The translations under genes were made by a program, and so were the position numbers. A stretch of 64,000 bases of DNA. Source: Hirudinaria manillensis (Eukaryota; Annelida; Clitellata; Hirudinida; Hirudinidae). The DNA is taken from the NCBI GenBank assembly GCA_034509925.1, contig CM067536.1:3757501-3821500 (forward strand). The letters run 5' to 3'. Under the pieces are notes generated by a model. It was not told the DNA's origin. It saw only the letters and a list, made by a program, of their open reading frames with translations, and ran no database searches. Numbering within the stretch: the first letter of the stretch is position 1; each line of letters opens with the position of its first letter. Shown in pieces: positions 1 through 64,000 of this stretch.

Positions 1-118
1 GTAAATTAGGTAGTTAACGTTAATAATTGGACGTAGCTCTCATTATTATTACTATTATTATTTTATTATTTTTAATATTAATTCAACAAAATAAAAAAAT
101 AAATAATTTCCGCAACTG

Positions 119-262
119 TCATCTTGTTCGGAGTTCGCTCGTGGGAGGTCCAACATCAGAAACATTGGAGCTGGCATCGGTTTGTTTGCCTGTGCGTGAT
201 AAAATATCGTGTTTCGCGTGCATAACGCCATCAGAACCCGGAAATGAAGCTCCGAGCAGATT
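119..262 (-). other. possible coding exon, unrecognised
   Basis: This CpG-richer stretch stands out from the AT-rich surroundings. On the minus strand it reads as a hydrophilic Ser/Thr/Asp-rich open frame ending at a TGA (119-121), which could be the last exon of a gene. I recognise no family and see no convincing acceptor; a plus-strand frame is also open. Confidence 0.2.
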
Positions 263-332
263 AATGGACCAATCAATTTACTTGTTTATGTTAAATAAAA
301 GATTTGTTTGTTCAAACCTTTCCAAAAATTAA

Positions 333-1493
333 GAAGAATGATTGAAAACTATTCCTGATTGATTTTGCCAGCAATGTACCACCAACAACAACACTACAGC
401 ATAATGAAGACACATAAAAGTTTGATATGAGAACATCTCTGCGCCGACTAACAACTTACTTTATTTAATTACATATTTATTTATTATATAAATAATATAT
501 ATTTATTTATATATTTATTTAAAACTGGATCGATTAATTCCTTAATTCTATTTAAAATTAAATACTTTTAATTCCGCCCACAAATGCTGATACTGAACCA
601 GTATCAAGAGCAACTAGTATCAGCTAGGGTATGAAGTCGCTGCAAAAATTAACCAAAAATGATTCCTTATTAATTGCTTCTCAACATATTAGCAATTTTA
701 TGAAGAATTTTCACAATAATTTAATGAAATAAGACGTTAAAATAATAAGAAATAGAATAATTCTCTCATTTAAACATGCAAGTGTCTTCACTTCCAATTC
801 AAGTCTTCTATTTTTATCACCTTTACCACCATCCTCGGTCTTCCTTATAATTTTCCATCCAACTGAAATATTTCAGAAGTGATTGGAAAATGTTACCTGG
901 AATTATTGGCATCAAGGATCTGGAAACAACTAATAATAACTGCTAACAACATGAATATCATTCAAAACAATTGAATTAAAAATAAATCTTAAGAATTATT
1001 TTTGTTGAGCATCACCAAACGACACAATTGTTGTTATTAATATTAAAAATTAAATATTAAAAATAACATAATCACTTTCGCAGTTATAATACTAATATTA
1101 ACACCAAACTGAATGTAATCTCAATTTAACATTGTAAGCAACTAACAGAGATGATGCAAGAGCCAACAGGTGTTCTTAATTATTGTTAAGTACAATTTAA
1201 TAACAAACATTATCCAATCAATGCTCCATGGTATAAAGTTTAAATAAAGTTTATGTCTTACAAGCAAGTAACACCTGCATTAGACCCACCTGGTAGTCTT
1301 TTTTTTTTTATAAAATTCCTTAAAATCATCTGCTATGATTTGGCTTAAATAAATAAATAAGTAAGCATCACATGATTCCAATTTTCAAAGCACAACTACT
1401 CAAAAATTACAGAAAGAAAAGGCAATGTTAATGAAAGTGGTCAGTCACTTTAAACAATGAATTAGCATCAACAACACCAACACTGTTAATGAC
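333..1493. other. AT-rich intergenic DNA
   Basis: I see no gene here: A/T runs and scattered stops in all frames. It includes the downstream flank of the minus-strand aminopeptidase that ends at 1591. Confidence 0.6.
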
Positions 1494-1552
1494 AAAAACA
1501 AAACAACAACAAAACAAAAACAACTATAAAACAACAACAACAACAACACAAA
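1494..1552. repeat. (CAA)n-type low-complexity tract
   Basis: Imperfect CAA/CAAAA repeats lie about 40-100 bases past the stop codon of aminopeptidase gene 1, probably within its 3' UTR, where the transcript would be UUG-rich. Confidence 0.7.
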
Positions 1553-1590
1553 GGTCTGAAAACTCAATGCAATCAAAAAAACTCCTCCTC

Positions 1591-4500
1591 TCAGAACAAA
1601 TCCATTTCCATTGGACTCCAATCCATCCATCTCGGAGGACGAAACACAACCTCCCTGCGTACCCTCGTGCGATCGTCGCGCGACGTCGTGAAGTCGACCG
1701 CGACTTCTCGCGACGCTTCGTCTGAAGTTCTTGCGTGCGTGTCGACGTCGTCGAGAAGCCACCTCCTCAGCGGCTCGCGATTCTCTTCGCGGAACTTGAT
1801 GTTAGACTCGACTTGCAGGATGCTTTGCATCAACAACTGCTCCACGTCAGATTCGTTCGTCTCCAGCTCTTTGAGCTGTTCAAGTGTAGATACATTGTTG
1901 CAACTTGGAGATACATTTAAAATAAAATTATTATTATATAAATTGCAAAAAAAAAAGAATGACTGCCAGAGAAAATTCATAATGCTGTATAATAAGAACA
2001 TCAATCAAACTCAAATCATTATAACAACTGAACCTGTCTCAATTGCTCCTCTGAATAGAACTTTTCAATGACAGTCTCAAATGGCTTGAGCTTCCTAAAC
2101 ATAAACAAGTCATCAACAGAGACATCAGGTCATCCCCTAAGTTGGATCAAAGGTCAATCATTGACCTCTTACCTCGGGTTAGGTGCTCCGGACTTTCTGA
2201 TGAGATCCCAGAACTTGTCGGACAAATATCTCGAGGAAGCAAACAAAGCATAACGTCTGATGTTCCCCTTCAAAATGTCTTCATAGATTCTGATGTTATT
2301 GCTTACCACTCATCAAGTTATTCTCAATAAATTCTCAATGAATTTTCAGTGAATTCTCAATGAATTTTCAATGAATTCTCAGTGAATTCTCAATGAATTT
2401 TCAATGAATTCTCAGTGAATTCTCAATGAATTTTCAATAAATGTTCCAGAAACTAATCTGACAATTAAAGTAGCATCTTTACCTGTCCAAAAGAGTGGTA
2501 TTCGTGCTGCAAACCAATGCCTGCAAGTAGGCCATTCTTTCGTTTTTTATCGGTGATTTCTTCCTGACTTGATATTGATCGTAAATTGCTTGCCAATCAT
2601 CTGTCGTTCCCTCGAATACCCCCCAACAAAGTACTGCTGGCAGGACATTTGGATCAACACTGAATAATTCAATTTGTTAAATTCTAAATTAAATTATCGT
2701 AAAGACAAAAATTAAATTAAACATTAAATTATCATAAAGACAAATTTTCTAGTATTTAAAAATAAATAAAAAAAATAAATCAATCTTCATGTAATGTCAC
2801 ATAAGAAGCGAGGATAACAAGAGGGATTTACGAGTCAACGTCAGGCTCTGCAATGTAGGTCTCATAAAGTGAACGGACATGACCCAAGCATTCACTGCTC
2901 CCAAAGCTACAGGCTGCTGGTATTGCCAGTGCTCTCAATAGGCTGGAATTGATAAATAATAAACTGATTAGTCAAACAAATAAACAAGTTAGCTGATAAA
3001 AATTAATTAATTTTAAGTCTCTCATTAATGCTAAAGTTTGAATAAAATCCACTTCTAAAGGAATATCTAAGCTTTTCCACAAATGATCAAACTGCCTAAA
3101 TGATACTGGTAATTCATATATGTATGGTGATGTATTAATAACTTGATGAGATTTTACCATCAGAGAATGATGAGAGAAAAAATTAATCAATCAATCATCA
3201 AAAGGTTCTTACGACTTGGAAGTCGATTCATTTTCCTGAAACTCGTAACCCAATTTGTCCAAAAGGGAATCCAAGAGATTCCTCAAGTAAATCTGAAAGA
3301 GGAAAGATTTCAATTTGTACCTTCGAGGAACGCAAAAATTGGTCGTGCACGGTGGTTACCCGGAGTTCATCGAAGTACGGCTCGTCTTCAAAAAAGGTGG
3401 CAACCGTGTTTACGTGGTGCAACGTTGCCTCCCACGGGTTGTGTTCCTCTTCGTCGACGAGGTATTTCGTAAACTCCAGTGCATCAGGCAGGCTCAAATA
3501 GGAATTTCTAGAAAACGAATTGACATTGAATGCTATCCAGAAGTGTGAAGTCGAAAATGGAATCCTTTGATATGGTGAAGAACCAATGAGAGTGAAGGGT
3601 GGCATTACGCAATAGAATGCTGCACTGCAAATAGCCTCGAGACTATTTCCATTTCGCTCTGTTCGTTAGCTGTTGTGTTAGTTAATAAAGTTACTAAACT
3701 GCTGTTCTAACCTATCATTCTCTGATCGCACGATACAACACATCCGATGAATTCGTACCTTGCCAAGTCAAAGGCGTCGTCAATGAGCTGAGCCCTCGTT
3801 TCTATGGAGATGACCTTCAAAGAATTATTTAACTACAATGAATGAATGAATGAATGAATGAATGAATGAATGAATGAATGAATGAATGAATGAATGAATG
3901 AATGAATGAATGAATGAATGAATGGATGGATGGATGGATGGATGGATGGATGGATGGATGGATGGATGGATGGATGGATGGATGGATGGATGAACGAATG
4001 AATGAACGTGACCAAAAACCGTGCATAATTCGTTTCATTACGCTGTGATTCAAACAAAGTTGTTTGACCAGATTCCTCCTGTTTTCCTCGTCGTACAAAA
4101 CTCTGTAATAAAACTCCTGGTCGGGATTCAAAATGTACCAATCGCTCCCTCCGGTCACCTCGCCGACGTTTATGAGAGCACCTTCATCAATAATTCTCCA
4201 TTTTTTTAATAAGCAACTTTTTGTTCATTTAAAATCAAATATTGCACAAATGTTTATCATACTTGTCTCGTTGATGCGAATCCAATGAGTAGGATGTCCT
4301 TTAAATTGTTCGCAAAAATTACTTTCGTTTCCGATCAACGTCATCGGAATTTCCCATAAGGAGCTGTAAATTTATTTTTAATCTTAAATTTATTAATCTT
4401 AAATTAATAATTAATAATTTTAATCTTAAATTAGTTTTAATTAATTTAATTTTTTGTAATTTAACAAAAAAGATAAACATTTCCTCTTTTTAAAATTTTT

Positions 4501-7500
4501 TTAATCAATTGATTAACAAACATGTTTATTAAGCAGGTTTTTTACAGATTATTGGTTACAGGCACGGGTTCGATAAATCGATGCAAACTTGTTGGTTGAG
4601 TTCAATGATTGATTCCTAGGGTTGAAGTATCGGCTTTGAGAAGCTCTGATGAACGAGTCGTTCACTTTGGTCGTTGTTATCAACGGGAATCCGATTTGCG
4701 TGAACCAAGGAATTAAAATCACTTCAAAGTCCATTCTTTCTCCGTTCGGATACCTTATTCCCTCGTTTTCGACTTGCTGGAATGAATGACTTTATAATTA
4801 ATATTTTAATATTTATAATATTTAATATTTATAATTGATATAAATTGATTTTTAAAATCTTTCTTGAATATTTTTAATATTTAATAACCTCGTTCAATAC
4901 GTCAATGAAGTTCCGAGTGTCAACGTTTTCAAATGCATATTTTTCCAAAAATCTCTGCAGACAGAATATAACAAATAAATCATAGACATGACATTCATTA
5001 GTCAGAATTTGTAGATTTAACTAAAAATGGATTATGTGTGAGTGAGAATGGCAGATCACAAATGTTATGGGCCTGAATTACATAAATATTATTACAAATT
5101 TATTATTTATAAATATAATTAATTATATTTATTATTTAGTAATAATTAATACTCATACTATACCCATAACAACAAACATCAATATCACAATAACACATCA
5201 TTATTGATGTTATTAGTTATTACTAAAATGAAAATTATTCAATTATTCATATTTATAATAAAATAATTTTATTCAATTCAGAAATTCATGGTCTGAGTAT
5301 GAGTCATTAGATCAATAACAATGAATGACATGTATATTACCATCTTTATTATTTTTGTTAATATATTATTTCTTATGAGAGTAAACTCAATTCCATGCCA
5401 CAATTTTATACAAACAGATTTTTAAAGTGCCTTATTTATCCCGGCACCGCTTACCCAATTCCCATTGGTATTCCACCCCCGTCAGGATGAACTCCCCTAT
5501 GGTACCTGCCAGGTATTGAACACGACACGTAATGGTTTGGTTCCATTACAGGAATGTTACCCTGTAATGCCACTCATTTGTAATGAGTAGTTTGAAACCC
5601 AGCCACCAATGCCACAATAGCCCTTACGGAAGAGTGATACAAAAAAATTTAAAAAATGCCTCTGATGCTATGCAAACGGTTGGCAGTACATAAATCAAAC
5701 ATGCATTTTTAACTTTGCTTATCACTTTATTAAGATGCTCATTATTTTTGTTATCCTGTTGTTGTTGTTATTTGTTGTTATCTCACCTCAAAAATCCTGA
5801 ACAACACAGGTCGACTTACGATCCCTTGCACGTGTCTCAGGAGAGCTGCAGTCTCAAAAAATTTACAACTAATGTAATAATTACTAATTTCCTCTATTTT
5901 ATGAAAAATTAGTCACTGAATTAAACATAATTAATTAATTAAAAATTAATAAATAATCAATAATATTAAATTAATAAACAATCAATAATAATAAATTAAT
6001 TAATAATTAATCAATAATATTAAATTAATTAATCTTTAATTAATAATTTAATAATAATTAATTAATTACCTTGTAGTAAACAACTGGACTGAACGAGTCA
6101 GAAGGGTTGCTTACAAACTTCATAATTTGTCTCGAGTTGTTCTTCTGATCCATGGTCATAATGCGATGAAGACCGTCAACAAACCTTGCTTGTTGAAACT
6201 GAGACTATTATTATCAAATACAAATATATTTGTAATCACACTCAAATAAATAAATAAATAAATCCTCAGATACACACATGAAACGATATCAATTTTTTTC
6301 CTTTTTTTTTTAATCACCATTTATTATTCCAATTATTTCACAGATGCAAGTAAGTTGTTGTGTTAAGAGGAGCTATGAGTGGCTTTAGTAACATACATTA
6401 CACACCAAAAAAAAAATCACAAATTCATGGTACCATCCCAAGGGAATATAATTCTCATCTAGGGGATAACCTAATCACAAATTGACATAATTCTGGCAGT
6501 ACTTATAAGAGGGTCTTTACATGAACGATAAACTGACGACATCGAAAAATGAAGAAAACACGACGTGTTGCAGCGACTCACGGCTTCCATGCCGAGAGCT
6601 TCCGTCGGCAGAAAGTTGAAATAAGTCGCCACTCCTTCCTGGATCCACAAGTCCGTCCACCACTTGCACGTCACTAAGTTACCGAATCGCTTTCAAGTGA
6701 AAAAACCATCCATTAATTAATTCATTCTCGTTAATTAATTCATAATTAATTAATTAATTATTATTATTAAGTCTTTATGTGCCACTCCTGTTGCCATTAT
6801 TAATAAATAATAATTATTATTATTAATAATTAATAAATAATAATAATAAATAATTAATGATTAATAAATAATTAATTAATAATGTTATTTCAAGTTTTCA
6901 AGTTTTAATCCTCCAAACTTAAATTATCCCTTAAACAAAATAAATAGTTCTTAGAAGGTTCTAACTTAGAAGAAAAAAGCAAACAGAATGTAAATTAAAA
7001 GAATAAACTTAACTTAATTACTATTAAACTTATTAAATAGTTAACTGATTGCAATGAAATAATAATAATAGTAATAATAATAATAATAACAATAACAACA
7101 ACAATGATGGCAACACATATATATGGTTATACCATGTGAGCAATTTCATGTGAGACTATGGCAAGCATTCTGACTTTGCTTGCTAACGAACTGGTCTTAT
7201 TAGATATGCATAAAATATCCTCTGAATAAGTAATGAGCCCCCAATTCTCCATGGCAGCTGACCGAAATGGAATTGCCACGTGGTCTAAAAATAACTCCAA
7301 CATGAAATAAATGAACGAATGAATGATTAGTGAAAGTTTAATATTATTAATTAACGAAGTTATTATTTATAAATGGCAACAAATTCAAGCCAACTACCTA
7401 TTTTTGGCTCTCTGAACTTATGAAACACATTATCATAAAACCACTTGAGCAATGTCTTTGCATGTTTCACAGCATATCCAAGATAATTTATTTGAGAGTC

Positions 7501-9728
7501 AACAGCATATAGGGATACTGAAATCTGGAACCCAACGTTAACTTAGACATAGTTAAAATGAATTCATGAAATCATAAACTGTGAACATCAAAACAAGTCT
7601 AATTTTCATCATTTTCATCATTGCAATGAAATATAATTAATTTTTAAAAAATAAAATAAACGTTTATAAACAATTTCATAACAACATTTCAAAATGACTA
7701 ATTTCAGAGGCTGAATATAAATGTATTTATAGGTTTTAAATCTTTATTTTTCAAATGATTTCATCTTATCACTGAAAACATCCAAATCCAAACATTTATC
7801 TCGGGATGTGATGTGACCGTAATCTTCTCAAACTCCCCTACAACGATGCAAACCAAATAGGTAGACATTCTCGGAGTCGTATCAAAATAATCCTCAAACC
7901 ATCCGTCAGACCTAGGAAAACAAGCGGACAGAATTTCATCTTTTATTTCCTATTGTCATCAAAAGAAATCAACATACAACTGGATTGTCCTAATCAGGGG
8001 TGCATTGCTCAGAGAGACGTGATCGGCTCGTCTGATGACGGAAACGTTGAAAGTCGACTTCATGTCGATCTCGTCAAAACACGGAAAAACTTTGTGAGCG
8101 CCTACCGGTTGGAAGTGCGTCGATGCCATGTACCTGCGTAAATTTACAGATAAATTACCGATGAGTTCAAAACAATTGTAAAAAAAATATAGTAAGAATC
8201 CATCCAGAAACCTTTTGCCCTTCCAAAATAATCATCCAAGCAACCTTAGTTAATCAAATATATTCGTTAAATGTTTCAAATATATTTATTAAATCCAAGC
8301 AAACTGAGTAGTTAATCAAATATTATCATTAAATGTTGTTAAAAACGTTTAATAAAGAACTGATCGCAAGCAATCGTTGGTTATTTATTTAGAACGAACG
8401 AGTTCAACACAAGTCCAATGACAACAACAGCAACAGATCAAATGATTCTCAAATGCCATTTTCAGGACAATTACTTGGAATTACATCGAATTACTTGGAA
8501 TTACATTGAATTACTTGAGATTACATCGAATTACTCTCACCACCAACAAACTTCATTACTTGTCATCAGACTTCCCACATTTACAAGATGAAATGGCAAT
8601 TTAATTTCAATCCGTGATCATATAACGATTTAAGCATGTAATCACCCTTGGTGCAATTCAAGTCACATTTGCAGACTACTTTCAACCATTTTATTTAAAA
8701 TAAATATTAAAAATAAAGAATTTATTAAATTGAATTATAATTTGAGTACTTGATGCATACTAAAACTAAAGCACCAACACAAATCCCACTTTATGTAGGT
8801 TTGAGTTAAGAAGCAAAAAAAATCCAATAACATGATTTAGCATATTCAGAATATTTGATAACTTGCTTTGTCACATTCTGGTTGCTTGTATAATCAGCCC
8901 AGTACAATCCATTTGCATTATATGACATTTTTCTTGAAAAGTCAGCCTTGAAAATATACTTTCCTCCTTCGACAAAGCCATTCCTCATTCGGAAAACCAG
9001 CATTCCCCGTGTCTTGTGACGAACGAAGGAACCTAAAACGGGAATTGGCAAAGGCTTCTCATTAGACCGATCAAGAGAGATGTTAACTGAGGAAACTGCT
9101 GGATAATCTGAAAGAATAAAAAAAGTTGAACTTTGTGCTGAATGCTAGGTTAGATAGATTAGCATTAAACGTGCCGTTGATTATAAAGAAGCTTGTATTT
9201 CGTACGCATTCAAAATGAATGTGCACTCTGCCCCAAAACCGAAATGGTGGTTCTCCATTGATGATTGGTTTGAGTGTCAAATTGTAATGGTAAGGAAGCA
9301 GATCCCTTGGTAAACGACCTCTACTTGTCAGATCAGGTTCTTCTGAAAACCCTAAATTAATTTGATCACCTACAATTGTAAGAACATATTTCAGTTTGCT
9401 AACATCTCCTATAAATTAGAACATTCACGGTCCATTTTAGATTGAAAATAGGTTGTACCTTTTGAATACCTCAAATCGGTGAAGGATGCACTTTCCAAAA
9501 TTTCCGAAATTGTAAGATTGTCCTCGATGAATGACTCGTTTACAGAGTCAACATCATCAATCGAAACAGCAGATTCTTGAAATTAGCAACGTTTAGTAAA
9601 AATTGACAAAACAATAAAATCAATTTCAATTTTAAAAAATGCTCCTAACCATCAAATTGGCCGAAAACATACAAAATCGAGAGAAGAAATGAAAATAAAG
9701 TAACTAAGATAATTTTTACATTCATCAT
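1591..9728 (-). CDS. M1-family zinc aminopeptidase (gene 1), 23 exons
   Basis: A secreted or luminal M1 metallopeptidase expected to remove N-terminal residues from peptides. Exons, 5' to 3' on the minus strand: 9650-9728, 9459-9575, 9175-9369, 8867-9107, 7981-8133, 7794-7911, 7398-7524, 7133-7284, 6582-6689, 6070-6198, 5787-5852, 4889-4954, 4589-4776, 4263-4363, 4042-4181, 3759-3814, 3360-3507, 3213-3292, 2832-2942, 2483-2659, 2173-2289, 2034-2094, 1591-1875. They join in frame to about 1,004 aa. Residues 1-24 look like a signal peptide. The zinc site HEIAH (389-393) plus Glu412, 18 residues on, is intact and split by an intron as in gene 2. Substrate-binding GAMEN reads AAMEN (353-357), the usual Trp after HEIAHM is Arg395, and the motif after the likely catalytic Tyr471 reads YYKTA, not YYKGA. 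No GPI-type hydrophobic tail is seen. Two introns appear to use GC donors. The exon 13 donor is weak and was chosen by phase. Confidence 0.88.
2320..2444. repeat. 11-bp minisatellite with 33-bp higher-order period
   Basis: Tandem copies of an 11-bp unit close to GAATTYTCART. Three variants in fixed order make a 33-bp higher-order period. It lies in intron 20 of aminopeptidase gene 1, next to the acceptor of exon 21. Confidence 0.8.
3837..4008. repeat. compound tetranucleotide microsatellite (AATG)n(GGAT)n
   Basis: About 20 AATG units pass into about 17 GGAT units, ending in interrupted AACG/AATG. It fills most of intron 15 of aminopeptidase gene 1. The Ser-Ile-His-Pro open frames read from it are artefacts of the repeat. 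Confidence 0.95.
5410..5640. other. GC-richer intronic block, possible dispersed-repeat fragment
   Basis: About 230 bp clearly richer in G+C than the AT-rich sequence on both sides, inside intron 11 of aminopeptidase gene 1. It has no sustained open frame. It could be a SINE or other dispersed-repeat fragment. I see a weak tRNA-like B-box (minus GTTCAATACC) but no convincing A box. Confidence 0.3.
8134..8866 (-). other. GC-AG intron 4 of aminopeptidase gene 1
   Basis: The frame-preserving 5' splice site is AAA|GCAAGT, the classic strong GC donor, and the acceptor is TTTACGCAG. The matching intron of gene 2 (22327-22437) starts with GT at the same codon and phase, which supports the placement. 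The intron holds the short repeat at 8466-8536. Confidence 0.65.
8466..8536. repeat. imperfect tandem repeat, ~22 bp unit
   Basis: Three to four diverged copies of TTACTTGGAATTACATCGAA lie within intron 4 of aminopeptidase gene 1. Confidence 0.7.
9108..9174 (-). other. short GC-AG intron 3 of aminopeptidase gene 1 (67 bp)
   Basis: Joining the exon ending in CAACG (9175) to the one starting ATTATCC (9107) restores the phase-1 junction used by gene 2, but requires the donor G|GCACGT. Splicing at the nearby GT instead (CAC|GTTTAA) leads straight to a stop. The acceptor TTCTTTCAG is strong. Confidence 0.5.
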
Positions 9729-11778
9729 GAACGATCAAGCTACACGAAGTGCTCCAAGACCGAATGCACATGTAAGAGCCGGCTTTCATTCTCGCGCCTT
9801 GTCAAACCAATTTTCGGGTCTCTTAAACTAACTGTCACAATAACAATTTGATGAGTTATTACCCTCATATTTATTGCTACAGTTATCTTCTCCCTTTGAA
9901 GGCACTGCCAAAGTCGATCGTCTGCAAAAAGTATAACATCAAGTTTTAAAATTGCACTTACATTTATTTGTAATGATTAATAATTTATTTATTTTTCACC
10001 ATACATTTTAATTACTTGAACTTTATGATCATATTACCATCTAAACTAATAACAGTTTTTTTAGAAACTGTAGCTTCCACTAGAAAATGCTCTCGCAATA
10101 GCTAGAGAAGTATTTAGATTTTACAGAATTTTTCACTTGCCTCGATGAGATGAACTTTTTTCTTGTTATCGGCGGTGAAGGGTGGAAAAATAATTAATAA
10201 TTTTTACTGGACAAGTTGACATCTTCTATCTTCAAACATATATTTTGCATAACTTCTAGCGAACGGTGCGTTACATGCTTTGTATAATAGTTGCTTATGA
10301 TATATCAAATTGCGTGGGGTTAATAGAGAGTTGCATGACGTTTTTTGGTTTGAATATCTCCAGACGAAGGCGTCGCTGGCGCTAATTCTTGGACTTAGCG
10401 ACATAACAATCGTGTAACGATGAAGGCAAATATTAGCAAGTAGTCCTTGGCTCATTGTCCAGAAGACGATATTTTCCACATCATATCGTGAGTTAAACCC
10501 ATTGAAAATATGTGGATAATTGATGGGGTTCAGATTCTGCTTAATATTAGTCACAGTCTTCTGTGATTTTACTTATGTTTTAGAGGAGGGACATTTAATA
10601 TAAGATGAAAAACCTATTTCTTCAATCCCGCTAGTCCTTCTAGTATAAGTTGTTGTCTTGTACAGGTTATATTAATTCCAAATAGGATAGAATGTGGAAC
10701 CAAGTAAGATTTCTGATGCAGCCTTAGGTATTTCTTAATTAGTTTGACCATGTGAATCACGTATAAGTATTTAGAAATAATTAGTTAGAGCTTGTTTGTT
10801 AGGCTGTCAGTGACCCCTTTTATCCATCTTTAGGGTATCTGAATAATAAGTTTATTCGATATTCACATCCTGTCGGCTTCAGAATATTCCACAATGAAAT
10901 ATTAGTTGGGTCGGAAAGCCATAACGATATGATTCATAGCAGGAACGTAGATCTTTATCTTCGCTGGGTAGCTGGATTTTTTAACGAGTAACCTGTAAGT
11001 GTTACCAGGAATGATATCCATATCCACATAGTTGATTTTATGGTATGAGTAGCAATTTTCATAGGCATCGACGTACAAGTATGTCATCCTTTTTGTTTTC
11101 AACAAAGACGTCAACAGCGATAGGCGTCCATGACGACTATTTTCGGAGAAACTCTGCCTGTCCTTCTTGTGCCCACTTAAAACTTTTGTTTGTTGTGTTT
11201 TCCTTTATCTGGAGGCCAAGCCATTATGCCTCGACCAGCCAATTAAGTTGTAAATCGGTGTTGATGTATGGAAATGATGTGAATTTTAAACAATAATCTT
11301 AAGTACTCTGTCTAGTAGATGCAAGCTATCTGTTGTAATGCCACAATATAGTAATTCCCTATTAATAGCTTTCATTAAGCCCTCACATTACATGGCGTGT
11401 TTTTTAACGTTTATTCGCTCCAGCCTTAACCTCTACCCTCGATCCTGATACAATAGCCCTGAAATACTAATTCACAGCTCTGAAATTATAGGTTTCACGC
11501 TAAACTATAACACCTGCTCGAGTGTTTGAAAGAACAATGAGGTAAATTATCTCGATGGGATCAGATGAGTTTTTGAGTGTAATGTAAACCAAGTAGAGAA
11601 AATTTGACACTTCATGGTCATTAGAGTTCGAGGACTTGGCGTAAACCAGTTGCAAATAATTTTTCATTTTGGTAATTTTAATGTTTGTTAGTTCTGCTTT
11701 TAGATTCAGTGAAAAGTATAACCTGAAGACAACAGAACAAGTAGCTCATGACAGAAGAGGTGGCCAGATGTTGTAATC
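9729..11778. other. intergenic DNA upstream of aminopeptidase gene 1
   Basis: This includes the 5' flank of gene 1, with a CpG-containing patch at 9740-9810 that may be first-exon UTR or promoter. Short open frames (10204-10554 minus, 10902-11114 minus, 11045-11296 plus) resemble nothing I know and have no splice context; they may be decayed mobile-element sequence. Confidence 0.5.
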
Positions 11779-11849
11779 TCTCAGAACAGTCCAAACAGTA
11801 CTATGTGCTACAGTGGTAAACAATTTTTTTTGTTTGGACTGTTCTGGGA
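11779..11849. repeat. long perfect inverted repeat / hairpin
   Basis: A 16-bp arm at 11782-11797 (CAGAACAGTCCAAACA) is perfectly complementary to 11831-11846, around a 33-base loop ending in a T-run. With one G-T wobble the stem extends to about 19 bp. It could be the core of a small inverted-repeat element or fold as a pre-miRNA-sized hairpin. Confidence 0.6.
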
Positions 11850-11949
11850 AGATAAATATTTGGTTAATCAAATGGCCTTAATTTTTATAAATTTCTTTGT
11901 CGTAAATTAATACTATATGCTACTTTTCTTAATATCAGTGATGTTAAAG

Positions 11950-12104
11950 AATCCAAGAAGCGCATTCACCATCCAGGATTTGGAGATCGAACTCCTGAAA
12001 TGGTTTAGAAATGCCAGAGACGGAGGAGCTGGAAGCAAAAAGGAGATGAGTAACTGTTATAGGAATATATATGAACGCCCTTTTTTAAACAATGTTGATT
12101 ATTG
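11950..12104 (+). pseudogene. possible relic of a Tigger/pogo transposase HTH domain
   Basis: A short plus-strand open frame contains DLEIELLKWFRNARDGG, which resembles the LEkaLlkWfrqAR core of CENP-B/Tc5-type helix-turn-helix domains in pogo/Tigger transposases. The frame stops after about 60 codons and no DDE catalytic region follows. The match is by eye and weak. Confidence 0.22.
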
Positions 12105-12699
12105 AATCGATGATGTGGCGTCTATTTGGCTGCAATAAACAACTCTGACACAAGCATTTACCAGGGCAAAATGGCAGAAGGCAGGACGGTTACGGAAATT
12201 ACAATCTGATTCTCCGGCGAAGTGCGTGTGACAGAATTTATGTAATAGACGTGAGGTGGCTATAGTGAAGCATAGAGGTTATGGTTTTGTTGTTTCCAGG
12301 TGGGTCGGTGCTCTGCCATTAGGGTCGATTATGATTTGAAATCGGCTTAGATCAATTAAGAATTATTCATAAATGGTTGTCTAATTAGGTTTAATTTGAT
12401 GTGTGGATCAAAATCCTTACAGTTACCGAAGTCTTGTTTCGTAACCCTCTTACATAATTTAATAACATGGCTAACAAGAAAGAAGTAGGGTATTGCACAG
12501 TTTAGATTTTTTTATTTAATATCTCGATTAGCTGTTCTCATAATTTCTCTAAGCTTTGGGATGAGTTTCAAGTCGCTCCCTGTTTCAGACATTTTTTAAG
12601 TGCTATTTTAAAAGATTAAAGTTGTTCAAAAATCGAAGATGAACGAGCAGAGACGAAAGTTAAATAGTAATGTAATAAATAATATTTGAATTTGAACAA
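12105..12699. other. intergenic DNA downstream of the NIPP1-like gene
   Basis: AT-rich sequence with no gene that I can support. Confidence 0.55.
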
Positions 12700-12705
12700 T
12701 TTATT
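12700..12705 (-). promoter_or_regulatory. candidate polyadenylation signal of the NIPP1-like gene
   Basis: AATAAA on the minus strand, about 70 bases after the stop codon of the FHA-domain gene. No genomic poly-A tract follows. Confidence 0.45.
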
Positions 12706-12775
12706 GCTTATTTTAACACTAATCTTCAAGATAAAAAAATTGGATAAAACATAACAGGGAAAAAACATGATTTCC

Positions 12776-13690
12776 TTATTCAAGAAAGGATTGAACTGCT
12801 GCAGGATTCCTTCCAGGCCACGATTCCTTAACATAATTTTTCTTTTCCTGGTTCGATGTTGGAATACTTTTGACCAAAGGCTTCTTAACCACATCCTTTA
12901 CTTCACTGATTTCAGGAGCAGAGTTTATCTTTACAGAGAAGAAGCTACGTTCTTCGTTGTTCTCTTTAAGAGATTCACTATCGTAATGGATATCACGTTG
13001 ATAAGGCTGAGCCTCTGATTCGACTTTGGCTTTCTTTGATATGACGGTGGTTTGGCAAAGATTCCTGAAGCGACCCACTGTTGGATCAACGTCCTCGAGG
13101 TTTAAAATAATTTCTTTCGGATTGAATGTCACACTCATGCACTTTTTGTGCTTACGTTTGCCACTTTTTTCCAGATTCTTCATGTCTGGAGTGAAGGGAG
13201 TGCAGCGGTTACGTGCGGTGTTGAACTCTGTGAGTTCGTCCAATTCAGATTCGTCTTCGGGGACGACGCCGTCGGGAAAACTCTTGTTTTCAGCTTCTCC
13301 TACCTGGGACAGATTCTTCACTTGAATGGTGTCCCTGATGGCATAAGTTCTCGATGAAGCACCGAATCGTAGGACACTGCCGGTCGGAAGCTGTTGGGGT
13401 TTTTTCGGTTCCAAGCGCAGATTTCCGATGAAAGTTCCGTGCGTGCTTCCGAGATCAATGAGGAAAAATCTATCGAGGAATTTGTGCCAAACGAGTGCGG
13501 CGTGAACTCGCGAACAGGATTCGTGGTCGATGCAAAAGTCGCACAACTGTTTGTTCCTGCCGAAAAAATAGCAAGTCTTTTCATCGATCATGAGCTTTTG
13601 TATCATTTTCTCCTCTTTGAAGACGTCGAGATGAAATCCAGAAGCTGGTTTTCCAGCCCACTCAGGAATTTCGAAATTATTCGTCGCCAT
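12776..13690 (-). CDS. PPP1R8: NIPP1-like FHA protein (protein phosphatase 1 regulator), intronless
   Basis: 304 aa, colinear with NIPP1/PPP1R8, a nuclear protein that inhibits and targets protein phosphatase 1 and binds phosphorylated splicing factors through its FHA domain. Seen here: the WAGKP N-terminal motif (11-15); an FHA domain about 22-118 with FGRN (43-46), SRVHA (60-64) and STHGTF (82-87); the conserved LTEFNTA block (153-159); EDVDPTVGRFRN (199-210); and the C-terminal KNYVKESWPG (284-293), like the human protein's end. Start Met fits the family. The PP1-docking RVTF of human NIPP1 reads SVTF (186-189), although Lys residues precede it. It is one uninterrupted ORF among neighbours with over 20 exons each, so a retrogene is possible. 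The human protein is about 351 aa; the shortening lies in the region between 220 and 280. Confidence 0.93.
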   Translation of the reverse strand: MATNNFEIPEWAGKPASGFHLDVFKEEKMIQKLMIDEKTCYFFGRNKQLCDFCIDHESCSRVHAALVWHKFLDRFFLIDLGSTHGTFIGNLRLEPKKPQQLPTGSVLRFGASSRTYAIRDTIQVKNLSQVGEAENKSFPDGVVPEDESELDELTEFNTARNRCTPFTPDMKNLEKSGKRKHKKCMSVTFNPKEIILNLEDVDPTVGRFRNLCQTTVISKKAKVESEAQPYQRDIHYDSESLKENNEERSFFSVKINSAPEISEVKDVVKKPLVKSIPTSNQEKKNYVKESWPGRNPAAVQSFLE

Positions 13691-15244
13691 TGTTTTGTTT
13701 TATTTACAAAAGATTAAATTATCGTTTGTTGATGTTTTGAAAGACCCTCTAGTATTTCGCCCAGAGCACTATCATCAAACATGGACAATAAAAGTTTATG
13801 AATATAAATTAATTAGTAATAAATTGTTAATATAATTTATTTTTCATTATTTCTATCGAAATTATTTTGTAATTAAAATAAACATAGTTATTTTAAAAAT
13901 TAATATTTTGTACAACTGAAATTTCGTTAAATTGTACATTGGCATGGAAGCTTTTACTGCATTTAATCGGAATTTGTAATTTCAAAATTCACTTTAAGTG
14001 GAGGTTTTAAAAAAAATTAATTTAAAATACTTTATAATAGGTTGAATAATTTTTTTTATCGATTTTCAATTTAAAGGAATACGGACATCAAAAGCCATGA
14101 TTCATCATAAACACAGAGATATCTGAACTCAATAAAGTCCATTATCTTCTATGAGTTGATAACTGATAATTACATAATTATTTACTTAATAATTTAAATA
14201 ACAAGTAGTTAATCGCGGCATATTCAGGTTTGGATTTATGGTTTTCAAACAAAGTTTTGTCGTAAATCTCAACTCCGATCTCCGTCATGATGTGTTTTGA
14301 ATGGAATTGAAGCGACTTAAAGCAAATTTGGAGTAAAAGTTAATCACAATTTTTAATTTATGATTTGAGAATCCTGAAATTCTTCACCTACTGACATTTT
14401 TGTGCACATAAACTTATTTTTTATTTCTAAATTTATTTATTCTAAAATTATTTCTCTTATTTTTCTATGAGAATGATTCGAACCGTTTTAGAACTAATTT
14501 ATGTTTTTAACAACTTCGCTACGTTAAATTATAAACTCTTCCTCCAGATTAAAAAAAAACATTCCAGTTCCATTGCAATATTAGCGCTAATTTATCTTTG
14601 AGTGATATTGATTGCTATATAATAAATATAAAATAATATATACAGTTGTTTTTATTTTGAAATATTTGAAACTAGGATTTAATTGGTCCGATGCTGATGA
14701 TTATGGCGCTTTAAAATTCTATATTCCCTAATTATAAATTTGGAGTATTTTTTAAAATTTAGCTGATTCATGAAGCATTTTCAATATGCATGCTGGAACT
14801 TAGAACAGACTAAGAATCCGGGGATTCGTAGTCTTCTATCGTGAAAAACACTGAATGCATCAGATGCATCCAACAGGAACATTCTTTTTTTTTTTAGATG
14901 ATCTTCCTTCACCATCCTTGATATCACAAGAAATCATACGGCTCACGAGACCCAAAGCTGTCTCGAATGTAGCGTTGAATTCTTTACGAGAAACTGAATA
15001 ACATGACCTAGGAGCAAGAATTTTCATATCAACTCTTGGGTTGAGGAGGTTGGGGTGGGCCAACGACCCACTCGTTAATTGTTTGAAATGTCCCCGCTGA
15101 CAAGACACGACCATGGATGCTCTTTTCGATAGGAAGCGTCAGAAATTGATTGCCCAGTTATTGTAGATTTAAGGTTTGAAAAAGCTTTTATTTGAATAAT
15201 TCAATTTATTGAGGTTGAAATTCATAAATATTCAAAGGGAGAAT
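13691..15244. other. AT-rich intergenic DNA
   Basis: This separates the NIPP1-like gene from the 3' end of aminopeptidase gene 2. An 84-codon minus-strand open frame (14860-15114) has a T-run and acceptor-like sequence in it and no recognisable domain, so I do not call it a gene. Confidence 0.5.
14808..14833. repeat. tight 12-bp hairpin
   Basis: GACTAAGAATCC pairs with GGATTCGTAGTC (one mismatch) across a GG loop. It is isolated in intergenic DNA and its role is unknown. Confidence 0.4.
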
Positions 15245-15263
15245 TTTATTGAGTAATTTTATT
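15245..15263 (-). promoter_or_regulatory. candidate polyadenylation signals of aminopeptidase gene 2
   Basis: Two AATAAA motifs on the minus strand (15258-15263 and 15245-15250), 55-75 bases after the stop codon. Confidence 0.55.
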
Positions 15264-15317
15264 GCTGGCTTTGATTGCAAATTCCCAATCAATTGCAAAC
15301 TTTCAACGACAACGTCG

Positions 15318-18300
15318 TCAAAACATCATGCGCTTTCGCTTCCCGTCCAAGATTTTATCTTTGAATGACTTCAGAGAAGAACCCATCATTTCAGTCGGAG
15401 AAGTGAAAATGTGGTCGGTGAAAGGAAGTGCCGTTTGGGCGGAAGATTCGGATTCATTTTCCAGCTGGTCACCGAACCAAATGCCTAAACTGCGTTCGTT
15501 GTTCTTGTAGAACCACTTGTTTTGCTCGACAGCTAAGACGTAGTGCGAGAAGGTGTTTTGTTCGCTGACTGACAGATTTGTACGTCGTCCTACGAATAAC
15601 TTGAGCTGAAATACAAAATGTCCAATGATGTAACTGTTACATGGTAACGATTAATACTAATGATTAATATTAACTTTTAATTGTTTATTCATCTATTTTT
15701 TTTTATTTAGAAACAATCCGAATCTTAAGAAAGCATCCCTTTTGACAACGTTCGTGTAATAATCAGAATCATTAAGAATCATTCAAATGATATTCTTCGA
15801 ATAGTGAATAAATTAATTGATTGAATAAATGAATAAATAATTATTAAATTAATAAATTAACTCATTAATTTGATAATATTATTGAAATTGAAAATTATTT
15901 AGCCATAACTGCACATATAGAACATCGAGAAAAAAATTAGTTTCAGTAAATTTCTAACATCTCTGAGTTGCTTGGCAGTGTACCATGATCTTGTTATTGT
16001 GCCAATCAATCTCATTTTGCTCAGGCTTCAAAATAAAGAAATCATATTAAAGTAAAGTACTAATGCCAATTGTCAAGAGATGAAGAATTATTAATAAAAT
16101 TATGCAAAACAAGAATAACTAAACTTAGAAAATAGACTGGTACATTGAACGTAGAATTAGTCTTAAAATATGTGTTCATACGGCAAAACCTGCCTCTACA
16201 GCTAGATAAAAAAAGTATCCCTAAGTGCAGGTTGTCCCTTTTATAAGGTGTCTATGTTAAAATAAAATCGGTTCCTAGAAAAATGACCCTAAGGACAGAC
16301 GGAAGAACGAACGAACGAACGAATGAATGAATGAACGAATGAAGGACTGAAAGTATGAGTGTGTGAATGAATGGAACAGGAAGGTGGATACGTTGGATGA
16401 TTCCAGCACATGTCAGATTCAATAATAAAGCAGATGTGAACTGCACAACTACTTGTTTTCAACCGTCTGTTTGACGATGTGATGATGTGATTATGCAATG
16501 AAGTGACGATGTGATTTGCAATACTTTAAGTAGATTTTATTATTATTTTTAAATAAACACTAATTTTAAGATTTCCTGAAAAAGAAACCTACTTAGGTTG
16601 AACTTCGTCCCATGAATCATCCAAATAATCCCAAAGCAAGTCAGCACCGTATTTGTTTCCAGCCAAATAATTTGCAACTTGACCAACATCTTCGGTCGAA
16701 AAGAATCCCTTTTCATTTACAAGATCTTTGAATATGCTGCAGAATAAGAACCATTGAAATCAATAGCTTATCTATCTTCTTCTATATAAATAAAAATGCA
16801 ATGTGTGTTTGTATCATGTAAATGTTCTCTGAAAGTACTTAACCAATTGCTTTGAAATTTTGACACAACATAGTGCTTGATTAGGGGAGTGTTTGTATAT
16901 AGGTTTCATATATGTGCCACAACTATATCATGTAAAAATACGCTTTTTTTTTCGAAAATCCTGCCATCTTGCCACGATAACGTCACTGCCTAACCTATGA
17001 TAGATAAACTTTAGCGAGACATTAGTCGGTTAAAGCGCCTGCCTAGTTATTAATATTCCGTCCTCTGAGAATTTAAAAACAAGTCGAATAATGTCCAATT
17101 TCTTACAAGTCAATGTCAAATCTTCTAGGACTGCATGTCATGGCATAAGCGTATGAAAGTTTCTCCTCTTTTATCACCGCCAGCTCTCTCTTTTTGTACT
17201 CTTTCGAGACAAATTCGTAATTTGCTTCCGGTTTCTTGGCTACTTCAGTGCAAAGAGCGGACGGGAGAATGTTTGCATTTATCCTGTGAAAATGAGGTTC
17301 ATTTAAGTTTATTATTATCTTCATAGTTTCATTGGAGTTTTGATCTACGAAAGCACAATCGTCAAAATATTCAAAATATATAAATATAAGAATGATTAAT
17401 GGTTTGCACTCACGAATTAAGATCTGGATTCAACTTGTGATCTTCGAATATTTGATGAACATAATCCAAACATTTGAGGTTTCCAAACCAACAAGCCGAT
17501 GAAATGGCGTCTCTTCTCAGAAATCTTAAACAATAAAAAGCATGCTAAAAAACTTTAACTCTTTCATTATAGAAATAAATAAATAAATTTCTTTATATAA
17601 TAAAATATAACAAAGTGAATTCTTTTTTTAAATATTATTATTAACGCGTAATCATTTCACTGCAAATAATTTTAAAATTGAAAACTTAATACTCACTGAG
17701 TAGACAAGGTATCTTCAGGATTGAATTCGTAACCAATTGAACCGAGGACGGAATGCAGAAGAGTCGAAAAATAATGCTGCATTAAACTCAATTTGACTTA
17801 ATTTCGTTAAAATTCTAGTTAGAGACGTTAGGTATTTTTACAAAACTACCCTATAGGAGGAGTACCAATCCTGTGCCCTGAAAAATGGCTCAACATCGAG
17901 AACATGTTTCAATGTGACACTCCACGGATTGTACGACGGATCAAGTCCTAGATAAAGCGTGTTATCAAAAGCATCGACAGCTGGGAAATATCCATTCCTG
18001 AAATTTTAGGACATCTAAAGCTTTTGATTTTTTCCCAGTTTATATGTCGAGACAAATAAAATCACATTACCACTCATTACTGGAATCTAAGTTAAAATAA
18101 ATAAATAAATTAATTAATTAATTAGTTATTCAATATCTGTGGACGTTATTGAAGTAATTTTTCCGTGGGAAAAACGTAATGTAATGCTAGAATATGTAAC
18201 GTTCGAAATGAAAAATTGTCGGAGTCTGTTGAAATATCCTTCAAGATTAATTTCTCAATTGTTAGAAATGAGGTTTAAAAACAAAATAGTCACACAGCAT

Positions 18301-21300
18301 TATTTACCTCGAAAGATCAAAAGCATCGTCAATGACTTGGGTTCTGGTCTCCACAGGCAATTTCTGTACCAGAAAAAAACAACATAAAACGTTCACCGAA
18401 ACAAGGGACATTTTACCCATCAACTATGATGATGATGACGACGACGATGATGACACCTGATGATAAAACGTACCAAAATATTGTTTGCAAGCGATGCCCT
18501 TTGACTTTCGTCGTACAAGACCCTGTAGAAAAACATTTGGTTAGGGTTGATGACGAACCAGGATTTCAATGACTCGGGAACTTTAATTTGGATGCCTAAA
18601 ACGTGGGTGAATTTATGCGCTGTAATTTCAGTTTTATTGGTAAAATTTCCCTAATTTTATTATAATAGTTAATAAGATTTAATAATGAATAATAAATTCT
18701 TTATTTAGTGAACTTGATGATTAATTCGACAATAACTTTCTTGAGATGCTCGCAGCCAATAATTTGGTGGTTTCGACCAATCAGAAGTTGAACTGTTGGA
18801 CGATAAAACTTGTATTGGGACGTCCCATTTATATCTGATAAAAAGTTATAAAAAATGTCAGATTTGTTATTGTACAGCGTATGAGTTATTACAATATTTA
18901 TTTATTATTTATACTTAATTAATTTTATTTTGTTATATTCCACGTGAATTACAAGAAATTAGTTTCAAAACACATGAAATAAAATCACTTGTAAGGACTT
19001 TGAACGTTTTCATTTTGATTGGCTGGATTGAAATAACGTGATTGGGTGATCGTCGCCAATCCTTTTCCAAGACCAATCACTTTTAAGAGAGGAAAACCTT
19101 TTTGGTCCAACCAGGGATCGAGCAGCTTTTTGAAATTGATCTCAGAACCATCGGGGTATTTTATGCCACTTTCCTTCGCTTGCTTGAAGAAATTACTTTA
19201 TTTATTTTTTTATTATTTCTAAATTATTTTATTTATTTAAATATACAGGAACAATTGAAGCAAAAATTCACTCAATTCAGTCCTTGATCGCTGCTGGAAA
19301 ATTCAATCTTGCCCAATCATGCGATTTAAAAGTTAACTTTTATCTCAGAGGATAGAATATCAAAGCGCCGTTGATCTTTCTAGATTCTAATAAATTGGAC
19401 CTGGCATCTCCCATTTATTTAAAAATATCGAGCCGGATTTTGGAGCATTTCAGCGTATGGTTTATTAAAATATCACATCCATTAAACTGAATTATTGACG
19501 CAAGTCACAGAAATTCACAAACGTTAAGCATTGAAATTGAATAAAATTGAAAAATTGTTTAAAATCTCACATCGGTGAACACTTGAAGGAACTGATCGCT
19601 GTTTGCTGTGGAGTACTCATATTTCTTTAAGTATCTCTAAGCAGATTAATAAATTACGAACATTTATCAAATATAATAAATCTTGATAAATACAGTGGTC
19701 GTCATATCTTTAAGCAGACCACATCTCCCATCTTAAAGATGTATTTAACGCTCTGATTCATTAAACTTGTCTAAACACATAGAGTCGCGAATAGAACGTT
19801 TTTGCTTTAAGTTTCGCACTAACTAATAATAACTAATTTTATTATTAATTAGTTTATTATTATTAATTATTAATAACTAATTTTAATTTTATTTAATTAA
19901 TTAGCTTAAAATGAAGAGAATTTACATTCACCGTAAGTGCCTTTTTGTGAACGGGTTCAGTTATTATTTGCCTCAACATTCTTATGAGGCACGCTCCCTG
20001 TTGAAAAACATGTTAAACAATTGAACTAAAAACATGAATTCATTGTGTAACTTTGTCTGATTATCTGATTAAGCTTTGCATATGTGTATAACACACAGCA
20101 AGGTGAAGCCATAGCATATTTTATTTATATTTTAATAAATTTACAGAGTTATTAGACGCTATTATTAAATATAAATTTTCATCTATCGATGATAATATTG
20201 ATTGTTGTTAAAAATAAAATTTAAATTCAAAGTATGAAAATGTTAGCATTACTTTGTAATAAGTGCTGTCTGCAAAAGCAAGGAATGCATCTTGAGGTTT
20301 TTCAACTGGAATCCTGACGGGTTCTGAAGTATTCTTTTGGTCATCACGCATGTGGTCAATCAAAAATATGCTTTGATGCAATTCGCTCTGGAATTTTATT
20401 ATTTCATTTATTAATTTGACAAAAATGTTTTTTATTAATTTATTATTATTTTTCTTTATAATTTATTTTTGGAACAATAAAATGATAATTTGGATGAAAT
20501 AGATTAAAATTTTATGAATAAAGAGAATATTTCTTTAAAGTCTCTGGCAAAACTAGAGCAAAACTCATCATCATCGTCATCGAAATAGTCATCATCATCA
20601 TCATCATTACCCCTTCCCATCCTAGTGCCTGCATGGGGTAGGTGTTGTAATACGTGGCCAGGGCTTCTTGGAGCCAAAGGTGAGTCCACCACTCGCAGGT
20701 CACCAAATCTCCAAACCACTGAAACAATTCACTTCTTGATACCATTGCATAAAAAAATTAAAATTTATTATTAAATTGTGATATTAATTTGATAGAATAG
20801 TGAATAATTGTTGGAAATTGGTCGTTATTATCAAACTGTAAGATTAAATTTAGTTATCATGTTAGAAATTAATTAATCCCTGAAATGTAATACTTTTTCA
20901 ACAATTCATAATGGTCTTCAACATTAGGGTCATTCACACAAGATACAGATGCAAGTTTCGAGATATAGATTGATCACAATGCTGAAATTACCTGGAGAAA
21001 TGGCAAGCAAAAGTCAAATCACAGGGTTAGGTTAAGTTAGGGTCTGCCTGAGACTCAGGTAGGGTTAGGTATTAAAGACGTTTGGCTTTTGCGCACTTCA
21101 CTTCTCCAACATTCGATGATAATGACACGAAAAGTTGCAAGAATTAAATTTATTTATCCACTATTTTTGGCGTCATCAGATATAGAAAAGAAAATAGAAA
21201 ATGTTCCTGTTTACCATGTGAGTGAGTTCGTGTGAAATGACGAACGAACTTCTAAAAAGTCCGTCGGCAGAAGATGTGATGTTGCTAACAGGAAAGATGT

Positions 21301-23521
21301 CCTCAGCGTACGTAATGAGACCCCAATTTTCCATGGCACCTCCGAATGTCAGCAAGGTCATGTGGTCTGAAGCATTAATTATTTTAATAAATAATTTAAT
21401 AATTTATAATTACTAATAATTTGTTTTTAGGCAAAATACTCAAAAATTGTAACAAAAGGAAAAATAATGAGTTATGTAAGTTATAATAATGTTTAAATGG
21501 TTTTGTTCATGAATAGGTTGTTTCCAATCACCTATTTTCTGGAGAGGATAAGGTATTTGTATTTCCTCTTCGAGCCACTTCTGAAGTGGATAGGTGTAAT
21601 ACTTGTTTGGATGGTACAAGTATTTCAGTAGAGCTGGTGTAGTGTAAGAGCGAACTTTCAACTGTGTTGTTTTTAAAATTTAATATGAATTTAAACTAAT
21701 CGAATTCATTAATTAATTTCATTCAGATTGAGCTGAAAGAATTCACAGGATAAATATTATAGAATTATAATAAAGTATCATACAGTAAATGATAATAATT
21801 AATAATAGTTGACCACCTTTCTTCCTGGATCTACTACGGCTTCCAAATACTTTAAATCTCCGACTACAATGCACAACGGATAAGGAGACATTATAGGTGT
21901 TGTCTCGAAAGAATCGTGGACCCATCCATCAGTTCTAAAAGTCAAACAATCAATTAAAACGAATGAGTACAAAATCAACTAATTCATTAAAATAAAAATG
22001 GCTCAATACATTGTATTTCCATTTCTAAAGTTTCAAATAAAAGTTAGCATTACTTTATAGTAAGTTATGTTCAGATCTCTGACCTCTTTAGCTCACATTG
22101 AAAGCTATGTTTAATTTGTAAGAATGCAACCTACGATCTTAGATATAATTAAAGGGAAAATTATTATTACCCAACATGATTATTGCTGAGCGGAGTGTTT
22201 GACAGAGAAGTATGAAATGGTCTGCGAGCAACAACAACATCAAAGGTGGCTTTCATATCAACTTCGTCGAATCCAGGTGTTAGTCTTCGAAATCCTATTG
22301 GTTCCAATTGGGTGGCCGCCAGATATCTTCAGTGACGAAAAGTAATGAGATTTGTATCCTCGTTATCCACTTAATTACTAATATGAATAATATAAAATGT
22401 AATACAAATATAGATAACTATCATATATTTGATATACTTTATTTTATTGTCCACATCTCGATATCTTGCAGCATAAAGTCCGAAAGAATTTTCTTTCATT
22501 ACTCCAGAATATTCTATGCTGACAGAATAGTTGAGTTCTTTATTAAATTCTTTGTCTACTTCGATGTCAATGAAATGCTTCTCGATCACGTATTTCAGAG
22601 ATTTAAACTTTGGAACAGAATCCTCAGTTGGAGAAGCGAATTTAATAGAATTTTCATTGATCTGTAAATCTGAAATTGATTTGTTGGGAATTATATGCGG
22701 TTTTTGTAAGACTTTATTTTAATTAACATAAATTATGTCACATAAATTAACATAAATTAAGTCATTTTCGGTCTATACCGGTAAATGAATGCAATTCATT
22801 ATCATAAATTCGGAATTTAGAGAAAACTAAAAAGCAATGAAAGTGAAAATTCATTAATCTATCCTTTTTAAAAATTGAATTACTACTGTTGAATTCAGAT
22901 TTATGTCAGGTAGATAAAATAACTGATAATAATTTAAAAAATAACCAATAGTAATTTATCAACGTTTTTTTTTGTCAGGATAATATAAATTAACAGAAAT
23001 TAAATTTTAACCCAAATGTTTTCAGGTACCTTTACTCGTGAGCGTCAAAACTTTGGTTGTATTTTTGCAAGTGAAGTGAATTTGTACTCTTCCAGTATAA
23101 GGAAAAGGTGGTTGGATTCCATCCAAATCTGGTTTCACGAACAAGTGGTAATGGAAAGGCAACAAGTTTCTTGGGAGTCTGTTTTTGTGGATCTCGTTTG
23201 GAGACAAATCGAAGCCGTCTTTAAATGAATTGAATTTTAATTGAAAAAAAATGTGTTGAACTGAGAACGAATATGATTTTCATAGCAAAATGAGCGCGTG
23301 AAGATTTATGAAATTATTATAAATAATTTAAAAATAGAAGAAACAGCTACCAAATAATAACAATATGTTTTAAATATAGCCATAGACTGTTAAATACTGA
23401 TTTATTAGCATAACAATCTAACAATACCTAGTAATATCTATTAATGTATTAGTCACAACTCACCTGTCCCACGTTGTAGAAAGAATATGCAACTAAACGT
23501 AAAACAAATCAAAAGTCTCAT
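15318..23521 (-). CDS. M1-family zinc aminopeptidase (gene 2), 22 exons
   Basis: Canonical M1 aminopeptidase, 964 aa. Exons, 5' to 3': 23464-23521, 23030-23218, 22438-22669, 22171-22326, 21817-21934, 21532-21661, 21215-21366, 20611-20718, 20253-20387, 19932-19997, 19571-19636, 18989-19182, 18737-18834, 18474-18595, 18308-18363, 17850-17997, 17697-17776, 17414-17524, 17107-17283, 16593-16736, 15959-16025, 15318-15605. All junctions keep frame and have GT-AG ends. Exon 1 encodes a short signal peptide (residues 1-18). GAMEN (304-308) is preceded by Gly; the zinc site HELTH (340-344) plus Glu363 is complete; WFGDLVTCEWW and the catalytic-Tyr motif YYKGA are canonical. The C-terminal ERAP1-C-like helical domain follows. 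There is no C-terminal hydrophobic GPI signal, so a soluble secreted or luminal enzyme is likely. Exon phases match gene 1 throughout, showing tandem duplication; gene 1 has one extra N-terminal exon. Confidence 0.93.
16301..16345. repeat. (GAAC/GAAT)n microsatellite
   Basis: Interrupted tetranucleotide repeat in intron 20 of aminopeptidase gene 2. Confidence 0.85.
16770..16970. mobile_element. Helentron/Helitron-like terminal fragment
   Basis: Begins with TATATAAATAAAAATGCAAT and continues with 'ACTTAACCAATTGCTTTGAA', the general pattern (ATAAAAATG...gttcg/tt...AACCGATTTG) seen at the ends of Helentron-type rolling-circle elements in many invertebrates. It is non-autonomous and lies in intron 19 of aminopeptidase gene 2. 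The match is from memory of the family's look, not from a search. Confidence 0.4.
18428..18454. repeat. (GAT/GAC)n trinucleotide tract
   Basis: Short trinucleotide repeat in intron 14 of aminopeptidase gene 2, about 20 bases inside the donor end. Confidence 0.8.
20562..20608. repeat. (CAT)n trinucleotide tract abutting a splice donor
   Basis: Interrupted CAT repeat starting directly at the donor of exon 8 (GT at 20609-20610) of aminopeptidase gene 2. On the transcript strand it reads GTAATGATGATG. Repeat-length change would alter the sequence next to the HEXXH-Glu exon's donor. Confidence 0.8.
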
Positions 23522-24432
23522 CTTCAACTTTGAATTTTCATTGAAAGGCTCTCAGAATTTAGTTTGCAAAAATATTTCGATAAGTACCAGATATTCTGAT
23601 GAAGCTGGCTCAGACGATTTTTATGAATTATTTACCATTAATATTAGATCATTTATCGATAACAAAGTTTTTATCAAATACAATTATCTACGCCCATTGT
23701 TTTGAAATACAGTTGAGAGCTCATTGATTATCGTTATCTGTTTCCTCAATGGACAGGTGCATGTGTTGGATGTAATTTCTGGAACTGATTTTGTTATATT
23801 TTATTTATTTATTATATTTATTTATATTTTATAATTATATATTATGCAATTATAGTTAATAATGAACAAGTGGAAAATCTCTACATCTAGAATAGAAACT
23901 TGACTCAATTTAATGAAACTTTGCATTATGAGGCTTTTGATCCTAAAGCCGTCACTTTATGTTAAATATGTTTTCTCGTTTCTTTATACGATTGTTTTTC
24001 GATTCTGGTGTATTTTGATTAACCAGATGATTAACTTCACTCAACTTATATCTTGATTGTAAGATCCACGTTTGACACATTTACAAATATATTACAAGAA
24101 TTCAAATATTAATATCATTTCCTTTAACGACAAAGAACAAGATTCATAAAACTCTTATCACGATTCAAAATCGAATCCTGCATTTAGTAGTATTTATATC
24201 ATTTTGGCGGCTATTTGACATAAGAAATTCACATTTATATACCCCTTTAATAAAAGTTTAATCTAATGATAGACAAATTAGAACTGACAAATTTTATAAG
24301 AAATGTAAATATTATAAGAAATGTAAAAAAATATTTGATCATTTAAACCAAAATCAAATCTTAATCATTACAGTTCTGAATGATATTCAATGCATTTAAC
24401 TCTTTCACTCAAATCTTCCTCTAAGCATGGTT
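23522..24432. other. 5' flank of aminopeptidase gene 2 / intergenic
   Basis: AT-rich, with no supported gene. The short plus-strand frame 23487-23705 is antisense to exon 1 and its flank. Confidence 0.5.
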
Positions 24433-25150
24433 TCACTGTTGTAAAGATCTTGAAGCAATGAAACTCCAATGAAGCTGAGCTGATGGAGCCAAAATTGGAA
24501 AGATTTTTCCAGATGATTCTTCAAAAGTTTCATCTTCACTTGTCGACTTTTTGATGAACCATTCTTTCATTGCATGCACGTTCAAATCATGGAATTTCAG
24601 GTTCAATTCAACTTGGAGGACATTTTGAGTCAAACTTTGCAGTTCAGCGTCAGTGAGGTTCGAACATCTTGAGATGAATCTATTCAACTTCAAAATAAAT
24701 GTATAATTGTTCAATTATTTTTATGATTAATTTAGGGTAAATCAATTTCTTGATTGCATCAATTTTTAGCTTTATTTAAAAGTTTAAATTTAAAGTTATG
24801 ATTTTCATATTTATCATAATTATTTATTATAAACATAAATTTAAAGTTTCTAATCGAGATTTCTCAAGAATACGTTCACATGCACTTGTGAGTTATGACT
24901 GTATATACCAATTGCTGGTAATGGTACTGATTATTGATAAATTCCCGATGCTAAACCAAAAATAAACAACATTATTCAAAAATATTAATTCACTTTATTT
25001 AGTATTTATACAAAATTAAATCTTTTAGCTTATAAATATCACATGCATTCGTGCAGGTTTATTCCAATTTTCGTCCAAATATTTCAACCGTGTTTTGAAG
25101 ATCTCAGGTATTGGATTACCTCATTCACATATTGCTGGATAAATATTAAT
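24433..25150 (-). pseudogene. 3' end of a third M1 aminopeptidase, decayed
   Basis: Three exon remnants match the last exons of genes 1 and 2. (a) 24433-24687: the last exon, open, 84 codons, phase 0 like the paralogues, with LQVELNLKF matching LQVESNIKF of gene 1. (b) 24886-24950: matches exon 21 of gene 2 (NLSIISTITSNWY against NLSKMRLIGTITRSWY) but is 65 bp instead of 67 and has an in-frame TAA (24893-24895 on the complement). (c) about 25054-25150: matches exon 20, with YVNEVIQYLRSSKHG in one frame and LKYLDENWNKP in another, so it is frameshifted. The rest of the gene is missing here; array DNA begins about 40 bp beyond. Confidence 0.75.
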
Positions 25151-25186
25151 CGACCAAAGATAATTATCTGTAAATAAAATGAGGAA

Positions 25187-25282
25187 GAGACATTTTTTAT
25201 TTATAGTTTAGTATTTTTATAAATATATTAAATCGCAATAAATTTAATCGTTCGATTTAATCAATTATTTTTGGCGCGAATT
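25187..25282. repeat. patchwork partial array unit at the left border
   Basis: 25187-25250 is a diverged copy of the unit's 3'-UTR segment (compare 25493-25563). 25250-25282 is an exact copy of the segment with TTTTTGGCGCGAATTG (compare 25353-25385). The first complete unit then starts at 25283. The joins look like recombination between different parts of a unit. Confidence 0.7.
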
Positions 25283-25499
25283 GCCTTTTAATTTAATTAT
25301 TCATTTATTTCATTTGAATTAAATTTACTAATTAATAACGAAATTAAAATACGTTCGATTTAATCAATTATTTTTGGCGCGAATTGAACCGACGTCACGA
25401 TGCTCGACGTTTAAAAAACGTGCTTCGTATCCCTATAAGTCGACCCACCCGTGCTACTATATTTTTTTTATCCATAAATATAATTGATGAAATGACAAT

Positions 25500-25526
25500 T
25501 TTATTTATAGTTTAATTTTTTTTATT
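25500..25526 (-). promoter_or_regulatory. polyadenylation signals of array copy 1 (repeated in every unit)
   Basis: AATAAA on the minus strand at 25521-25526 and 25500-25505, 80-106 bases after the stop codon. Copies sit at the same offset in all other units; copy 17 has lost a few bases between them. Confidence 0.55.
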
Positions 25527-25605
25527 AATATATTAAATCGCAATTAATTTAATCGTAAACAGGCTCTGGCGTGCATTTTCTCAAGCAAATCTTCTTAAAG
25601 CATTA

Positions 25606-26796
25606 TTACAGCTCCTTGTAATCTGATACGCAGATCGAGTGAAACAACTTACCTTTAAGCAAGTTGCAGTCGACCCAGCACCAATCGTCTTCGTCATCGT
25701 TCCAGACGCAGTCAAAGTCCTCCTGGCAAACGAAACAAAGGGCCTCTTTGAAACAACTCTTTGTTACCGGTCCGCGTACTATCTCGTCTTGAAATTGATA
25801 TTTCTTAAAGTACTTTTTCAATTTCTGGCGATCGATAGAAGATTTCAAATCGTCCCCCAGAGGAACGGTAGAGTCATTGAAATACTCGAAGGTCACCCAG
25901 TCCTCGAGAGACTTAAAATGCGGTCGACTATATCCGGCCAAACTCCTCTTACGTTCGTCGAAATGCTTCTGAAGGTGCATGGTGTAGCGGACACTGGCTT
26001 CACTCAGACCTACTTTTAAATCCTTCCCGGGTGTTGGCTTGAAAGAAACATTGCAATTGCTGCATTTCTTTCCTTCTAGGAATTTGTCAACATAATATTT
26101 ATGCTTGGTTTGAAGTTTCTCCAAGCTGAAATCAGCCATGGATGGAGGATTTTTCGAATTCGACACCTTAACAGGAGAAACATTGTGGCATATATGGACA
26201 ACCTTGGTCGCCTTGGGTTCTGATTTCAATGCGATCGGACTCTTTCGGACTGAATCGCCTTCTGCGGACGGTGCCAAAGGATAGCCGGGTGGAAACATTG
26301 GTGGAAACCCAGGTGGGAAAAACGGTGGCAGACCTACTGGAAACATTGGTGGCATGCCTTGTGGAAACATGGGGGGCATACCAGGAGGCAACACTGGTGG
26401 CATTCCGGGAGGCAACACTGGTGGCATTCCGGGTGGCAACATTGGTGGCATTCCGGGTGGCAACATTGGTGGCATTCCGGGTGGCAACATTGGTGGCAAG
26501 CCAGGTGGCAACACTGGCGGCATACCGGGAGGCAACACTGGCGGCATACCGGGTGGCAACATAGGAGGCATACCGGGCGGTAGCATGGCCGGAAAGCCAG
26601 GTGGTAAAAACGGAAACATAGGTGCACATGGAGGCATCATTTGAGGCACACCATTGCTGACGCTATTTTCCGTGACTTGGCGCTTATACGGTCTCTCGCA
26701 TTGAGCAATGTCGTTTCTACGCTTCAAACTTGAGCGAGAGTTTGTCTTGTTTACGTTGCCACTTTGGCATTGCCTCGCTGAAGCGGTTTTATGCAT
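25606..26796 (-). CDS. Pcf11-C-terminal-like two-zinc-finger protein, array copy 1
   Basis: 396 aa. Residues 1-50 are basic with an NLS-like KRR (25-27). Residues 51-173 are Pro/Met-rich: nine [M/V]LPPG[M/L]PP octads, then MFPQGMPP and related blocks. Residues 219-396 match the C-terminus of Pcf11, the cleavage factor CF IIA subunit that couples pre-mRNA cleavage to termination: finger 1 Cys245, Cys248, His274, His278; the SLEDWVTFE motif (296-304, SLTDWIEFE in human); finger 2 Cys354, Cys357, His386, Cys389 in CxxC...GKLFHSIC. The acidic WNDDEDDW (365-372) matches Pcf11 WDEEEEEW. There is no CID or FEGP-type region, so this is not a Pcf11 orthologue. A nuclear RNA 3'-end role is inference from homology. 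ATG 26796 is the first in-frame Met and is the same in all copies. This copy carries Ile30 and upstream haplotype a. Confidence 0.9.
   Translation of the reverse strand: MHKTASARQCQSGNVNKTNSRSSLKRRNDIAQCERPYKRQVTENSVSNGVPQMMPPCAPMFPFLPPGFPAMLPPGMPPMLPPGMPPVLPPGMPPVLPPGLPPMLPPGMPPMLPPGMPPMLPPGMPPVLPPGMPPVLPPGMPPMFPQGMPPMFPVGLPPFFPPGFPPMFPPGYPLAPSAEGDSVRKSPIALKSEPKATKVVHICHNVSPVKVSNSKNPPSMADFSLEKLQTKHKYYVDKFLEGKKCSNCNVSFKPTPGKDLKVGLSEASVRYTMHLQKHFDERKRSLAGYSRPHFKSLEDWVTFEYFNDSTVPLGDDLKSSIDRQKLKKYFKKYQFQDEIVRGPVTKSCFKEALCFVCQEDFDCVWNDDEDDWCWVDCNLLKGKLFHSICVSDYKEL
25647..25652 (-). promoter_or_regulatory. consensus 5' splice-site sequence inside the finger-2 codons
   Basis: The minus strand reads AAAG|GTAAGT at codons 381-383, about 40 bases before the stop and 120-150 before the AATAAA signals. 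The coding frame continues through it into conserved Pcf11 residues, so it is normally read as coding. It could still bind U1 snRNP. It is present in every copy. Confidence 0.4.
26365..26580 (-). repeat. 24-bp coding minisatellite (copy 1; present in all 18 genes)
   Basis: Each 24-bp unit encodes one [M/V]LPPG[M/L]PP octad. There are nine octads here; other copies have 7 to 11, always whole units, so frame is kept. One GLPP variant octad marks a fixed position except in copy 16. Confidence 0.9.
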
Positions 26797-26997
26797 GCTG
26801 TCTTGATTATCAATTTAATTCTTTATCAAAATACTTCAAGAATTAAATATTGCAGAGCAATTGGAAATAATGGGGAAAAGCCTGGCAAATTAAATTCGAT
26901 TTTCAACCAGTGTTTATTGACCGCGAGCTCGTTCTTAACGCCGATGTTGCCAGGAGCACGTCGCATGCAATAATGAAAAAAATCGTCGCTTTCGCCC

Positions 26998-27041
26998 TTA
27001 TATGCTAAATTTGCGCGCGAAATTAATTACGCGCCAAAATT
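26998..27041 (-). promoter_or_regulatory. putative core promoter of array copy 1: TATA-like box and E2F-like sites
   Basis: On the minus strand, upstream of ATG 26796: ATATAAG (26997-27003), then TTTCGCGCGCAAAT (27008-27022) and TTTTGGCGCG (27030-27040), both like E2F/DP sites (TTTSSCGC). The 5' UTR would be about 170-180 bases. The block is kept in every unit except copy 18, where it is deleted. Motifs were read by eye. Confidence 0.5.
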
Positions 27042-27305
27042 AATTTATTAATTGATTTAAATATTTGCCATCATTTAATAAATTAATTATTAATTTGTAT
27101 TATAAACAAATATTTTATTTAATTTTTTTTTATTTTTTAAGTATAATATTAAAAATGTAAATTATTAAAAAAAAAATTATAAATCGATTAGTTATTCGTT
27201 ACTTTTCTGTCAAAATAGCCTTTTAATTTAATTATTCATTTATTTCGTTCGAATTAAATTTACTAATTAATAACGAAATTAAAATACGTTCGATTTAATC
27301 AATTA

Positions 27306-27372
27306 TTTTTGGCGCGAATTGAACCGACGTCACGATGCTCGACGTTTAAAAAACGTGCTTCGTATCCCTATA
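27306..27372. promoter_or_regulatory. distal upstream elements: E2F-like site, CRE-like site and palindrome
   Basis: TTTTTGGCGCGAATT (27306-27320) is a perfect E2F-type site. GACGTCACG follows (CRE-like), then the palindrome ACGTTTAAAAAACGT and a TATAAG motif. The block lies between the poly(A) signals of one copy and the core promoter of the next, and occurs in every unit. Confidence 0.4.
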
Positions 27373-27540
27373 AGTCGACCCACCCGTGCTACTATATTTT
27401 TTTTATCCATAAATATAATTGATGAAATGACAATTTTATTTATAGTTTAATTTTTTTTATTAATATATTAAATCGCAATTAATTTAATCGTAAACAGGCT
27501 CTGGCGTGCATTTTCTCAAGCAAATCTTCTTAAAGCATTA

Positions 27541-28731
27541 TTACAGCTCCTTGTAATCTGATACGCAGATCGAGTGAAACAACTTACCTTTAAGCAAGTT
27601 GCAGTCGACCCAGCACCAATCGTCTTCGTCATCGTTCCAGACGCAGTCAAAGTCCTCCTGGCAAACGAAACAAAGGGCCTCTTTGAAACAACTCTTTGTT
27701 ACCGGTCCGCGTACTATCTCGTCTTGAAATTGATATTTCTTAAAGTACTTTTTCAATTTCTGGCGATCGATAGAAGATTTCAAATCGTCCCCCAGAGGAA
27801 CGGTAGAGTCATTGAAATACTCGAAGGTCACCCAGTCCTCGAGAGACTTAAAATGCGGTCGACTATATCCGGCCAAACTCCTCTTACGTTCGTCGAAATG
27901 CTTCTGAAGGTGCATGGTGTAGCGGACACTGGCTTCACTCAGACCTACTTTTAAATCCTTCCCGGGTGTTGGCTTGAAAGAAACATTGCAATTGCTGCAT
28001 TTCTTTCCTTCTAGGAATTTGTCAACATAATATTTATGCTTGGTTTGAAGTTTCTCCAAGCTGAAATCAGCCATGGATGGAGGATTTTTCGAATTCGACA
28101 CCTTAACAGGAGAAACATTGTGGCATATATGGACAACCTTGGTCGCCTTGGGTTCTGATTTCAATGCGATCGGACTCTTTCGGACTGAATCGCCTTCTGC
28201 GGACGGTGCCAAAGGATAGCCGGGTGGAAACATTGGTGGAAACCCAGGTGGGAAAAACGGTGGCAGACCTACTGGAAACATTGGTGGCATGCCTTGTGGA
28301 AACATGGGGGGCATACCAGGAGGCAACACTGGTGGCATTCCGGGAGGCAACACTGGTGGCATTCCGGGTGGCAACATTGGTGGCATTCCGGGTGGCAACA
28401 TTGGTGGCATTCCGGGTGGCAACATTGGTGGCAAGCCAGGTGGCAACACTGGCGGCATACCGGGAGGCAACACTGGCGGCATACCGGGAGGCAACACTGG
28501 CGGCATACCGGGCGGTAGCATGGCCGGAAAGCCAGGTGGTAAAAACGGAAACATAGGTGCACATGGAGGCATCATTTGAGGCACACCATTGCTGACGCTA
28601 TTTTCCGTGACTTGGCGCTTATACGGTCTCTCGCATTGAGCAATGTCGTTTCTACGCTTCAAACTTGAGCGAGAGTTTGTCTTGTTTACGTTGCCACTTT
28701 GGCATTGCCTCGCTGAAGCGGTTTTATGCAT
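27541..28731 (-). CDS. Pcf11-C-terminal-like protein, array copy 2
   Basis: 396 aa, Ile30, nine octads. It differs from copy 1 in the octad region: the second octad is V-type, giving three V-type octads before or at the GLPP octad. The upstream region carries haplotype b (ATAATGAGG, CGTGCTCG, TTGTCAGG). All zinc ligands are present. Confidence 0.9.
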   Translation of the reverse strand: MHKTASARQCQSGNVNKTNSRSSLKRRNDIAQCERPYKRQVTENSVSNGVPQMMPPCAPMFPFLPPGFPAMLPPGMPPVLPPGMPPVLPPGMPPVLPPGLPPMLPPGMPPMLPPGMPPMLPPGMPPVLPPGMPPVLPPGMPPMFPQGMPPMFPVGLPPFFPPGFPPMFPPGYPLAPSAEGDSVRKSPIALKSEPKATKVVHICHNVSPVKVSNSKNPPSMADFSLEKLQTKHKYYVDKFLEGKKCSNCNVSFKPTPGKDLKVGLSEASVRYTMHLQKHFDERKRSLAGYSRPHFKSLEDWVTFEYFNDSTVPLGDDLKSSIDRQKLKKYFKKYQFQDEIVRGPVTKSCFKEALCFVCQEDFDCVWNDDEDDWCWVDCNLLKGKLFHSICVSDYKEL

Positions 28732-29476
28732 GCTGTCTTGATTATCAATTTAATTCTTTATCAAAATACTTCAAGAATTAAATATTGCAGAGCAATTGGA
28801 AATAATGAGGAAAAGCCTGGCAAATTAAATTCGATTTTCAACCAGTGTTTATTGACCGCGTGCTCGTTCTTAACGCCGATGTTGTCAGGAGCACGTCGCA
28901 TGCAATAATGAAAAAAATCGTCGCTTTCGCCCTTATATGCTAAATTTGCGCGCGAAATTAATTACGCGCCAAAATTAATTTATTAATTGATTTAAATATT
29001 TGCCATCATTTAATAAATTAATTATTAATTTGTATTATAAACAAATATTTTATTTAATTTTTTTTTTATTTTTTAAGTATAATATTAAAAATGTAAATTA
29101 TTAAAAAAAAAATTATAAATCGATTAGTTATTCGTTACTTTTCTGTCAAAATAGCCTTTTAATTTAATTATTCATTTATTTCGTTCGAATTAAATTTACT
29201 AATTAATAACGAAATTAAAATACGTTCGATTTAATCAATTATTTTTGGCGCGAATTGAACCGACGTCACGATGCTCGACGTTTAAAAAACGTGCTTCGTA
29301 TCCCTATAAGTCGACCCACCCGTGCTACTATATTTTTTTTATCCATAAATATAATTGATGAAATGACAATTTTATTTATAGTTTAATTTTTTTTATTAAT
29401 ATATTAAATCGCAATTAATTTAATCGTAAACAGGCTCTGGCGTGCATTTTCTCAAGCAAATCTTCTTAAAGCATTA

Positions 29477-30691
29477 TTACAGCTCCTTGTAATCTGATAC
29501 GCAGATCGAGTGAAACAACTTACCTTTAAGCAAGTTGCAGTCGACCCAGCACCAATCGTCTTCGTCATCGTTCCAGACGCAGTCAAAGTCCTCCTGGCAA
29601 ACGAAACAAAGGGCCTCTTTGAAACAACTCTTTGTTACCGGTCCGCGTACTATCTCGTCTTGAAATTGATATTTCTTAAAGTACTTTTTCAATTTCTGGC
29701 GATCGATAGAAGATTTCAAATCGTCCCCCAGAGGAACGGTAGAGTCATTGAAATACTCGAAGGTCACCCAGTCCTCGAGAGACTTAAAATGCGGTCGACT
29801 ATATCCGGCCAAACTCCTCTTACGTTCGTCGAAATGCTTCTGAAGGTGCATGGTGTAGCGGACACTGGCTTCACTCAGACCTACTTTTAAATCCTTCCCG
29901 GGTGTTGGCTTGAAAGAAACATTGCAATTGCTGCATTTCTTTCCTTCTAGGAATTTGTCAACATAATATTTATGCTTGGTTTGAAGTTTCTCCAAGCTGA
30001 AATCAGCCATGGATGGAGGATTTTTCGAATTCGACACCTTAACAGGAGAAACATTGTGGCATATATGGACAACCTTGGTCGCCTTGGGTTCTGATTTCAA
30101 TGCGATCGGACTCTTTCGGACTGAATCGCCTTCTGCGGACGGTGCCAAAGGATAGCCGGGTGGAAACATTGGTGGAAACCCAGGTGGGAAAAACGGTGGC
30201 AGACCTACTGGAAACATTGGTGGCATGCCTTGTGGAAACATGGGGGGCATACCAGGAGGCAACACTGGTGGCATTCCGGGTGGCAACATTGGTGGCATTC
30301 CGGGAGGCAACACTGGTGGCATTCCGGGTGGCAACATTGGTGGCATTCCGGGTGGCAACATTGGTGGCATTCCGGGTGGCAACATTGGTGGCAAGCCAGG
30401 TGGCAACACTGGCGGCATACCGGGAGGCAACACTGGCGGCATACCGGGTGGCAACATAGGAGGCATACCGGGCGGTAGCATGGCCGGAAAGCCAGGTGGT
30501 AAAAACGGAAACATAGGTGCACATGGAGGCATCATTTGAGGCACACCATTGCTGACGCTATTTTCCGTGACTTGGCGCTTGTACGGTCTCTCGCATTGAG
30601 CATTGTCGTTTCTACGCTTCAAACTTGAGCGAGAGTTTGTCTTGTTTACGTTGCCACTTTGGCATTGCCTCGCTGAAGCGGTTTTATGCAT
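29477..30691 (-). CDS. Pcf11-C-terminal-like protein, array copy 3
   Basis: 404 aa, Asn30 instead of Ile30, ten octads in the M-M-V-V-M-M-M-V-M-V order shared with copies 14, 15, 17 and 18. Upstream haplotype a. A linked synonymous change (GCTTGTACGG on the plus strand) travels with Asn30. The unit border before copy 4 has an unusually long A-run near 31060. Confidence 0.9.
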   Translation of the reverse strand: MHKTASARQCQSGNVNKTNSRSSLKRRNDNAQCERPYKRQVTENSVSNGVPQMMPPCAPMFPFLPPGFPAMLPPGMPPMLPPGMPPVLPPGMPPVLPPGLPPMLPPGMPPMLPPGMPPMLPPGMPPVLPPGMPPMLPPGMPPVLPPGMPPMFPQGMPPMFPVGLPPFFPPGFPPMFPPGYPLAPSAEGDSVRKSPIALKSEPKATKVVHICHNVSPVKVSNSKNPPSMADFSLEKLQTKHKYYVDKFLEGKKCSNCNVSFKPTPGKDLKVGLSEASVRYTMHLQKHFDERKRSLAGYSRPHFKSLEDWVTFEYFNDSTVPLGDDLKSSIDRQKLKKYFKKYQFQDEIVRGPVTKSCFKEALCFVCQEDFDCVWNDDEDDWCWVDCNLLKGKLFHSICVSDYKEL

Positions 30692-31437
30692 GCTGTCTTG
30701 ATTATCAATTTAATTCTTTATCAAAATACTTCAAGAATTAAATATTGCAGAGCAATTGGAAATAATGGGGAAAAGCCTGGCAAATTAAATTCGATTTTCA
30801 ACCAGTGTTTATTGACCGCGAGCTCGTTCTTAACGCCGATGTTGCCAGGAGCACGTCGCATGCAATAATGAAAAAAATCGTCGCTTTCGCCCTTATATGC
30901 TAAATTTGCGCGCGAAATTAATTACGCGCCAAAATTAATTTATTAATTGATTTAAATATTTGCCATCATTTAATAAATTAATTATTAATTTGTATTATAA
31001 ACAAATATTTTATTTAATTTTTTTTTTATTTTTTAAGTATAATATTAAAAATGTAAATTTAAAAAAAAAAAAATTATAAATCGATTAGTTATTCGTTACT
31101 TTTCTGTCAAAATAGCCTTTTAATTTAATTATTCATTTATTTCGTTCGAATTAAATTTACTAATTAATAACGAAATTAAAATACGTTCGATTTAATCAAT
31201 TATTTTTGGCGCGAATTGAACCGACGTCACGATGCTCGACGTTTAAAAAACGTGCTTCGTATCCCTATAAGTCGACCCACCCGTGCTACTATATTTTTTT
31301 TATCCATAAATATAATTGATGAAATGACAATTTTATTTATAGTTTAATTTTTTTTATTAATATATTAAATCGCAATTAATTTAATCGTAAACAGGCTCTG
31401 GCGTGCATTTTCTCAAGCAAATCTTCTTAAAGCATTA

Positions 31438-32652
31438 TTACAGCTCCTTGTAATCTGATACGCAGATCGAGTGAAACAACTTACCTTTAAGCAAGTTGCA
31501 GTCGACCCAGCACCAATCGTCTTCGTCATCGTTCCAGACGCAGTCAAAGTCCTCCTGGCAAACGAAACAAAGGGCCTCTTTGAAACAACTCTTTGTTACC
31601 GGTCCGCGTACTATCTCGTCTTGAAATTGATATTTCTTAAAGTACTTTTTCAATTTCTGGCGATCGATAGAAGATTTCAAATCGTCCCCCAGAGGAACGG
31701 TAGAGTCATTGAAATACTCGAAGGTCACCCAGTCCTCGAGAGACTTAAAATGCGGTCGACTATATCCGGCCAAACTCCTCTTACGTTCGTCGAAATGCTT
31801 CTGAAGGTGCATGGTGTAGCGGACACTGGCTTCACTCAGACCTACTTTTAAATCCTTCCCGGGTGTTGGCTTGAAAGAAACATTGCAATTGCTGCATTTC
31901 TTTCCTTCTAGGAATTTGTCAACATAATATTTATGCTTGGTTTGAAGTTTCTCCAAGCTGAAATCAGCCATGGATGGAGGATTTTTCGAATTCGACACCT
32001 TAACAGGAGAAACATTGTGGCATATATGGACAACCTTGGTCGCCTTGGGTTCTGATTTCAATGCGATCGGACTCTTTCGGACTGAATCGCCTTCTGCGGA
32101 CGGTGCCAAAGGATAGCCGGGTGGAAACATTGGTGGAAACCCAGGTGGGAAAAACGGTGGCAGACCTACTGGAAACATTGGTGGCATGCCTTGTGGAAAC
32201 ATGGGGGGCATACCAGGAGGCAACACTGGTGGCATTCCGGGAGGCAACACTGGTGGCATTCCGGGAGGCAACATTGGTGGCATTCCGGGAGGCAACACTG
32301 GTGGCATTCCGGGTGGCAACATTGGTGGCATTCCGGGTGGCAACATTGGTGGCAAGCCAGGTGGCAACACTGGCGGCATACCGGGAGGCAACACTGGCGG
32401 CATACCGGGTGGCAACATAGGAGGCATACCGGGCGGTAGCATGGCCGGAAAGCCAGGTGGTAAAAACGGAAACATAGGTGCACATGGAGGCATCATTTGA
32501 GGCACACCATTGCTGACGCTATTTTCCGTGACTTGGCGCTTATACGGTCTCTCGCATTGAGCAATGTCGTTTCTACGCTTCAAACTTGAGCGAGAGTTTG
32601 TCTTGTTTACGTTGCCACTTTGGCATTGCCTCGCTGAAGCGGTTTTATGCAT
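31438..32652 (-). CDS. Pcf11-C-terminal-like protein, array copy 4
   Basis: 404 aa, Ile30, ten octads in an order seen only here (M-M-V-V-M-M-V-M-V-V). The upstream region is mosaic: haplotype b at ATAATGAGG but haplotype a at CGAGCTCG and TTGCCAGG, a sign of recombination between unit types. Confidence 0.9.
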   Translation of the reverse strand: MHKTASARQCQSGNVNKTNSRSSLKRRNDIAQCERPYKRQVTENSVSNGVPQMMPPCAPMFPFLPPGFPAMLPPGMPPMLPPGMPPVLPPGMPPVLPPGLPPMLPPGMPPMLPPGMPPVLPPGMPPMLPPGMPPVLPPGMPPVLPPGMPPMFPQGMPPMFPVGLPPFFPPGFPPMFPPGYPLAPSAEGDSVRKSPIALKSEPKATKVVHICHNVSPVKVSNSKNPPSMADFSLEKLQTKHKYYVDKFLEGKKCSNCNVSFKPTPGKDLKVGLSEASVRYTMHLQKHFDERKRSLAGYSRPHFKSLEDWVTFEYFNDSTVPLGDDLKSSIDRQKLKKYFKKYQFQDEIVRGPVTKSCFKEALCFVCQEDFDCVWNDDEDDWCWVDCNLLKGKLFHSICVSDYKEL

Positions 32653-33397
32653 GCTGTCTTGATTATCAATTTAATTCTTTATCAAAATACTTCAAGAATT
32701 AAATATTGCAGAGCAATTGGAAATAATGAGGAAAAGCCTGGCAAATTAAATTCGATTTTCAACCAGTGTTTATTGACCGCGAGCTCGTTCTTAACGCCGA
32801 TGTTGCCAGGAGCACGTCGCATGCAATAATGAAAAAAATCGTCGCTTTCGCCCTTATATGCTAAATTTGCGCGCGAAATTAATTACGCGCCAAAATTAAT
32901 TTATTAATTGATTTAAATATTTGCCATCATTTAATAAATTAATTATTAATTTGTATTATAAACAAATATTTTATTTAATTTTTTTTTTATTTTTTAAGTA
33001 TAATATTAAAAATGTAAATTATTAAAAAAAAAATTATAAATCGATTAGTTATTCGTTACTTTTCTGTCAAAATAGCCTTTTAATTTAATTATTCATTTAT
33101 TTCGTTCGAATTAAATTTACTAATTAATAACGAAATTAAAATACGTTCGATTTAATCAATTATTTTTGGCGCGAATTGAACCGACGTCACGATGCTCGAC
33201 GTTTAAAAAACGTGCTTCGTATCCCTATAAGTCGACCCACCCGTGCTACTATATTTTTTTTATCCATAAATATAATTGATGAAATGACAATTTTATTTAT
33301 AGTTTAATTTTTTTTATTAATATATTAAATCGCAATTAATTTAATCGTAAACAGGCTCTGGCGTGCATTTTCTCAAGCAAATCTTCTTAAAGCATTA

Positions 33398-34588
33398 TTA
33401 CAGCTCCTTGTAATCTGATACGCAGATCGAGTGAAACAACTTACCTTTAAGCAAGTTGCAGTCGACCCAGCACCAATCGTCTTCGTCATCGTTCCAGACG
33501 CAGTCAAAGTCCTCCTGGCAAACGAAACAAAGGGCCTCTTTGAAACAACTCTTTGTTACCGGTCCGCGTACTATCTCGTCTTGAAATTGATATTTCTTAA
33601 AGTACTTTTTCAATTTCTGGCGATCGATAGAAGATTTCAAATCGTCCCCCAGAGGAACGGTAGAGTCATTGAAATACTCGAAGGTCACCCAGTCCTCGAG
33701 AGACTTAAAATGCGGTCGACTATATCCGGCCAAACTCCTCTTACGTTCGTCGAAATGCTTCTGAAGGTGCATGGTGTAGCGGACACTGGCTTCACTCAGA
33801 CCTACTTTTAAATCCTTCCCGGGTGTTGGCTTGAAAGAAACATTGCAATTGCTGCATTTCTTTCCTTCTAGGAATTTGTCAACATAATATTTATGCTTGG
33901 TTTGAAGTTTCTCCAAGCTGAAATCAGCCATGGATGGAGGATTTTTCGAATTCGACACCTTAACAGGAGAAACATTGTGGCATATATGGACAACCTTGGT
34001 CGCCTTGGGTTCTGATTTCAATGCGATCGGACTCTTTCGGACTGAATCGCCTTCTGCGGACGGTGCCAAAGGATAGCCGGGTGGAAACATTGGTGGAAAC
34101 CCAGGTGGGAAAAACGGTGGCAGACCTACTGGAAACATTGGTGGCATGCCTTGTGGAAACATGGGGGGCATACCAGGAGGCAACACTGGTGGCATTCCGG
34201 GAGGCAACACTGGTGGCATTCCGGGTGGCAACATTGGTGGCATTCCGGGTGGCAACATTGGTGGCATTCCGGGTGGCAACATTGGTGGCAAGCCAGGTGG
34301 CAACACTGGCGGCATACCGGGAGGCAACACTGGCGGCATACCGGGTGGCAACATAGGAGGCATACCGGGCGGTAGCATGGCCGGAAAGCCAGGTGGTAAA
34401 AACGGAAACATAGGTGCACATGGAGGCATCATTTGAGGCACACCATTGCTGACGCTATTTTCCGTGACTTGGCGCTTGTACGGTCTCTCGCATTGAGCAT
34501 TGTCGTTTCTACGCTTCAAACTTGAGCGAGAGTTTGTCTTGTTTACGTTGCCACTTTGGCATTGCCTCGCTGAAGCGGTTTTATGCAT
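33398..34588 (-). CDS. Pcf11-C-terminal-like protein, array copy 5
   Basis: 396 aa, Asn30, nine octads in the same order as copy 1. Upstream haplotype a with a one-base loss in the G/A run near 34663-34670, in the presumed 5' UTR. Confidence 0.9.
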   Translation of the reverse strand: MHKTASARQCQSGNVNKTNSRSSLKRRNDNAQCERPYKRQVTENSVSNGVPQMMPPCAPMFPFLPPGFPAMLPPGMPPMLPPGMPPVLPPGMPPVLPPGLPPMLPPGMPPMLPPGMPPMLPPGMPPVLPPGMPPVLPPGMPPMFPQGMPPMFPVGLPPFFPPGFPPMFPPGYPLAPSAEGDSVRKSPIALKSEPKATKVVHICHNVSPVKVSNSKNPPSMADFSLEKLQTKHKYYVDKFLEGKKCSNCNVSFKPTPGKDLKVGLSEASVRYTMHLQKHFDERKRSLAGYSRPHFKSLEDWVTFEYFNDSTVPLGDDLKSSIDRQKLKKYFKKYQFQDEIVRGPVTKSCFKEALCFVCQEDFDCVWNDDEDDWCWVDCNLLKGKLFHSICVSDYKEL

Positions 34589-35331
34589 GCTGTCTTGATT
34601 ATCAATTTAATTCTTTATCAAAATACTTCAAGAATTAAATATTGCAGAGCAATTGGAAATAATGGGGAAAGCCTGGCAAATTAAATTCGATTTTCAACCA
34701 GTGTTTATTGACCGCGAGCTCGTTCTTAACGCCGATGTTGCCAGGAGCACGTCGCATGCAATAATGAAAAAAATCGTCGCTTTCGCCCTTATATGCTAAA
34801 TTTGCGCGCGAAATTAATTACGCGCCAAAATTAATTTATTAATTGATTTAAATATTTGCCATCATTTAATAAATTAATTATTAATTTGTATTATAAACAA
34901 ATATTTTATTTAATTTTTTTTTATTTTTTAAGTATAATATTAAAAATGTAAATTATTAAAAAAAAAATTATAAATCGATTAGTTATTCGTTACTTTTCTG
35001 TCAAAATAGCCTTTTAATTTAATTATTCATTTATTTCGTTCGAATTAAATTTACTAATTAATAACGAAATTAAAATACGTTCGATTTAATCAATTATTTT
35101 TGGCGCGAATTGAACCGACGTCACGATGCTCGACGTTTAAAAAACGTGCTTCGTATCCCTATAAGTCGACCCACCCGTGCTACTATATTTTTTTTATCCA
35201 TAAATATAATTGATGAAATGACAATTTTATTTATAGTTTAATTTTTTTTATTAATATATTAAATCGCAATTAATTTAATCGTAAACAGGCTCTGGCGTGC
35301 ATTTTCTCAAGCAAATCTTCTTAAAGCATTA

Positions 35332-36522
35332 TTACAGCTCCTTGTAATCTGATACGCAGATCGAGTGAAACAACTTACCTTTAAGCAAGTTGCAGTCGAC
35401 CCAGCACCAATCGTCTTCGTCATCGTTCCAGACGCAGTCAAAGTCCTCCTGGCAAACGAAACAAAGGGCCTCTTTGAAACAACTCTTTGTTACCGGTCCG
35501 CGTACTATCTCGTCTTGAAATTGATATTTCTTAAAGTACTTTTTCAATTTCTGGCGATCGATAGAAGATTTCAAATCGTCCCCCAGAGGAACGGTAGAGT
35601 CATTGAAATACTCGAAGGTCACCCAGTCCTCGAGAGACTTAAAATGCGGTCGACTATATCCGGCCAAACTCCTCTTACGTTCGTCGAAATGCTTCTGAAG
35701 GTGCATGGTGTAGCGGACACTGGCTTCACTCAGACCTACTTTTAAATCCTTCCCGGGTGTTGGCTTGAAAGAAACATTGCAATTGCTGCATTTCTTTCCT
35801 TCTAGGAATTTGTCAACATAATATTTATGCTTGGTTTGAAGTTTCTCCAAGCTGAAATCAGCCATGGATGGAGGATTTTTCGAATTCGACACCTTAACAG
35901 GAGAAACATTGTGGCATATATGGACAACCTTGGTCGCCTTGGGTTCTGATTTCAATGCGATCGGACTCTTTCGGACTGAATCGCCTTCTGCGGACGGTGC
36001 CAAAGGATAGCCGGGTGGAAACATTGGTGGAAACCCAGGTGGGAAAAACGGTGGCAGACCTACTGGAAACATTGGTGGCATGCCTTGTGGAAACATGGGG
36101 GGCATACCAGGAGGCAACACTGGTGGCATTCCGGGTGGCAACATTGGTGGCATTCCGGGTGGCAACATTGGTGGCATTCCGGGTGGCAACATTGGTGGCA
36201 TTCCGGGTGGCAACATTGGTGGCAAGCCAGGTGGCAACACTGGCGGCATACCGGGAGGCAACACTGGCGGCATACCGGGTGGCAACATAGGAGGCATACC
36301 GGGCGGTAGCATGGCCGGAAAGCCAGGTGGTAAAAACGGAAACATAGGTGCACATGGAGGCATCATTTGAGGCACACCATTGCTGACGCTATTTTCCGTG
36401 ACTTGGCGCTTATACGGTCTCTCGCATTGAGCAATGTCGTTTCTACGCTTCAAACTTGAGCGAGAGTTTGTCTTGTTTACGTTGCCACTTTGGCATTGCC
36501 TCGCTGAAGCGGTTTTATGCAT
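35332..36522 (-). CDS. Pcf11-C-terminal-like protein, array copy 6
   Basis: 396 aa, Ile30, nine octads with four consecutive M-type octads after the GLPP octad and only one V-type at the end. The upstream region is mosaic (b at ATAATGAGG, a at CGAGCTCG) with a one-base insertion giving TTGTCCAGG near 36675. Confidence 0.9.
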   Translation of the reverse strand: MHKTASARQCQSGNVNKTNSRSSLKRRNDIAQCERPYKRQVTENSVSNGVPQMMPPCAPMFPFLPPGFPAMLPPGMPPMLPPGMPPVLPPGMPPVLPPGLPPMLPPGMPPMLPPGMPPMLPPGMPPMLPPGMPPVLPPGMPPMFPQGMPPMFPVGLPPFFPPGFPPMFPPGYPLAPSAEGDSVRKSPIALKSEPKATKVVHICHNVSPVKVSNSKNPPSMADFSLEKLQTKHKYYVDKFLEGKKCSNCNVSFKPTPGKDLKVGLSEASVRYTMHLQKHFDERKRSLAGYSRPHFKSLEDWVTFEYFNDSTVPLGDDLKSSIDRQKLKKYFKKYQFQDEIVRGPVTKSCFKEALCFVCQEDFDCVWNDDEDDWCWVDCNLLKGKLFHSICVSDYKEL

Positions 36523-37268
36523 GCTGTCTTGATTATCAATTTAATTCTTTATCAAAATACTTCAAGAATTAAATATTGCAGAGCAATTGGAAATAATGAG
36601 GAAAAGCCTGGCAAATTAAATTCGATTTTCAACCAGTGTTTATTGACCGCGAGCTCGTTCTTAACGCCGATGTTGTCCAGGAGCACGTCGCATGCAATAA
36701 TGAAAAAAATCGTCGCTTTCGCCCTTATATGCTAAATTTGCGCGCGAAATTAATTACGCGCCAAAATTAATTTATTAATTGATTTAAATATTTGCCATCA
36801 TTTAATAAATTAATTATTAATTTGTATTATAAACAAATATTTTATTTAATTTTTTTTTTATTTTTTAAGTATAATATTAAAAATGTAAATTATTAAAAAA
36901 AAAATTATAAATCGATTAGTTATTCGTTACTTTTCTGTCAAAATAGCCTTTTAATTTAATTATTCATTTATTTCGTTCGAATTAAATTTACTAATTAATA
37001 ACGAAATTAAAATACGTTCGATTTAATCAATTATTTTTGGCGCGAATTGAACCGACGTCACGATGCTCGACGTTTAAAAAACGTGCTTCGTATCCCTATA
37101 AGTCGACCCACCCGTGCTACTATATTTTTTTTATCCATAAATATAATTGATGAAATGACAATTTTATTTATAGTTTAATTTTTTTTATTAATATATTAAA
37201 TCGCAATTAATTTAATCGTAAACAGGCTCTGGCGTGCATTTTCTCAAGCAAATCTTCTTAAAGCATTA

Positions 37269-38483
37269 TTACAGCTCCTTGTAATCTGATACGCAGATCG
37301 AGTGAAACAACTTACCTTTAAGCAAGTTGCAGTCGACCCAGCACCAATCGTCTTCGTCATCGTTCCAGACGCAGTCAAAGTCCTCCTGGCAAACGAAACA
37401 AAGGGCCTCTTTGAAACAACTCTTTGTTACCGGTCCGCGTACTATCTCGTCTTGAAATTGATATTTCTTAAAGTACTTTTTCAATTTCTGGCGATCGATA
37501 GAAGATTTCAAATCGTCCCCCAGAGGAACGGTAGAGTCATTGAAATACTCGAAGGTCACCCAGTCCTCGAGAGACTTAAAATGCGGTCGACTATATCCGG
37601 CCAAACTCCTCTTACGTTCGTCGAAATGCTTCTGAAGGTGCATGGTGTAGCGGACACTGGCTTCACTCAGACCTACTTTTAAATCCTTCCCGGGTGTTGG
37701 CTTGAAAGAAACATTGCAATTGCTGCATTTCTTTCCTTCTAGGAATTTGTCAACATAATATTTATGCTTGGTTTGAAGTTTCTCCAAGCTGAAATCAGCC
37801 ATGGATGGAGGATTTTTCGAATTCGACACCTTAACAGGAGAAACATTGTGGCATATATGGACAACCTTGGTCGCCTTGGGTTCTGATTTCAATGCGATCG
37901 GACTCTTTCGGACTGAATCGCCTTCTGCGGACGGTGCCAAAGGATAGCCGGGTGGAAACATTGGTGGAAACCCAGGTGGGAAAAACGGTGGCAGACCTAC
38001 TGGAAACATTGGTGGCATGCCTTGTGGAAACATGGGGGGCATACCAGGAGGCAACACTGGTGGCATTCCGGGAGGCAACACTGGTGGCATTCCGGGAGGC
38101 AACACTGGTGGCATTCCGGGTGGCAACATTGGTGGCATTCCGGGTGGCAACATTGGTGGCATTCCGGGTGGCAACATTGGTGGCAAGCCAGGTGGCAACA
38201 CTGGCGGCATACCGGGAGGCAACACTGGCGGCATACCGGGTGGCAACATAGGAGGCATACCGGGCGGTAGCATGGCCGGAAAGCCAGGTGGTAAAAACGG
38301 AAACATAGGTGCACATGGAGGCATCATTTGAGGCACACCATTGCTGACGCTATTTTCCGTGACTTGGCGCTTATACGGTCTCTCGCATTGAGCAATGTCG
38401 TTTCTACGCTTCAAACTTGAGCGAGAGTTTGTCTTGTTTACGTTGCCACTTTGGCATTGCCTCGCTGAAGCGGTTTTATGCAT
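37269..38483 (-). CDS. Pcf11-C-terminal-like protein, array copy 7
   Basis: 404 aa, Ile30, ten octads ending in three V-type octads, an order unique to this copy. Upstream haplotype b. Zinc ligands intact. Confidence 0.9.
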   Translation of the reverse strand: MHKTASARQCQSGNVNKTNSRSSLKRRNDIAQCERPYKRQVTENSVSNGVPQMMPPCAPMFPFLPPGFPAMLPPGMPPMLPPGMPPVLPPGMPPVLPPGLPPMLPPGMPPMLPPGMPPMLPPGMPPVLPPGMPPVLPPGMPPVLPPGMPPMFPQGMPPMFPVGLPPFFPPGFPPMFPPGYPLAPSAEGDSVRKSPIALKSEPKATKVVHICHNVSPVKVSNSKNPPSMADFSLEKLQTKHKYYVDKFLEGKKCSNCNVSFKPTPGKDLKVGLSEASVRYTMHLQKHFDERKRSLAGYSRPHFKSLEDWVTFEYFNDSTVPLGDDLKSSIDRQKLKKYFKKYQFQDEIVRGPVTKSCFKEALCFVCQEDFDCVWNDDEDDWCWVDCNLLKGKLFHSICVSDYKEL

Positions 38484-39227
38484 GCTGTCTTGATTATCAA
38501 TTTAATTCTTTATCAAAATACTTCAAGAATTAAATATTGCAGAGCAATTGGAAATAATGAGGAAAAGCCTGGCAAATTAAATTCGATTTTCAACCAGTGT
38601 TTATTGACCGCGTGCTCGTTCTTAACGCCGATGTTGTCAGGAGCACGTCGCATGCAATAATGAAAAAAATCGTCGCTTTCGCCCTTATATGCTAAATTTG
38701 CGCGCGAAATTAATTACGCGCCAAAATTAATTTATTAATTGATTTAAATATTTGCCATCATTTAATAAATTAATTATTAATTTGTATTATAAACAAATAT
38801 TTTATTTAATTTTTTTTTTATTTTTTAAGTATAATATTAAAAATGTAAATTATTAAAAAAAAATTATAAATCGATTAGTTATTCGTTACTTTTCTGTCAA
38901 AATAGCCTTTTAATTTAATTATTCATTTATTTCGTTCGAATTAAATTTACTAATTAATAACGAAATTAAAATACGTTCGATTTAATCAATTATTTTTGGC
39001 GCGAATTGAACCGACGTCACGATGCTCGACGTTTAAAAAACGTGCTTCGTATCCCTATAAGTCGACCCACCCGTGCTACTATATTTTTTTTATCCATAAA
39101 TATAATTGATGAAATGACAATTTTATTTATAGTTTAATTTTTTTTATTAATATATTAAATCGCAATTAATTTAATCGTAAACAGGCTCTGGCGTGCATTT
39201 TCTCAAGCAAATCTTCTTAAAGCATTA

Positions 39228-40418
39228 TTACAGCTCCTTGTAATCTGATACGCAGATCGAGTGAAACAACTTACCTTTAAGCAAGTTGCAGTCGACCCAG
39301 CACCAATCGTCTTCGTCATCGTTCCAGACGCAGTCAAAGTCCTCCTGGCAAACGAAACAAAGGGCCTCTTTGAAACAACTCTTTGTTACCGGTCCGCGTA
39401 CTATCTCGTCTTGAAATTGATATTTCTTAAAGTACTTTTTCAATTTCTGGCGATCGATAGAAGATTTCAAATCGTCCCCCAGAGGAACGGTAGAGTCATT
39501 GAAATACTCGAAGGTCACCCAGTCCTCGAGAGACTTAAAATGCGGTCGACTATATCCGGCCAAACTCCTCTTACGTTCGTCGAAATGCTTCTGAAGGTGC
39601 ATGGTGTAGCGGACACTGGCTTCACTCAGACCTACTTTTAAATCCTTCCCGGGTGTTGGCTTGAAAGAAACATTGCAATTGCTGCATTTCTTTCCTTCTA
39701 GGAATTTGTCAACATAATATTTATGCTTGGTTTGAAGTTTCTCCAAGCTGAAATCAGCCATGGATGGAGGATTTTTCGAATTCGACACCTTAACAGGAGA
39801 AACATTGTGGCATATATGGACAACCTTGGTCGCCTTGGGTTCTGATTTCAATGCGATCGGACTCTTTCGGACTGAATCGCCTTCTGCGGACGGTGCCAAA
39901 GGATAGCCGGGTGGAAACATTGGTGGAAACCCAGGTGGGAAAAACGGTGGCAGACCTACTGGAAACATTGGTGGCATGCCTTGTGGAAACATGGGGGGCA
40001 TACCAGGAGGCAACACTGGTGGCATTCCGGGAGGCAACACTGGTGGCATTCCGGGTGGCAACATTGGTGGCATTCCGGGTGGCAACATTGGTGGCATTCC
40101 GGGTGGCAACATTGGTGGCAAGCCAGGTGGCAACACTGGCGGCATACCGGGAGGCAACACTGGCGGCATACCGGGTGGCAACATAGGAGGCATACCGGGC
40201 GGTAGCATGGCCGGAAAGCCAGGTGGTAAAAACGGAAACATAGGTGCACATGGAGGCATCATTTGAGGCACACCATTGCTGACGCTATTTTCCGTGACTT
40301 GGCGCTTATACGGTCTCTCGCATTGAGCAATGTCGTTTCTACGCTTCAAACTTGAGCGAGAGTTTGTCTTGTTTACGTTGCCACTTTGGCATTGCCTCGC
40401 TGAAGCGGTTTTATGCAT
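39228..40418 (-). CDS. Pcf11-C-terminal-like protein, array copy 8
   Basis: 396 aa. The protein appears identical to copy 1 (Ile30, same octad order), but the upstream region is haplotype b, so coding and upstream types are not strictly linked. Confidence 0.9.
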   Translation of the reverse strand: MHKTASARQCQSGNVNKTNSRSSLKRRNDIAQCERPYKRQVTENSVSNGVPQMMPPCAPMFPFLPPGFPAMLPPGMPPMLPPGMPPVLPPGMPPVLPPGLPPMLPPGMPPMLPPGMPPMLPPGMPPVLPPGMPPVLPPGMPPMFPQGMPPMFPVGLPPFFPPGFPPMFPPGYPLAPSAEGDSVRKSPIALKSEPKATKVVHICHNVSPVKVSNSKNPPSMADFSLEKLQTKHKYYVDKFLEGKKCSNCNVSFKPTPGKDLKVGLSEASVRYTMHLQKHFDERKRSLAGYSRPHFKSLEDWVTFEYFNDSTVPLGDDLKSSIDRQKLKKYFKKYQFQDEIVRGPVTKSCFKEALCFVCQEDFDCVWNDDEDDWCWVDCNLLKGKLFHSICVSDYKEL

Positions 40419-41163
40419 GCTGTCTTGATTATCAATTTAATTCTTTATCAAAATACTTCAAGAATTAAATATTGCAGAGCAATTGGAAATAATGAGGAAA
40501 AGCCTGGCAAATTAAATTCGATTTTCAACCAGTGTTTATTGACCGCGTGCTCGTTCTTAACGCCGATGTTGTCAGGAGCACGTCGCATGCAATAATGAAA
40601 AAAATCGTCGCTTTCGCCCTTATATGCTAAATTTGCGCGCGAAATTAATTACGCGCCAAAATTAATTTATTAATTGATTTAAATATTTGCCATCATTTAA
40701 TAAATTAATTATTAATTTGTATTATAAACAAATATTTTATTTAATTTTTTTTTTATTTTTTAAGTATAATATTAAAAATGTAAATTATTAAAAAAAAAAT
40801 TATAAATCGATTAGTTATTCGTTACTTTTCTGTCAAAATAGCCTTTTAATTTAATTATTCATTTATTTCGTTCGAATTAAATTTACTAATTAATAACGAA
40901 ATTAAAATACGTTCGATTTAATCAATTATTTTTGGCGCGAATTGAACCGACGTCACGATGCTCGACGTTTAAAAAACGTGCTTCGTATCCCTATAAGTCG
41001 ACCCACCCGTGCTACTATATTTTTTTTATCCATAAATATAATTGATGAAATGACAATTTTATTTATAGTTTAATTTTTTTTATTAATATATTAAATCGCA
41101 ATTAATTTAATCGTAAACAGGCTCTGGCGTGCATTTTCTCAAGCAAATCTTCTTAAAGCATTA

Positions 41164-42355
41164 TTACAGCTCCTTGTAATCTGATACGCAGATCGAGTGA
41201 AACAACTTACCTTTAAGCAAGTTGCAGTCGACCCAGCACCAATCGTCTTCGTCATCGTTCCAGACGCAGTCAAAGTCCTCCTGGCAAACGAAACAAAGGG
41301 CCTCTTTGAAACAACTCTTTGTTACCGGTCCGCGTACTATCTCGTCTTGAAATTGATATTTCTTAAAGTACTTTTTCAATTTCTGGCGATCGATAGAAGA
41401 TTTCAAATCGTCCCCCAGAGGAACGGTAGAGTCATTGAAATACTCGAAGGTCACCCAGTCCTCGAGAGACTTAAAATGCGGTCGACTATATCCGGCCAAA
41501 CTCCTCTTACGTTCGTCGAAATGCTTCTGAAGGTGCATGGTGTAGCGGACACTGGCTTCACTCAGACCTACTTTTAAATCCTTCCCGGGTGTTGGCTTGA
41601 AAGAAACATTGCAATTGCTGCATTTCTTTCCTTCTAGGAATTTGTCAACATAATATTTATGCTTGGTTTGAAGTTTCTCCAAGCTGAAATCAGCCATGGA
41701 TGGAGGATTTTTCGAATTCGACACCTTAACAGGAGAAACATTGTGGCATATATGGACAACCTTGGTCGCCTTGGGTTCTGATTTCAATGCGATCGGACTC
41801 TTTCGGACTGAATCGCCTTCTGCGGACGGTGCCAAAGGATAGCCGGGTGGAAACATTGGTGGAAACCCAGGTGGGAAAAACGGTGGCAGACCTACTGGAA
41901 ACATTGGTGGCATGCCTTGTGGAAACATGGGGGGCATACCAGGAGGCAACACTGGTGGCATTCCGGGAGGCAACACTGGTGGCATTCCGGGTGGCAACAT
42001 TGGTGGCATTCCGGGTGGCAACATTGGTGGCATTCCGGGTGGCAACATTGGTGGCAAGCCAGGTGGCAACACTGGCGGCATACCGGGAGGCAACACTGGC
42101 GGCATACCGGGTGGCAACATAGGAGGCATACCGGGCGGTAGCATGGCCGGAAAGCCAGGTGGTAAAAACGGAAACATAGGTGCACATGGAGGCATCATTT
42201 GAGGCACACCATTGCTGACGCTATTTTCCGTGACTTGGCGCTTATACGGTCTCTCGCATTGAGCAATTGTCGTTTCTACGCTTCAAACTTGAGCGAGAGT
42301 TTGTCTTGTTTACGTTGCCACTTTGGCATTGCCTCGCTGAAGCGGTTTTATGCAT
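41164..42355 (-). pseudogene. Pcf11-C-terminal-like gene, array copy 9, frameshifted
   Basis: One extra T (within GCAATTGTCG at 42263-42272; other copies have GCAATGTCG or GCATTGTCG) shifts the frame after about residue 29. Translation from the usual ATG (42355) then ends at a TAA (42242-42244 on the complement) after roughly 37 codons. The rest of the frame, including the octads and both zinc fingers, is intact, so internal initiation at a Met near residue 53 could still give an N-truncated protein. Upstream haplotype b. A sequencing or assembly error in one copy is possible. Confidence 0.8.
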
Positions 42356-43100
42356 GCTGTCTTGATTATCAATTTAATTCTTTATCAAAATACTTCAAGA
42401 ATTAAATATTGCAGAGCAATTGGAAATAATGAGGAAAAGCCTGGCAAATTAAATTCGATTTTCAACCAGTGTTTATTGACCGCGTGCTCGTTCTTAACGC
42501 CGATGTTGTCAGGAGCACGTCGCATGCAATAATGAAAAAAATCGTCGCTTTCGCCCTTATATGCTAAATTTGCGCGCGAAATTAATTACGCGCCAAAATT
42601 AATTTATTAATTGATTTAAATATTTGCCATCATTTAATAAATTAATTATTAATTTGTATTATAAACAAATATTTTATTTAATTTTTTTTTTATTTTTTAA
42701 GTATAATATTAAAAATGTAAATTATTAAAAAAAAAATTATAAATCGATTAGTTATTCGTTACTTTTCTGTCAAAATAGCCTTTTAATTTAATTATTCATT
42801 TATTTCGTTCGAATTAAATTTACTAATTAATAACGAAATTAAAATACGTTCGATTTAATCAATTATTTTTGGCGCGAATTGAACCGACGTCACGATGCTC
42901 GACGTTTAAAAAACGTGCTTCGTATCCCTATAAGTCGACCCACCCGTGCTACTATATTTTTTTTATCCATAAATATAATTGATGAAATGACAATTTTATT
43001 TATAGTTTAATTTTTTTTATTAATATATTAAATCGCAATTAATTTAATCGTAAACAGGCTCTGGCGTGCATTTTCTCAAGCAAATCTTCTTAAAGCATTA

Positions 43101-44291
43101 TTACAGCTCCTTGTAATCTGATACGCAGATCGAGTGAAACAACTTACCTTTAAGCAAGTTGCAGTCGACCCAGCACCAATCGTCTTCGTCATCGTTCCAG
43201 ACGCAGTCAAAGTCCTCCTGGCAAACGAAACAAAGGGCCTCTTTGAAACAACTCTTTGTTACCGGTCCGCGTACTATCTCGTCTTGAAATTGATATTTCT
43301 TAAAGTACTTTTTCAATTTCTGGCGATCGATAGAAGATTTCAAATCGTCCCCCAGAGGAACGGTAGAGTCATTGAAATACTCGAAGGTCACCCAGTCCTC
43401 GAGAGACTTAAAATGCGGTCGACTATATCCGGCCAAACTCCTCTTACGTTCGTCGAAATGCTTCTGAAGGTGCATGGTGTAGCGGACACTGGCTTCACTC
43501 AGACCTACTTTTAAATCCTTCCCGGGTGTTGGCTTGAAAGAAACATTGCAATTGCTGCATTTCTTTCCTTCTAGGAATTTGTCAACATAATATTTATGCT
43601 TGGTTTGAAGTTTCTCCAAGCTGAAATCAGCCATGGATGGAGGATTTTTCGAATTCGACACCTTAACAGGAGAAACATTGTGGCATATATGGACAACCTT
43701 GGTCGCCTTGGGTTCTGATTTCAATGCGATCGGACTCTTTCGGACTGAATCGCCTTCTGCGGACGGTGCCAAAGGATAGCCGGGTGGAAACATTGGTGGA
43801 AACCCAGGTGGGAAAAACGGTGGCAGACCTACTGGAAACATTGGTGGCATGCCTTGTGGAAACATGGGGGGCATACCAGGAGGCAACACTGGTGGCATTC
43901 CGGGAGGCAACACTGGTGGCATTCCGGGTGGCAACATTGGTGGCATTCCGGGTGGCAACATTGGTGGCATTCCGGGTGGCAACATTGGTGGCAAGCCAGG
44001 TGGCAACACTGGCGGCATACCGGGAGGCAACACTGGCGGCATACCGGGTGGCAACATAGGAGGCATACCGGGCGGTAGCATGGCCGGAAAGCCAGGTGGT
44101 AAAAACGGAAACATAGGTGCACATGGAGGCATCATTTGAGGCACACCATTGCTGACGCTATTTTCCGTGACTTGGCGCTTATACGGTCTCTCGCATTGAG
44201 CAATGTCGTTTCTACGCTTCAAACTTGAGCGAGAGTTTGTCTTGTTTACGTTGCCACTTTGGCATTGCCTCGCTGAAGCGGTTTTATGCAT
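43101..44291 (-). CDS. Pcf11-C-terminal-like protein, array copy 10
   Basis: 396 aa, apparently the same protein as copies 1 and 8, with upstream haplotype b. It directly follows the frameshifted copy 9 and does not share its insertion. Confidence 0.9.
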   Translation of the reverse strand: MHKTASARQCQSGNVNKTNSRSSLKRRNDIAQCERPYKRQVTENSVSNGVPQMMPPCAPMFPFLPPGFPAMLPPGMPPMLPPGMPPVLPPGMPPVLPPGLPPMLPPGMPPMLPPGMPPMLPPGMPPVLPPGMPPVLPPGMPPMFPQGMPPMFPVGLPPFFPPGFPPMFPPGYPLAPSAEGDSVRKSPIALKSEPKATKVVHICHNVSPVKVSNSKNPPSMADFSLEKLQTKHKYYVDKFLEGKKCSNCNVSFKPTPGKDLKVGLSEASVRYTMHLQKHFDERKRSLAGYSRPHFKSLEDWVTFEYFNDSTVPLGDDLKSSIDRQKLKKYFKKYQFQDEIVRGPVTKSCFKEALCFVCQEDFDCVWNDDEDDWCWVDCNLLKGKLFHSICVSDYKEL

Positions 44292-45036
44292 GCTGTCTTG
44301 ATTATCAATTTAATTCTTTATCAAAATACTTCAAGAATTAAATATTGCAGAGCAATTGGAAATAATGAGGAAAAGCCTGGCAAATTAAATTCGATTTTCA
44401 ACCAGTGTTTATTGACCGCGTGCTCGTTCTTAACGCCGATGTTGTCAGGAGCACGTCGCATGCAATAATGAAAAAAATCGTCGCTTTCGCCCTTATATGC
44501 TAAATTTGCGCGCGAAATTAATTACGCGCCAAAATTAATTTATTAATTGATTTAAATATTTGCCATCATTTAATAAATTAATTATTAATTTGTATTATAA
44601 ACAAATATTTTATTTAATTTTTTTTTTATTTTTTAAGTATAATATTAAAAATGTAAATTATTAAAAAAAAAATTATAAATCGATTAGTTATTCGTTACTT
44701 TTCTGTCAAAATAGCCTTTTAATTTAATTATTCATTTATTTCGTTCGAATTAAATTTACTAATTAATAACGAAATTAAAATACGTTCGATTTAATCAATT
44801 ATTTTTGGCGCGAATTGAACCGACGTCACGATGCTCGACGTTTAAAAAACGTGCTTCGTATCCCTATAAGTCGACCCACCCGTGCTACTATATTTTTTTT
44901 ATCCATAAATATAATTGATGAAATGACAATTTTATTTATAGTTTAATTTTTTTTATTAATATATTAAATCGCAATTAATTTAATCGTAAACAGGCTCTGG
45001 CGTGCATTTTCTCAAGCAAATCTTCTTAAAGCATTA

Positions 45037-46251
45037 TTACAGCTCCTTGTAATCTGATACGCAGATCGAGTGAAACAACTTACCTTTAAGCAAGTTGCAG
45101 TCGACCCAGCACCAATCGTCTTCGTCATCGTTCCAGACGCAGTCAAAGTCCTCCTGGCAAACGAAACAAAGGGCCTCTTTGAAACAACTCTTTGTTACCG
45201 GTCCGCGTACTATCTCGTCTTGAAATTGATATTTCTTAAAGTACTTTTTCAATTTCTGGCGATCGATAGAAGATTTCAAATCGTCCCCCAGAGGAACGGT
45301 AGAGTCATTGAAATACTCGAAGGTCACCCAGTCCTCGAGAGACTTAAAATGCGGTCGACTATATCCGGCCAAACTCCTCTTACGTTCGTCGAAATGCTTC
45401 TGAAGGTGCATGGTGTAGCGGACACTGGCTTCACTCAGACCTACTTTTAAATCCTTCCCGGGTGTTGGCTTGAAAGAAACATTGCAATTGCTGCATTTCT
45501 TTCCTTCTAGGAATTTGTCAACATAATATTTATGCTTGGTTTGAAGTTTCTCCAAGCTGAAATCAGCCATGGATGGAGGATTTTTCGAATTCGACACCTT
45601 AACAGGAGAAACATTGTGGCATATATGGACAACCTTGGTCGCCTTGGGTTCTGATTTCAATGCGATCGGACTCTTTCGGACTGAATCGCCTTCTGCGGAC
45701 GGTGCCAAAGGATAGCCGGGTGGAAACATTGGTGGAAACCCAGGTGGGAAAAACGGTGGCAGACCTACTGGAAACATTGGTGGCATGCCTTGTGGAAACA
45801 TGGGGGGCATACCAGGAGGCAACACTGGTGGCATTCCGGGAGGCAACACTGGTGGCATTCCGGGTGGCAACATTGGTGGCATTCCGGGTGGCAACATTGG
45901 TGGCATTCCGGGTGGCAACATTGGTGGCATTCCGGGTGGCAACATTGGTGGCAAGCCAGGTGGCAACACTGGCGGCATACCGGGAGGCAACACTGGCGGC
46001 ATACCGGGTGGCAACATAGGAGGCATACCGGGCGGTAGCATGGCCGGAAAGCCAGGTGGTAAAAACGGAAACATAGGTGCACATGGAGGCATCATTTGAG
46101 GCACACCATTGCTGACGCTATTTTCCGTGACTTGGCGCTTATACGGTCTCTCGCATTGAGCAATGTCGTTTCTACGCTTCAAACTTGAGCGAGAGTTTGT
46201 CTTGTTTACGTTGCCACTTTGGCATTGCCTCGCTGAAGCGGTTTTATGCAT
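45037..46251 (-). CDS. Pcf11-C-terminal-like protein, array copy 11
   Basis: 404 aa, Ile30, ten octads (one M-type octad more than copy 1). Upstream haplotype a. It marks the switch from a run of b-type units (7-10) to a-type units (11-13). Confidence 0.9.
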   Translation of the reverse strand: MHKTASARQCQSGNVNKTNSRSSLKRRNDIAQCERPYKRQVTENSVSNGVPQMMPPCAPMFPFLPPGFPAMLPPGMPPMLPPGMPPVLPPGMPPVLPPGLPPMLPPGMPPMLPPGMPPMLPPGMPPMLPPGMPPVLPPGMPPVLPPGMPPMFPQGMPPMFPVGLPPFFPPGFPPMFPPGYPLAPSAEGDSVRKSPIALKSEPKATKVVHICHNVSPVKVSNSKNPPSMADFSLEKLQTKHKYYVDKFLEGKKCSNCNVSFKPTPGKDLKVGLSEASVRYTMHLQKHFDERKRSLAGYSRPHFKSLEDWVTFEYFNDSTVPLGDDLKSSIDRQKLKKYFKKYQFQDEIVRGPVTKSCFKEALCFVCQEDFDCVWNDDEDDWCWVDCNLLKGKLFHSICVSDYKEL

Positions 46252-46996
46252 GCTGTCTTGATTATCAATTTAATTCTTTATCAAAATACTTCAAGAATTA
46301 AATATTGCAGAGCAATTGGAAATAATGGGGAAAAGCCTGGCAAATTAAATTCGATTTTCAACCAGTGTTTATTGACCGCGAGCTCGTTCTTAACGCCGAT
46401 GTTGCCAGGAGCACGTCGCATGCAATAATGAAAAAAATCGTCGCTTTCGCCCTTATATGCTAAATTTGCGCGCGAAATTAATTACGCGCCAAAATTAATT
46501 TATTAATTGATTTAAATATTTGCCATCATTTAATAAATTAATTATTAATTTGTATTATAAACAAATATTTTATTTAATTTTTTTTTTATTTTTTAAGTAT
46601 AATATTAAAAATGTAAATTATTAAAAAAAAAATTATAAATCGATTAGTTATTCGTTACTTTTCTGTCAAAATAGCCTTTTAATTTAATTATTCATTTATT
46701 TCGTTCGAATTAAATTTACTAATTAATAACGAAATTAAAATACGTTCGATTTAATCAATTATTTTTGGCGCGAATTGAACCGACGTCACGATGCTCGACG
46801 TTTAAAAAACGTGCTTCGTATCCCTATAAGTCGACCCACCCGTGCTACTATATTTTTTTTATCCATAAATATAATTGATGAAATGACAATTTTATTTATA
46901 GTTTAATTTTTTTTATTAATATATTAAATCGCAATTAATTTAATCGTAAACAGGCTCTGGCGTGCATTTTCTCAAGCAAATCTTCTTAAAGCATTA

Positions 46997-48235
46997 TTAC
47001 AGCTCCTTGTAATCTGATACGCAGATCGAGTGAAACAACTTACCTTTAAGCAAGTTGCAGTCGACCCAGCACCAATCGTCTTCGTCATCGTTCCAGACGC
47101 AGTCAAAGTCCTCCTGGCAAACGAAACAAAGGGCCTCTTTGAAACAACTCTTTGTTACCGGTCCGCGTACTATCTCGTCTTGAAATTGATATTTCTTAAA
47201 GTACTTTTTCAATTTCTGGCGATCGATAGAAGATTTCAAATCGTCCCCCAGAGGAACGGTAGAGTCATTGAAATACTCGAAGGTCACCCAGTCCTCGAGA
47301 GACTTAAAATGCGGTCGACTATATCCGGCCAAACTCCTCTTACGTTCGTCGAAATGCTTCTGAAGGTGCATGGTGTAGCGGACACTGGCTTCACTCAGAC
47401 CTACTTTTAAATCCTTCCCGGGTGTTGGCTTGAAAGAAACATTGCAATTGCTGCATTTCTTTCCTTCTAGGAATTTGTCAACATAATATTTATGCTTGGT
47501 TTGAAGTTTCTCCAAGCTGAAATCAGCCATGGATGGAGGATTTTTCGAATTCGACACCTTAACAGGAGAAACATTGTGGCATATATGGACAACCTTGGTC
47601 GCCTTGGGTTCTGATTTCAATGCGATCGGACTCTTTCGGACTGAATCGCCTTCTGCGGACGGTGCCAAAGGATAGCCGGGTGGAAACATTGGTGGAAACC
47701 CAGGTGGGAAAAACGGTGGCAGACCTACTGGAAACATTGGTGGCATGCCTTGTGGAAACATGGGGGGCATACCAGGAGGCAACACTGGTGGCATTCCGGG
47801 AGGCAACACTGGTGGCATTCCGGGTGGCAACATTGGTGGCATTCCGGGTGGCAACATTGGTGGCATTCCGGGTGGCAACATTGGTGGCATTCCGGGTGGC
47901 AACATTGGTGGCATTCCGGGTGGCAACATTGGTGGCAAGCCAGGTGGCAACACTGGCGGCATACCGGGAGGCAACACTGGCGGCATACCGGGTGGCAACA
48001 TAGGAGGCATACCGGGCGGTAGCATGGCCGGAAAGCCAGGTGGTAAAAACGGAAACATAGGTGCACATGGAGGCATCATTTGAGGCACACCATTGCTGAC
48101 GCTATTTTCCGTGACTTGGCGCTTGTACGGTCTCTCGCATTGAGCATTGTCGTTTCTACGCTTCAAACTTGAGCGAGAGTTTGTCTTGTTTACGTTGCCA
48201 CTTTGGCATTGCCTCGCTGAAGCGGTTTTATGCAT
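46997..48235 (-). CDS. Pcf11-C-terminal-like protein, array copy 12 (longest)
   Basis: 412 aa, Asn30, eleven octads with five consecutive M-type octads after the GLPP octad, the largest number in the array. Upstream haplotype a. Confidence 0.9.
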   Translation of the reverse strand: MHKTASARQCQSGNVNKTNSRSSLKRRNDNAQCERPYKRQVTENSVSNGVPQMMPPCAPMFPFLPPGFPAMLPPGMPPMLPPGMPPVLPPGMPPVLPPGLPPMLPPGMPPMLPPGMPPMLPPGMPPMLPPGMPPMLPPGMPPVLPPGMPPVLPPGMPPMFPQGMPPMFPVGLPPFFPPGFPPMFPPGYPLAPSAEGDSVRKSPIALKSEPKATKVVHICHNVSPVKVSNSKNPPSMADFSLEKLQTKHKYYVDKFLEGKKCSNCNVSFKPTPGKDLKVGLSEASVRYTMHLQKHFDERKRSLAGYSRPHFKSLEDWVTFEYFNDSTVPLGDDLKSSIDRQKLKKYFKKYQFQDEIVRGPVTKSCFKEALCFVCQEDFDCVWNDDEDDWCWVDCNLLKGKLFHSICVSDYKEL

Positions 48236-48980
48236 GCTGTCTTGATTATCAATTTAATTCTTTATCAAAATACTTCAAGAATTAAATATTGCAGAGCAAT
48301 TGGAAATAATGGGGAAAAGCCTGGCAAATTAAATTCGATTTTCAACCAGTGTTTATTGACCGCGAGCTCGTTCTTAACGCCGATGTTGCCAGGAGCACGT
48401 CGCATGCAATAATGAAAAAAATCGTCGCTTTCGCCCTTATATGCTAAATTTGCGCGCGAAATTAATTACGCGCCAAAATTAATTTATTAATTGATTTAAA
48501 TATTTGCCATCATTTAATAAATTAATTATTAATTTGTATTATAAACAAATATTTTATTTAATTTTTTTTTTATTTTTTAAGTATAATATTAAAAATGTAA
48601 ATTATTAAAAAAAAAATTATAAATCGATTAGTTATTCGTTACTTTTCTGTCAAAATAGCCTTTTAATTTAATTATTCATTTATTTCATTTGAATTAAATT
48701 TACTAATTAATAACGAAATTAAAATACGTTCGATTTAATCAATTATTTTTGGCGCGAATTGAACCGACGTCACGATGCTCGACGTTTAAAAAACGTGCTT
48801 CGTATCCCTATAAGTCGACCCACCCGTGCTACTATATTTTTTTTATCCATAAATATAATTGATGAAATGACAATTTTATTTATAGTTTAATTTTTTTTAT
48901 TAATATATTAAATCGCAATTAATTTAATCGTAAACAGGCTCTGGCGTGCATTTTCTCAAGCAAATCTTCTTAAAGCATTA

Positions 48981-50171
48981 TTACAGCTCCTTGTAATCTG
49001 ATACGCAGATCGAGTGAAACAACTTACCTTTAAGCAAGTTGCAGTCGACCCAGCACCAATCGTCTTCGTCATCGTTCCAGACGCAGTCAAAGTCCTCCTG
49101 GCAAACGAAACAAAGGGCCTCTTTGAAACAACTCTTTGTTACCGGTCCGCGTACTATCTCGTCTTGAAATTGATATTTCTTAAAGTACTTTTTCAATTTC
49201 TGGCGATCGATAGAAGATTTCAAATCGTCCCCCAGAGGAACGGTAGAGTCATTGAAATACTCGAAGGTCACCCAGTCCTCGAGAGACTTAAAATGCGGTC
49301 GACTATATCCGGCCAAACTCCTCTTACGTTCGTCGAAATGCTTCTGAAGGTGCATGGTGTAGCGGACACTGGCTTCACTCAGACCTACTTTTAAATCCTT
49401 CCCGGGTGTTGGCTTGAAAGAAACATTGCAATTGCTGCATTTCTTTCCTTCTAGGAATTTGTCAACATAATATTTATGCTTGGTTTGAAGTTTCTCCAAG
49501 CTGAAATCAGCCATGGATGGAGGATTTTTCGAATTCGACACCTTAACAGGAGAAACATTGTGGCATATATGGACAACCTTGGTCGCCTTGGGTTCTGATT
49601 TCAATGCGATCGGACTCTTTCGGACTGAATCGCCTTCTGCGGACGGTGCCAAAGGATAGCCGGGTGGAAACATTGGTGGAAACCCAGGTGGGAAAAACGG
49701 TGGCAGACCTACTGGAAACATTGGTGGCATGCCTTGTGGAAACATGGGGGGCATACCAGGAGGCAACACTGGTGGCATTCCGGGAGGCAACACTGGTGGC
49801 ATTCCGGGTGGCAACATTGGTGGCATTCCGGGTGGCAACATTGGTGGCATTCCGGGTGGCAACATTGGTGGCAAGCCAGGTGGCAACACTGGCGGCATAC
49901 CGGGAGGCAACACTGGCGGCATACCGGGTGGCAACATAGGAGGCATACCGGGCGGTAGCATGGCCGGAAAGCCAGGTGGTAAAAACGGAAACATAGGTGC
50001 ACATGGAGGCATCATTTGAGGCACACCATTGCTGACGCTATTTTCCGTGACTTGGCGCTTGTACGGTCTCTCGCATTGAGCATTGTCGTTTCTACGCTTC
50101 AAACTTGAGCGAGAGTTTGTCTTGTTTACGTTGCCACTTTGGCATTGCCTCGCTGAAGCGGTTTTATGCAT
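48981..50171 (-). CDS. Pcf11-C-terminal-like protein, array copy 13
   Basis: 396 aa, Asn30, octad order as copy 5. Upstream haplotype a. The unit start carries CATTTGAATT rather than CGTTCGAATT, a variant shared with units 1, 14, 15 and 17. Confidence 0.9.
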   Translation of the reverse strand: MHKTASARQCQSGNVNKTNSRSSLKRRNDNAQCERPYKRQVTENSVSNGVPQMMPPCAPMFPFLPPGFPAMLPPGMPPMLPPGMPPVLPPGMPPVLPPGLPPMLPPGMPPMLPPGMPPMLPPGMPPVLPPGMPPVLPPGMPPMFPQGMPPMFPVGLPPFFPPGFPPMFPPGYPLAPSAEGDSVRKSPIALKSEPKATKVVHICHNVSPVKVSNSKNPPSMADFSLEKLQTKHKYYVDKFLEGKKCSNCNVSFKPTPGKDLKVGLSEASVRYTMHLQKHFDERKRSLAGYSRPHFKSLEDWVTFEYFNDSTVPLGDDLKSSIDRQKLKKYFKKYQFQDEIVRGPVTKSCFKEALCFVCQEDFDCVWNDDEDDWCWVDCNLLKGKLFHSICVSDYKEL

Positions 50172-50916
50172 GCTGTCTTGATTATCAATTTAATTCTTTA
50201 TCAAAATACTTCAAGAATTAAATATTGCAGAGCAATTGGAAATAATGGGGAAAAGCCTGGCAAATTAAATTCGATTTTCAACCAGTGTTTATTGACCGCG
50301 AGCTCGTTCTTAACGCCGATGTTGCCAGGAGCACGTCGCATGCAATAATGAAAAAAATCGTCGCTTTCGCCCTTATATGCTAAATTTGCGCGCGAAATTA
50401 ATTACGCGCCAAAATTAATTTATTAATTGATTTAAATATTTGCCATCATTTAATAAATTAATTATTAATTTGTATTATAAACAAATATTTTATTTAATTT
50501 TTTTTTTATTTTTTAAGTATAATATTAAAAATGTAAATTATTAAAAAAAAAATTATAAATCGATTAGTTATTCGTTACTTTTCTGTCAAAATAGCCTTTT
50601 AATTTAATTATTCATTTATTTCATTTGAATTAAATTTACTAATTAATAACGAAATTAAAATACGTTCGATTTAATCAATTATTTTTGGCGCGAATTGAAC
50701 CGACGTCACGATGCTCGACGTTTAAAAAACGTGCTTCGTATCCCTATAAGTCGACCCACCCGTGCTACTATATTTTTTTTATCCATAAATATAATTGATG
50801 AAATGACAATTTTATTTATAGTTTAATTTTTTTTATTAATATATTAAATCGCAATTAATTTAATCGTAAACAGGCTCTGGCGTGCATTTTCTCAAGCAAA
50901 TCTTCTTAAAGCATTA

Positions 50917-52131
50917 TTACAGCTCCTTGTAATCTGATACGCAGATCGAGTGAAACAACTTACCTTTAAGCAAGTTGCAGTCGACCCAGCACCAATCGTC
51001 TTCGTCATCGTTCCAGACGCAGTCAAAGTCCTCCTGGCAAACGAAACAAAGGGCCTCTTTGAAACAACTCTTTGTTACCGGTCCGCGTACTATCTCGTCT
51101 TGAAATTGATATTTCTTAAAGTACTTTTTCAATTTCTGGCGATCGATAGAAGATTTCAAATCGTCCCCCAGAGGAACGGTAGAGTCATTGAAATACTCGA
51201 AGGTCACCCAGTCCTCGAGAGACTTAAAATGCGGTCGACTATATCCGGCCAAACTCCTCTTACGTTCGTCGAAATGCTTCTGAAGGTGCATGGTGTAGCG
51301 GACACTGGCTTCACTCAGACCTACTTTTAAATCCTTCCCGGGTGTTGGCTTGAAAGAAACATTGCAATTGCTGCATTTCTTTCCTTCTAGGAATTTGTCA
51401 ACATAATATTTATGCTTGGTTTGAAGTTTCTCCAAGCTGAAATCAGCCATGGATGGAGGATTTTTCGAATTCGACACCTTAACAGGAGAAACATTGTGGC
51501 ATATATGGACAACCTTGGTCGCCTTGGGTTCTGATTTCAATGCGATCGGACTCTTTCGGACTGAATCGCCTTCTGCGGACGGTGCCAAAGGATAGCCGGG
51601 TGGAAACATTGGTGGAAACCCAGGTGGGAAAAACGGTGGCAGACCTACTGGAAACATTGGTGGCATGCCTTGTGGAAACATGGGGGGCATACCAGGAGGC
51701 AACACTGGTGGCATTCCGGGTGGCAACATTGGTGGCATTCCGGGAGGCAACACTGGTGGCATTCCGGGTGGCAACATTGGTGGCATTCCGGGTGGCAACA
51801 TTGGTGGCATTCCGGGTGGCAACATTGGTGGCAAGCCAGGTGGCAACACTGGCGGCATACCGGGAGGCAACACTGGCGGCATACCGGGTGGCAACATAGG
51901 AGGCATACCGGGCGGTAGCATGGCCGGAAAGCCAGGTGGTAAAAACGGAAACATAGGTGCACATGGAGGCATCATTTGAGGCACACCATTGCTGACGCTA
52001 TTTTCCGTGACTTGGCGCTTATACGGTCTCTCGCATTGAGCAATGTCGTTTCTACGCTTCAAACTTGAGCGAGAGTTTGTCTTGTTTACGTTGCCACTTT
52101 GGCATTGCCTCGCTGAAGCGGTTTTATGCAT
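50917..52131 (-). CDS. Pcf11-C-terminal-like protein, array copy 14
   Basis: 404 aa. It combines Ile30 and upstream haplotype b with the octad order otherwise found in Asn30 copies (3, 15, 17, 18), another mosaic of unit types. Confidence 0.9.
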   Translation of the reverse strand: MHKTASARQCQSGNVNKTNSRSSLKRRNDIAQCERPYKRQVTENSVSNGVPQMMPPCAPMFPFLPPGFPAMLPPGMPPMLPPGMPPVLPPGMPPVLPPGLPPMLPPGMPPMLPPGMPPMLPPGMPPVLPPGMPPMLPPGMPPVLPPGMPPMFPQGMPPMFPVGLPPFFPPGFPPMFPPGYPLAPSAEGDSVRKSPIALKSEPKATKVVHICHNVSPVKVSNSKNPPSMADFSLEKLQTKHKYYVDKFLEGKKCSNCNVSFKPTPGKDLKVGLSEASVRYTMHLQKHFDERKRSLAGYSRPHFKSLEDWVTFEYFNDSTVPLGDDLKSSIDRQKLKKYFKKYQFQDEIVRGPVTKSCFKEALCFVCQEDFDCVWNDDEDDWCWVDCNLLKGKLFHSICVSDYKEL

Positions 52132-52876
52132 GCTGTCTTGATTATCAATTTAATTCTTTATCAAAATACTTCAAGAATTAAATATTGCAGAGCAATTGGA
52201 AATAATGAGGAAAAGCCTGGCAAATTAAATTCGATTTTCAACCAGTGTTTATTGACCGCGTGCTCGTTCTTAACGCCGATGTTGTCAGGAGCACGTCGCA
52301 TGCAATAATGAAAAAAATCGTCGCTTTCGCCCTTATATGCTAAATTTGCGCGCGAAATTAATTACGCGCCAAAATTAATTTATTAATTGATTTAAATATT
52401 TGCCATCATTTAATAAATTAATTATTAATTTGTATTATAAACAAATATTTTATTTAATTTTTTTTTTATTTTTTAAGTATAATATTAAAAATGTAAATTA
52501 TTAAAAAAAAAATTATAAATCGATTAGTTATTCGTTACTTTTCTGTCAAAATAGCCTTTTAATTTAATTATTCATTTATTTCATTTGAATTAAATTTACT
52601 AATTAATAACGAAATTAAAATACGTTCGATTTAATCAATTATTTTTGGCGCGAATTGAACCGACGTCACGATGCTCGACGTTTAAAAAACGTGCTTCGTA
52701 TCCCTATAAGTCGACCCACCCGTGCTACTATATTTTTTTTATCCATAAATATAATTGATGAAATGACAATTTTATTTATAGTTTAATTTTTTTTATTAAT
52801 ATATTAAATCGCAATTAATTTAATCGTAAACAGGCTCTGGCGTGCATTTTCTCAAGCAAATCTTCTTAAAGCATTA

Positions 52877-54091
52877 TTACAGCTCCTTGTAATCTGATAC
52901 GCAGATCGAGTGAAACAACTTACCTTTAAGCAAGTTGCAGTCGACCCAGCACCAATCGTCTTCGTCATCGTTCCAGACGCAGTCAAAGTCCTCCTGGCAA
53001 ACGAAACAAAGGGCCTCTTTGAAACAACTCTTTGTTACCGGTCCGCGTACTATCTCGTCTTGAAATTGATATTTCTTAAAGTACTTTTTCAATTTCTGGC
53101 GATCGATAGAAGATTTCAAATCGTCCCCCAGAGGAACGGTAGAGTCATTGAAATACTCGAAGGTCACCCAGTCCTCGAGAGACTTAAAATGCGGTCGACT
53201 ATATCCGGCCAAACTCCTCTTACGTTCGTCGAAATGCTTCTGAAGGTGCATGGTGTAGCGGACACTGGCTTCACTCAGACCTACTTTTAAATCCTTCCCG
53301 GGTGTTGGCTTGAAAGAAACATTGCAATTGCTGCATTTCTTTCCTTCTAGGAATTTGTCAACATAATATTTATGCTTGGTTTGAAGTTTCTCCAAGCTGA
53401 AATCAGCCATGGATGGAGGATTTTTCGAATTCGACACCTTAACAGGAGAAACATTGTGGCATATATGGACAACCTTGGTCGCCTTGGGTTCTGATTTCAA
53501 TGCGATCGGACTCTTTCGGACTGAATCGCCTTCTGCGGACGGTGCCAAAGGATAGCCGGGTGGAAACATTGGTGGAAACCCAGGTGGGAAAAACGGTGGC
53601 AGACCTACTGGAAACATTGGTGGCATGCCTTGTGGAAACATGGGGGGCATACCAGGAGGCAACACTGGTGGCATTCCGGGTGGCAACATTGGTGGCATTC
53701 CGGGAGGCAACACTGGTGGCATTCCGGGTGGCAACATTGGTGGCATTCCGGGTGGCAACATTGGTGGCATTCCGGGTGGCAACATTGGTGGCAAGCCAGG
53801 TGGCAACACTGGCGGCATACCGGGAGGCAACACTGGCGGCATACCGGGTGGCAACATAGGAGGCATACCGGGCGGTAGCATGGCCGGAAAGCCAGGTGGT
53901 AAAAACGGAAACATAGGTGCACATGGAGGCATCATTTGAGGCACACCATTGCTGACGCTATTTTCCGTGACTTGGCGCTTGTACGGTCTCTCGCATTGAG
54001 CATTGTCGTTTCTACGCTTCAAACTTGAGCGAGAGTTTGTCTTGTTTACGTTGCCACTTTGGCATTGCCTCGCTGAAGCGGTTTTATGCAT
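52877..54091 (-). CDS. Pcf11-C-terminal-like protein, array copy 15
   Basis: 404 aa, Asn30, same protein as copy 3. Upstream haplotype a. Confidence 0.9.
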   Translation of the reverse strand: MHKTASARQCQSGNVNKTNSRSSLKRRNDNAQCERPYKRQVTENSVSNGVPQMMPPCAPMFPFLPPGFPAMLPPGMPPMLPPGMPPVLPPGMPPVLPPGLPPMLPPGMPPMLPPGMPPMLPPGMPPVLPPGMPPMLPPGMPPVLPPGMPPMFPQGMPPMFPVGLPPFFPPGFPPMFPPGYPLAPSAEGDSVRKSPIALKSEPKATKVVHICHNVSPVKVSNSKNPPSMADFSLEKLQTKHKYYVDKFLEGKKCSNCNVSFKPTPGKDLKVGLSEASVRYTMHLQKHFDERKRSLAGYSRPHFKSLEDWVTFEYFNDSTVPLGDDLKSSIDRQKLKKYFKKYQFQDEIVRGPVTKSCFKEALCFVCQEDFDCVWNDDEDDWCWVDCNLLKGKLFHSICVSDYKEL

Positions 54092-54836
54092 GCTGTCTTG
54101 ATTATCAATTTAATTCTTTATCAAAATACTTCAAGAATTAAATATTGCAGAGCAATTGGAAATAATGGGGAAAAGCCTGGCAAATTAAATTCGATTTTCA
54201 ACCAGTGTTTATTGACCGCGAGCTCGTTCTTAACGCCGATGTTGCCAGGAGCACGTCGCATGCAATAATGAAAAAAATCGTCGCTTTCGCCCTTATATGC
54301 TAAATTTGCGCGCGAAATTAATTACGCGCCAAAATTAATTTATTAATTGATTTAAATATTTGCCATCATTTAATAAATTAATTATTAATTTGTATTATAA
54401 ACAAATATTTTATTTAATTTTTTTTTTATTTTTTAAGTATAATATTAAAAATGTAAATTATTAAAAAAAAAATTATAAATCGATTAGTTATTCGTTACTT
54501 TTCTGTCAAAATAGCCTTTTAATTTAATTATTCATTTATTTCTTTCGAATTAAATTTACTAATTAATAACGAAATTAAAATACGTTCGATTTAATCAATT
54601 ATTTTTGGCGCGAATTGAACCGACGTCACGATGCTCGACGTTTAAAAAACGTGCTTCGTATCCCTATAAGTCGACCCACCCGTGCTACTATATTTTTTTT
54701 ATCCATAAATATAATTGATGAAATGACAATTTTATTTATAGTTTAATTTTTTTTATTAATATATTAAATCGCAATTAATTTAATCGTAAACAGGCTCTGG
54801 CGTGCATTTTCTCAAGCAAATCTTCTTAAAGCATTA

Positions 54837-55979
54837 TTACAGCTCCTTGTAATCTGATACGCAGATCGAGTGAAACAACTTACCTTTAAGCAAGTTGCAG
54901 TCGACCCAGCACCAATCGTCTTCGTCATCGTTCCAGACGCAGTCAAAGTCCTCCTGGCAAACGAAACAAAGGGCCTCTTTGAAACAACTCTTTGTTACCG
55001 GTCCGCGTACTATCTCGTCTTGAAATTGATATTTCTTAAAGTACTTTTTCAATTTCTGGCGATCGATAGAAGATTTCAAATCGTCCCCCAGAGGAACGGT
55101 AGAGTCATTGAAATACTCGAAGGTCACCCAGTCCTCGAGAGACTTAAAATGCGGTCGACTATATCCGGCCAAACTCCTCTTACGTTCGTCGAAATGCTTC
55201 TGAAGGTGCATGGTGTAGCGGACACTGGCTTCACTCAGACCTACTTTTAAATCCTTCCCGGGTGTTGGCTTGAAAGAAACATTGCAATTGCTGCATTTCT
55301 TTCCTTCTAGGAATTTGTCAACATAATATTTATGCTTGGTTTGAAGTTTCTCCAAGCTGAAATCAGCCATGGATGGAGGATTTTTCGAATTCGACACCTT
55401 AACAGGAGAAACATTGTGGCATATATGGACAACCTTGGTCGCCTTGGGTTCTGATTTCAATGCGATCGGACTCTTTCGGACTGAATCGCCTTCTGCGGAC
55501 GGTGCCAAAGGATAGCCGGGTGGAAACATTGGTGGAAACCCAGGTGGGAAAAACGGTGGCAGACCTACTGGAAACATTGGTGGCATGCCTTGTGGAAACA
55601 TGGGGGGCATACCAGGAGGCAACACTGGTGGCATTCCGGGTGGCAACATTGGTGGCATTCCGGGAGGCAACACTGGTGGCATTCCGGGTGGCAACATTGG
55701 TGGCATTCCGGGTGGCAACATTGGTGGCATTCCGGGTGGCAACATTGGTGGCATACCGGGCGGTAGCATGGCCGGAAAGCCAGGTGGTAAAAACGGAAAC
55801 ATAGGTGCACATGGAGGCATCATTTGAGGCACACCATTGCTGACGCTATTTTCCGTGACTTGGCGCTTGTACGGTCTCTCGCATTGAGCATTGTCGTTTC
55901 TACGCTTCAAACTTGAGCGAGAGTTTGTCTTGTTTACGTTGCCACTTTGGCATTGCCTCGCTGAAGCGGTTTTATGCAT
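54837..55979 (-). CDS. Pcf11-C-terminal-like protein, array copy 16 (shortest)
   Basis: 380 aa, Asn30, only seven octads. An in-frame 72-bp loss removed three octads including the GLPP variant, relative to copies 15 and 17. Both zinc fingers are intact. The unit start has the private variant CTTTCGAATT. Upstream haplotype a. Confidence 0.9.
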   Translation of the reverse strand: MHKTASARQCQSGNVNKTNSRSSLKRRNDNAQCERPYKRQVTENSVSNGVPQMMPPCAPMFPFLPPGFPAMLPPGMPPMLPPGMPPMLPPGMPPMLPPGMPPVLPPGMPPMLPPGMPPVLPPGMPPMFPQGMPPMFPVGLPPFFPPGFPPMFPPGYPLAPSAEGDSVRKSPIALKSEPKATKVVHICHNVSPVKVSNSKNPPSMADFSLEKLQTKHKYYVDKFLEGKKCSNCNVSFKPTPGKDLKVGLSEASVRYTMHLQKHFDERKRSLAGYSRPHFKSLEDWVTFEYFNDSTVPLGDDLKSSIDRQKLKKYFKKYQFQDEIVRGPVTKSCFKEALCFVCQEDFDCVWNDDEDDWCWVDCNLLKGKLFHSICVSDYKEL

Positions 55980-56722
55980 GCTGTCTTGATTATCAATTTA
56001 ATTCTTTATCAAAATACTTCAAGAATTAAATATTGCAGAGCAATTGGAAATAATGGGGAAAAGCCTGGCAAATTAAATTCGATTTTCAACCAGTGTTTAT
56101 TGACCGCGAGCTCGTTCTTAACGCCGATGTTGCCAGGAGCACGTCGCATGCAATAATGAAAAAAATCGTCGCTTTCGCCCTTATATGCTAAATTTGCGCG
56201 CGAAATTAATTACGCGCCAAAATTAATTTATTAATTGATTTAAATATTTGCCATCATTTAATAAATTAATTATTAATTTGTATTATAAACAAATATTTTA
56301 TTTAATTTTTTTTTATTTTTTAAGTATAATATTAAAAATGTAAATTATTAAAAAAAAAATTATAAATCGATTAGTTATTCGTTACTTTTCTGTCAAAATA
56401 GCCTTTTAATTTAATTATTCATTTATTTCATTTGAATTAAATTTACTAATTAATAACGAAATTAAAATACGTTCGATTTAATCAATTATTTTTGGCGCGA
56501 ATTGAACCGACGTCACGATGCTCGACGTTTAAAAAACGTGCTTCGTATCCCTATAAGTCGACCCACCCGTGCTACTATATTTTTTTTATCCATAAATATA
56601 ATTGATGAAATGACAATTTTATTTATAGTTTATTTTTTTTATTAATATATTAAATCGCAATTAATTTAATCGTAAACAGGCTCTGGCGTGCATTTTCTCA
56701 AGCAAATCTTCTTAAAGCATTA

Positions 56723-57937
56723 TTACAGCTCCTTGTAATCTGATACGCAGATCGAGTGAAACAACTTACCTTTAAGCAAGTTGCAGTCGACCCAGCACCA
56801 ATCGTCTTCGTCATCGTTCCAGACGCAGTCAAAGTCCTCCTGGCAAACGAAACAAAGGGCCTCTTTGAAACAACTCTTTGTTACCGGTCCGCGTACTATC
56901 TCGTCTTGAAATTGATATTTCTTAAAGTACTTTTTCAATTTCTGGCGATCGATAGAAGATTTCAAATCGTCCCCCAGAGGAACGGTAGAGTCATTGAAAT
57001 ACTCGAAGGTCACCCAGTCCTCGAGAGACTTAAAATGCGGTCGACTATATCCGGCCAAACTCCTCTTACGTTCGTCGAAATGCTTCTGAAGGTGCATGGT
57101 GTAGCGGACACTGGCTTCACTCAGACCTACTTTTAAATCCTTCCCGGGTGTTGGCTTGAAAGAAACATTGCAATTGCTGCATTTCTTTCCTTCTAGGAAT
57201 TTGTCAACATAATATTTATGCTTGGTTTGAAGTTTCTCCAAGCTGAAATCAGCCATGGATGGAGGATTTTTCGAATTCGACACCTTAACAGGAGAAACAT
57301 TGTGGCATATATGGACAACCTTGGTCGCCTTGGGTTCTGATTTCAATGCGATCGGACTCTTTCCGACTGAATCGCCTTCTGCGGACGGTGCCAAAGGATA
57401 GCCGGGTGGAAACATTGGTGGAAACCCAGGTGGGAAAAACGGTGGCAGACCTACTGGAAACATTGGTGGCATGCCTTGTGGAAACATGGGGGGCATACCA
57501 GGAGGCAACACTGGTGGCATTCCGGGTGGCAACATTGGTGGCATTCCGGGAGGCAACACTGGTGGCATTCCGGGTGGCAACATTGGTGGCATTCCGGGTG
57601 GCAACATTGGTGGCATTCCGGGTGGCAACATTGGTGGCAAGCCAGGTGGCAACACTGGCGGCATACCGGGAGGCAACACTGGCGGCATACCGGGTGGCAA
57701 CATAGGAGGCATACCGGGCGGTAGCATGGCCGGAAAGCCAGGTGGTAAAAACGGAAACATAGGTGCACATGGAGGCATCATTTGAGGCACACCATTGCTG
57801 ACGCTATTTTCCGTGACTTGGCGCTTGTACGGTCTCTCGCATTGAGCATTGTCGTTTCTACGCTTCAAACTTGAGCGAGAGTTTGTCTTGTTTACGTTGC
57901 CACTTTGGCATTGCCTCGCTGAAGCGGTTTTATGCAT
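56723..57937 (-). CDS. Pcf11-C-terminal-like protein, array copy 17
   Basis: 404 aa, Asn30. It has the only amino-acid change outside residue 30 and the octads that I noticed among intact copies: Arg to Gly in SV(R/G)KSPIAL, just before the zinc-finger region (plus strand TTCCGACTG for TTCGGACTG). The 3' flank also has a small A/T-run deletion near 56630. Confidence 0.9.
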   Translation of the reverse strand: MHKTASARQCQSGNVNKTNSRSSLKRRNDNAQCERPYKRQVTENSVSNGVPQMMPPCAPMFPFLPPGFPAMLPPGMPPMLPPGMPPVLPPGMPPVLPPGLPPMLPPGMPPMLPPGMPPMLPPGMPPVLPPGMPPMLPPGMPPVLPPGMPPMFPQGMPPMFPVGLPPFFPPGFPPMFPPGYPLAPSAEGDSVGKSPIALKSEPKATKVVHICHNVSPVKVSNSKNPPSMADFSLEKLQTKHKYYVDKFLEGKKCSNCNVSFKPTPGKDLKVGLSEASVRYTMHLQKHFDERKRSLAGYSRPHFKSLEDWVTFEYFNDSTVPLGDDLKSSIDRQKLKKYFKKYQFQDEIVRGPVTKSCFKEALCFVCQEDFDCVWNDDEDDWCWVDCNLLKGKLFHSICVSDYKEL

Positions 57938-58681
57938 GCTGTCTTGATTATCAATTTAATTCTTTATCAAAATACTTCAAGAATTAAATATTGCAGAGCA
58001 ATTGGAAATAATGGGGAAAAGCCTGGCAAATTAAATTCGATTTTCAACCAGTGTTTATTGACCGCGAGCTCGTTCTTAACGCCGATGTTGCCAGGAGCAC
58101 GTCGCATGCAATAATGAAAAAAATCGTCGCTTTCGCCCTTATATGCTAAATTTGCGCGCGAAATTAATTACGCGCCAAAATTAATTTATTAATTGATTTA
58201 AATATTTGCCATCATTTAATAAATTAATTATTAATTTGTATTATAAACAAATATTTTATTTAATTTTTTTTTATTTTTTAAGTATAATATTAAAAATGTA
58301 AATTATTAAAAAAAAAATTATAAATCGATTAGTTATTCGTTACTTTTCTGTCAAAATAGCCTTTTAATTTAATTATTCATTTATTTCGTTCGAATTAAAT
58401 TTACTAATTAATAACGAAATTCAAATACGTTCGATTTAATCAATTATTTTTGGCGCGAATTGAACCGACGTCACGATGCTCGACGTTTAAAAAACGTGCT
58501 TCGTATCCCTATAAGTCGACCCACCCGTGCTACTATATTTTTTTTATCCATAAATATAATTGATGAAATGACAATTTTATTTATAGTTTATTTTTTTTTA
58601 TTAATATATTAAATCGCAATTAATTTAATCGTAAACAGGCTCTGGCGTGCATTTTCTCAAGCAAATCTTCTTAAAGCATTA

Positions 58682-59896
58682 TTACAGCTCCTTGTAATCT
58701 GATACGCAGATCGAGTGAAACAACTTACCTTTAAGCAAGTTGCAGTCGACCCAGCACCAATCGTCTTCGTCATCGTTCCAGACGCAGTCAAAGTCCTCCT
58801 GGCAAACGAAACAAAGGGCCTCTTTGAAACAACTCTTTGTTACCGGTCCGCGTACTATCTCGTCTTGAAATTGATATTTCTTAAAGTACTTTTTCAATTT
58901 CTGGCGATCGATAGAAGATTTCAAATCGTCCCCCAGAGGAACGGTAGAGTCATTGAAATACTCGAAGGTCACCCAGTCCTCGAGAGACTTAAAATGCGGT
59001 CGACTATATCCGGCCAAACTCCTCTTACGTTCGTCGAAATGCTTCTGAAGGTGCATGGTGTAGCGGACACTGGCTTCACTCAGACCTACTTTTAAATCCT
59101 TCCCGGGTGTTGGCTTGAAAGAAACATTGCAATTGCTGCATTTCTTTCCTTCTAGGAATTTGTCAACATAATATTTATGCTTGGTTTGAAGTTTCTCCAA
59201 GCTGAAATCAGCCATGGATGGAGGATTTTTCGAATTCGACACCTTAACAGGAGAAACATTGTGGCATATATGGACAACCTTGGTCGCCTTGGGTTCTGAT
59301 TTCAATGCGATCGGACTCTTTCGGACTGAATCGCCTTCTGCGGACGGTGCCAAAGGATAGCCGGGTGGAAACATTGGTGGAAACCCAGGTGGGAAAAACG
59401 GTGGCAGACCTACTGGAAACATTGGTGGCATGCCTTGTGGAAACATGGGGGGCATACCAGGAGGCAACACTGGTGGCATTCCGGGTGGCAACATTGGTGG
59501 CATTCCGGGAGGCAACACTGGTGGCATTCCGGGTGGCAACATTGGTGGCATTCCGGGTGGCAACATTGGTGGCATTCCGGGTGGCAACATTGGTGGCAAG
59601 CCAGGTGGCAACACTGGCGGCATACCGGGAGGCAACACTGGCGGCATACCGGGTGGCAACATAGGAGGCATACCGGGCGGTAGCATGGCCGGAAAGCCAG
59701 GTGGTAAAAACGGAAACATAGGTGCACATGGAGGCATCATTTGAGGCACACCATTGCTGACGCTATTTTCCGTGACTTGGCGCTTGTACGGTCTCTCGCA
59801 TTGAGCATTGTCGTTTCTACGCTTCAAACTTGAGCGAGAGTTTGTCTTGTTTACGTTGCCACTTTGGCATTGCCTCGCTGAAGCGGTTTTATGCAT
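58682..59896 (-). CDS. Pcf11-C-terminal-like protein, array copy 18, promoter lost
   Basis: 404 aa, Asn30, same octad order as copy 3. The coding frame is intact, but the unit ends at about 60065, 169 bases upstream of the ATG, so the TATA-like box and all E2F-like sites are missing. Expression would need another promoter. It has private changes near the border (ATATTTC, AGGATCACG). Confidence 0.88.
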   Translation of the reverse strand: MHKTASARQCQSGNVNKTNSRSSLKRRNDNAQCERPYKRQVTENSVSNGVPQMMPPCAPMFPFLPPGFPAMLPPGMPPMLPPGMPPVLPPGMPPVLPPGLPPMLPPGMPPMLPPGMPPMLPPGMPPVLPPGMPPMLPPGMPPVLPPGMPPMFPQGMPPMFPVGLPPFFPPGFPPMFPPGYPLAPSAEGDSVRKSPIALKSEPKATKVVHICHNVSPVKVSNSKNPPSMADFSLEKLQTKHKYYVDKFLEGKKCSNCNVSFKPTPGKDLKVGLSEASVRYTMHLQKHFDERKRSLAGYSRPHFKSLEDWVTFEYFNDSTVPLGDDLKSSIDRQKLKKYFKKYQFQDEIVRGPVTKSCFKEALCFVCQEDFDCVWNDDEDDWCWVDCNLLKGKLFHSICVSDYKEL

Positions 59897-60065
59897 GCTG
59901 TCTTGATTATCAATTTAATTCTTTATCAAAATATTTCAAGAATTAAATATTGCAGAGCAATTGGAAATAATGGGGAAAAGCCTGGCAAATTAAATTCGAT
60001 TTTCAACCAGTGTTTATTGACCGCGAGCTCGTTCTTAACGCCGATGTTGCCAGGATCACGTCGCA

Positions 60066-60165
60066 ATGAATGTCGTTTTGTTGTTGACGCAAAGGAGTTC
60101 CTCTCCGTAGGTAATGATGCCCCAGTTTTCCATGGCTCCTGGTTTGCTTGGGAGAGCTACGTGAT
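60066..60165 (-). pseudogene. truncated GAMEN exon of an M1 aminopeptidase
   Basis: From an acceptor CTTCAG the minus strand reads DHVALPSKPGAMENWG, then IITYGEELLCVNNKTTF, matching the GAMEN exons of genes 1 and 2 at the same phase. The paralogous exons are 152 bp and end in HExxHM; here array DNA begins about 14-16 codons before that zinc motif. No upstream aminopeptidase exons were found to the right. It is probably the same relic as 24433-25150. Confidence 0.8.
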
Positions 60166-60274
60166 CTGAAGATCAGATAGTGCTTTCAGTTGCTGTAATG
60201 TTTCATTTTGATTTTACAATATTTATTTTCACAAGTTAAAATCATTTTTAAAAACTAAAAAATAAATAAATTAG

Positions 60275-63144
60275 GGTCCAAAAGACGAACGAAAAACTCC
60301 ATCAATTCGGTGAAACAATCGCTTCAACAGGAGCGTAAGTTCTGCATTAAATTTTTATTTTCCATAAGTTTTTTATTTCTTTTAATTTTCAACCTCTTGC
60401 ATGATAAACTCGTTGCTGTTTTGATTGTGTTTTCATCACAATTTTTGGTTGTTGTTAATGACAAGTGGTCTTTGAGTAGATTATCATTCTTGGATATCAT
60501 TTCAGAGTAGATTATCATTCTTGGATATCATTTCAGTTACCAGAAAACAAATGCAGCCTTCAAGTCTTTTGGAGCCTTTGTCTCGAGGAAAATTGGTGAT
60601 TTCCGGTCAGTTTTATAAAGATCATTGCAACGCATTAACAACATTTAAGTAAACTGACATTGAAACATAAAATTTCTAATTTCTTCTTTAAATAAATTAA
60701 ATTTCATTCATTAAAACTTTCCAAAAAACTGAATATGCAAATTTTTTTGCATTGTTAAAATATTTACAAATGACAACAAAGGTCATTTATTAAGGGTTTA
60801 TTATATTCTATAGTTGCAGTTCATTAATTAATATTAATGAGTGAATAAATAAATAAATAATGAATATGTATTCATTACTTTGTGTTCTCGATTTCTTAGC
60901 AACTCGGGTGCATTCAAATCCGTGGAAGATAAGGTCGGAGGAGCATATTCTTCGGTGAAGGTCGGTTTATGAATGAAATTTATTATATTATAATGTGAAT
61001 AAATACTTTAAAATTTTATTATATTTATTTATTTATTTTTATATGTTATACTATGAATAAATACCTGCTACTTTAAAATTTTATTATATTTATTTTTATT
61101 TATTTATTTATTTGGTAGTATTCATCATTGCCAACCAAAATACATGTCATTTAATGTTTAGAAATTTGCCATTCAAGAGTTATTCTGGTTAATGAACATA
61201 GTTTTCACAATAAGTCAGAATTTAGTGAAGAATCATCCGTGAAGCTTTTTTGTAGGCATACGTCAGCACGGTTGCCATTGTTTATTATTAATACAAAACA
61301 TTTAGATACAAGTTGGATAGCCAAGTTGGTTGAAAAATGGTATTTAAGGGTTGAATTTGGTTTTAAAAGTTAACTCGGTTTATTAATGCTACTCTTGTGG
61401 ATGTTGTTGATGTTCTGAAACAAAACGTTTGCCATTGTTTGACGAATGATTGCAACTTGATGTGGTTTGTCACCGAACCAATAACGGTTTTAATTTGGAA
61501 TTTGGACCCGGGGGAGTTCTAGATCTGGGACTCGTTTGGATAATTTATTCGCTTCATGATTAATTAAAGCTTTTTGACTATGTTTGTTTGGGATGAGAAA
61601 ATGTTTTGGTACATAAAAGTAATTAAAACTTTCAAAAAAACTGAATATGCAAATTTTGTTTGTGTATACTTTTGATGGTATGGCTTTTGAATGAATGCTG
61701 TTGATTATTTGGCTGGTAGGATGGATTACATGCCATTTAAATTGATTATTCTTATCTATTCAAACTAAAGATTATCTCTTACTGGTTTTTCCAAACTATT
61801 CTGGTTTCGCTTGGTTGCCAGTTGTCAGTTGCCGGATTATTAACCATAGCTACAAGCAGGATGAGGGCTGTTGTACATCAGAAAATGAGAAATAATTGAT
61901 CGTTTGCAATCACATGGAATATTCTATTCTAGATAATTATATTGCATTGCAATAGTTTGGTTTCGAGACCGAAACTCTGGCTTTAATGAGCCATTAGTAT
62001 GCTGTAGCAAGTGAATAAGGTTAAGAATGGGTGAATTTATGCTGGATTTCAATGAAATTACATGATGATGGTGGTGATGATGATGATGATAAGTTTAGGC
62101 CAACAAAATATTAATAGTTTATTCTGTTTAATTTATTAATTGTTCACTTGAATTTTAGAATTTTTTAATTTATGTTTATGGTGCATATTTACAATTATTA
62201 ATATTATTATTGTTGTTATTACGGCTAAACTTTGTCATTAAATTCCTGGTGTTTCAAACAGTGAATAACAAATAAATAGGTTGAGGTAGTGTTTGTTGTT
62301 TACATCTGATGAATGAAGTACCCATTCATTCATACATTCATGCATACATACATACATCCACCCATCCGTCCGTCCATCTATAATTAAAGAGTAAAACGCC
62401 AACAGTACAAACGGGCACGTGAATATTCATTAGTCATGTGAATTATTGATTAGTATCTCACCTCAAGGCGGGCACCAGCAGCTTTTCACGATGCGTGTTG
62501 TTTAATAATTTGTTGTCTCGAAACAATTTTTTTATTAAATGTTTGTCCGTTATTAAACTTAATTCGAAATTAAATTGGAACAATTATTGGTTACTAGGAA
62601 TATTAAATGAAGTTGTTGAAATAGTTTTAAGAACTATTGATTACTTATCTTAGCTGATTATATATATTGAAATTGTTTGCCCTCAAAACTTTCACGTCCA
62701 AAGCAATCGCGTTCAATGCACAACATGAGAACCAGTCAGGTAGATGGGCCGTTCTTTCTAAAGTCTTTATGTTGTCGGATTCTTTTCATTTCAAACTCTG
62801 AGTTTGGTCGACAAAGACTTACTTGACACTAGACCGCTCAGTTTATGTCTGTCTCAGTTTATATCAGTCAGTCAGTCTGATGAGTTTTTTCTTTAGTTAA
62901 TTTCAATTATGTTTGTTTACTTTTCCATTATAATTGTCCACGAGTTTAACTTATTTGGAAGTGATTGTTTGCAAATGATTATGTCATATATTGTTTTCAG
63001 AATCTTAAGCTGCAATGAAAGCTGTTTAACAGAAACAATATTAAATAATTTTAATGTTTCAAAATAATTTTCTAGAACCGGTTTGTGGGCAGTCACTCGA
63101 CGGAGGACTTTGAGCAGACTCTGAAATCCGAATCTGCACACTGA
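60275..63144 (+). CDS. TPD52: TPD52-family (tumour protein D52-like) gene, 3' exons only
   Basis: Four plus-strand exons: 60275-60334, 60537-60605, 60900-60960, 63076-63144 (TGA 63142-63144), in frame with GT-AG ends. They encode about 85 C-terminal residues. VQKTNEKLHQFGETI resembles the AYVKTSEKLGEW segment of human TPD52; SFGAFVSRKIGDFRNS then GAFKSVEDKV matches its VGSAISRKLGDMRNS and TFKSFEDRV. TPD52 proteins are small coiled-coil adaptors linked to vesicle traffic and lipid storage. The N-terminal coiled-coil exons should lie upstream, but only a 110-bp gap, the aminopeptidase relic and the array are there, so the gene is 5'-truncated or its first exons lie beyond the array or elsewhere. 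The last exon, ending ...KSESAH, is less conserved and was assigned by frame and splice site. Confidence 0.8.
60475..60536 (+). repeat. exact 31-bp tandem duplication of a splice acceptor
   Basis: 60475-60505 and 60506-60536 are identical (AGTAGATTATCATTCTTGGA... ending TTTCAG). The duplication gives the TPD52-like exon 60537-60605 two equal 3' splice sites 31 bases apart. Use of the first would add 31 bases and shift the frame. Confidence 0.95.
62063..62090. repeat. (GAT/GGT)n trinucleotide tract
   Basis: Short simple repeat inside the last TPD52-like intron. Confidence 0.8.
62322..62379. repeat. CATT/CATA/CATC/CGTC tetranucleotide tract
   Basis: Degenerate tetranucleotide repeat passing from CATT to CATA to CATC/CGTC in the last TPD52-like intron. 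Confidence 0.8.
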
Positions 63145-64000
63145 GGGCCAAAAGACGACCGATCTGTTGTAACATTATCATTTTGTCGTTTCCTGGCTTA
63201 ACTCAACAACACAATGTTCTTTGTGCTTCCTTGCCAGGAGTCAGGTTTTTTTTGGTTCTTCTATTCATTATATTGCATGATGTTGTGGGACAATGTTGAA
63301 TCACTTACATACTTTACGAACTGATTATTGGATATGAAAATCGTATACCGTATGTTTTACACGTTATAGTTAAGCCATGCATAACTGAAGTCTCTAACAG
63401 CCTCAAAAATTTGGAAATAACATAGTCTGGCTTCCTTTCTTTTTTTTTGGGAGGGGTGTCCAAATAGTCAGTTATGATTCACAGCTTATGCATTTGATTT
63501 GTTGGGTTCTTTGTGTTATTGGTAACAGGTAAAGAAATTAGATTATTTTGCATCTTTGCTGAATCTAAAAAATGAAGGATTATCACCAATTAAACATAAT
63601 ATGTTTAAAAGAACCGAAAATGAGTTAGTAAATTCTCAGCATTTATTACCACCAACAAATACCACACTTGTTAGTGAAATACTAAGGCTTTGCTAAAAGT
63701 GGTATTGACTCATAAGCCAATTCTCTTACTTATAGATTTTTTTGGGTGGAGTGCACTGCTTCCCATCACATTTTATTGATTTTGGTGTGCATGCTGCATG
63801 TCAAGTTGGTTTTCCAGCTTTATGGTAATGCCAGGAAGGCAAGACAAGATATTCAGAATTTTGACATGCATTACATGCTCAGGATGCATGCTTGAAGTTG
63901 TTGTTATCTAGCACATCATAATTTTATTGATTAATTTATTAGTCGAGATAGCGACTGCGAGTTTTCCAAAATGTATCGGCGACGTCGTGCCGAAGTTGTA
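63145..64000. other. downstream flank of the TPD52-like gene
   Basis: Mostly AT-rich with no supported gene. The last 50 bases become CpG-rich and could be the edge of another exon, but too little is present to say. Confidence 0.5.

Follow-up and report, generated by a model that had tools for sequence, protein, structure and literature searches.

Why does a leech genome carry 18 near-identical genes for what appears to be the C-terminal module of Pcf11, without the part that binds the polymerase? Pcf11 is a protein that helps to finish mRNAs, its CID binding the tail of RNA polymerase II. Such a set of genes would amount to a dosage experiment by nature on how mRNA 3' ends are formed. Here, too, a fragment of a housekeeping factor became a small gene family, and one branch of that family grew into an array, 17 of whose 18 units have promoter motifs. 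The array may raise the dose of part of the 3'-end machinery without the link to RNA polymerase.

Layout of the array

When one unit was compared by BLAST with the 64-kb window (the whole stretch of DNA that was analysed), it returned a head-to-tail array of 18 near-identical units on the minus strand, and the frame listing placed an ATG-to-stop frame of 380-412 aa on that strand in 17 of them. Both agree with the initial annotation, which had described 18 near-identical units, 17 with an open intronless gene; its end coordinate of 60065 also stands, whereas its start of 25283 is replaced by 25286, 3 bp later.

25286-60065, minus strand, whole array of 18 units (BLAST of one unit)
25606-26796, minus strand, copy 1, 396 aa, open frame
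27541-28731, minus strand, copy 2, 396 aa, open frame
29477-30691, minus strand, copy 3, 404 aa, open frame
31438-32652, minus strand, copy 4, 404 aa, open frame
33398-34588, minus strand, copy 5, 396 aa, open frame
35332-36522, minus strand, copy 6, 396 aa, open frame
37269-38483, minus strand, copy 7, 404 aa, open frame
39228-40418, minus strand, copy 8, 396 aa, open frame
41164-42355, minus strand, copy 9, frame disrupted by a one-base insertion close to the coding start (ATG at 42353-42355)
43101-44291, minus strand, copy 10, 396 aa, open frame
45037-46251, minus strand, copy 11, 404 aa, open frame
46997-48235, minus strand, copy 12, 412 aa, open frame
48981-50171, minus strand, copy 13, 396 aa, open frame
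50917-52131, minus strand, copy 14, 404 aa, open frame
52877-54091, minus strand, copy 15, 404 aa, open frame
54837-55979, minus strand, copy 16, 380 aa, open frame
56723-57937, minus strand, copy 17, 404 aa, open frame
58682-59896, minus strand, copy 18, 404 aa, open frame; unit ends short of the TATA box and E2F-like sites

The units start at 25286, 27221, 29157, 31118, 33078, 35012, 36949, 38908, 40844, 42781, 44717, 46677, 48661, 50597, 52557, 54517, 56404 and 58362. They measure 1,887-1,984 bp in all but the final case (58362-60065), which is 1,704 bp long and broken off upstream of the coding start. The insertion in copy 9 (unit 40844-42780) falls on a site that elsewhere in the array holds one of two bases. 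As about 35 kb of repeats contain 24 variable alignment columns, a chance origin is excluded. Sixteen of the 17 open copies share exactly the same final 768 bases of coding sequence. The array is confirmed as real, with the exact copy number being that of the assembly. A genome-wide six-frame search with Pcf11_C found the same 18 copies, all on contig C11, on one strand and in one block (24 of 24 candidates scored).

Fragments of an M1 aminopeptidase gene, recognised by tblastn, lie on either side of the array, and a remnant of a unit lies at its left edge.

24433-24714, minus strand, frame on the left side with weak likeness to the last part of an M1 aminopeptidase gene; 40.5% of 37 aa with a frame at 1753-1860
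25164-25251, minus strand, diverged fragment of the 3' part of a unit, immediately beyond the array; 84% identity over 90 columns
60066-60172, minus strand, M1 aminopeptidase exon (GAMENWG) touching the right array edge; 58% of 36 aa and 53% of 34 aa to two left-flank M1 exons

Pfam gave no match for the frames 24433-24714 and 60003-60185, the latter being a different frame from the M1 exon.

The Pcf11-like module and its paralogs

The genome-wide Pcf11_C search returned 22 matches, comprising the 18 array copies and four others, which are the full Pcf11 and the single short paralogs A, B and C rather than further array loci. The full-length Pcf11 for which the initial annotation proposed a search is present elsewhere in the genome, on contig C3, and carries a CID (E 2.6e-12). 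Another search of the genome, in which 105 of 4,209 candidates were scored, gave 169 matches; among those listed, a pair of exon matches at C3:10.246 Mb belongs to this Pcf11, and the many weak ones of 21-31% identity, mostly over the proline-rich repeat, were taken as composition.

The array protein itself matches the Pcf11 C-terminus, with zinc finger 2 recognised through Pfam and PDB, and finger 1 and the inter-finger segment through alignment with the genome's Pcf11. The Pcf11_C profile, which represents zinc finger 2, matched the array protein at an E-value of 7.9e-5, with 22.9 bits against a cut-off of 26.7, and the array copies reached 25.6 bits in the genome-wide search, also below 26.7. 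Over the curated cut-off were A, B, C and the family members P0005, P0006 and P0007, with P0004 slightly below it at 25.5 bits. A profile of seven family members and the last-exon fragment of leech Pcf11 matched two distinct PDB sequences, counting matches at E-values up to 1, and both were yeast Pcf11 (7.3e-7 and 1.3e-6). The Pfam match and this profile search bear out the resemblance to the Pcf11 C-terminal part that was first proposed from inspection. In a single-sequence PDB search the top match was an unrelated repeat protein (E 1.5e-4), reached via the proline-rich repeat, with yeast Pcf11 behind it (0.0013 and 0.0022).

Zinc finger 1 has the pattern C-x2-C ... H-x3-H, and its residues C245, C248, H274 and H278 are invariant in an eight-row alignment that includes the genome's Pcf11 (A1), as are the zinc-binding positions of finger 2; those of both fingers are also invariant in a second eight-row alignment that includes P0007 (A3). 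Between the fingers, R291, L297, W300 and P312 are invariant in both alignments. No Pfam or PDB match covers finger 1, and when the leech Pcf11 fragment was compared with the PDB, finger 2 alone was aligned, the Clp1-contact residues lying outside the matched part. A structure prediction for the finger module from four sequences had a mean pLDDT of 39.7, and was not used. No CID match was found in the array protein, A, B, C or P0004-P0007. Clp1 does not appear co-amplified, as the genome has one Clp1 match (2 of 2 candidates scored).

Relatives of A, B and C occur in other assemblies. Hence the family is older than the array, and the short genes are not a one-off. Additionally, P0004 represents four sequences from a single contig, a hint that such genes have multiplied in other places as well. 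Sequence comparison places the array in the B lineage, as a sister of the older single paralog B, and the gapped homology between them extends past the gene, covering about 360 bp upstream of the ATG and 180 bp downstream of the stop. This shared flanking DNA suggests that the array was duplicated as DNA and is not a new retrocopy, and a retroposition event specific to the array was dropped as an explanation, since the homology with B continues into both flanks. Hence the description of the locus as a retrocopied or fragment-derived Pcf11 C-terminus survives for an intronless gene resembling that C-terminus, but not for the array itself as a retrocopy. Judged by splice sites read from the sequence, paralog C has apparently kept an intron where the last one of Pcf11 lies, while none of C, A, B and the array has the Pcf11 intron between MKT and KYK. 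The intronless frames of A, B and the array stay open throughout and end at the last-Pcf11-intron boundary. A clean retrocopy origin of the whole family is doubtful, because C apparently retains the last Pcf11 intron. The N-terminal part of A and C has no detected similarity to Pcf11.

Promoter-like motifs and the PPG repeat

The spacer contains promoter-like motifs, which in copy 1 are placed as follows.

26995-27002, minus strand, TATAAGGG box (TATA box) of copy 1, 206 bp upstream of the ATG
27015-27038, minus strand, two E2F-like sites (TTTCGCGC and TTTGGCGC) upstream of the copy 1 TATA box

The TATAAGGG box lies 205-207 bp before the ATG in 17 of the 18 units, and both E2F-like sites, so called from the E2F consensus, are present in 17 of 18, with the final unit lacking them and the TATA box. 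The circularised spacer of unit 2 contains three E2F-like sites, against 0.37 expected by simulation (p 0.006); the flanks, 28.9 kb in total, contain none. Paralog B has one such site (p 0.09) and no TATAAGGG box; A and C have no E2F-like site. The sites in the array are descendants of one ancestral spacer. AATAAA-type signals are found downstream of the gene, and Rfam and tRNA scans of the window returned no family at gathering score and no tRNA.

Within the gene, the proline-rich region is encoded by a minisatellite, the repeat number of which varies between copies.

26285-26577, minus strand, 24-bp minisatellite coding PPGMPPML-type repeats, copy 1

There are 10-14 PPG-hydrophobic motifs in the 17 open copies, 14 in B and 5 in P0004, with none in A, P0005, P0006, C or P0007. 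This is the SMY2-type GYF-binding motif, as given in an excerpt of PMC12249416. The repeats could consequently bind GYF proteins. The genome contains four GYF domain matches, two of which we take to show the GIGYF pattern.

Candidate explanations and known systems

Our tentative preference is for dosage amplification of a CID-less, Pcf11-like docking module, the better of the two options originally put forward, dosage and a selfish or suppressing locus. Firstly, the short protein retains zinc finger 1, the inter-finger segment (the Clp1-binding region in Pcf11) and zinc finger 2, without the CID. Secondly, a B-type paralog may have been copied as DNA to a site between M1 aminopeptidase fragments, then multiplied there, probably via unequal exchange, which would also hold the copies alike. 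Thirdly, the TATA box and two E2F-like sites in each unit but the final one might confer strong transcription in proliferating or germline cells. Fourthly, the product, docking on Clp1 or CPSF, could compete with or partly replace full-length Pcf11 at Clp1 and the cleavage complex, the result being shifted poly(A) site choice or termination, uncoupled from the polymerase. Through its 10-14 PPG-hydrophobic motifs, the protein would also offer several binding sites at once to GYF proteins of the SMY2 type, GIGYF among them. In favour of this reading are the 17 open copies, the match of the finger module to Pcf11, a dN/dS below 1 between the array and B outside the repeat, the lower variability of coding than of non-coding columns, and the promoter-like and PPG-hydrophobic motifs. 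On the other side, the array copies score under the Pcf11_C cut-off, an unrelated protein leads the single-sequence PDB search, the dN/dS values are no better than moderate, and the E2F-like sites of the units share a single origin. Vertebrate PCF11 is described, in the excerpted text of PMC6458999, as sub-stoichiometric, low in abundance and self-limited, and its level matters. The fullest version of this mechanism is a long shot: about 16 near-identical genes would express a Clp1-docking, CID-less Pcf11 mimic in dividing or germline leech cells, with the PPG repeat linking the cleavage complex to GIGYF-type repressors, uncoupling poly(A) choice from the polymerase and coupling it to translational repression.

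The main rival, which is possible if somewhat unlikely, is a neutral or nearly neutral expansion, in which an unremarkable functional B-type gene lies in an exchange-prone site, and copy number drifts without any dosage role. The copies differ pairwise by 0-15 substitutions, as expected of a recent expansion. Of 15 pairs formed by informative sites beyond the repeat, 5 show all four combinations, and one near-3'-end site belongs to all five, which fits either units exchanging sequence or that site having changed repeatedly. The variable number of 24-bp repeats, the frameshift in one copy and the lack of promoter motifs in another also suit this rival. However, outside the repeat 3 of 960 coding versus 11 of 745 non-coding columns are variable within the array (Fisher p 0.012), in a test that excludes 10 variable repeat columns, two of which the reference unit lacks, and that assumes independent columns, an assumption broken by exchange between copies. 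Furthermore, 16 of the 18 units retain an open frame together with promoter motifs, and the four members of P0004 hint that such genes also multiplied elsewhere.

It is unlikely that the function lies outside mRNA 3' ends, with the fingers kept as a fold and the PPG-hydrophobic repeats being active, for instance in translational repression through GIGYF. The repeats occur in the B lineage alone and contain many SMY2-type GYF motifs (PMC12249416, in excerpt), and the genome encodes GYF domains, yet the whole family shares the zinc-binding positions of the finger module, and A and C retain the module without any PPG-hydrophobic motif.

More improbable still is a selfish germline locus or its suppressor, be it like Stellate or a driver on an autosome, where the many copies of an essential protein in truncated form would poison or silence something while gametes are made. 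The array is multi-copy, homogeneous and a truncated version of an essential factor, and has been found in few assemblies to date, but its single-copy sister B is retained in the same genome, and the 18 copies form one block on one strand, with no inverted copy among the genome-wide Pcf11_C matches (24 of 24 candidates scored). Moreover, dN/dS between the array and B is 0.34 (NG86), 0.48 (ML) or 0.49 (YN00) over 288 codons outside the repeat, with values up to 0.47-0.70 in the N-terminal 64 codons and 1.62 in the repeat by one method, which suggests moderate constraint; comparisons of A with B or with the array were saturated or gave no usable value. As leeches are hermaphrodites, sex-linked Stellate-type drive is hard to fit, and sex-ratio drive is inapplicable. 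Inflation of one or a few copies by the assembly is very improbable: units 7-10 show no substitutions among them (unit 7 differs in repeat number and unit 9 by its insertion, placed at a site differing between copies, as a consensus error might be), but the window contains no N, the units vary in length and at variable sites, and the matching published assembly is PacBio HiFi, with a contig N50 of 9.58 Mb, according to an excerpt of PMC10671345.

The array can be set beside several known systems. It resembles Pcf11, a subunit of CFIIm / CF IA, in its two-zinc-finger C-terminal module, the segment between, the Pfam Pcf11_C match and the last intron position in paralog C, but differs in having no CID found, a length of about 400 aa, PPGMPPML repeats and 18 tandem copies. 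Replication-dependent histone arrays are tandem, homogeneous and intronless, with promoter motifs in each unit; the leech array shares these features (motifs in 17 of 18 units), but has one gene per unit and AATAAA-type signals, and the histone 3' stem-loop is absent from the window at the Rfam gathering score. Stellate and other multi-copy germline arrays are lineage-specific tandem copies from a conserved factor, as are these copies of a conserved-factor derivative, although here no sex linkage is expected, no silencing partner was found and a single-copy sister is kept. The retrogene CSTF2T, which derives from a 3'-end processing factor, is likewise an intronless paralog of a polyadenylation factor, but is single-copy with a full domain set, whereas the leech array is multi-copy with a partial one.

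Among the matches listed, the open-access literature contains neither a Pcf11 array nor the leech paralogs, leaving uncontradicted the initial view that no array of this kind had been described, and Pcf11 is mentioned 0 times in the main text of PMC10087013, a paper on the leech genome. In Arabidopsis, PCFS1 and PCFS5 are intronless, truncated Pcf11 paralogs without a CID, which occur in few plants and are argued to be pseudogenes, according to an excerpt of PMC10839035. A, B and the array are similarly intronless, lack a detected CID and keep the C-terminal finger, a likeness in kind for which an independent origin is presumed. Yet the Arabidopsis case consists of two genes, whereas the leech family is open in several assemblies, with one branch forming an 18-copy array.

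An array of the Pcf11 C-terminal module

When one repeat unit was compared by BLAST with the window, which contains no N, 18 head-to-tail copies of the short Pcf11-like gene, the number that the initial annotation had described, were recovered at 25286-60065. A genome-wide search with Pcf11_C, the Pfam family covering zinc finger 2, gave 22 matches (24/24 candidates scored), at the first three of the following loci.

Loci matching Pcf11_C, and the M1 aminopeptidase genes left of the array
Contig C3: Pcf11 and the single short paralog C
Contig C11: single short paralogs A and B, adjoining
Contig C11, 2.2 Mb from A and B (the window): the array, 18 copies
Window about 1600-9400 and 17100-23300, minus strand: exons of two M1 genes in tandem

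ATG-to-stop frames of 380-412 aa lie on the minus strand in 17 copies, again as annotated, and comprise 12 distinct coding sequences. Their protein lengths vary in steps of 8 aa, owing to variation between copies in the 24-bp minisatellite that codes the proline-rich PPGMPPML-type repeats. In copy 9, one base is inserted at a site where the other copies have one of two bases, and hence this copy may be genuinely frameshifted or may reflect an error in the consensus. The unit of copy 18 is truncated on the right, upstream of where coding begins, and is missing both the TATA-type box TATAAGGG and the two TTTSSCGC sites directly upstream of it, which are kept in the other 17 of 18 units; we take TTTSSCGC to be an E2F-like consensus. 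Hence, with the frame of copy 9 broken and the promoter motifs of copy 18 missing, an open frame and these motifs occur together in 16/18 units.

Three results bear out the proposed likeness to the Pcf11 C-terminus. Firstly, the array protein matches Pcf11_C (E 7.9e-5, 22.9 bits) below the cut-off of 26.7, which is passed by A, B, C and three relatives from other assemblies (P0005, P0006 and P0007), with a fourth, P0004, narrowly under. Secondly, searched alone against PDB, it matches yeast Pcf11 at E 0.0013, ranked after an unrelated repeat protein that matched through the array's proline-rich repeat, and a profile of seven family members and the leech Pcf11 fragment matched two PDB sequences, both yeast Pcf11. 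Thirdly, the zinc-binding positions of both fingers are invariant in both eight-row alignments (the genome's own Pcf11 is a row of the first), as are R291, L297, W300 and P312 between the fingers; N307 is invariant in the first and varies in the second. Neither Pfam nor PDB gave a match covering finger 1. Neither the array protein nor its relatives gave a match to the CID, the N-terminal domain binding the RNA polymerase II tail; this domain is present in the full-length Pcf11 on C3, the kind of gene for which the initial annotation had proposed a search in the same genome.

Kinship, origin and surroundings

In protein searches, P0004 matched the array protein at 74% (residues 206-396), P0005 and P0006 matched A at 65% and 63%, and P0007 matched C at 64%. 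A nine-row tree joins P0004 with the array and B (100/99), A with P0005 and P0006 (100/98), C with P0007 (89/91), and B with the array (90/92). From these groupings, three kinds of short Pcf11 seem to predate the split of these species, with the array branching from the B kind. P0004 represents four member sequences, all on one 64.6-kb contig of another assembly, which is perhaps a second, small array.

Nucleotide homology of 75-87% between a unit and B covers the coding region and, with gaps, ~360 bp upstream and ~180 bp downstream of it, and this reach into both flanks speaks for an origin of the array by DNA duplication. The Pcf11 intron at MKT|KYK is absent in C, A, B and the array. At the position of the last Pcf11 intron, C has splice signals, with a similar exon behind, and the frame of P0007 is continuous; A, B and the array end at this boundary. 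With the first of these introns absent but splice signals for the last present in C, the family may have started from a copy of the 3' part of Pcf11 that was either semi-processed or genomic. Hence the earlier suggestion of a retrocopied or fragment-derived C-terminus stands as regards the Pcf11 C-terminal part, whereas the splice signals in C make a clean retrocopy origin of the family doubtful, and the flank homology with B speaks against retroposition of the array itself.

The right edge of the array adjoins an exon resembling those of the two left-flank M1 aminopeptidase genes, and a frame to its left has a weak likeness to the final part of an M1 gene. Strand (minus) and order are as expected for both, thus placing the array between apparent M1 fragments, where it may have taken the place of the gene's middle. 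Further exons of the flanking M1 gene were not found in 24.7-25.3 kb or in the 9.9 kb right of the array.

Elsewhere in the window, a 304-aa gene that lacks introns and encodes an FHA domain (12776-13690, minus strand), resembling NIPP1/PPP1R8, is matched piecewise (84% and 52%) by C6 at 9.8744-9.8749 Mb, and may be a retrocopy of that locus; an AATG microsatellite (~42 copies, 97% match) occupies 3837-4006. A few kb beyond the right end of the window, a 580-aa open frame (stretch L063, 8140-9882; C11 about 3.8256-3.8274 Mb) resembles, on visual inspection, the reverse transcriptase of a non-LTR retrotransposon, and beside paralog C, stretch L040 5716-6606 has, by eye, a GT92-type glycosyltransferase look.

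The genome searched comprises 23 contigs and 148,429,096 bases. C1 has 14,755,599 bp, C11 starts with CCCTAA repeats, and C23 (15,581 bp) codes for cytochrome b and ND4 in the parts inspected, its long frames being unchanged under genetic codes 4, 5, 9 and 13; from conserved residues, we take code 5 to apply. A published Hirudinaria manillensis assembly is described as PacBio HiFi, with 22 scaffolds, a slightly different total of 148.59 Mb, a mitogenome of 15,581 bp, and 13 chromosomes ranging from 14.76 to 8.30 Mb (PMC10671345).

Proposed dosage role or neutral expansion

On the best-supported reading, the array would serve the dosage of a Pcf11-type docking module that lacks the polymerase link. 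Its copy number in the assembly, homology, kinship and motifs are demonstrated, and its expression, binding and effect are predicted; the strongest rival reading is that it expanded neutrally. There are 24 variable columns across the 18 units, and 16 of the 17 open copies share exactly the same final 768 coding bases. Outside the repeat, variable columns number 3/960 coding versus 11/745 non-coding (Fisher p 0.012, the columns not being independent), omitting 10 variable repeat columns, two of them missing from the reference unit. Between the array and B, dN/dS is 0.34-0.49 (three methods, 288 codons outside the repeat), 0.47 and 0.70 by two methods in the N-terminal 64 codons, and 0.12-0.21 in the repeat, but 1.62 there by one method. 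All four combinations occur in 5/15 informative-site pairs outside the repeat, with one 3' site in all five, which fits either exchange between units or recurrent change at that site.

The circularised spacer of unit 2 contains three TTTSSCGC sites (p 0.006 by simulation), two of them the pair ahead of TATAAGGG, and 28.9 kb of flanks contain 0; B has one such site (p 0.09) and lacks TATAAGGG, and A and C have no such site. PPG-hydrophobic motifs number 10-14 in the 17 open copies, 14 in B and 5 in P0004, with none in A, C, P0005, P0006 or P0007. The genome has one Clp1 match and four GYF matches, two of which we take to follow the GIGYF pattern. The GYF domain of GIGYF2 is described as binding PPG-hydrophobic motifs (PMC12249416). 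Were the array to supply dosage of the docking module, its PPG-hydrophobic repeat would form an additional docking surface.

Among the literature matches listed, none deals with an array of Pcf11 genes in a leech, and nothing there contradicts the initial view that no array of this kind has been described. The nearest published parallel seen is that of Arabidopsis PCFS1 and PCFS5, which are likewise intronless and CID-less, and are argued to be pseudogenes (PMC10839035).
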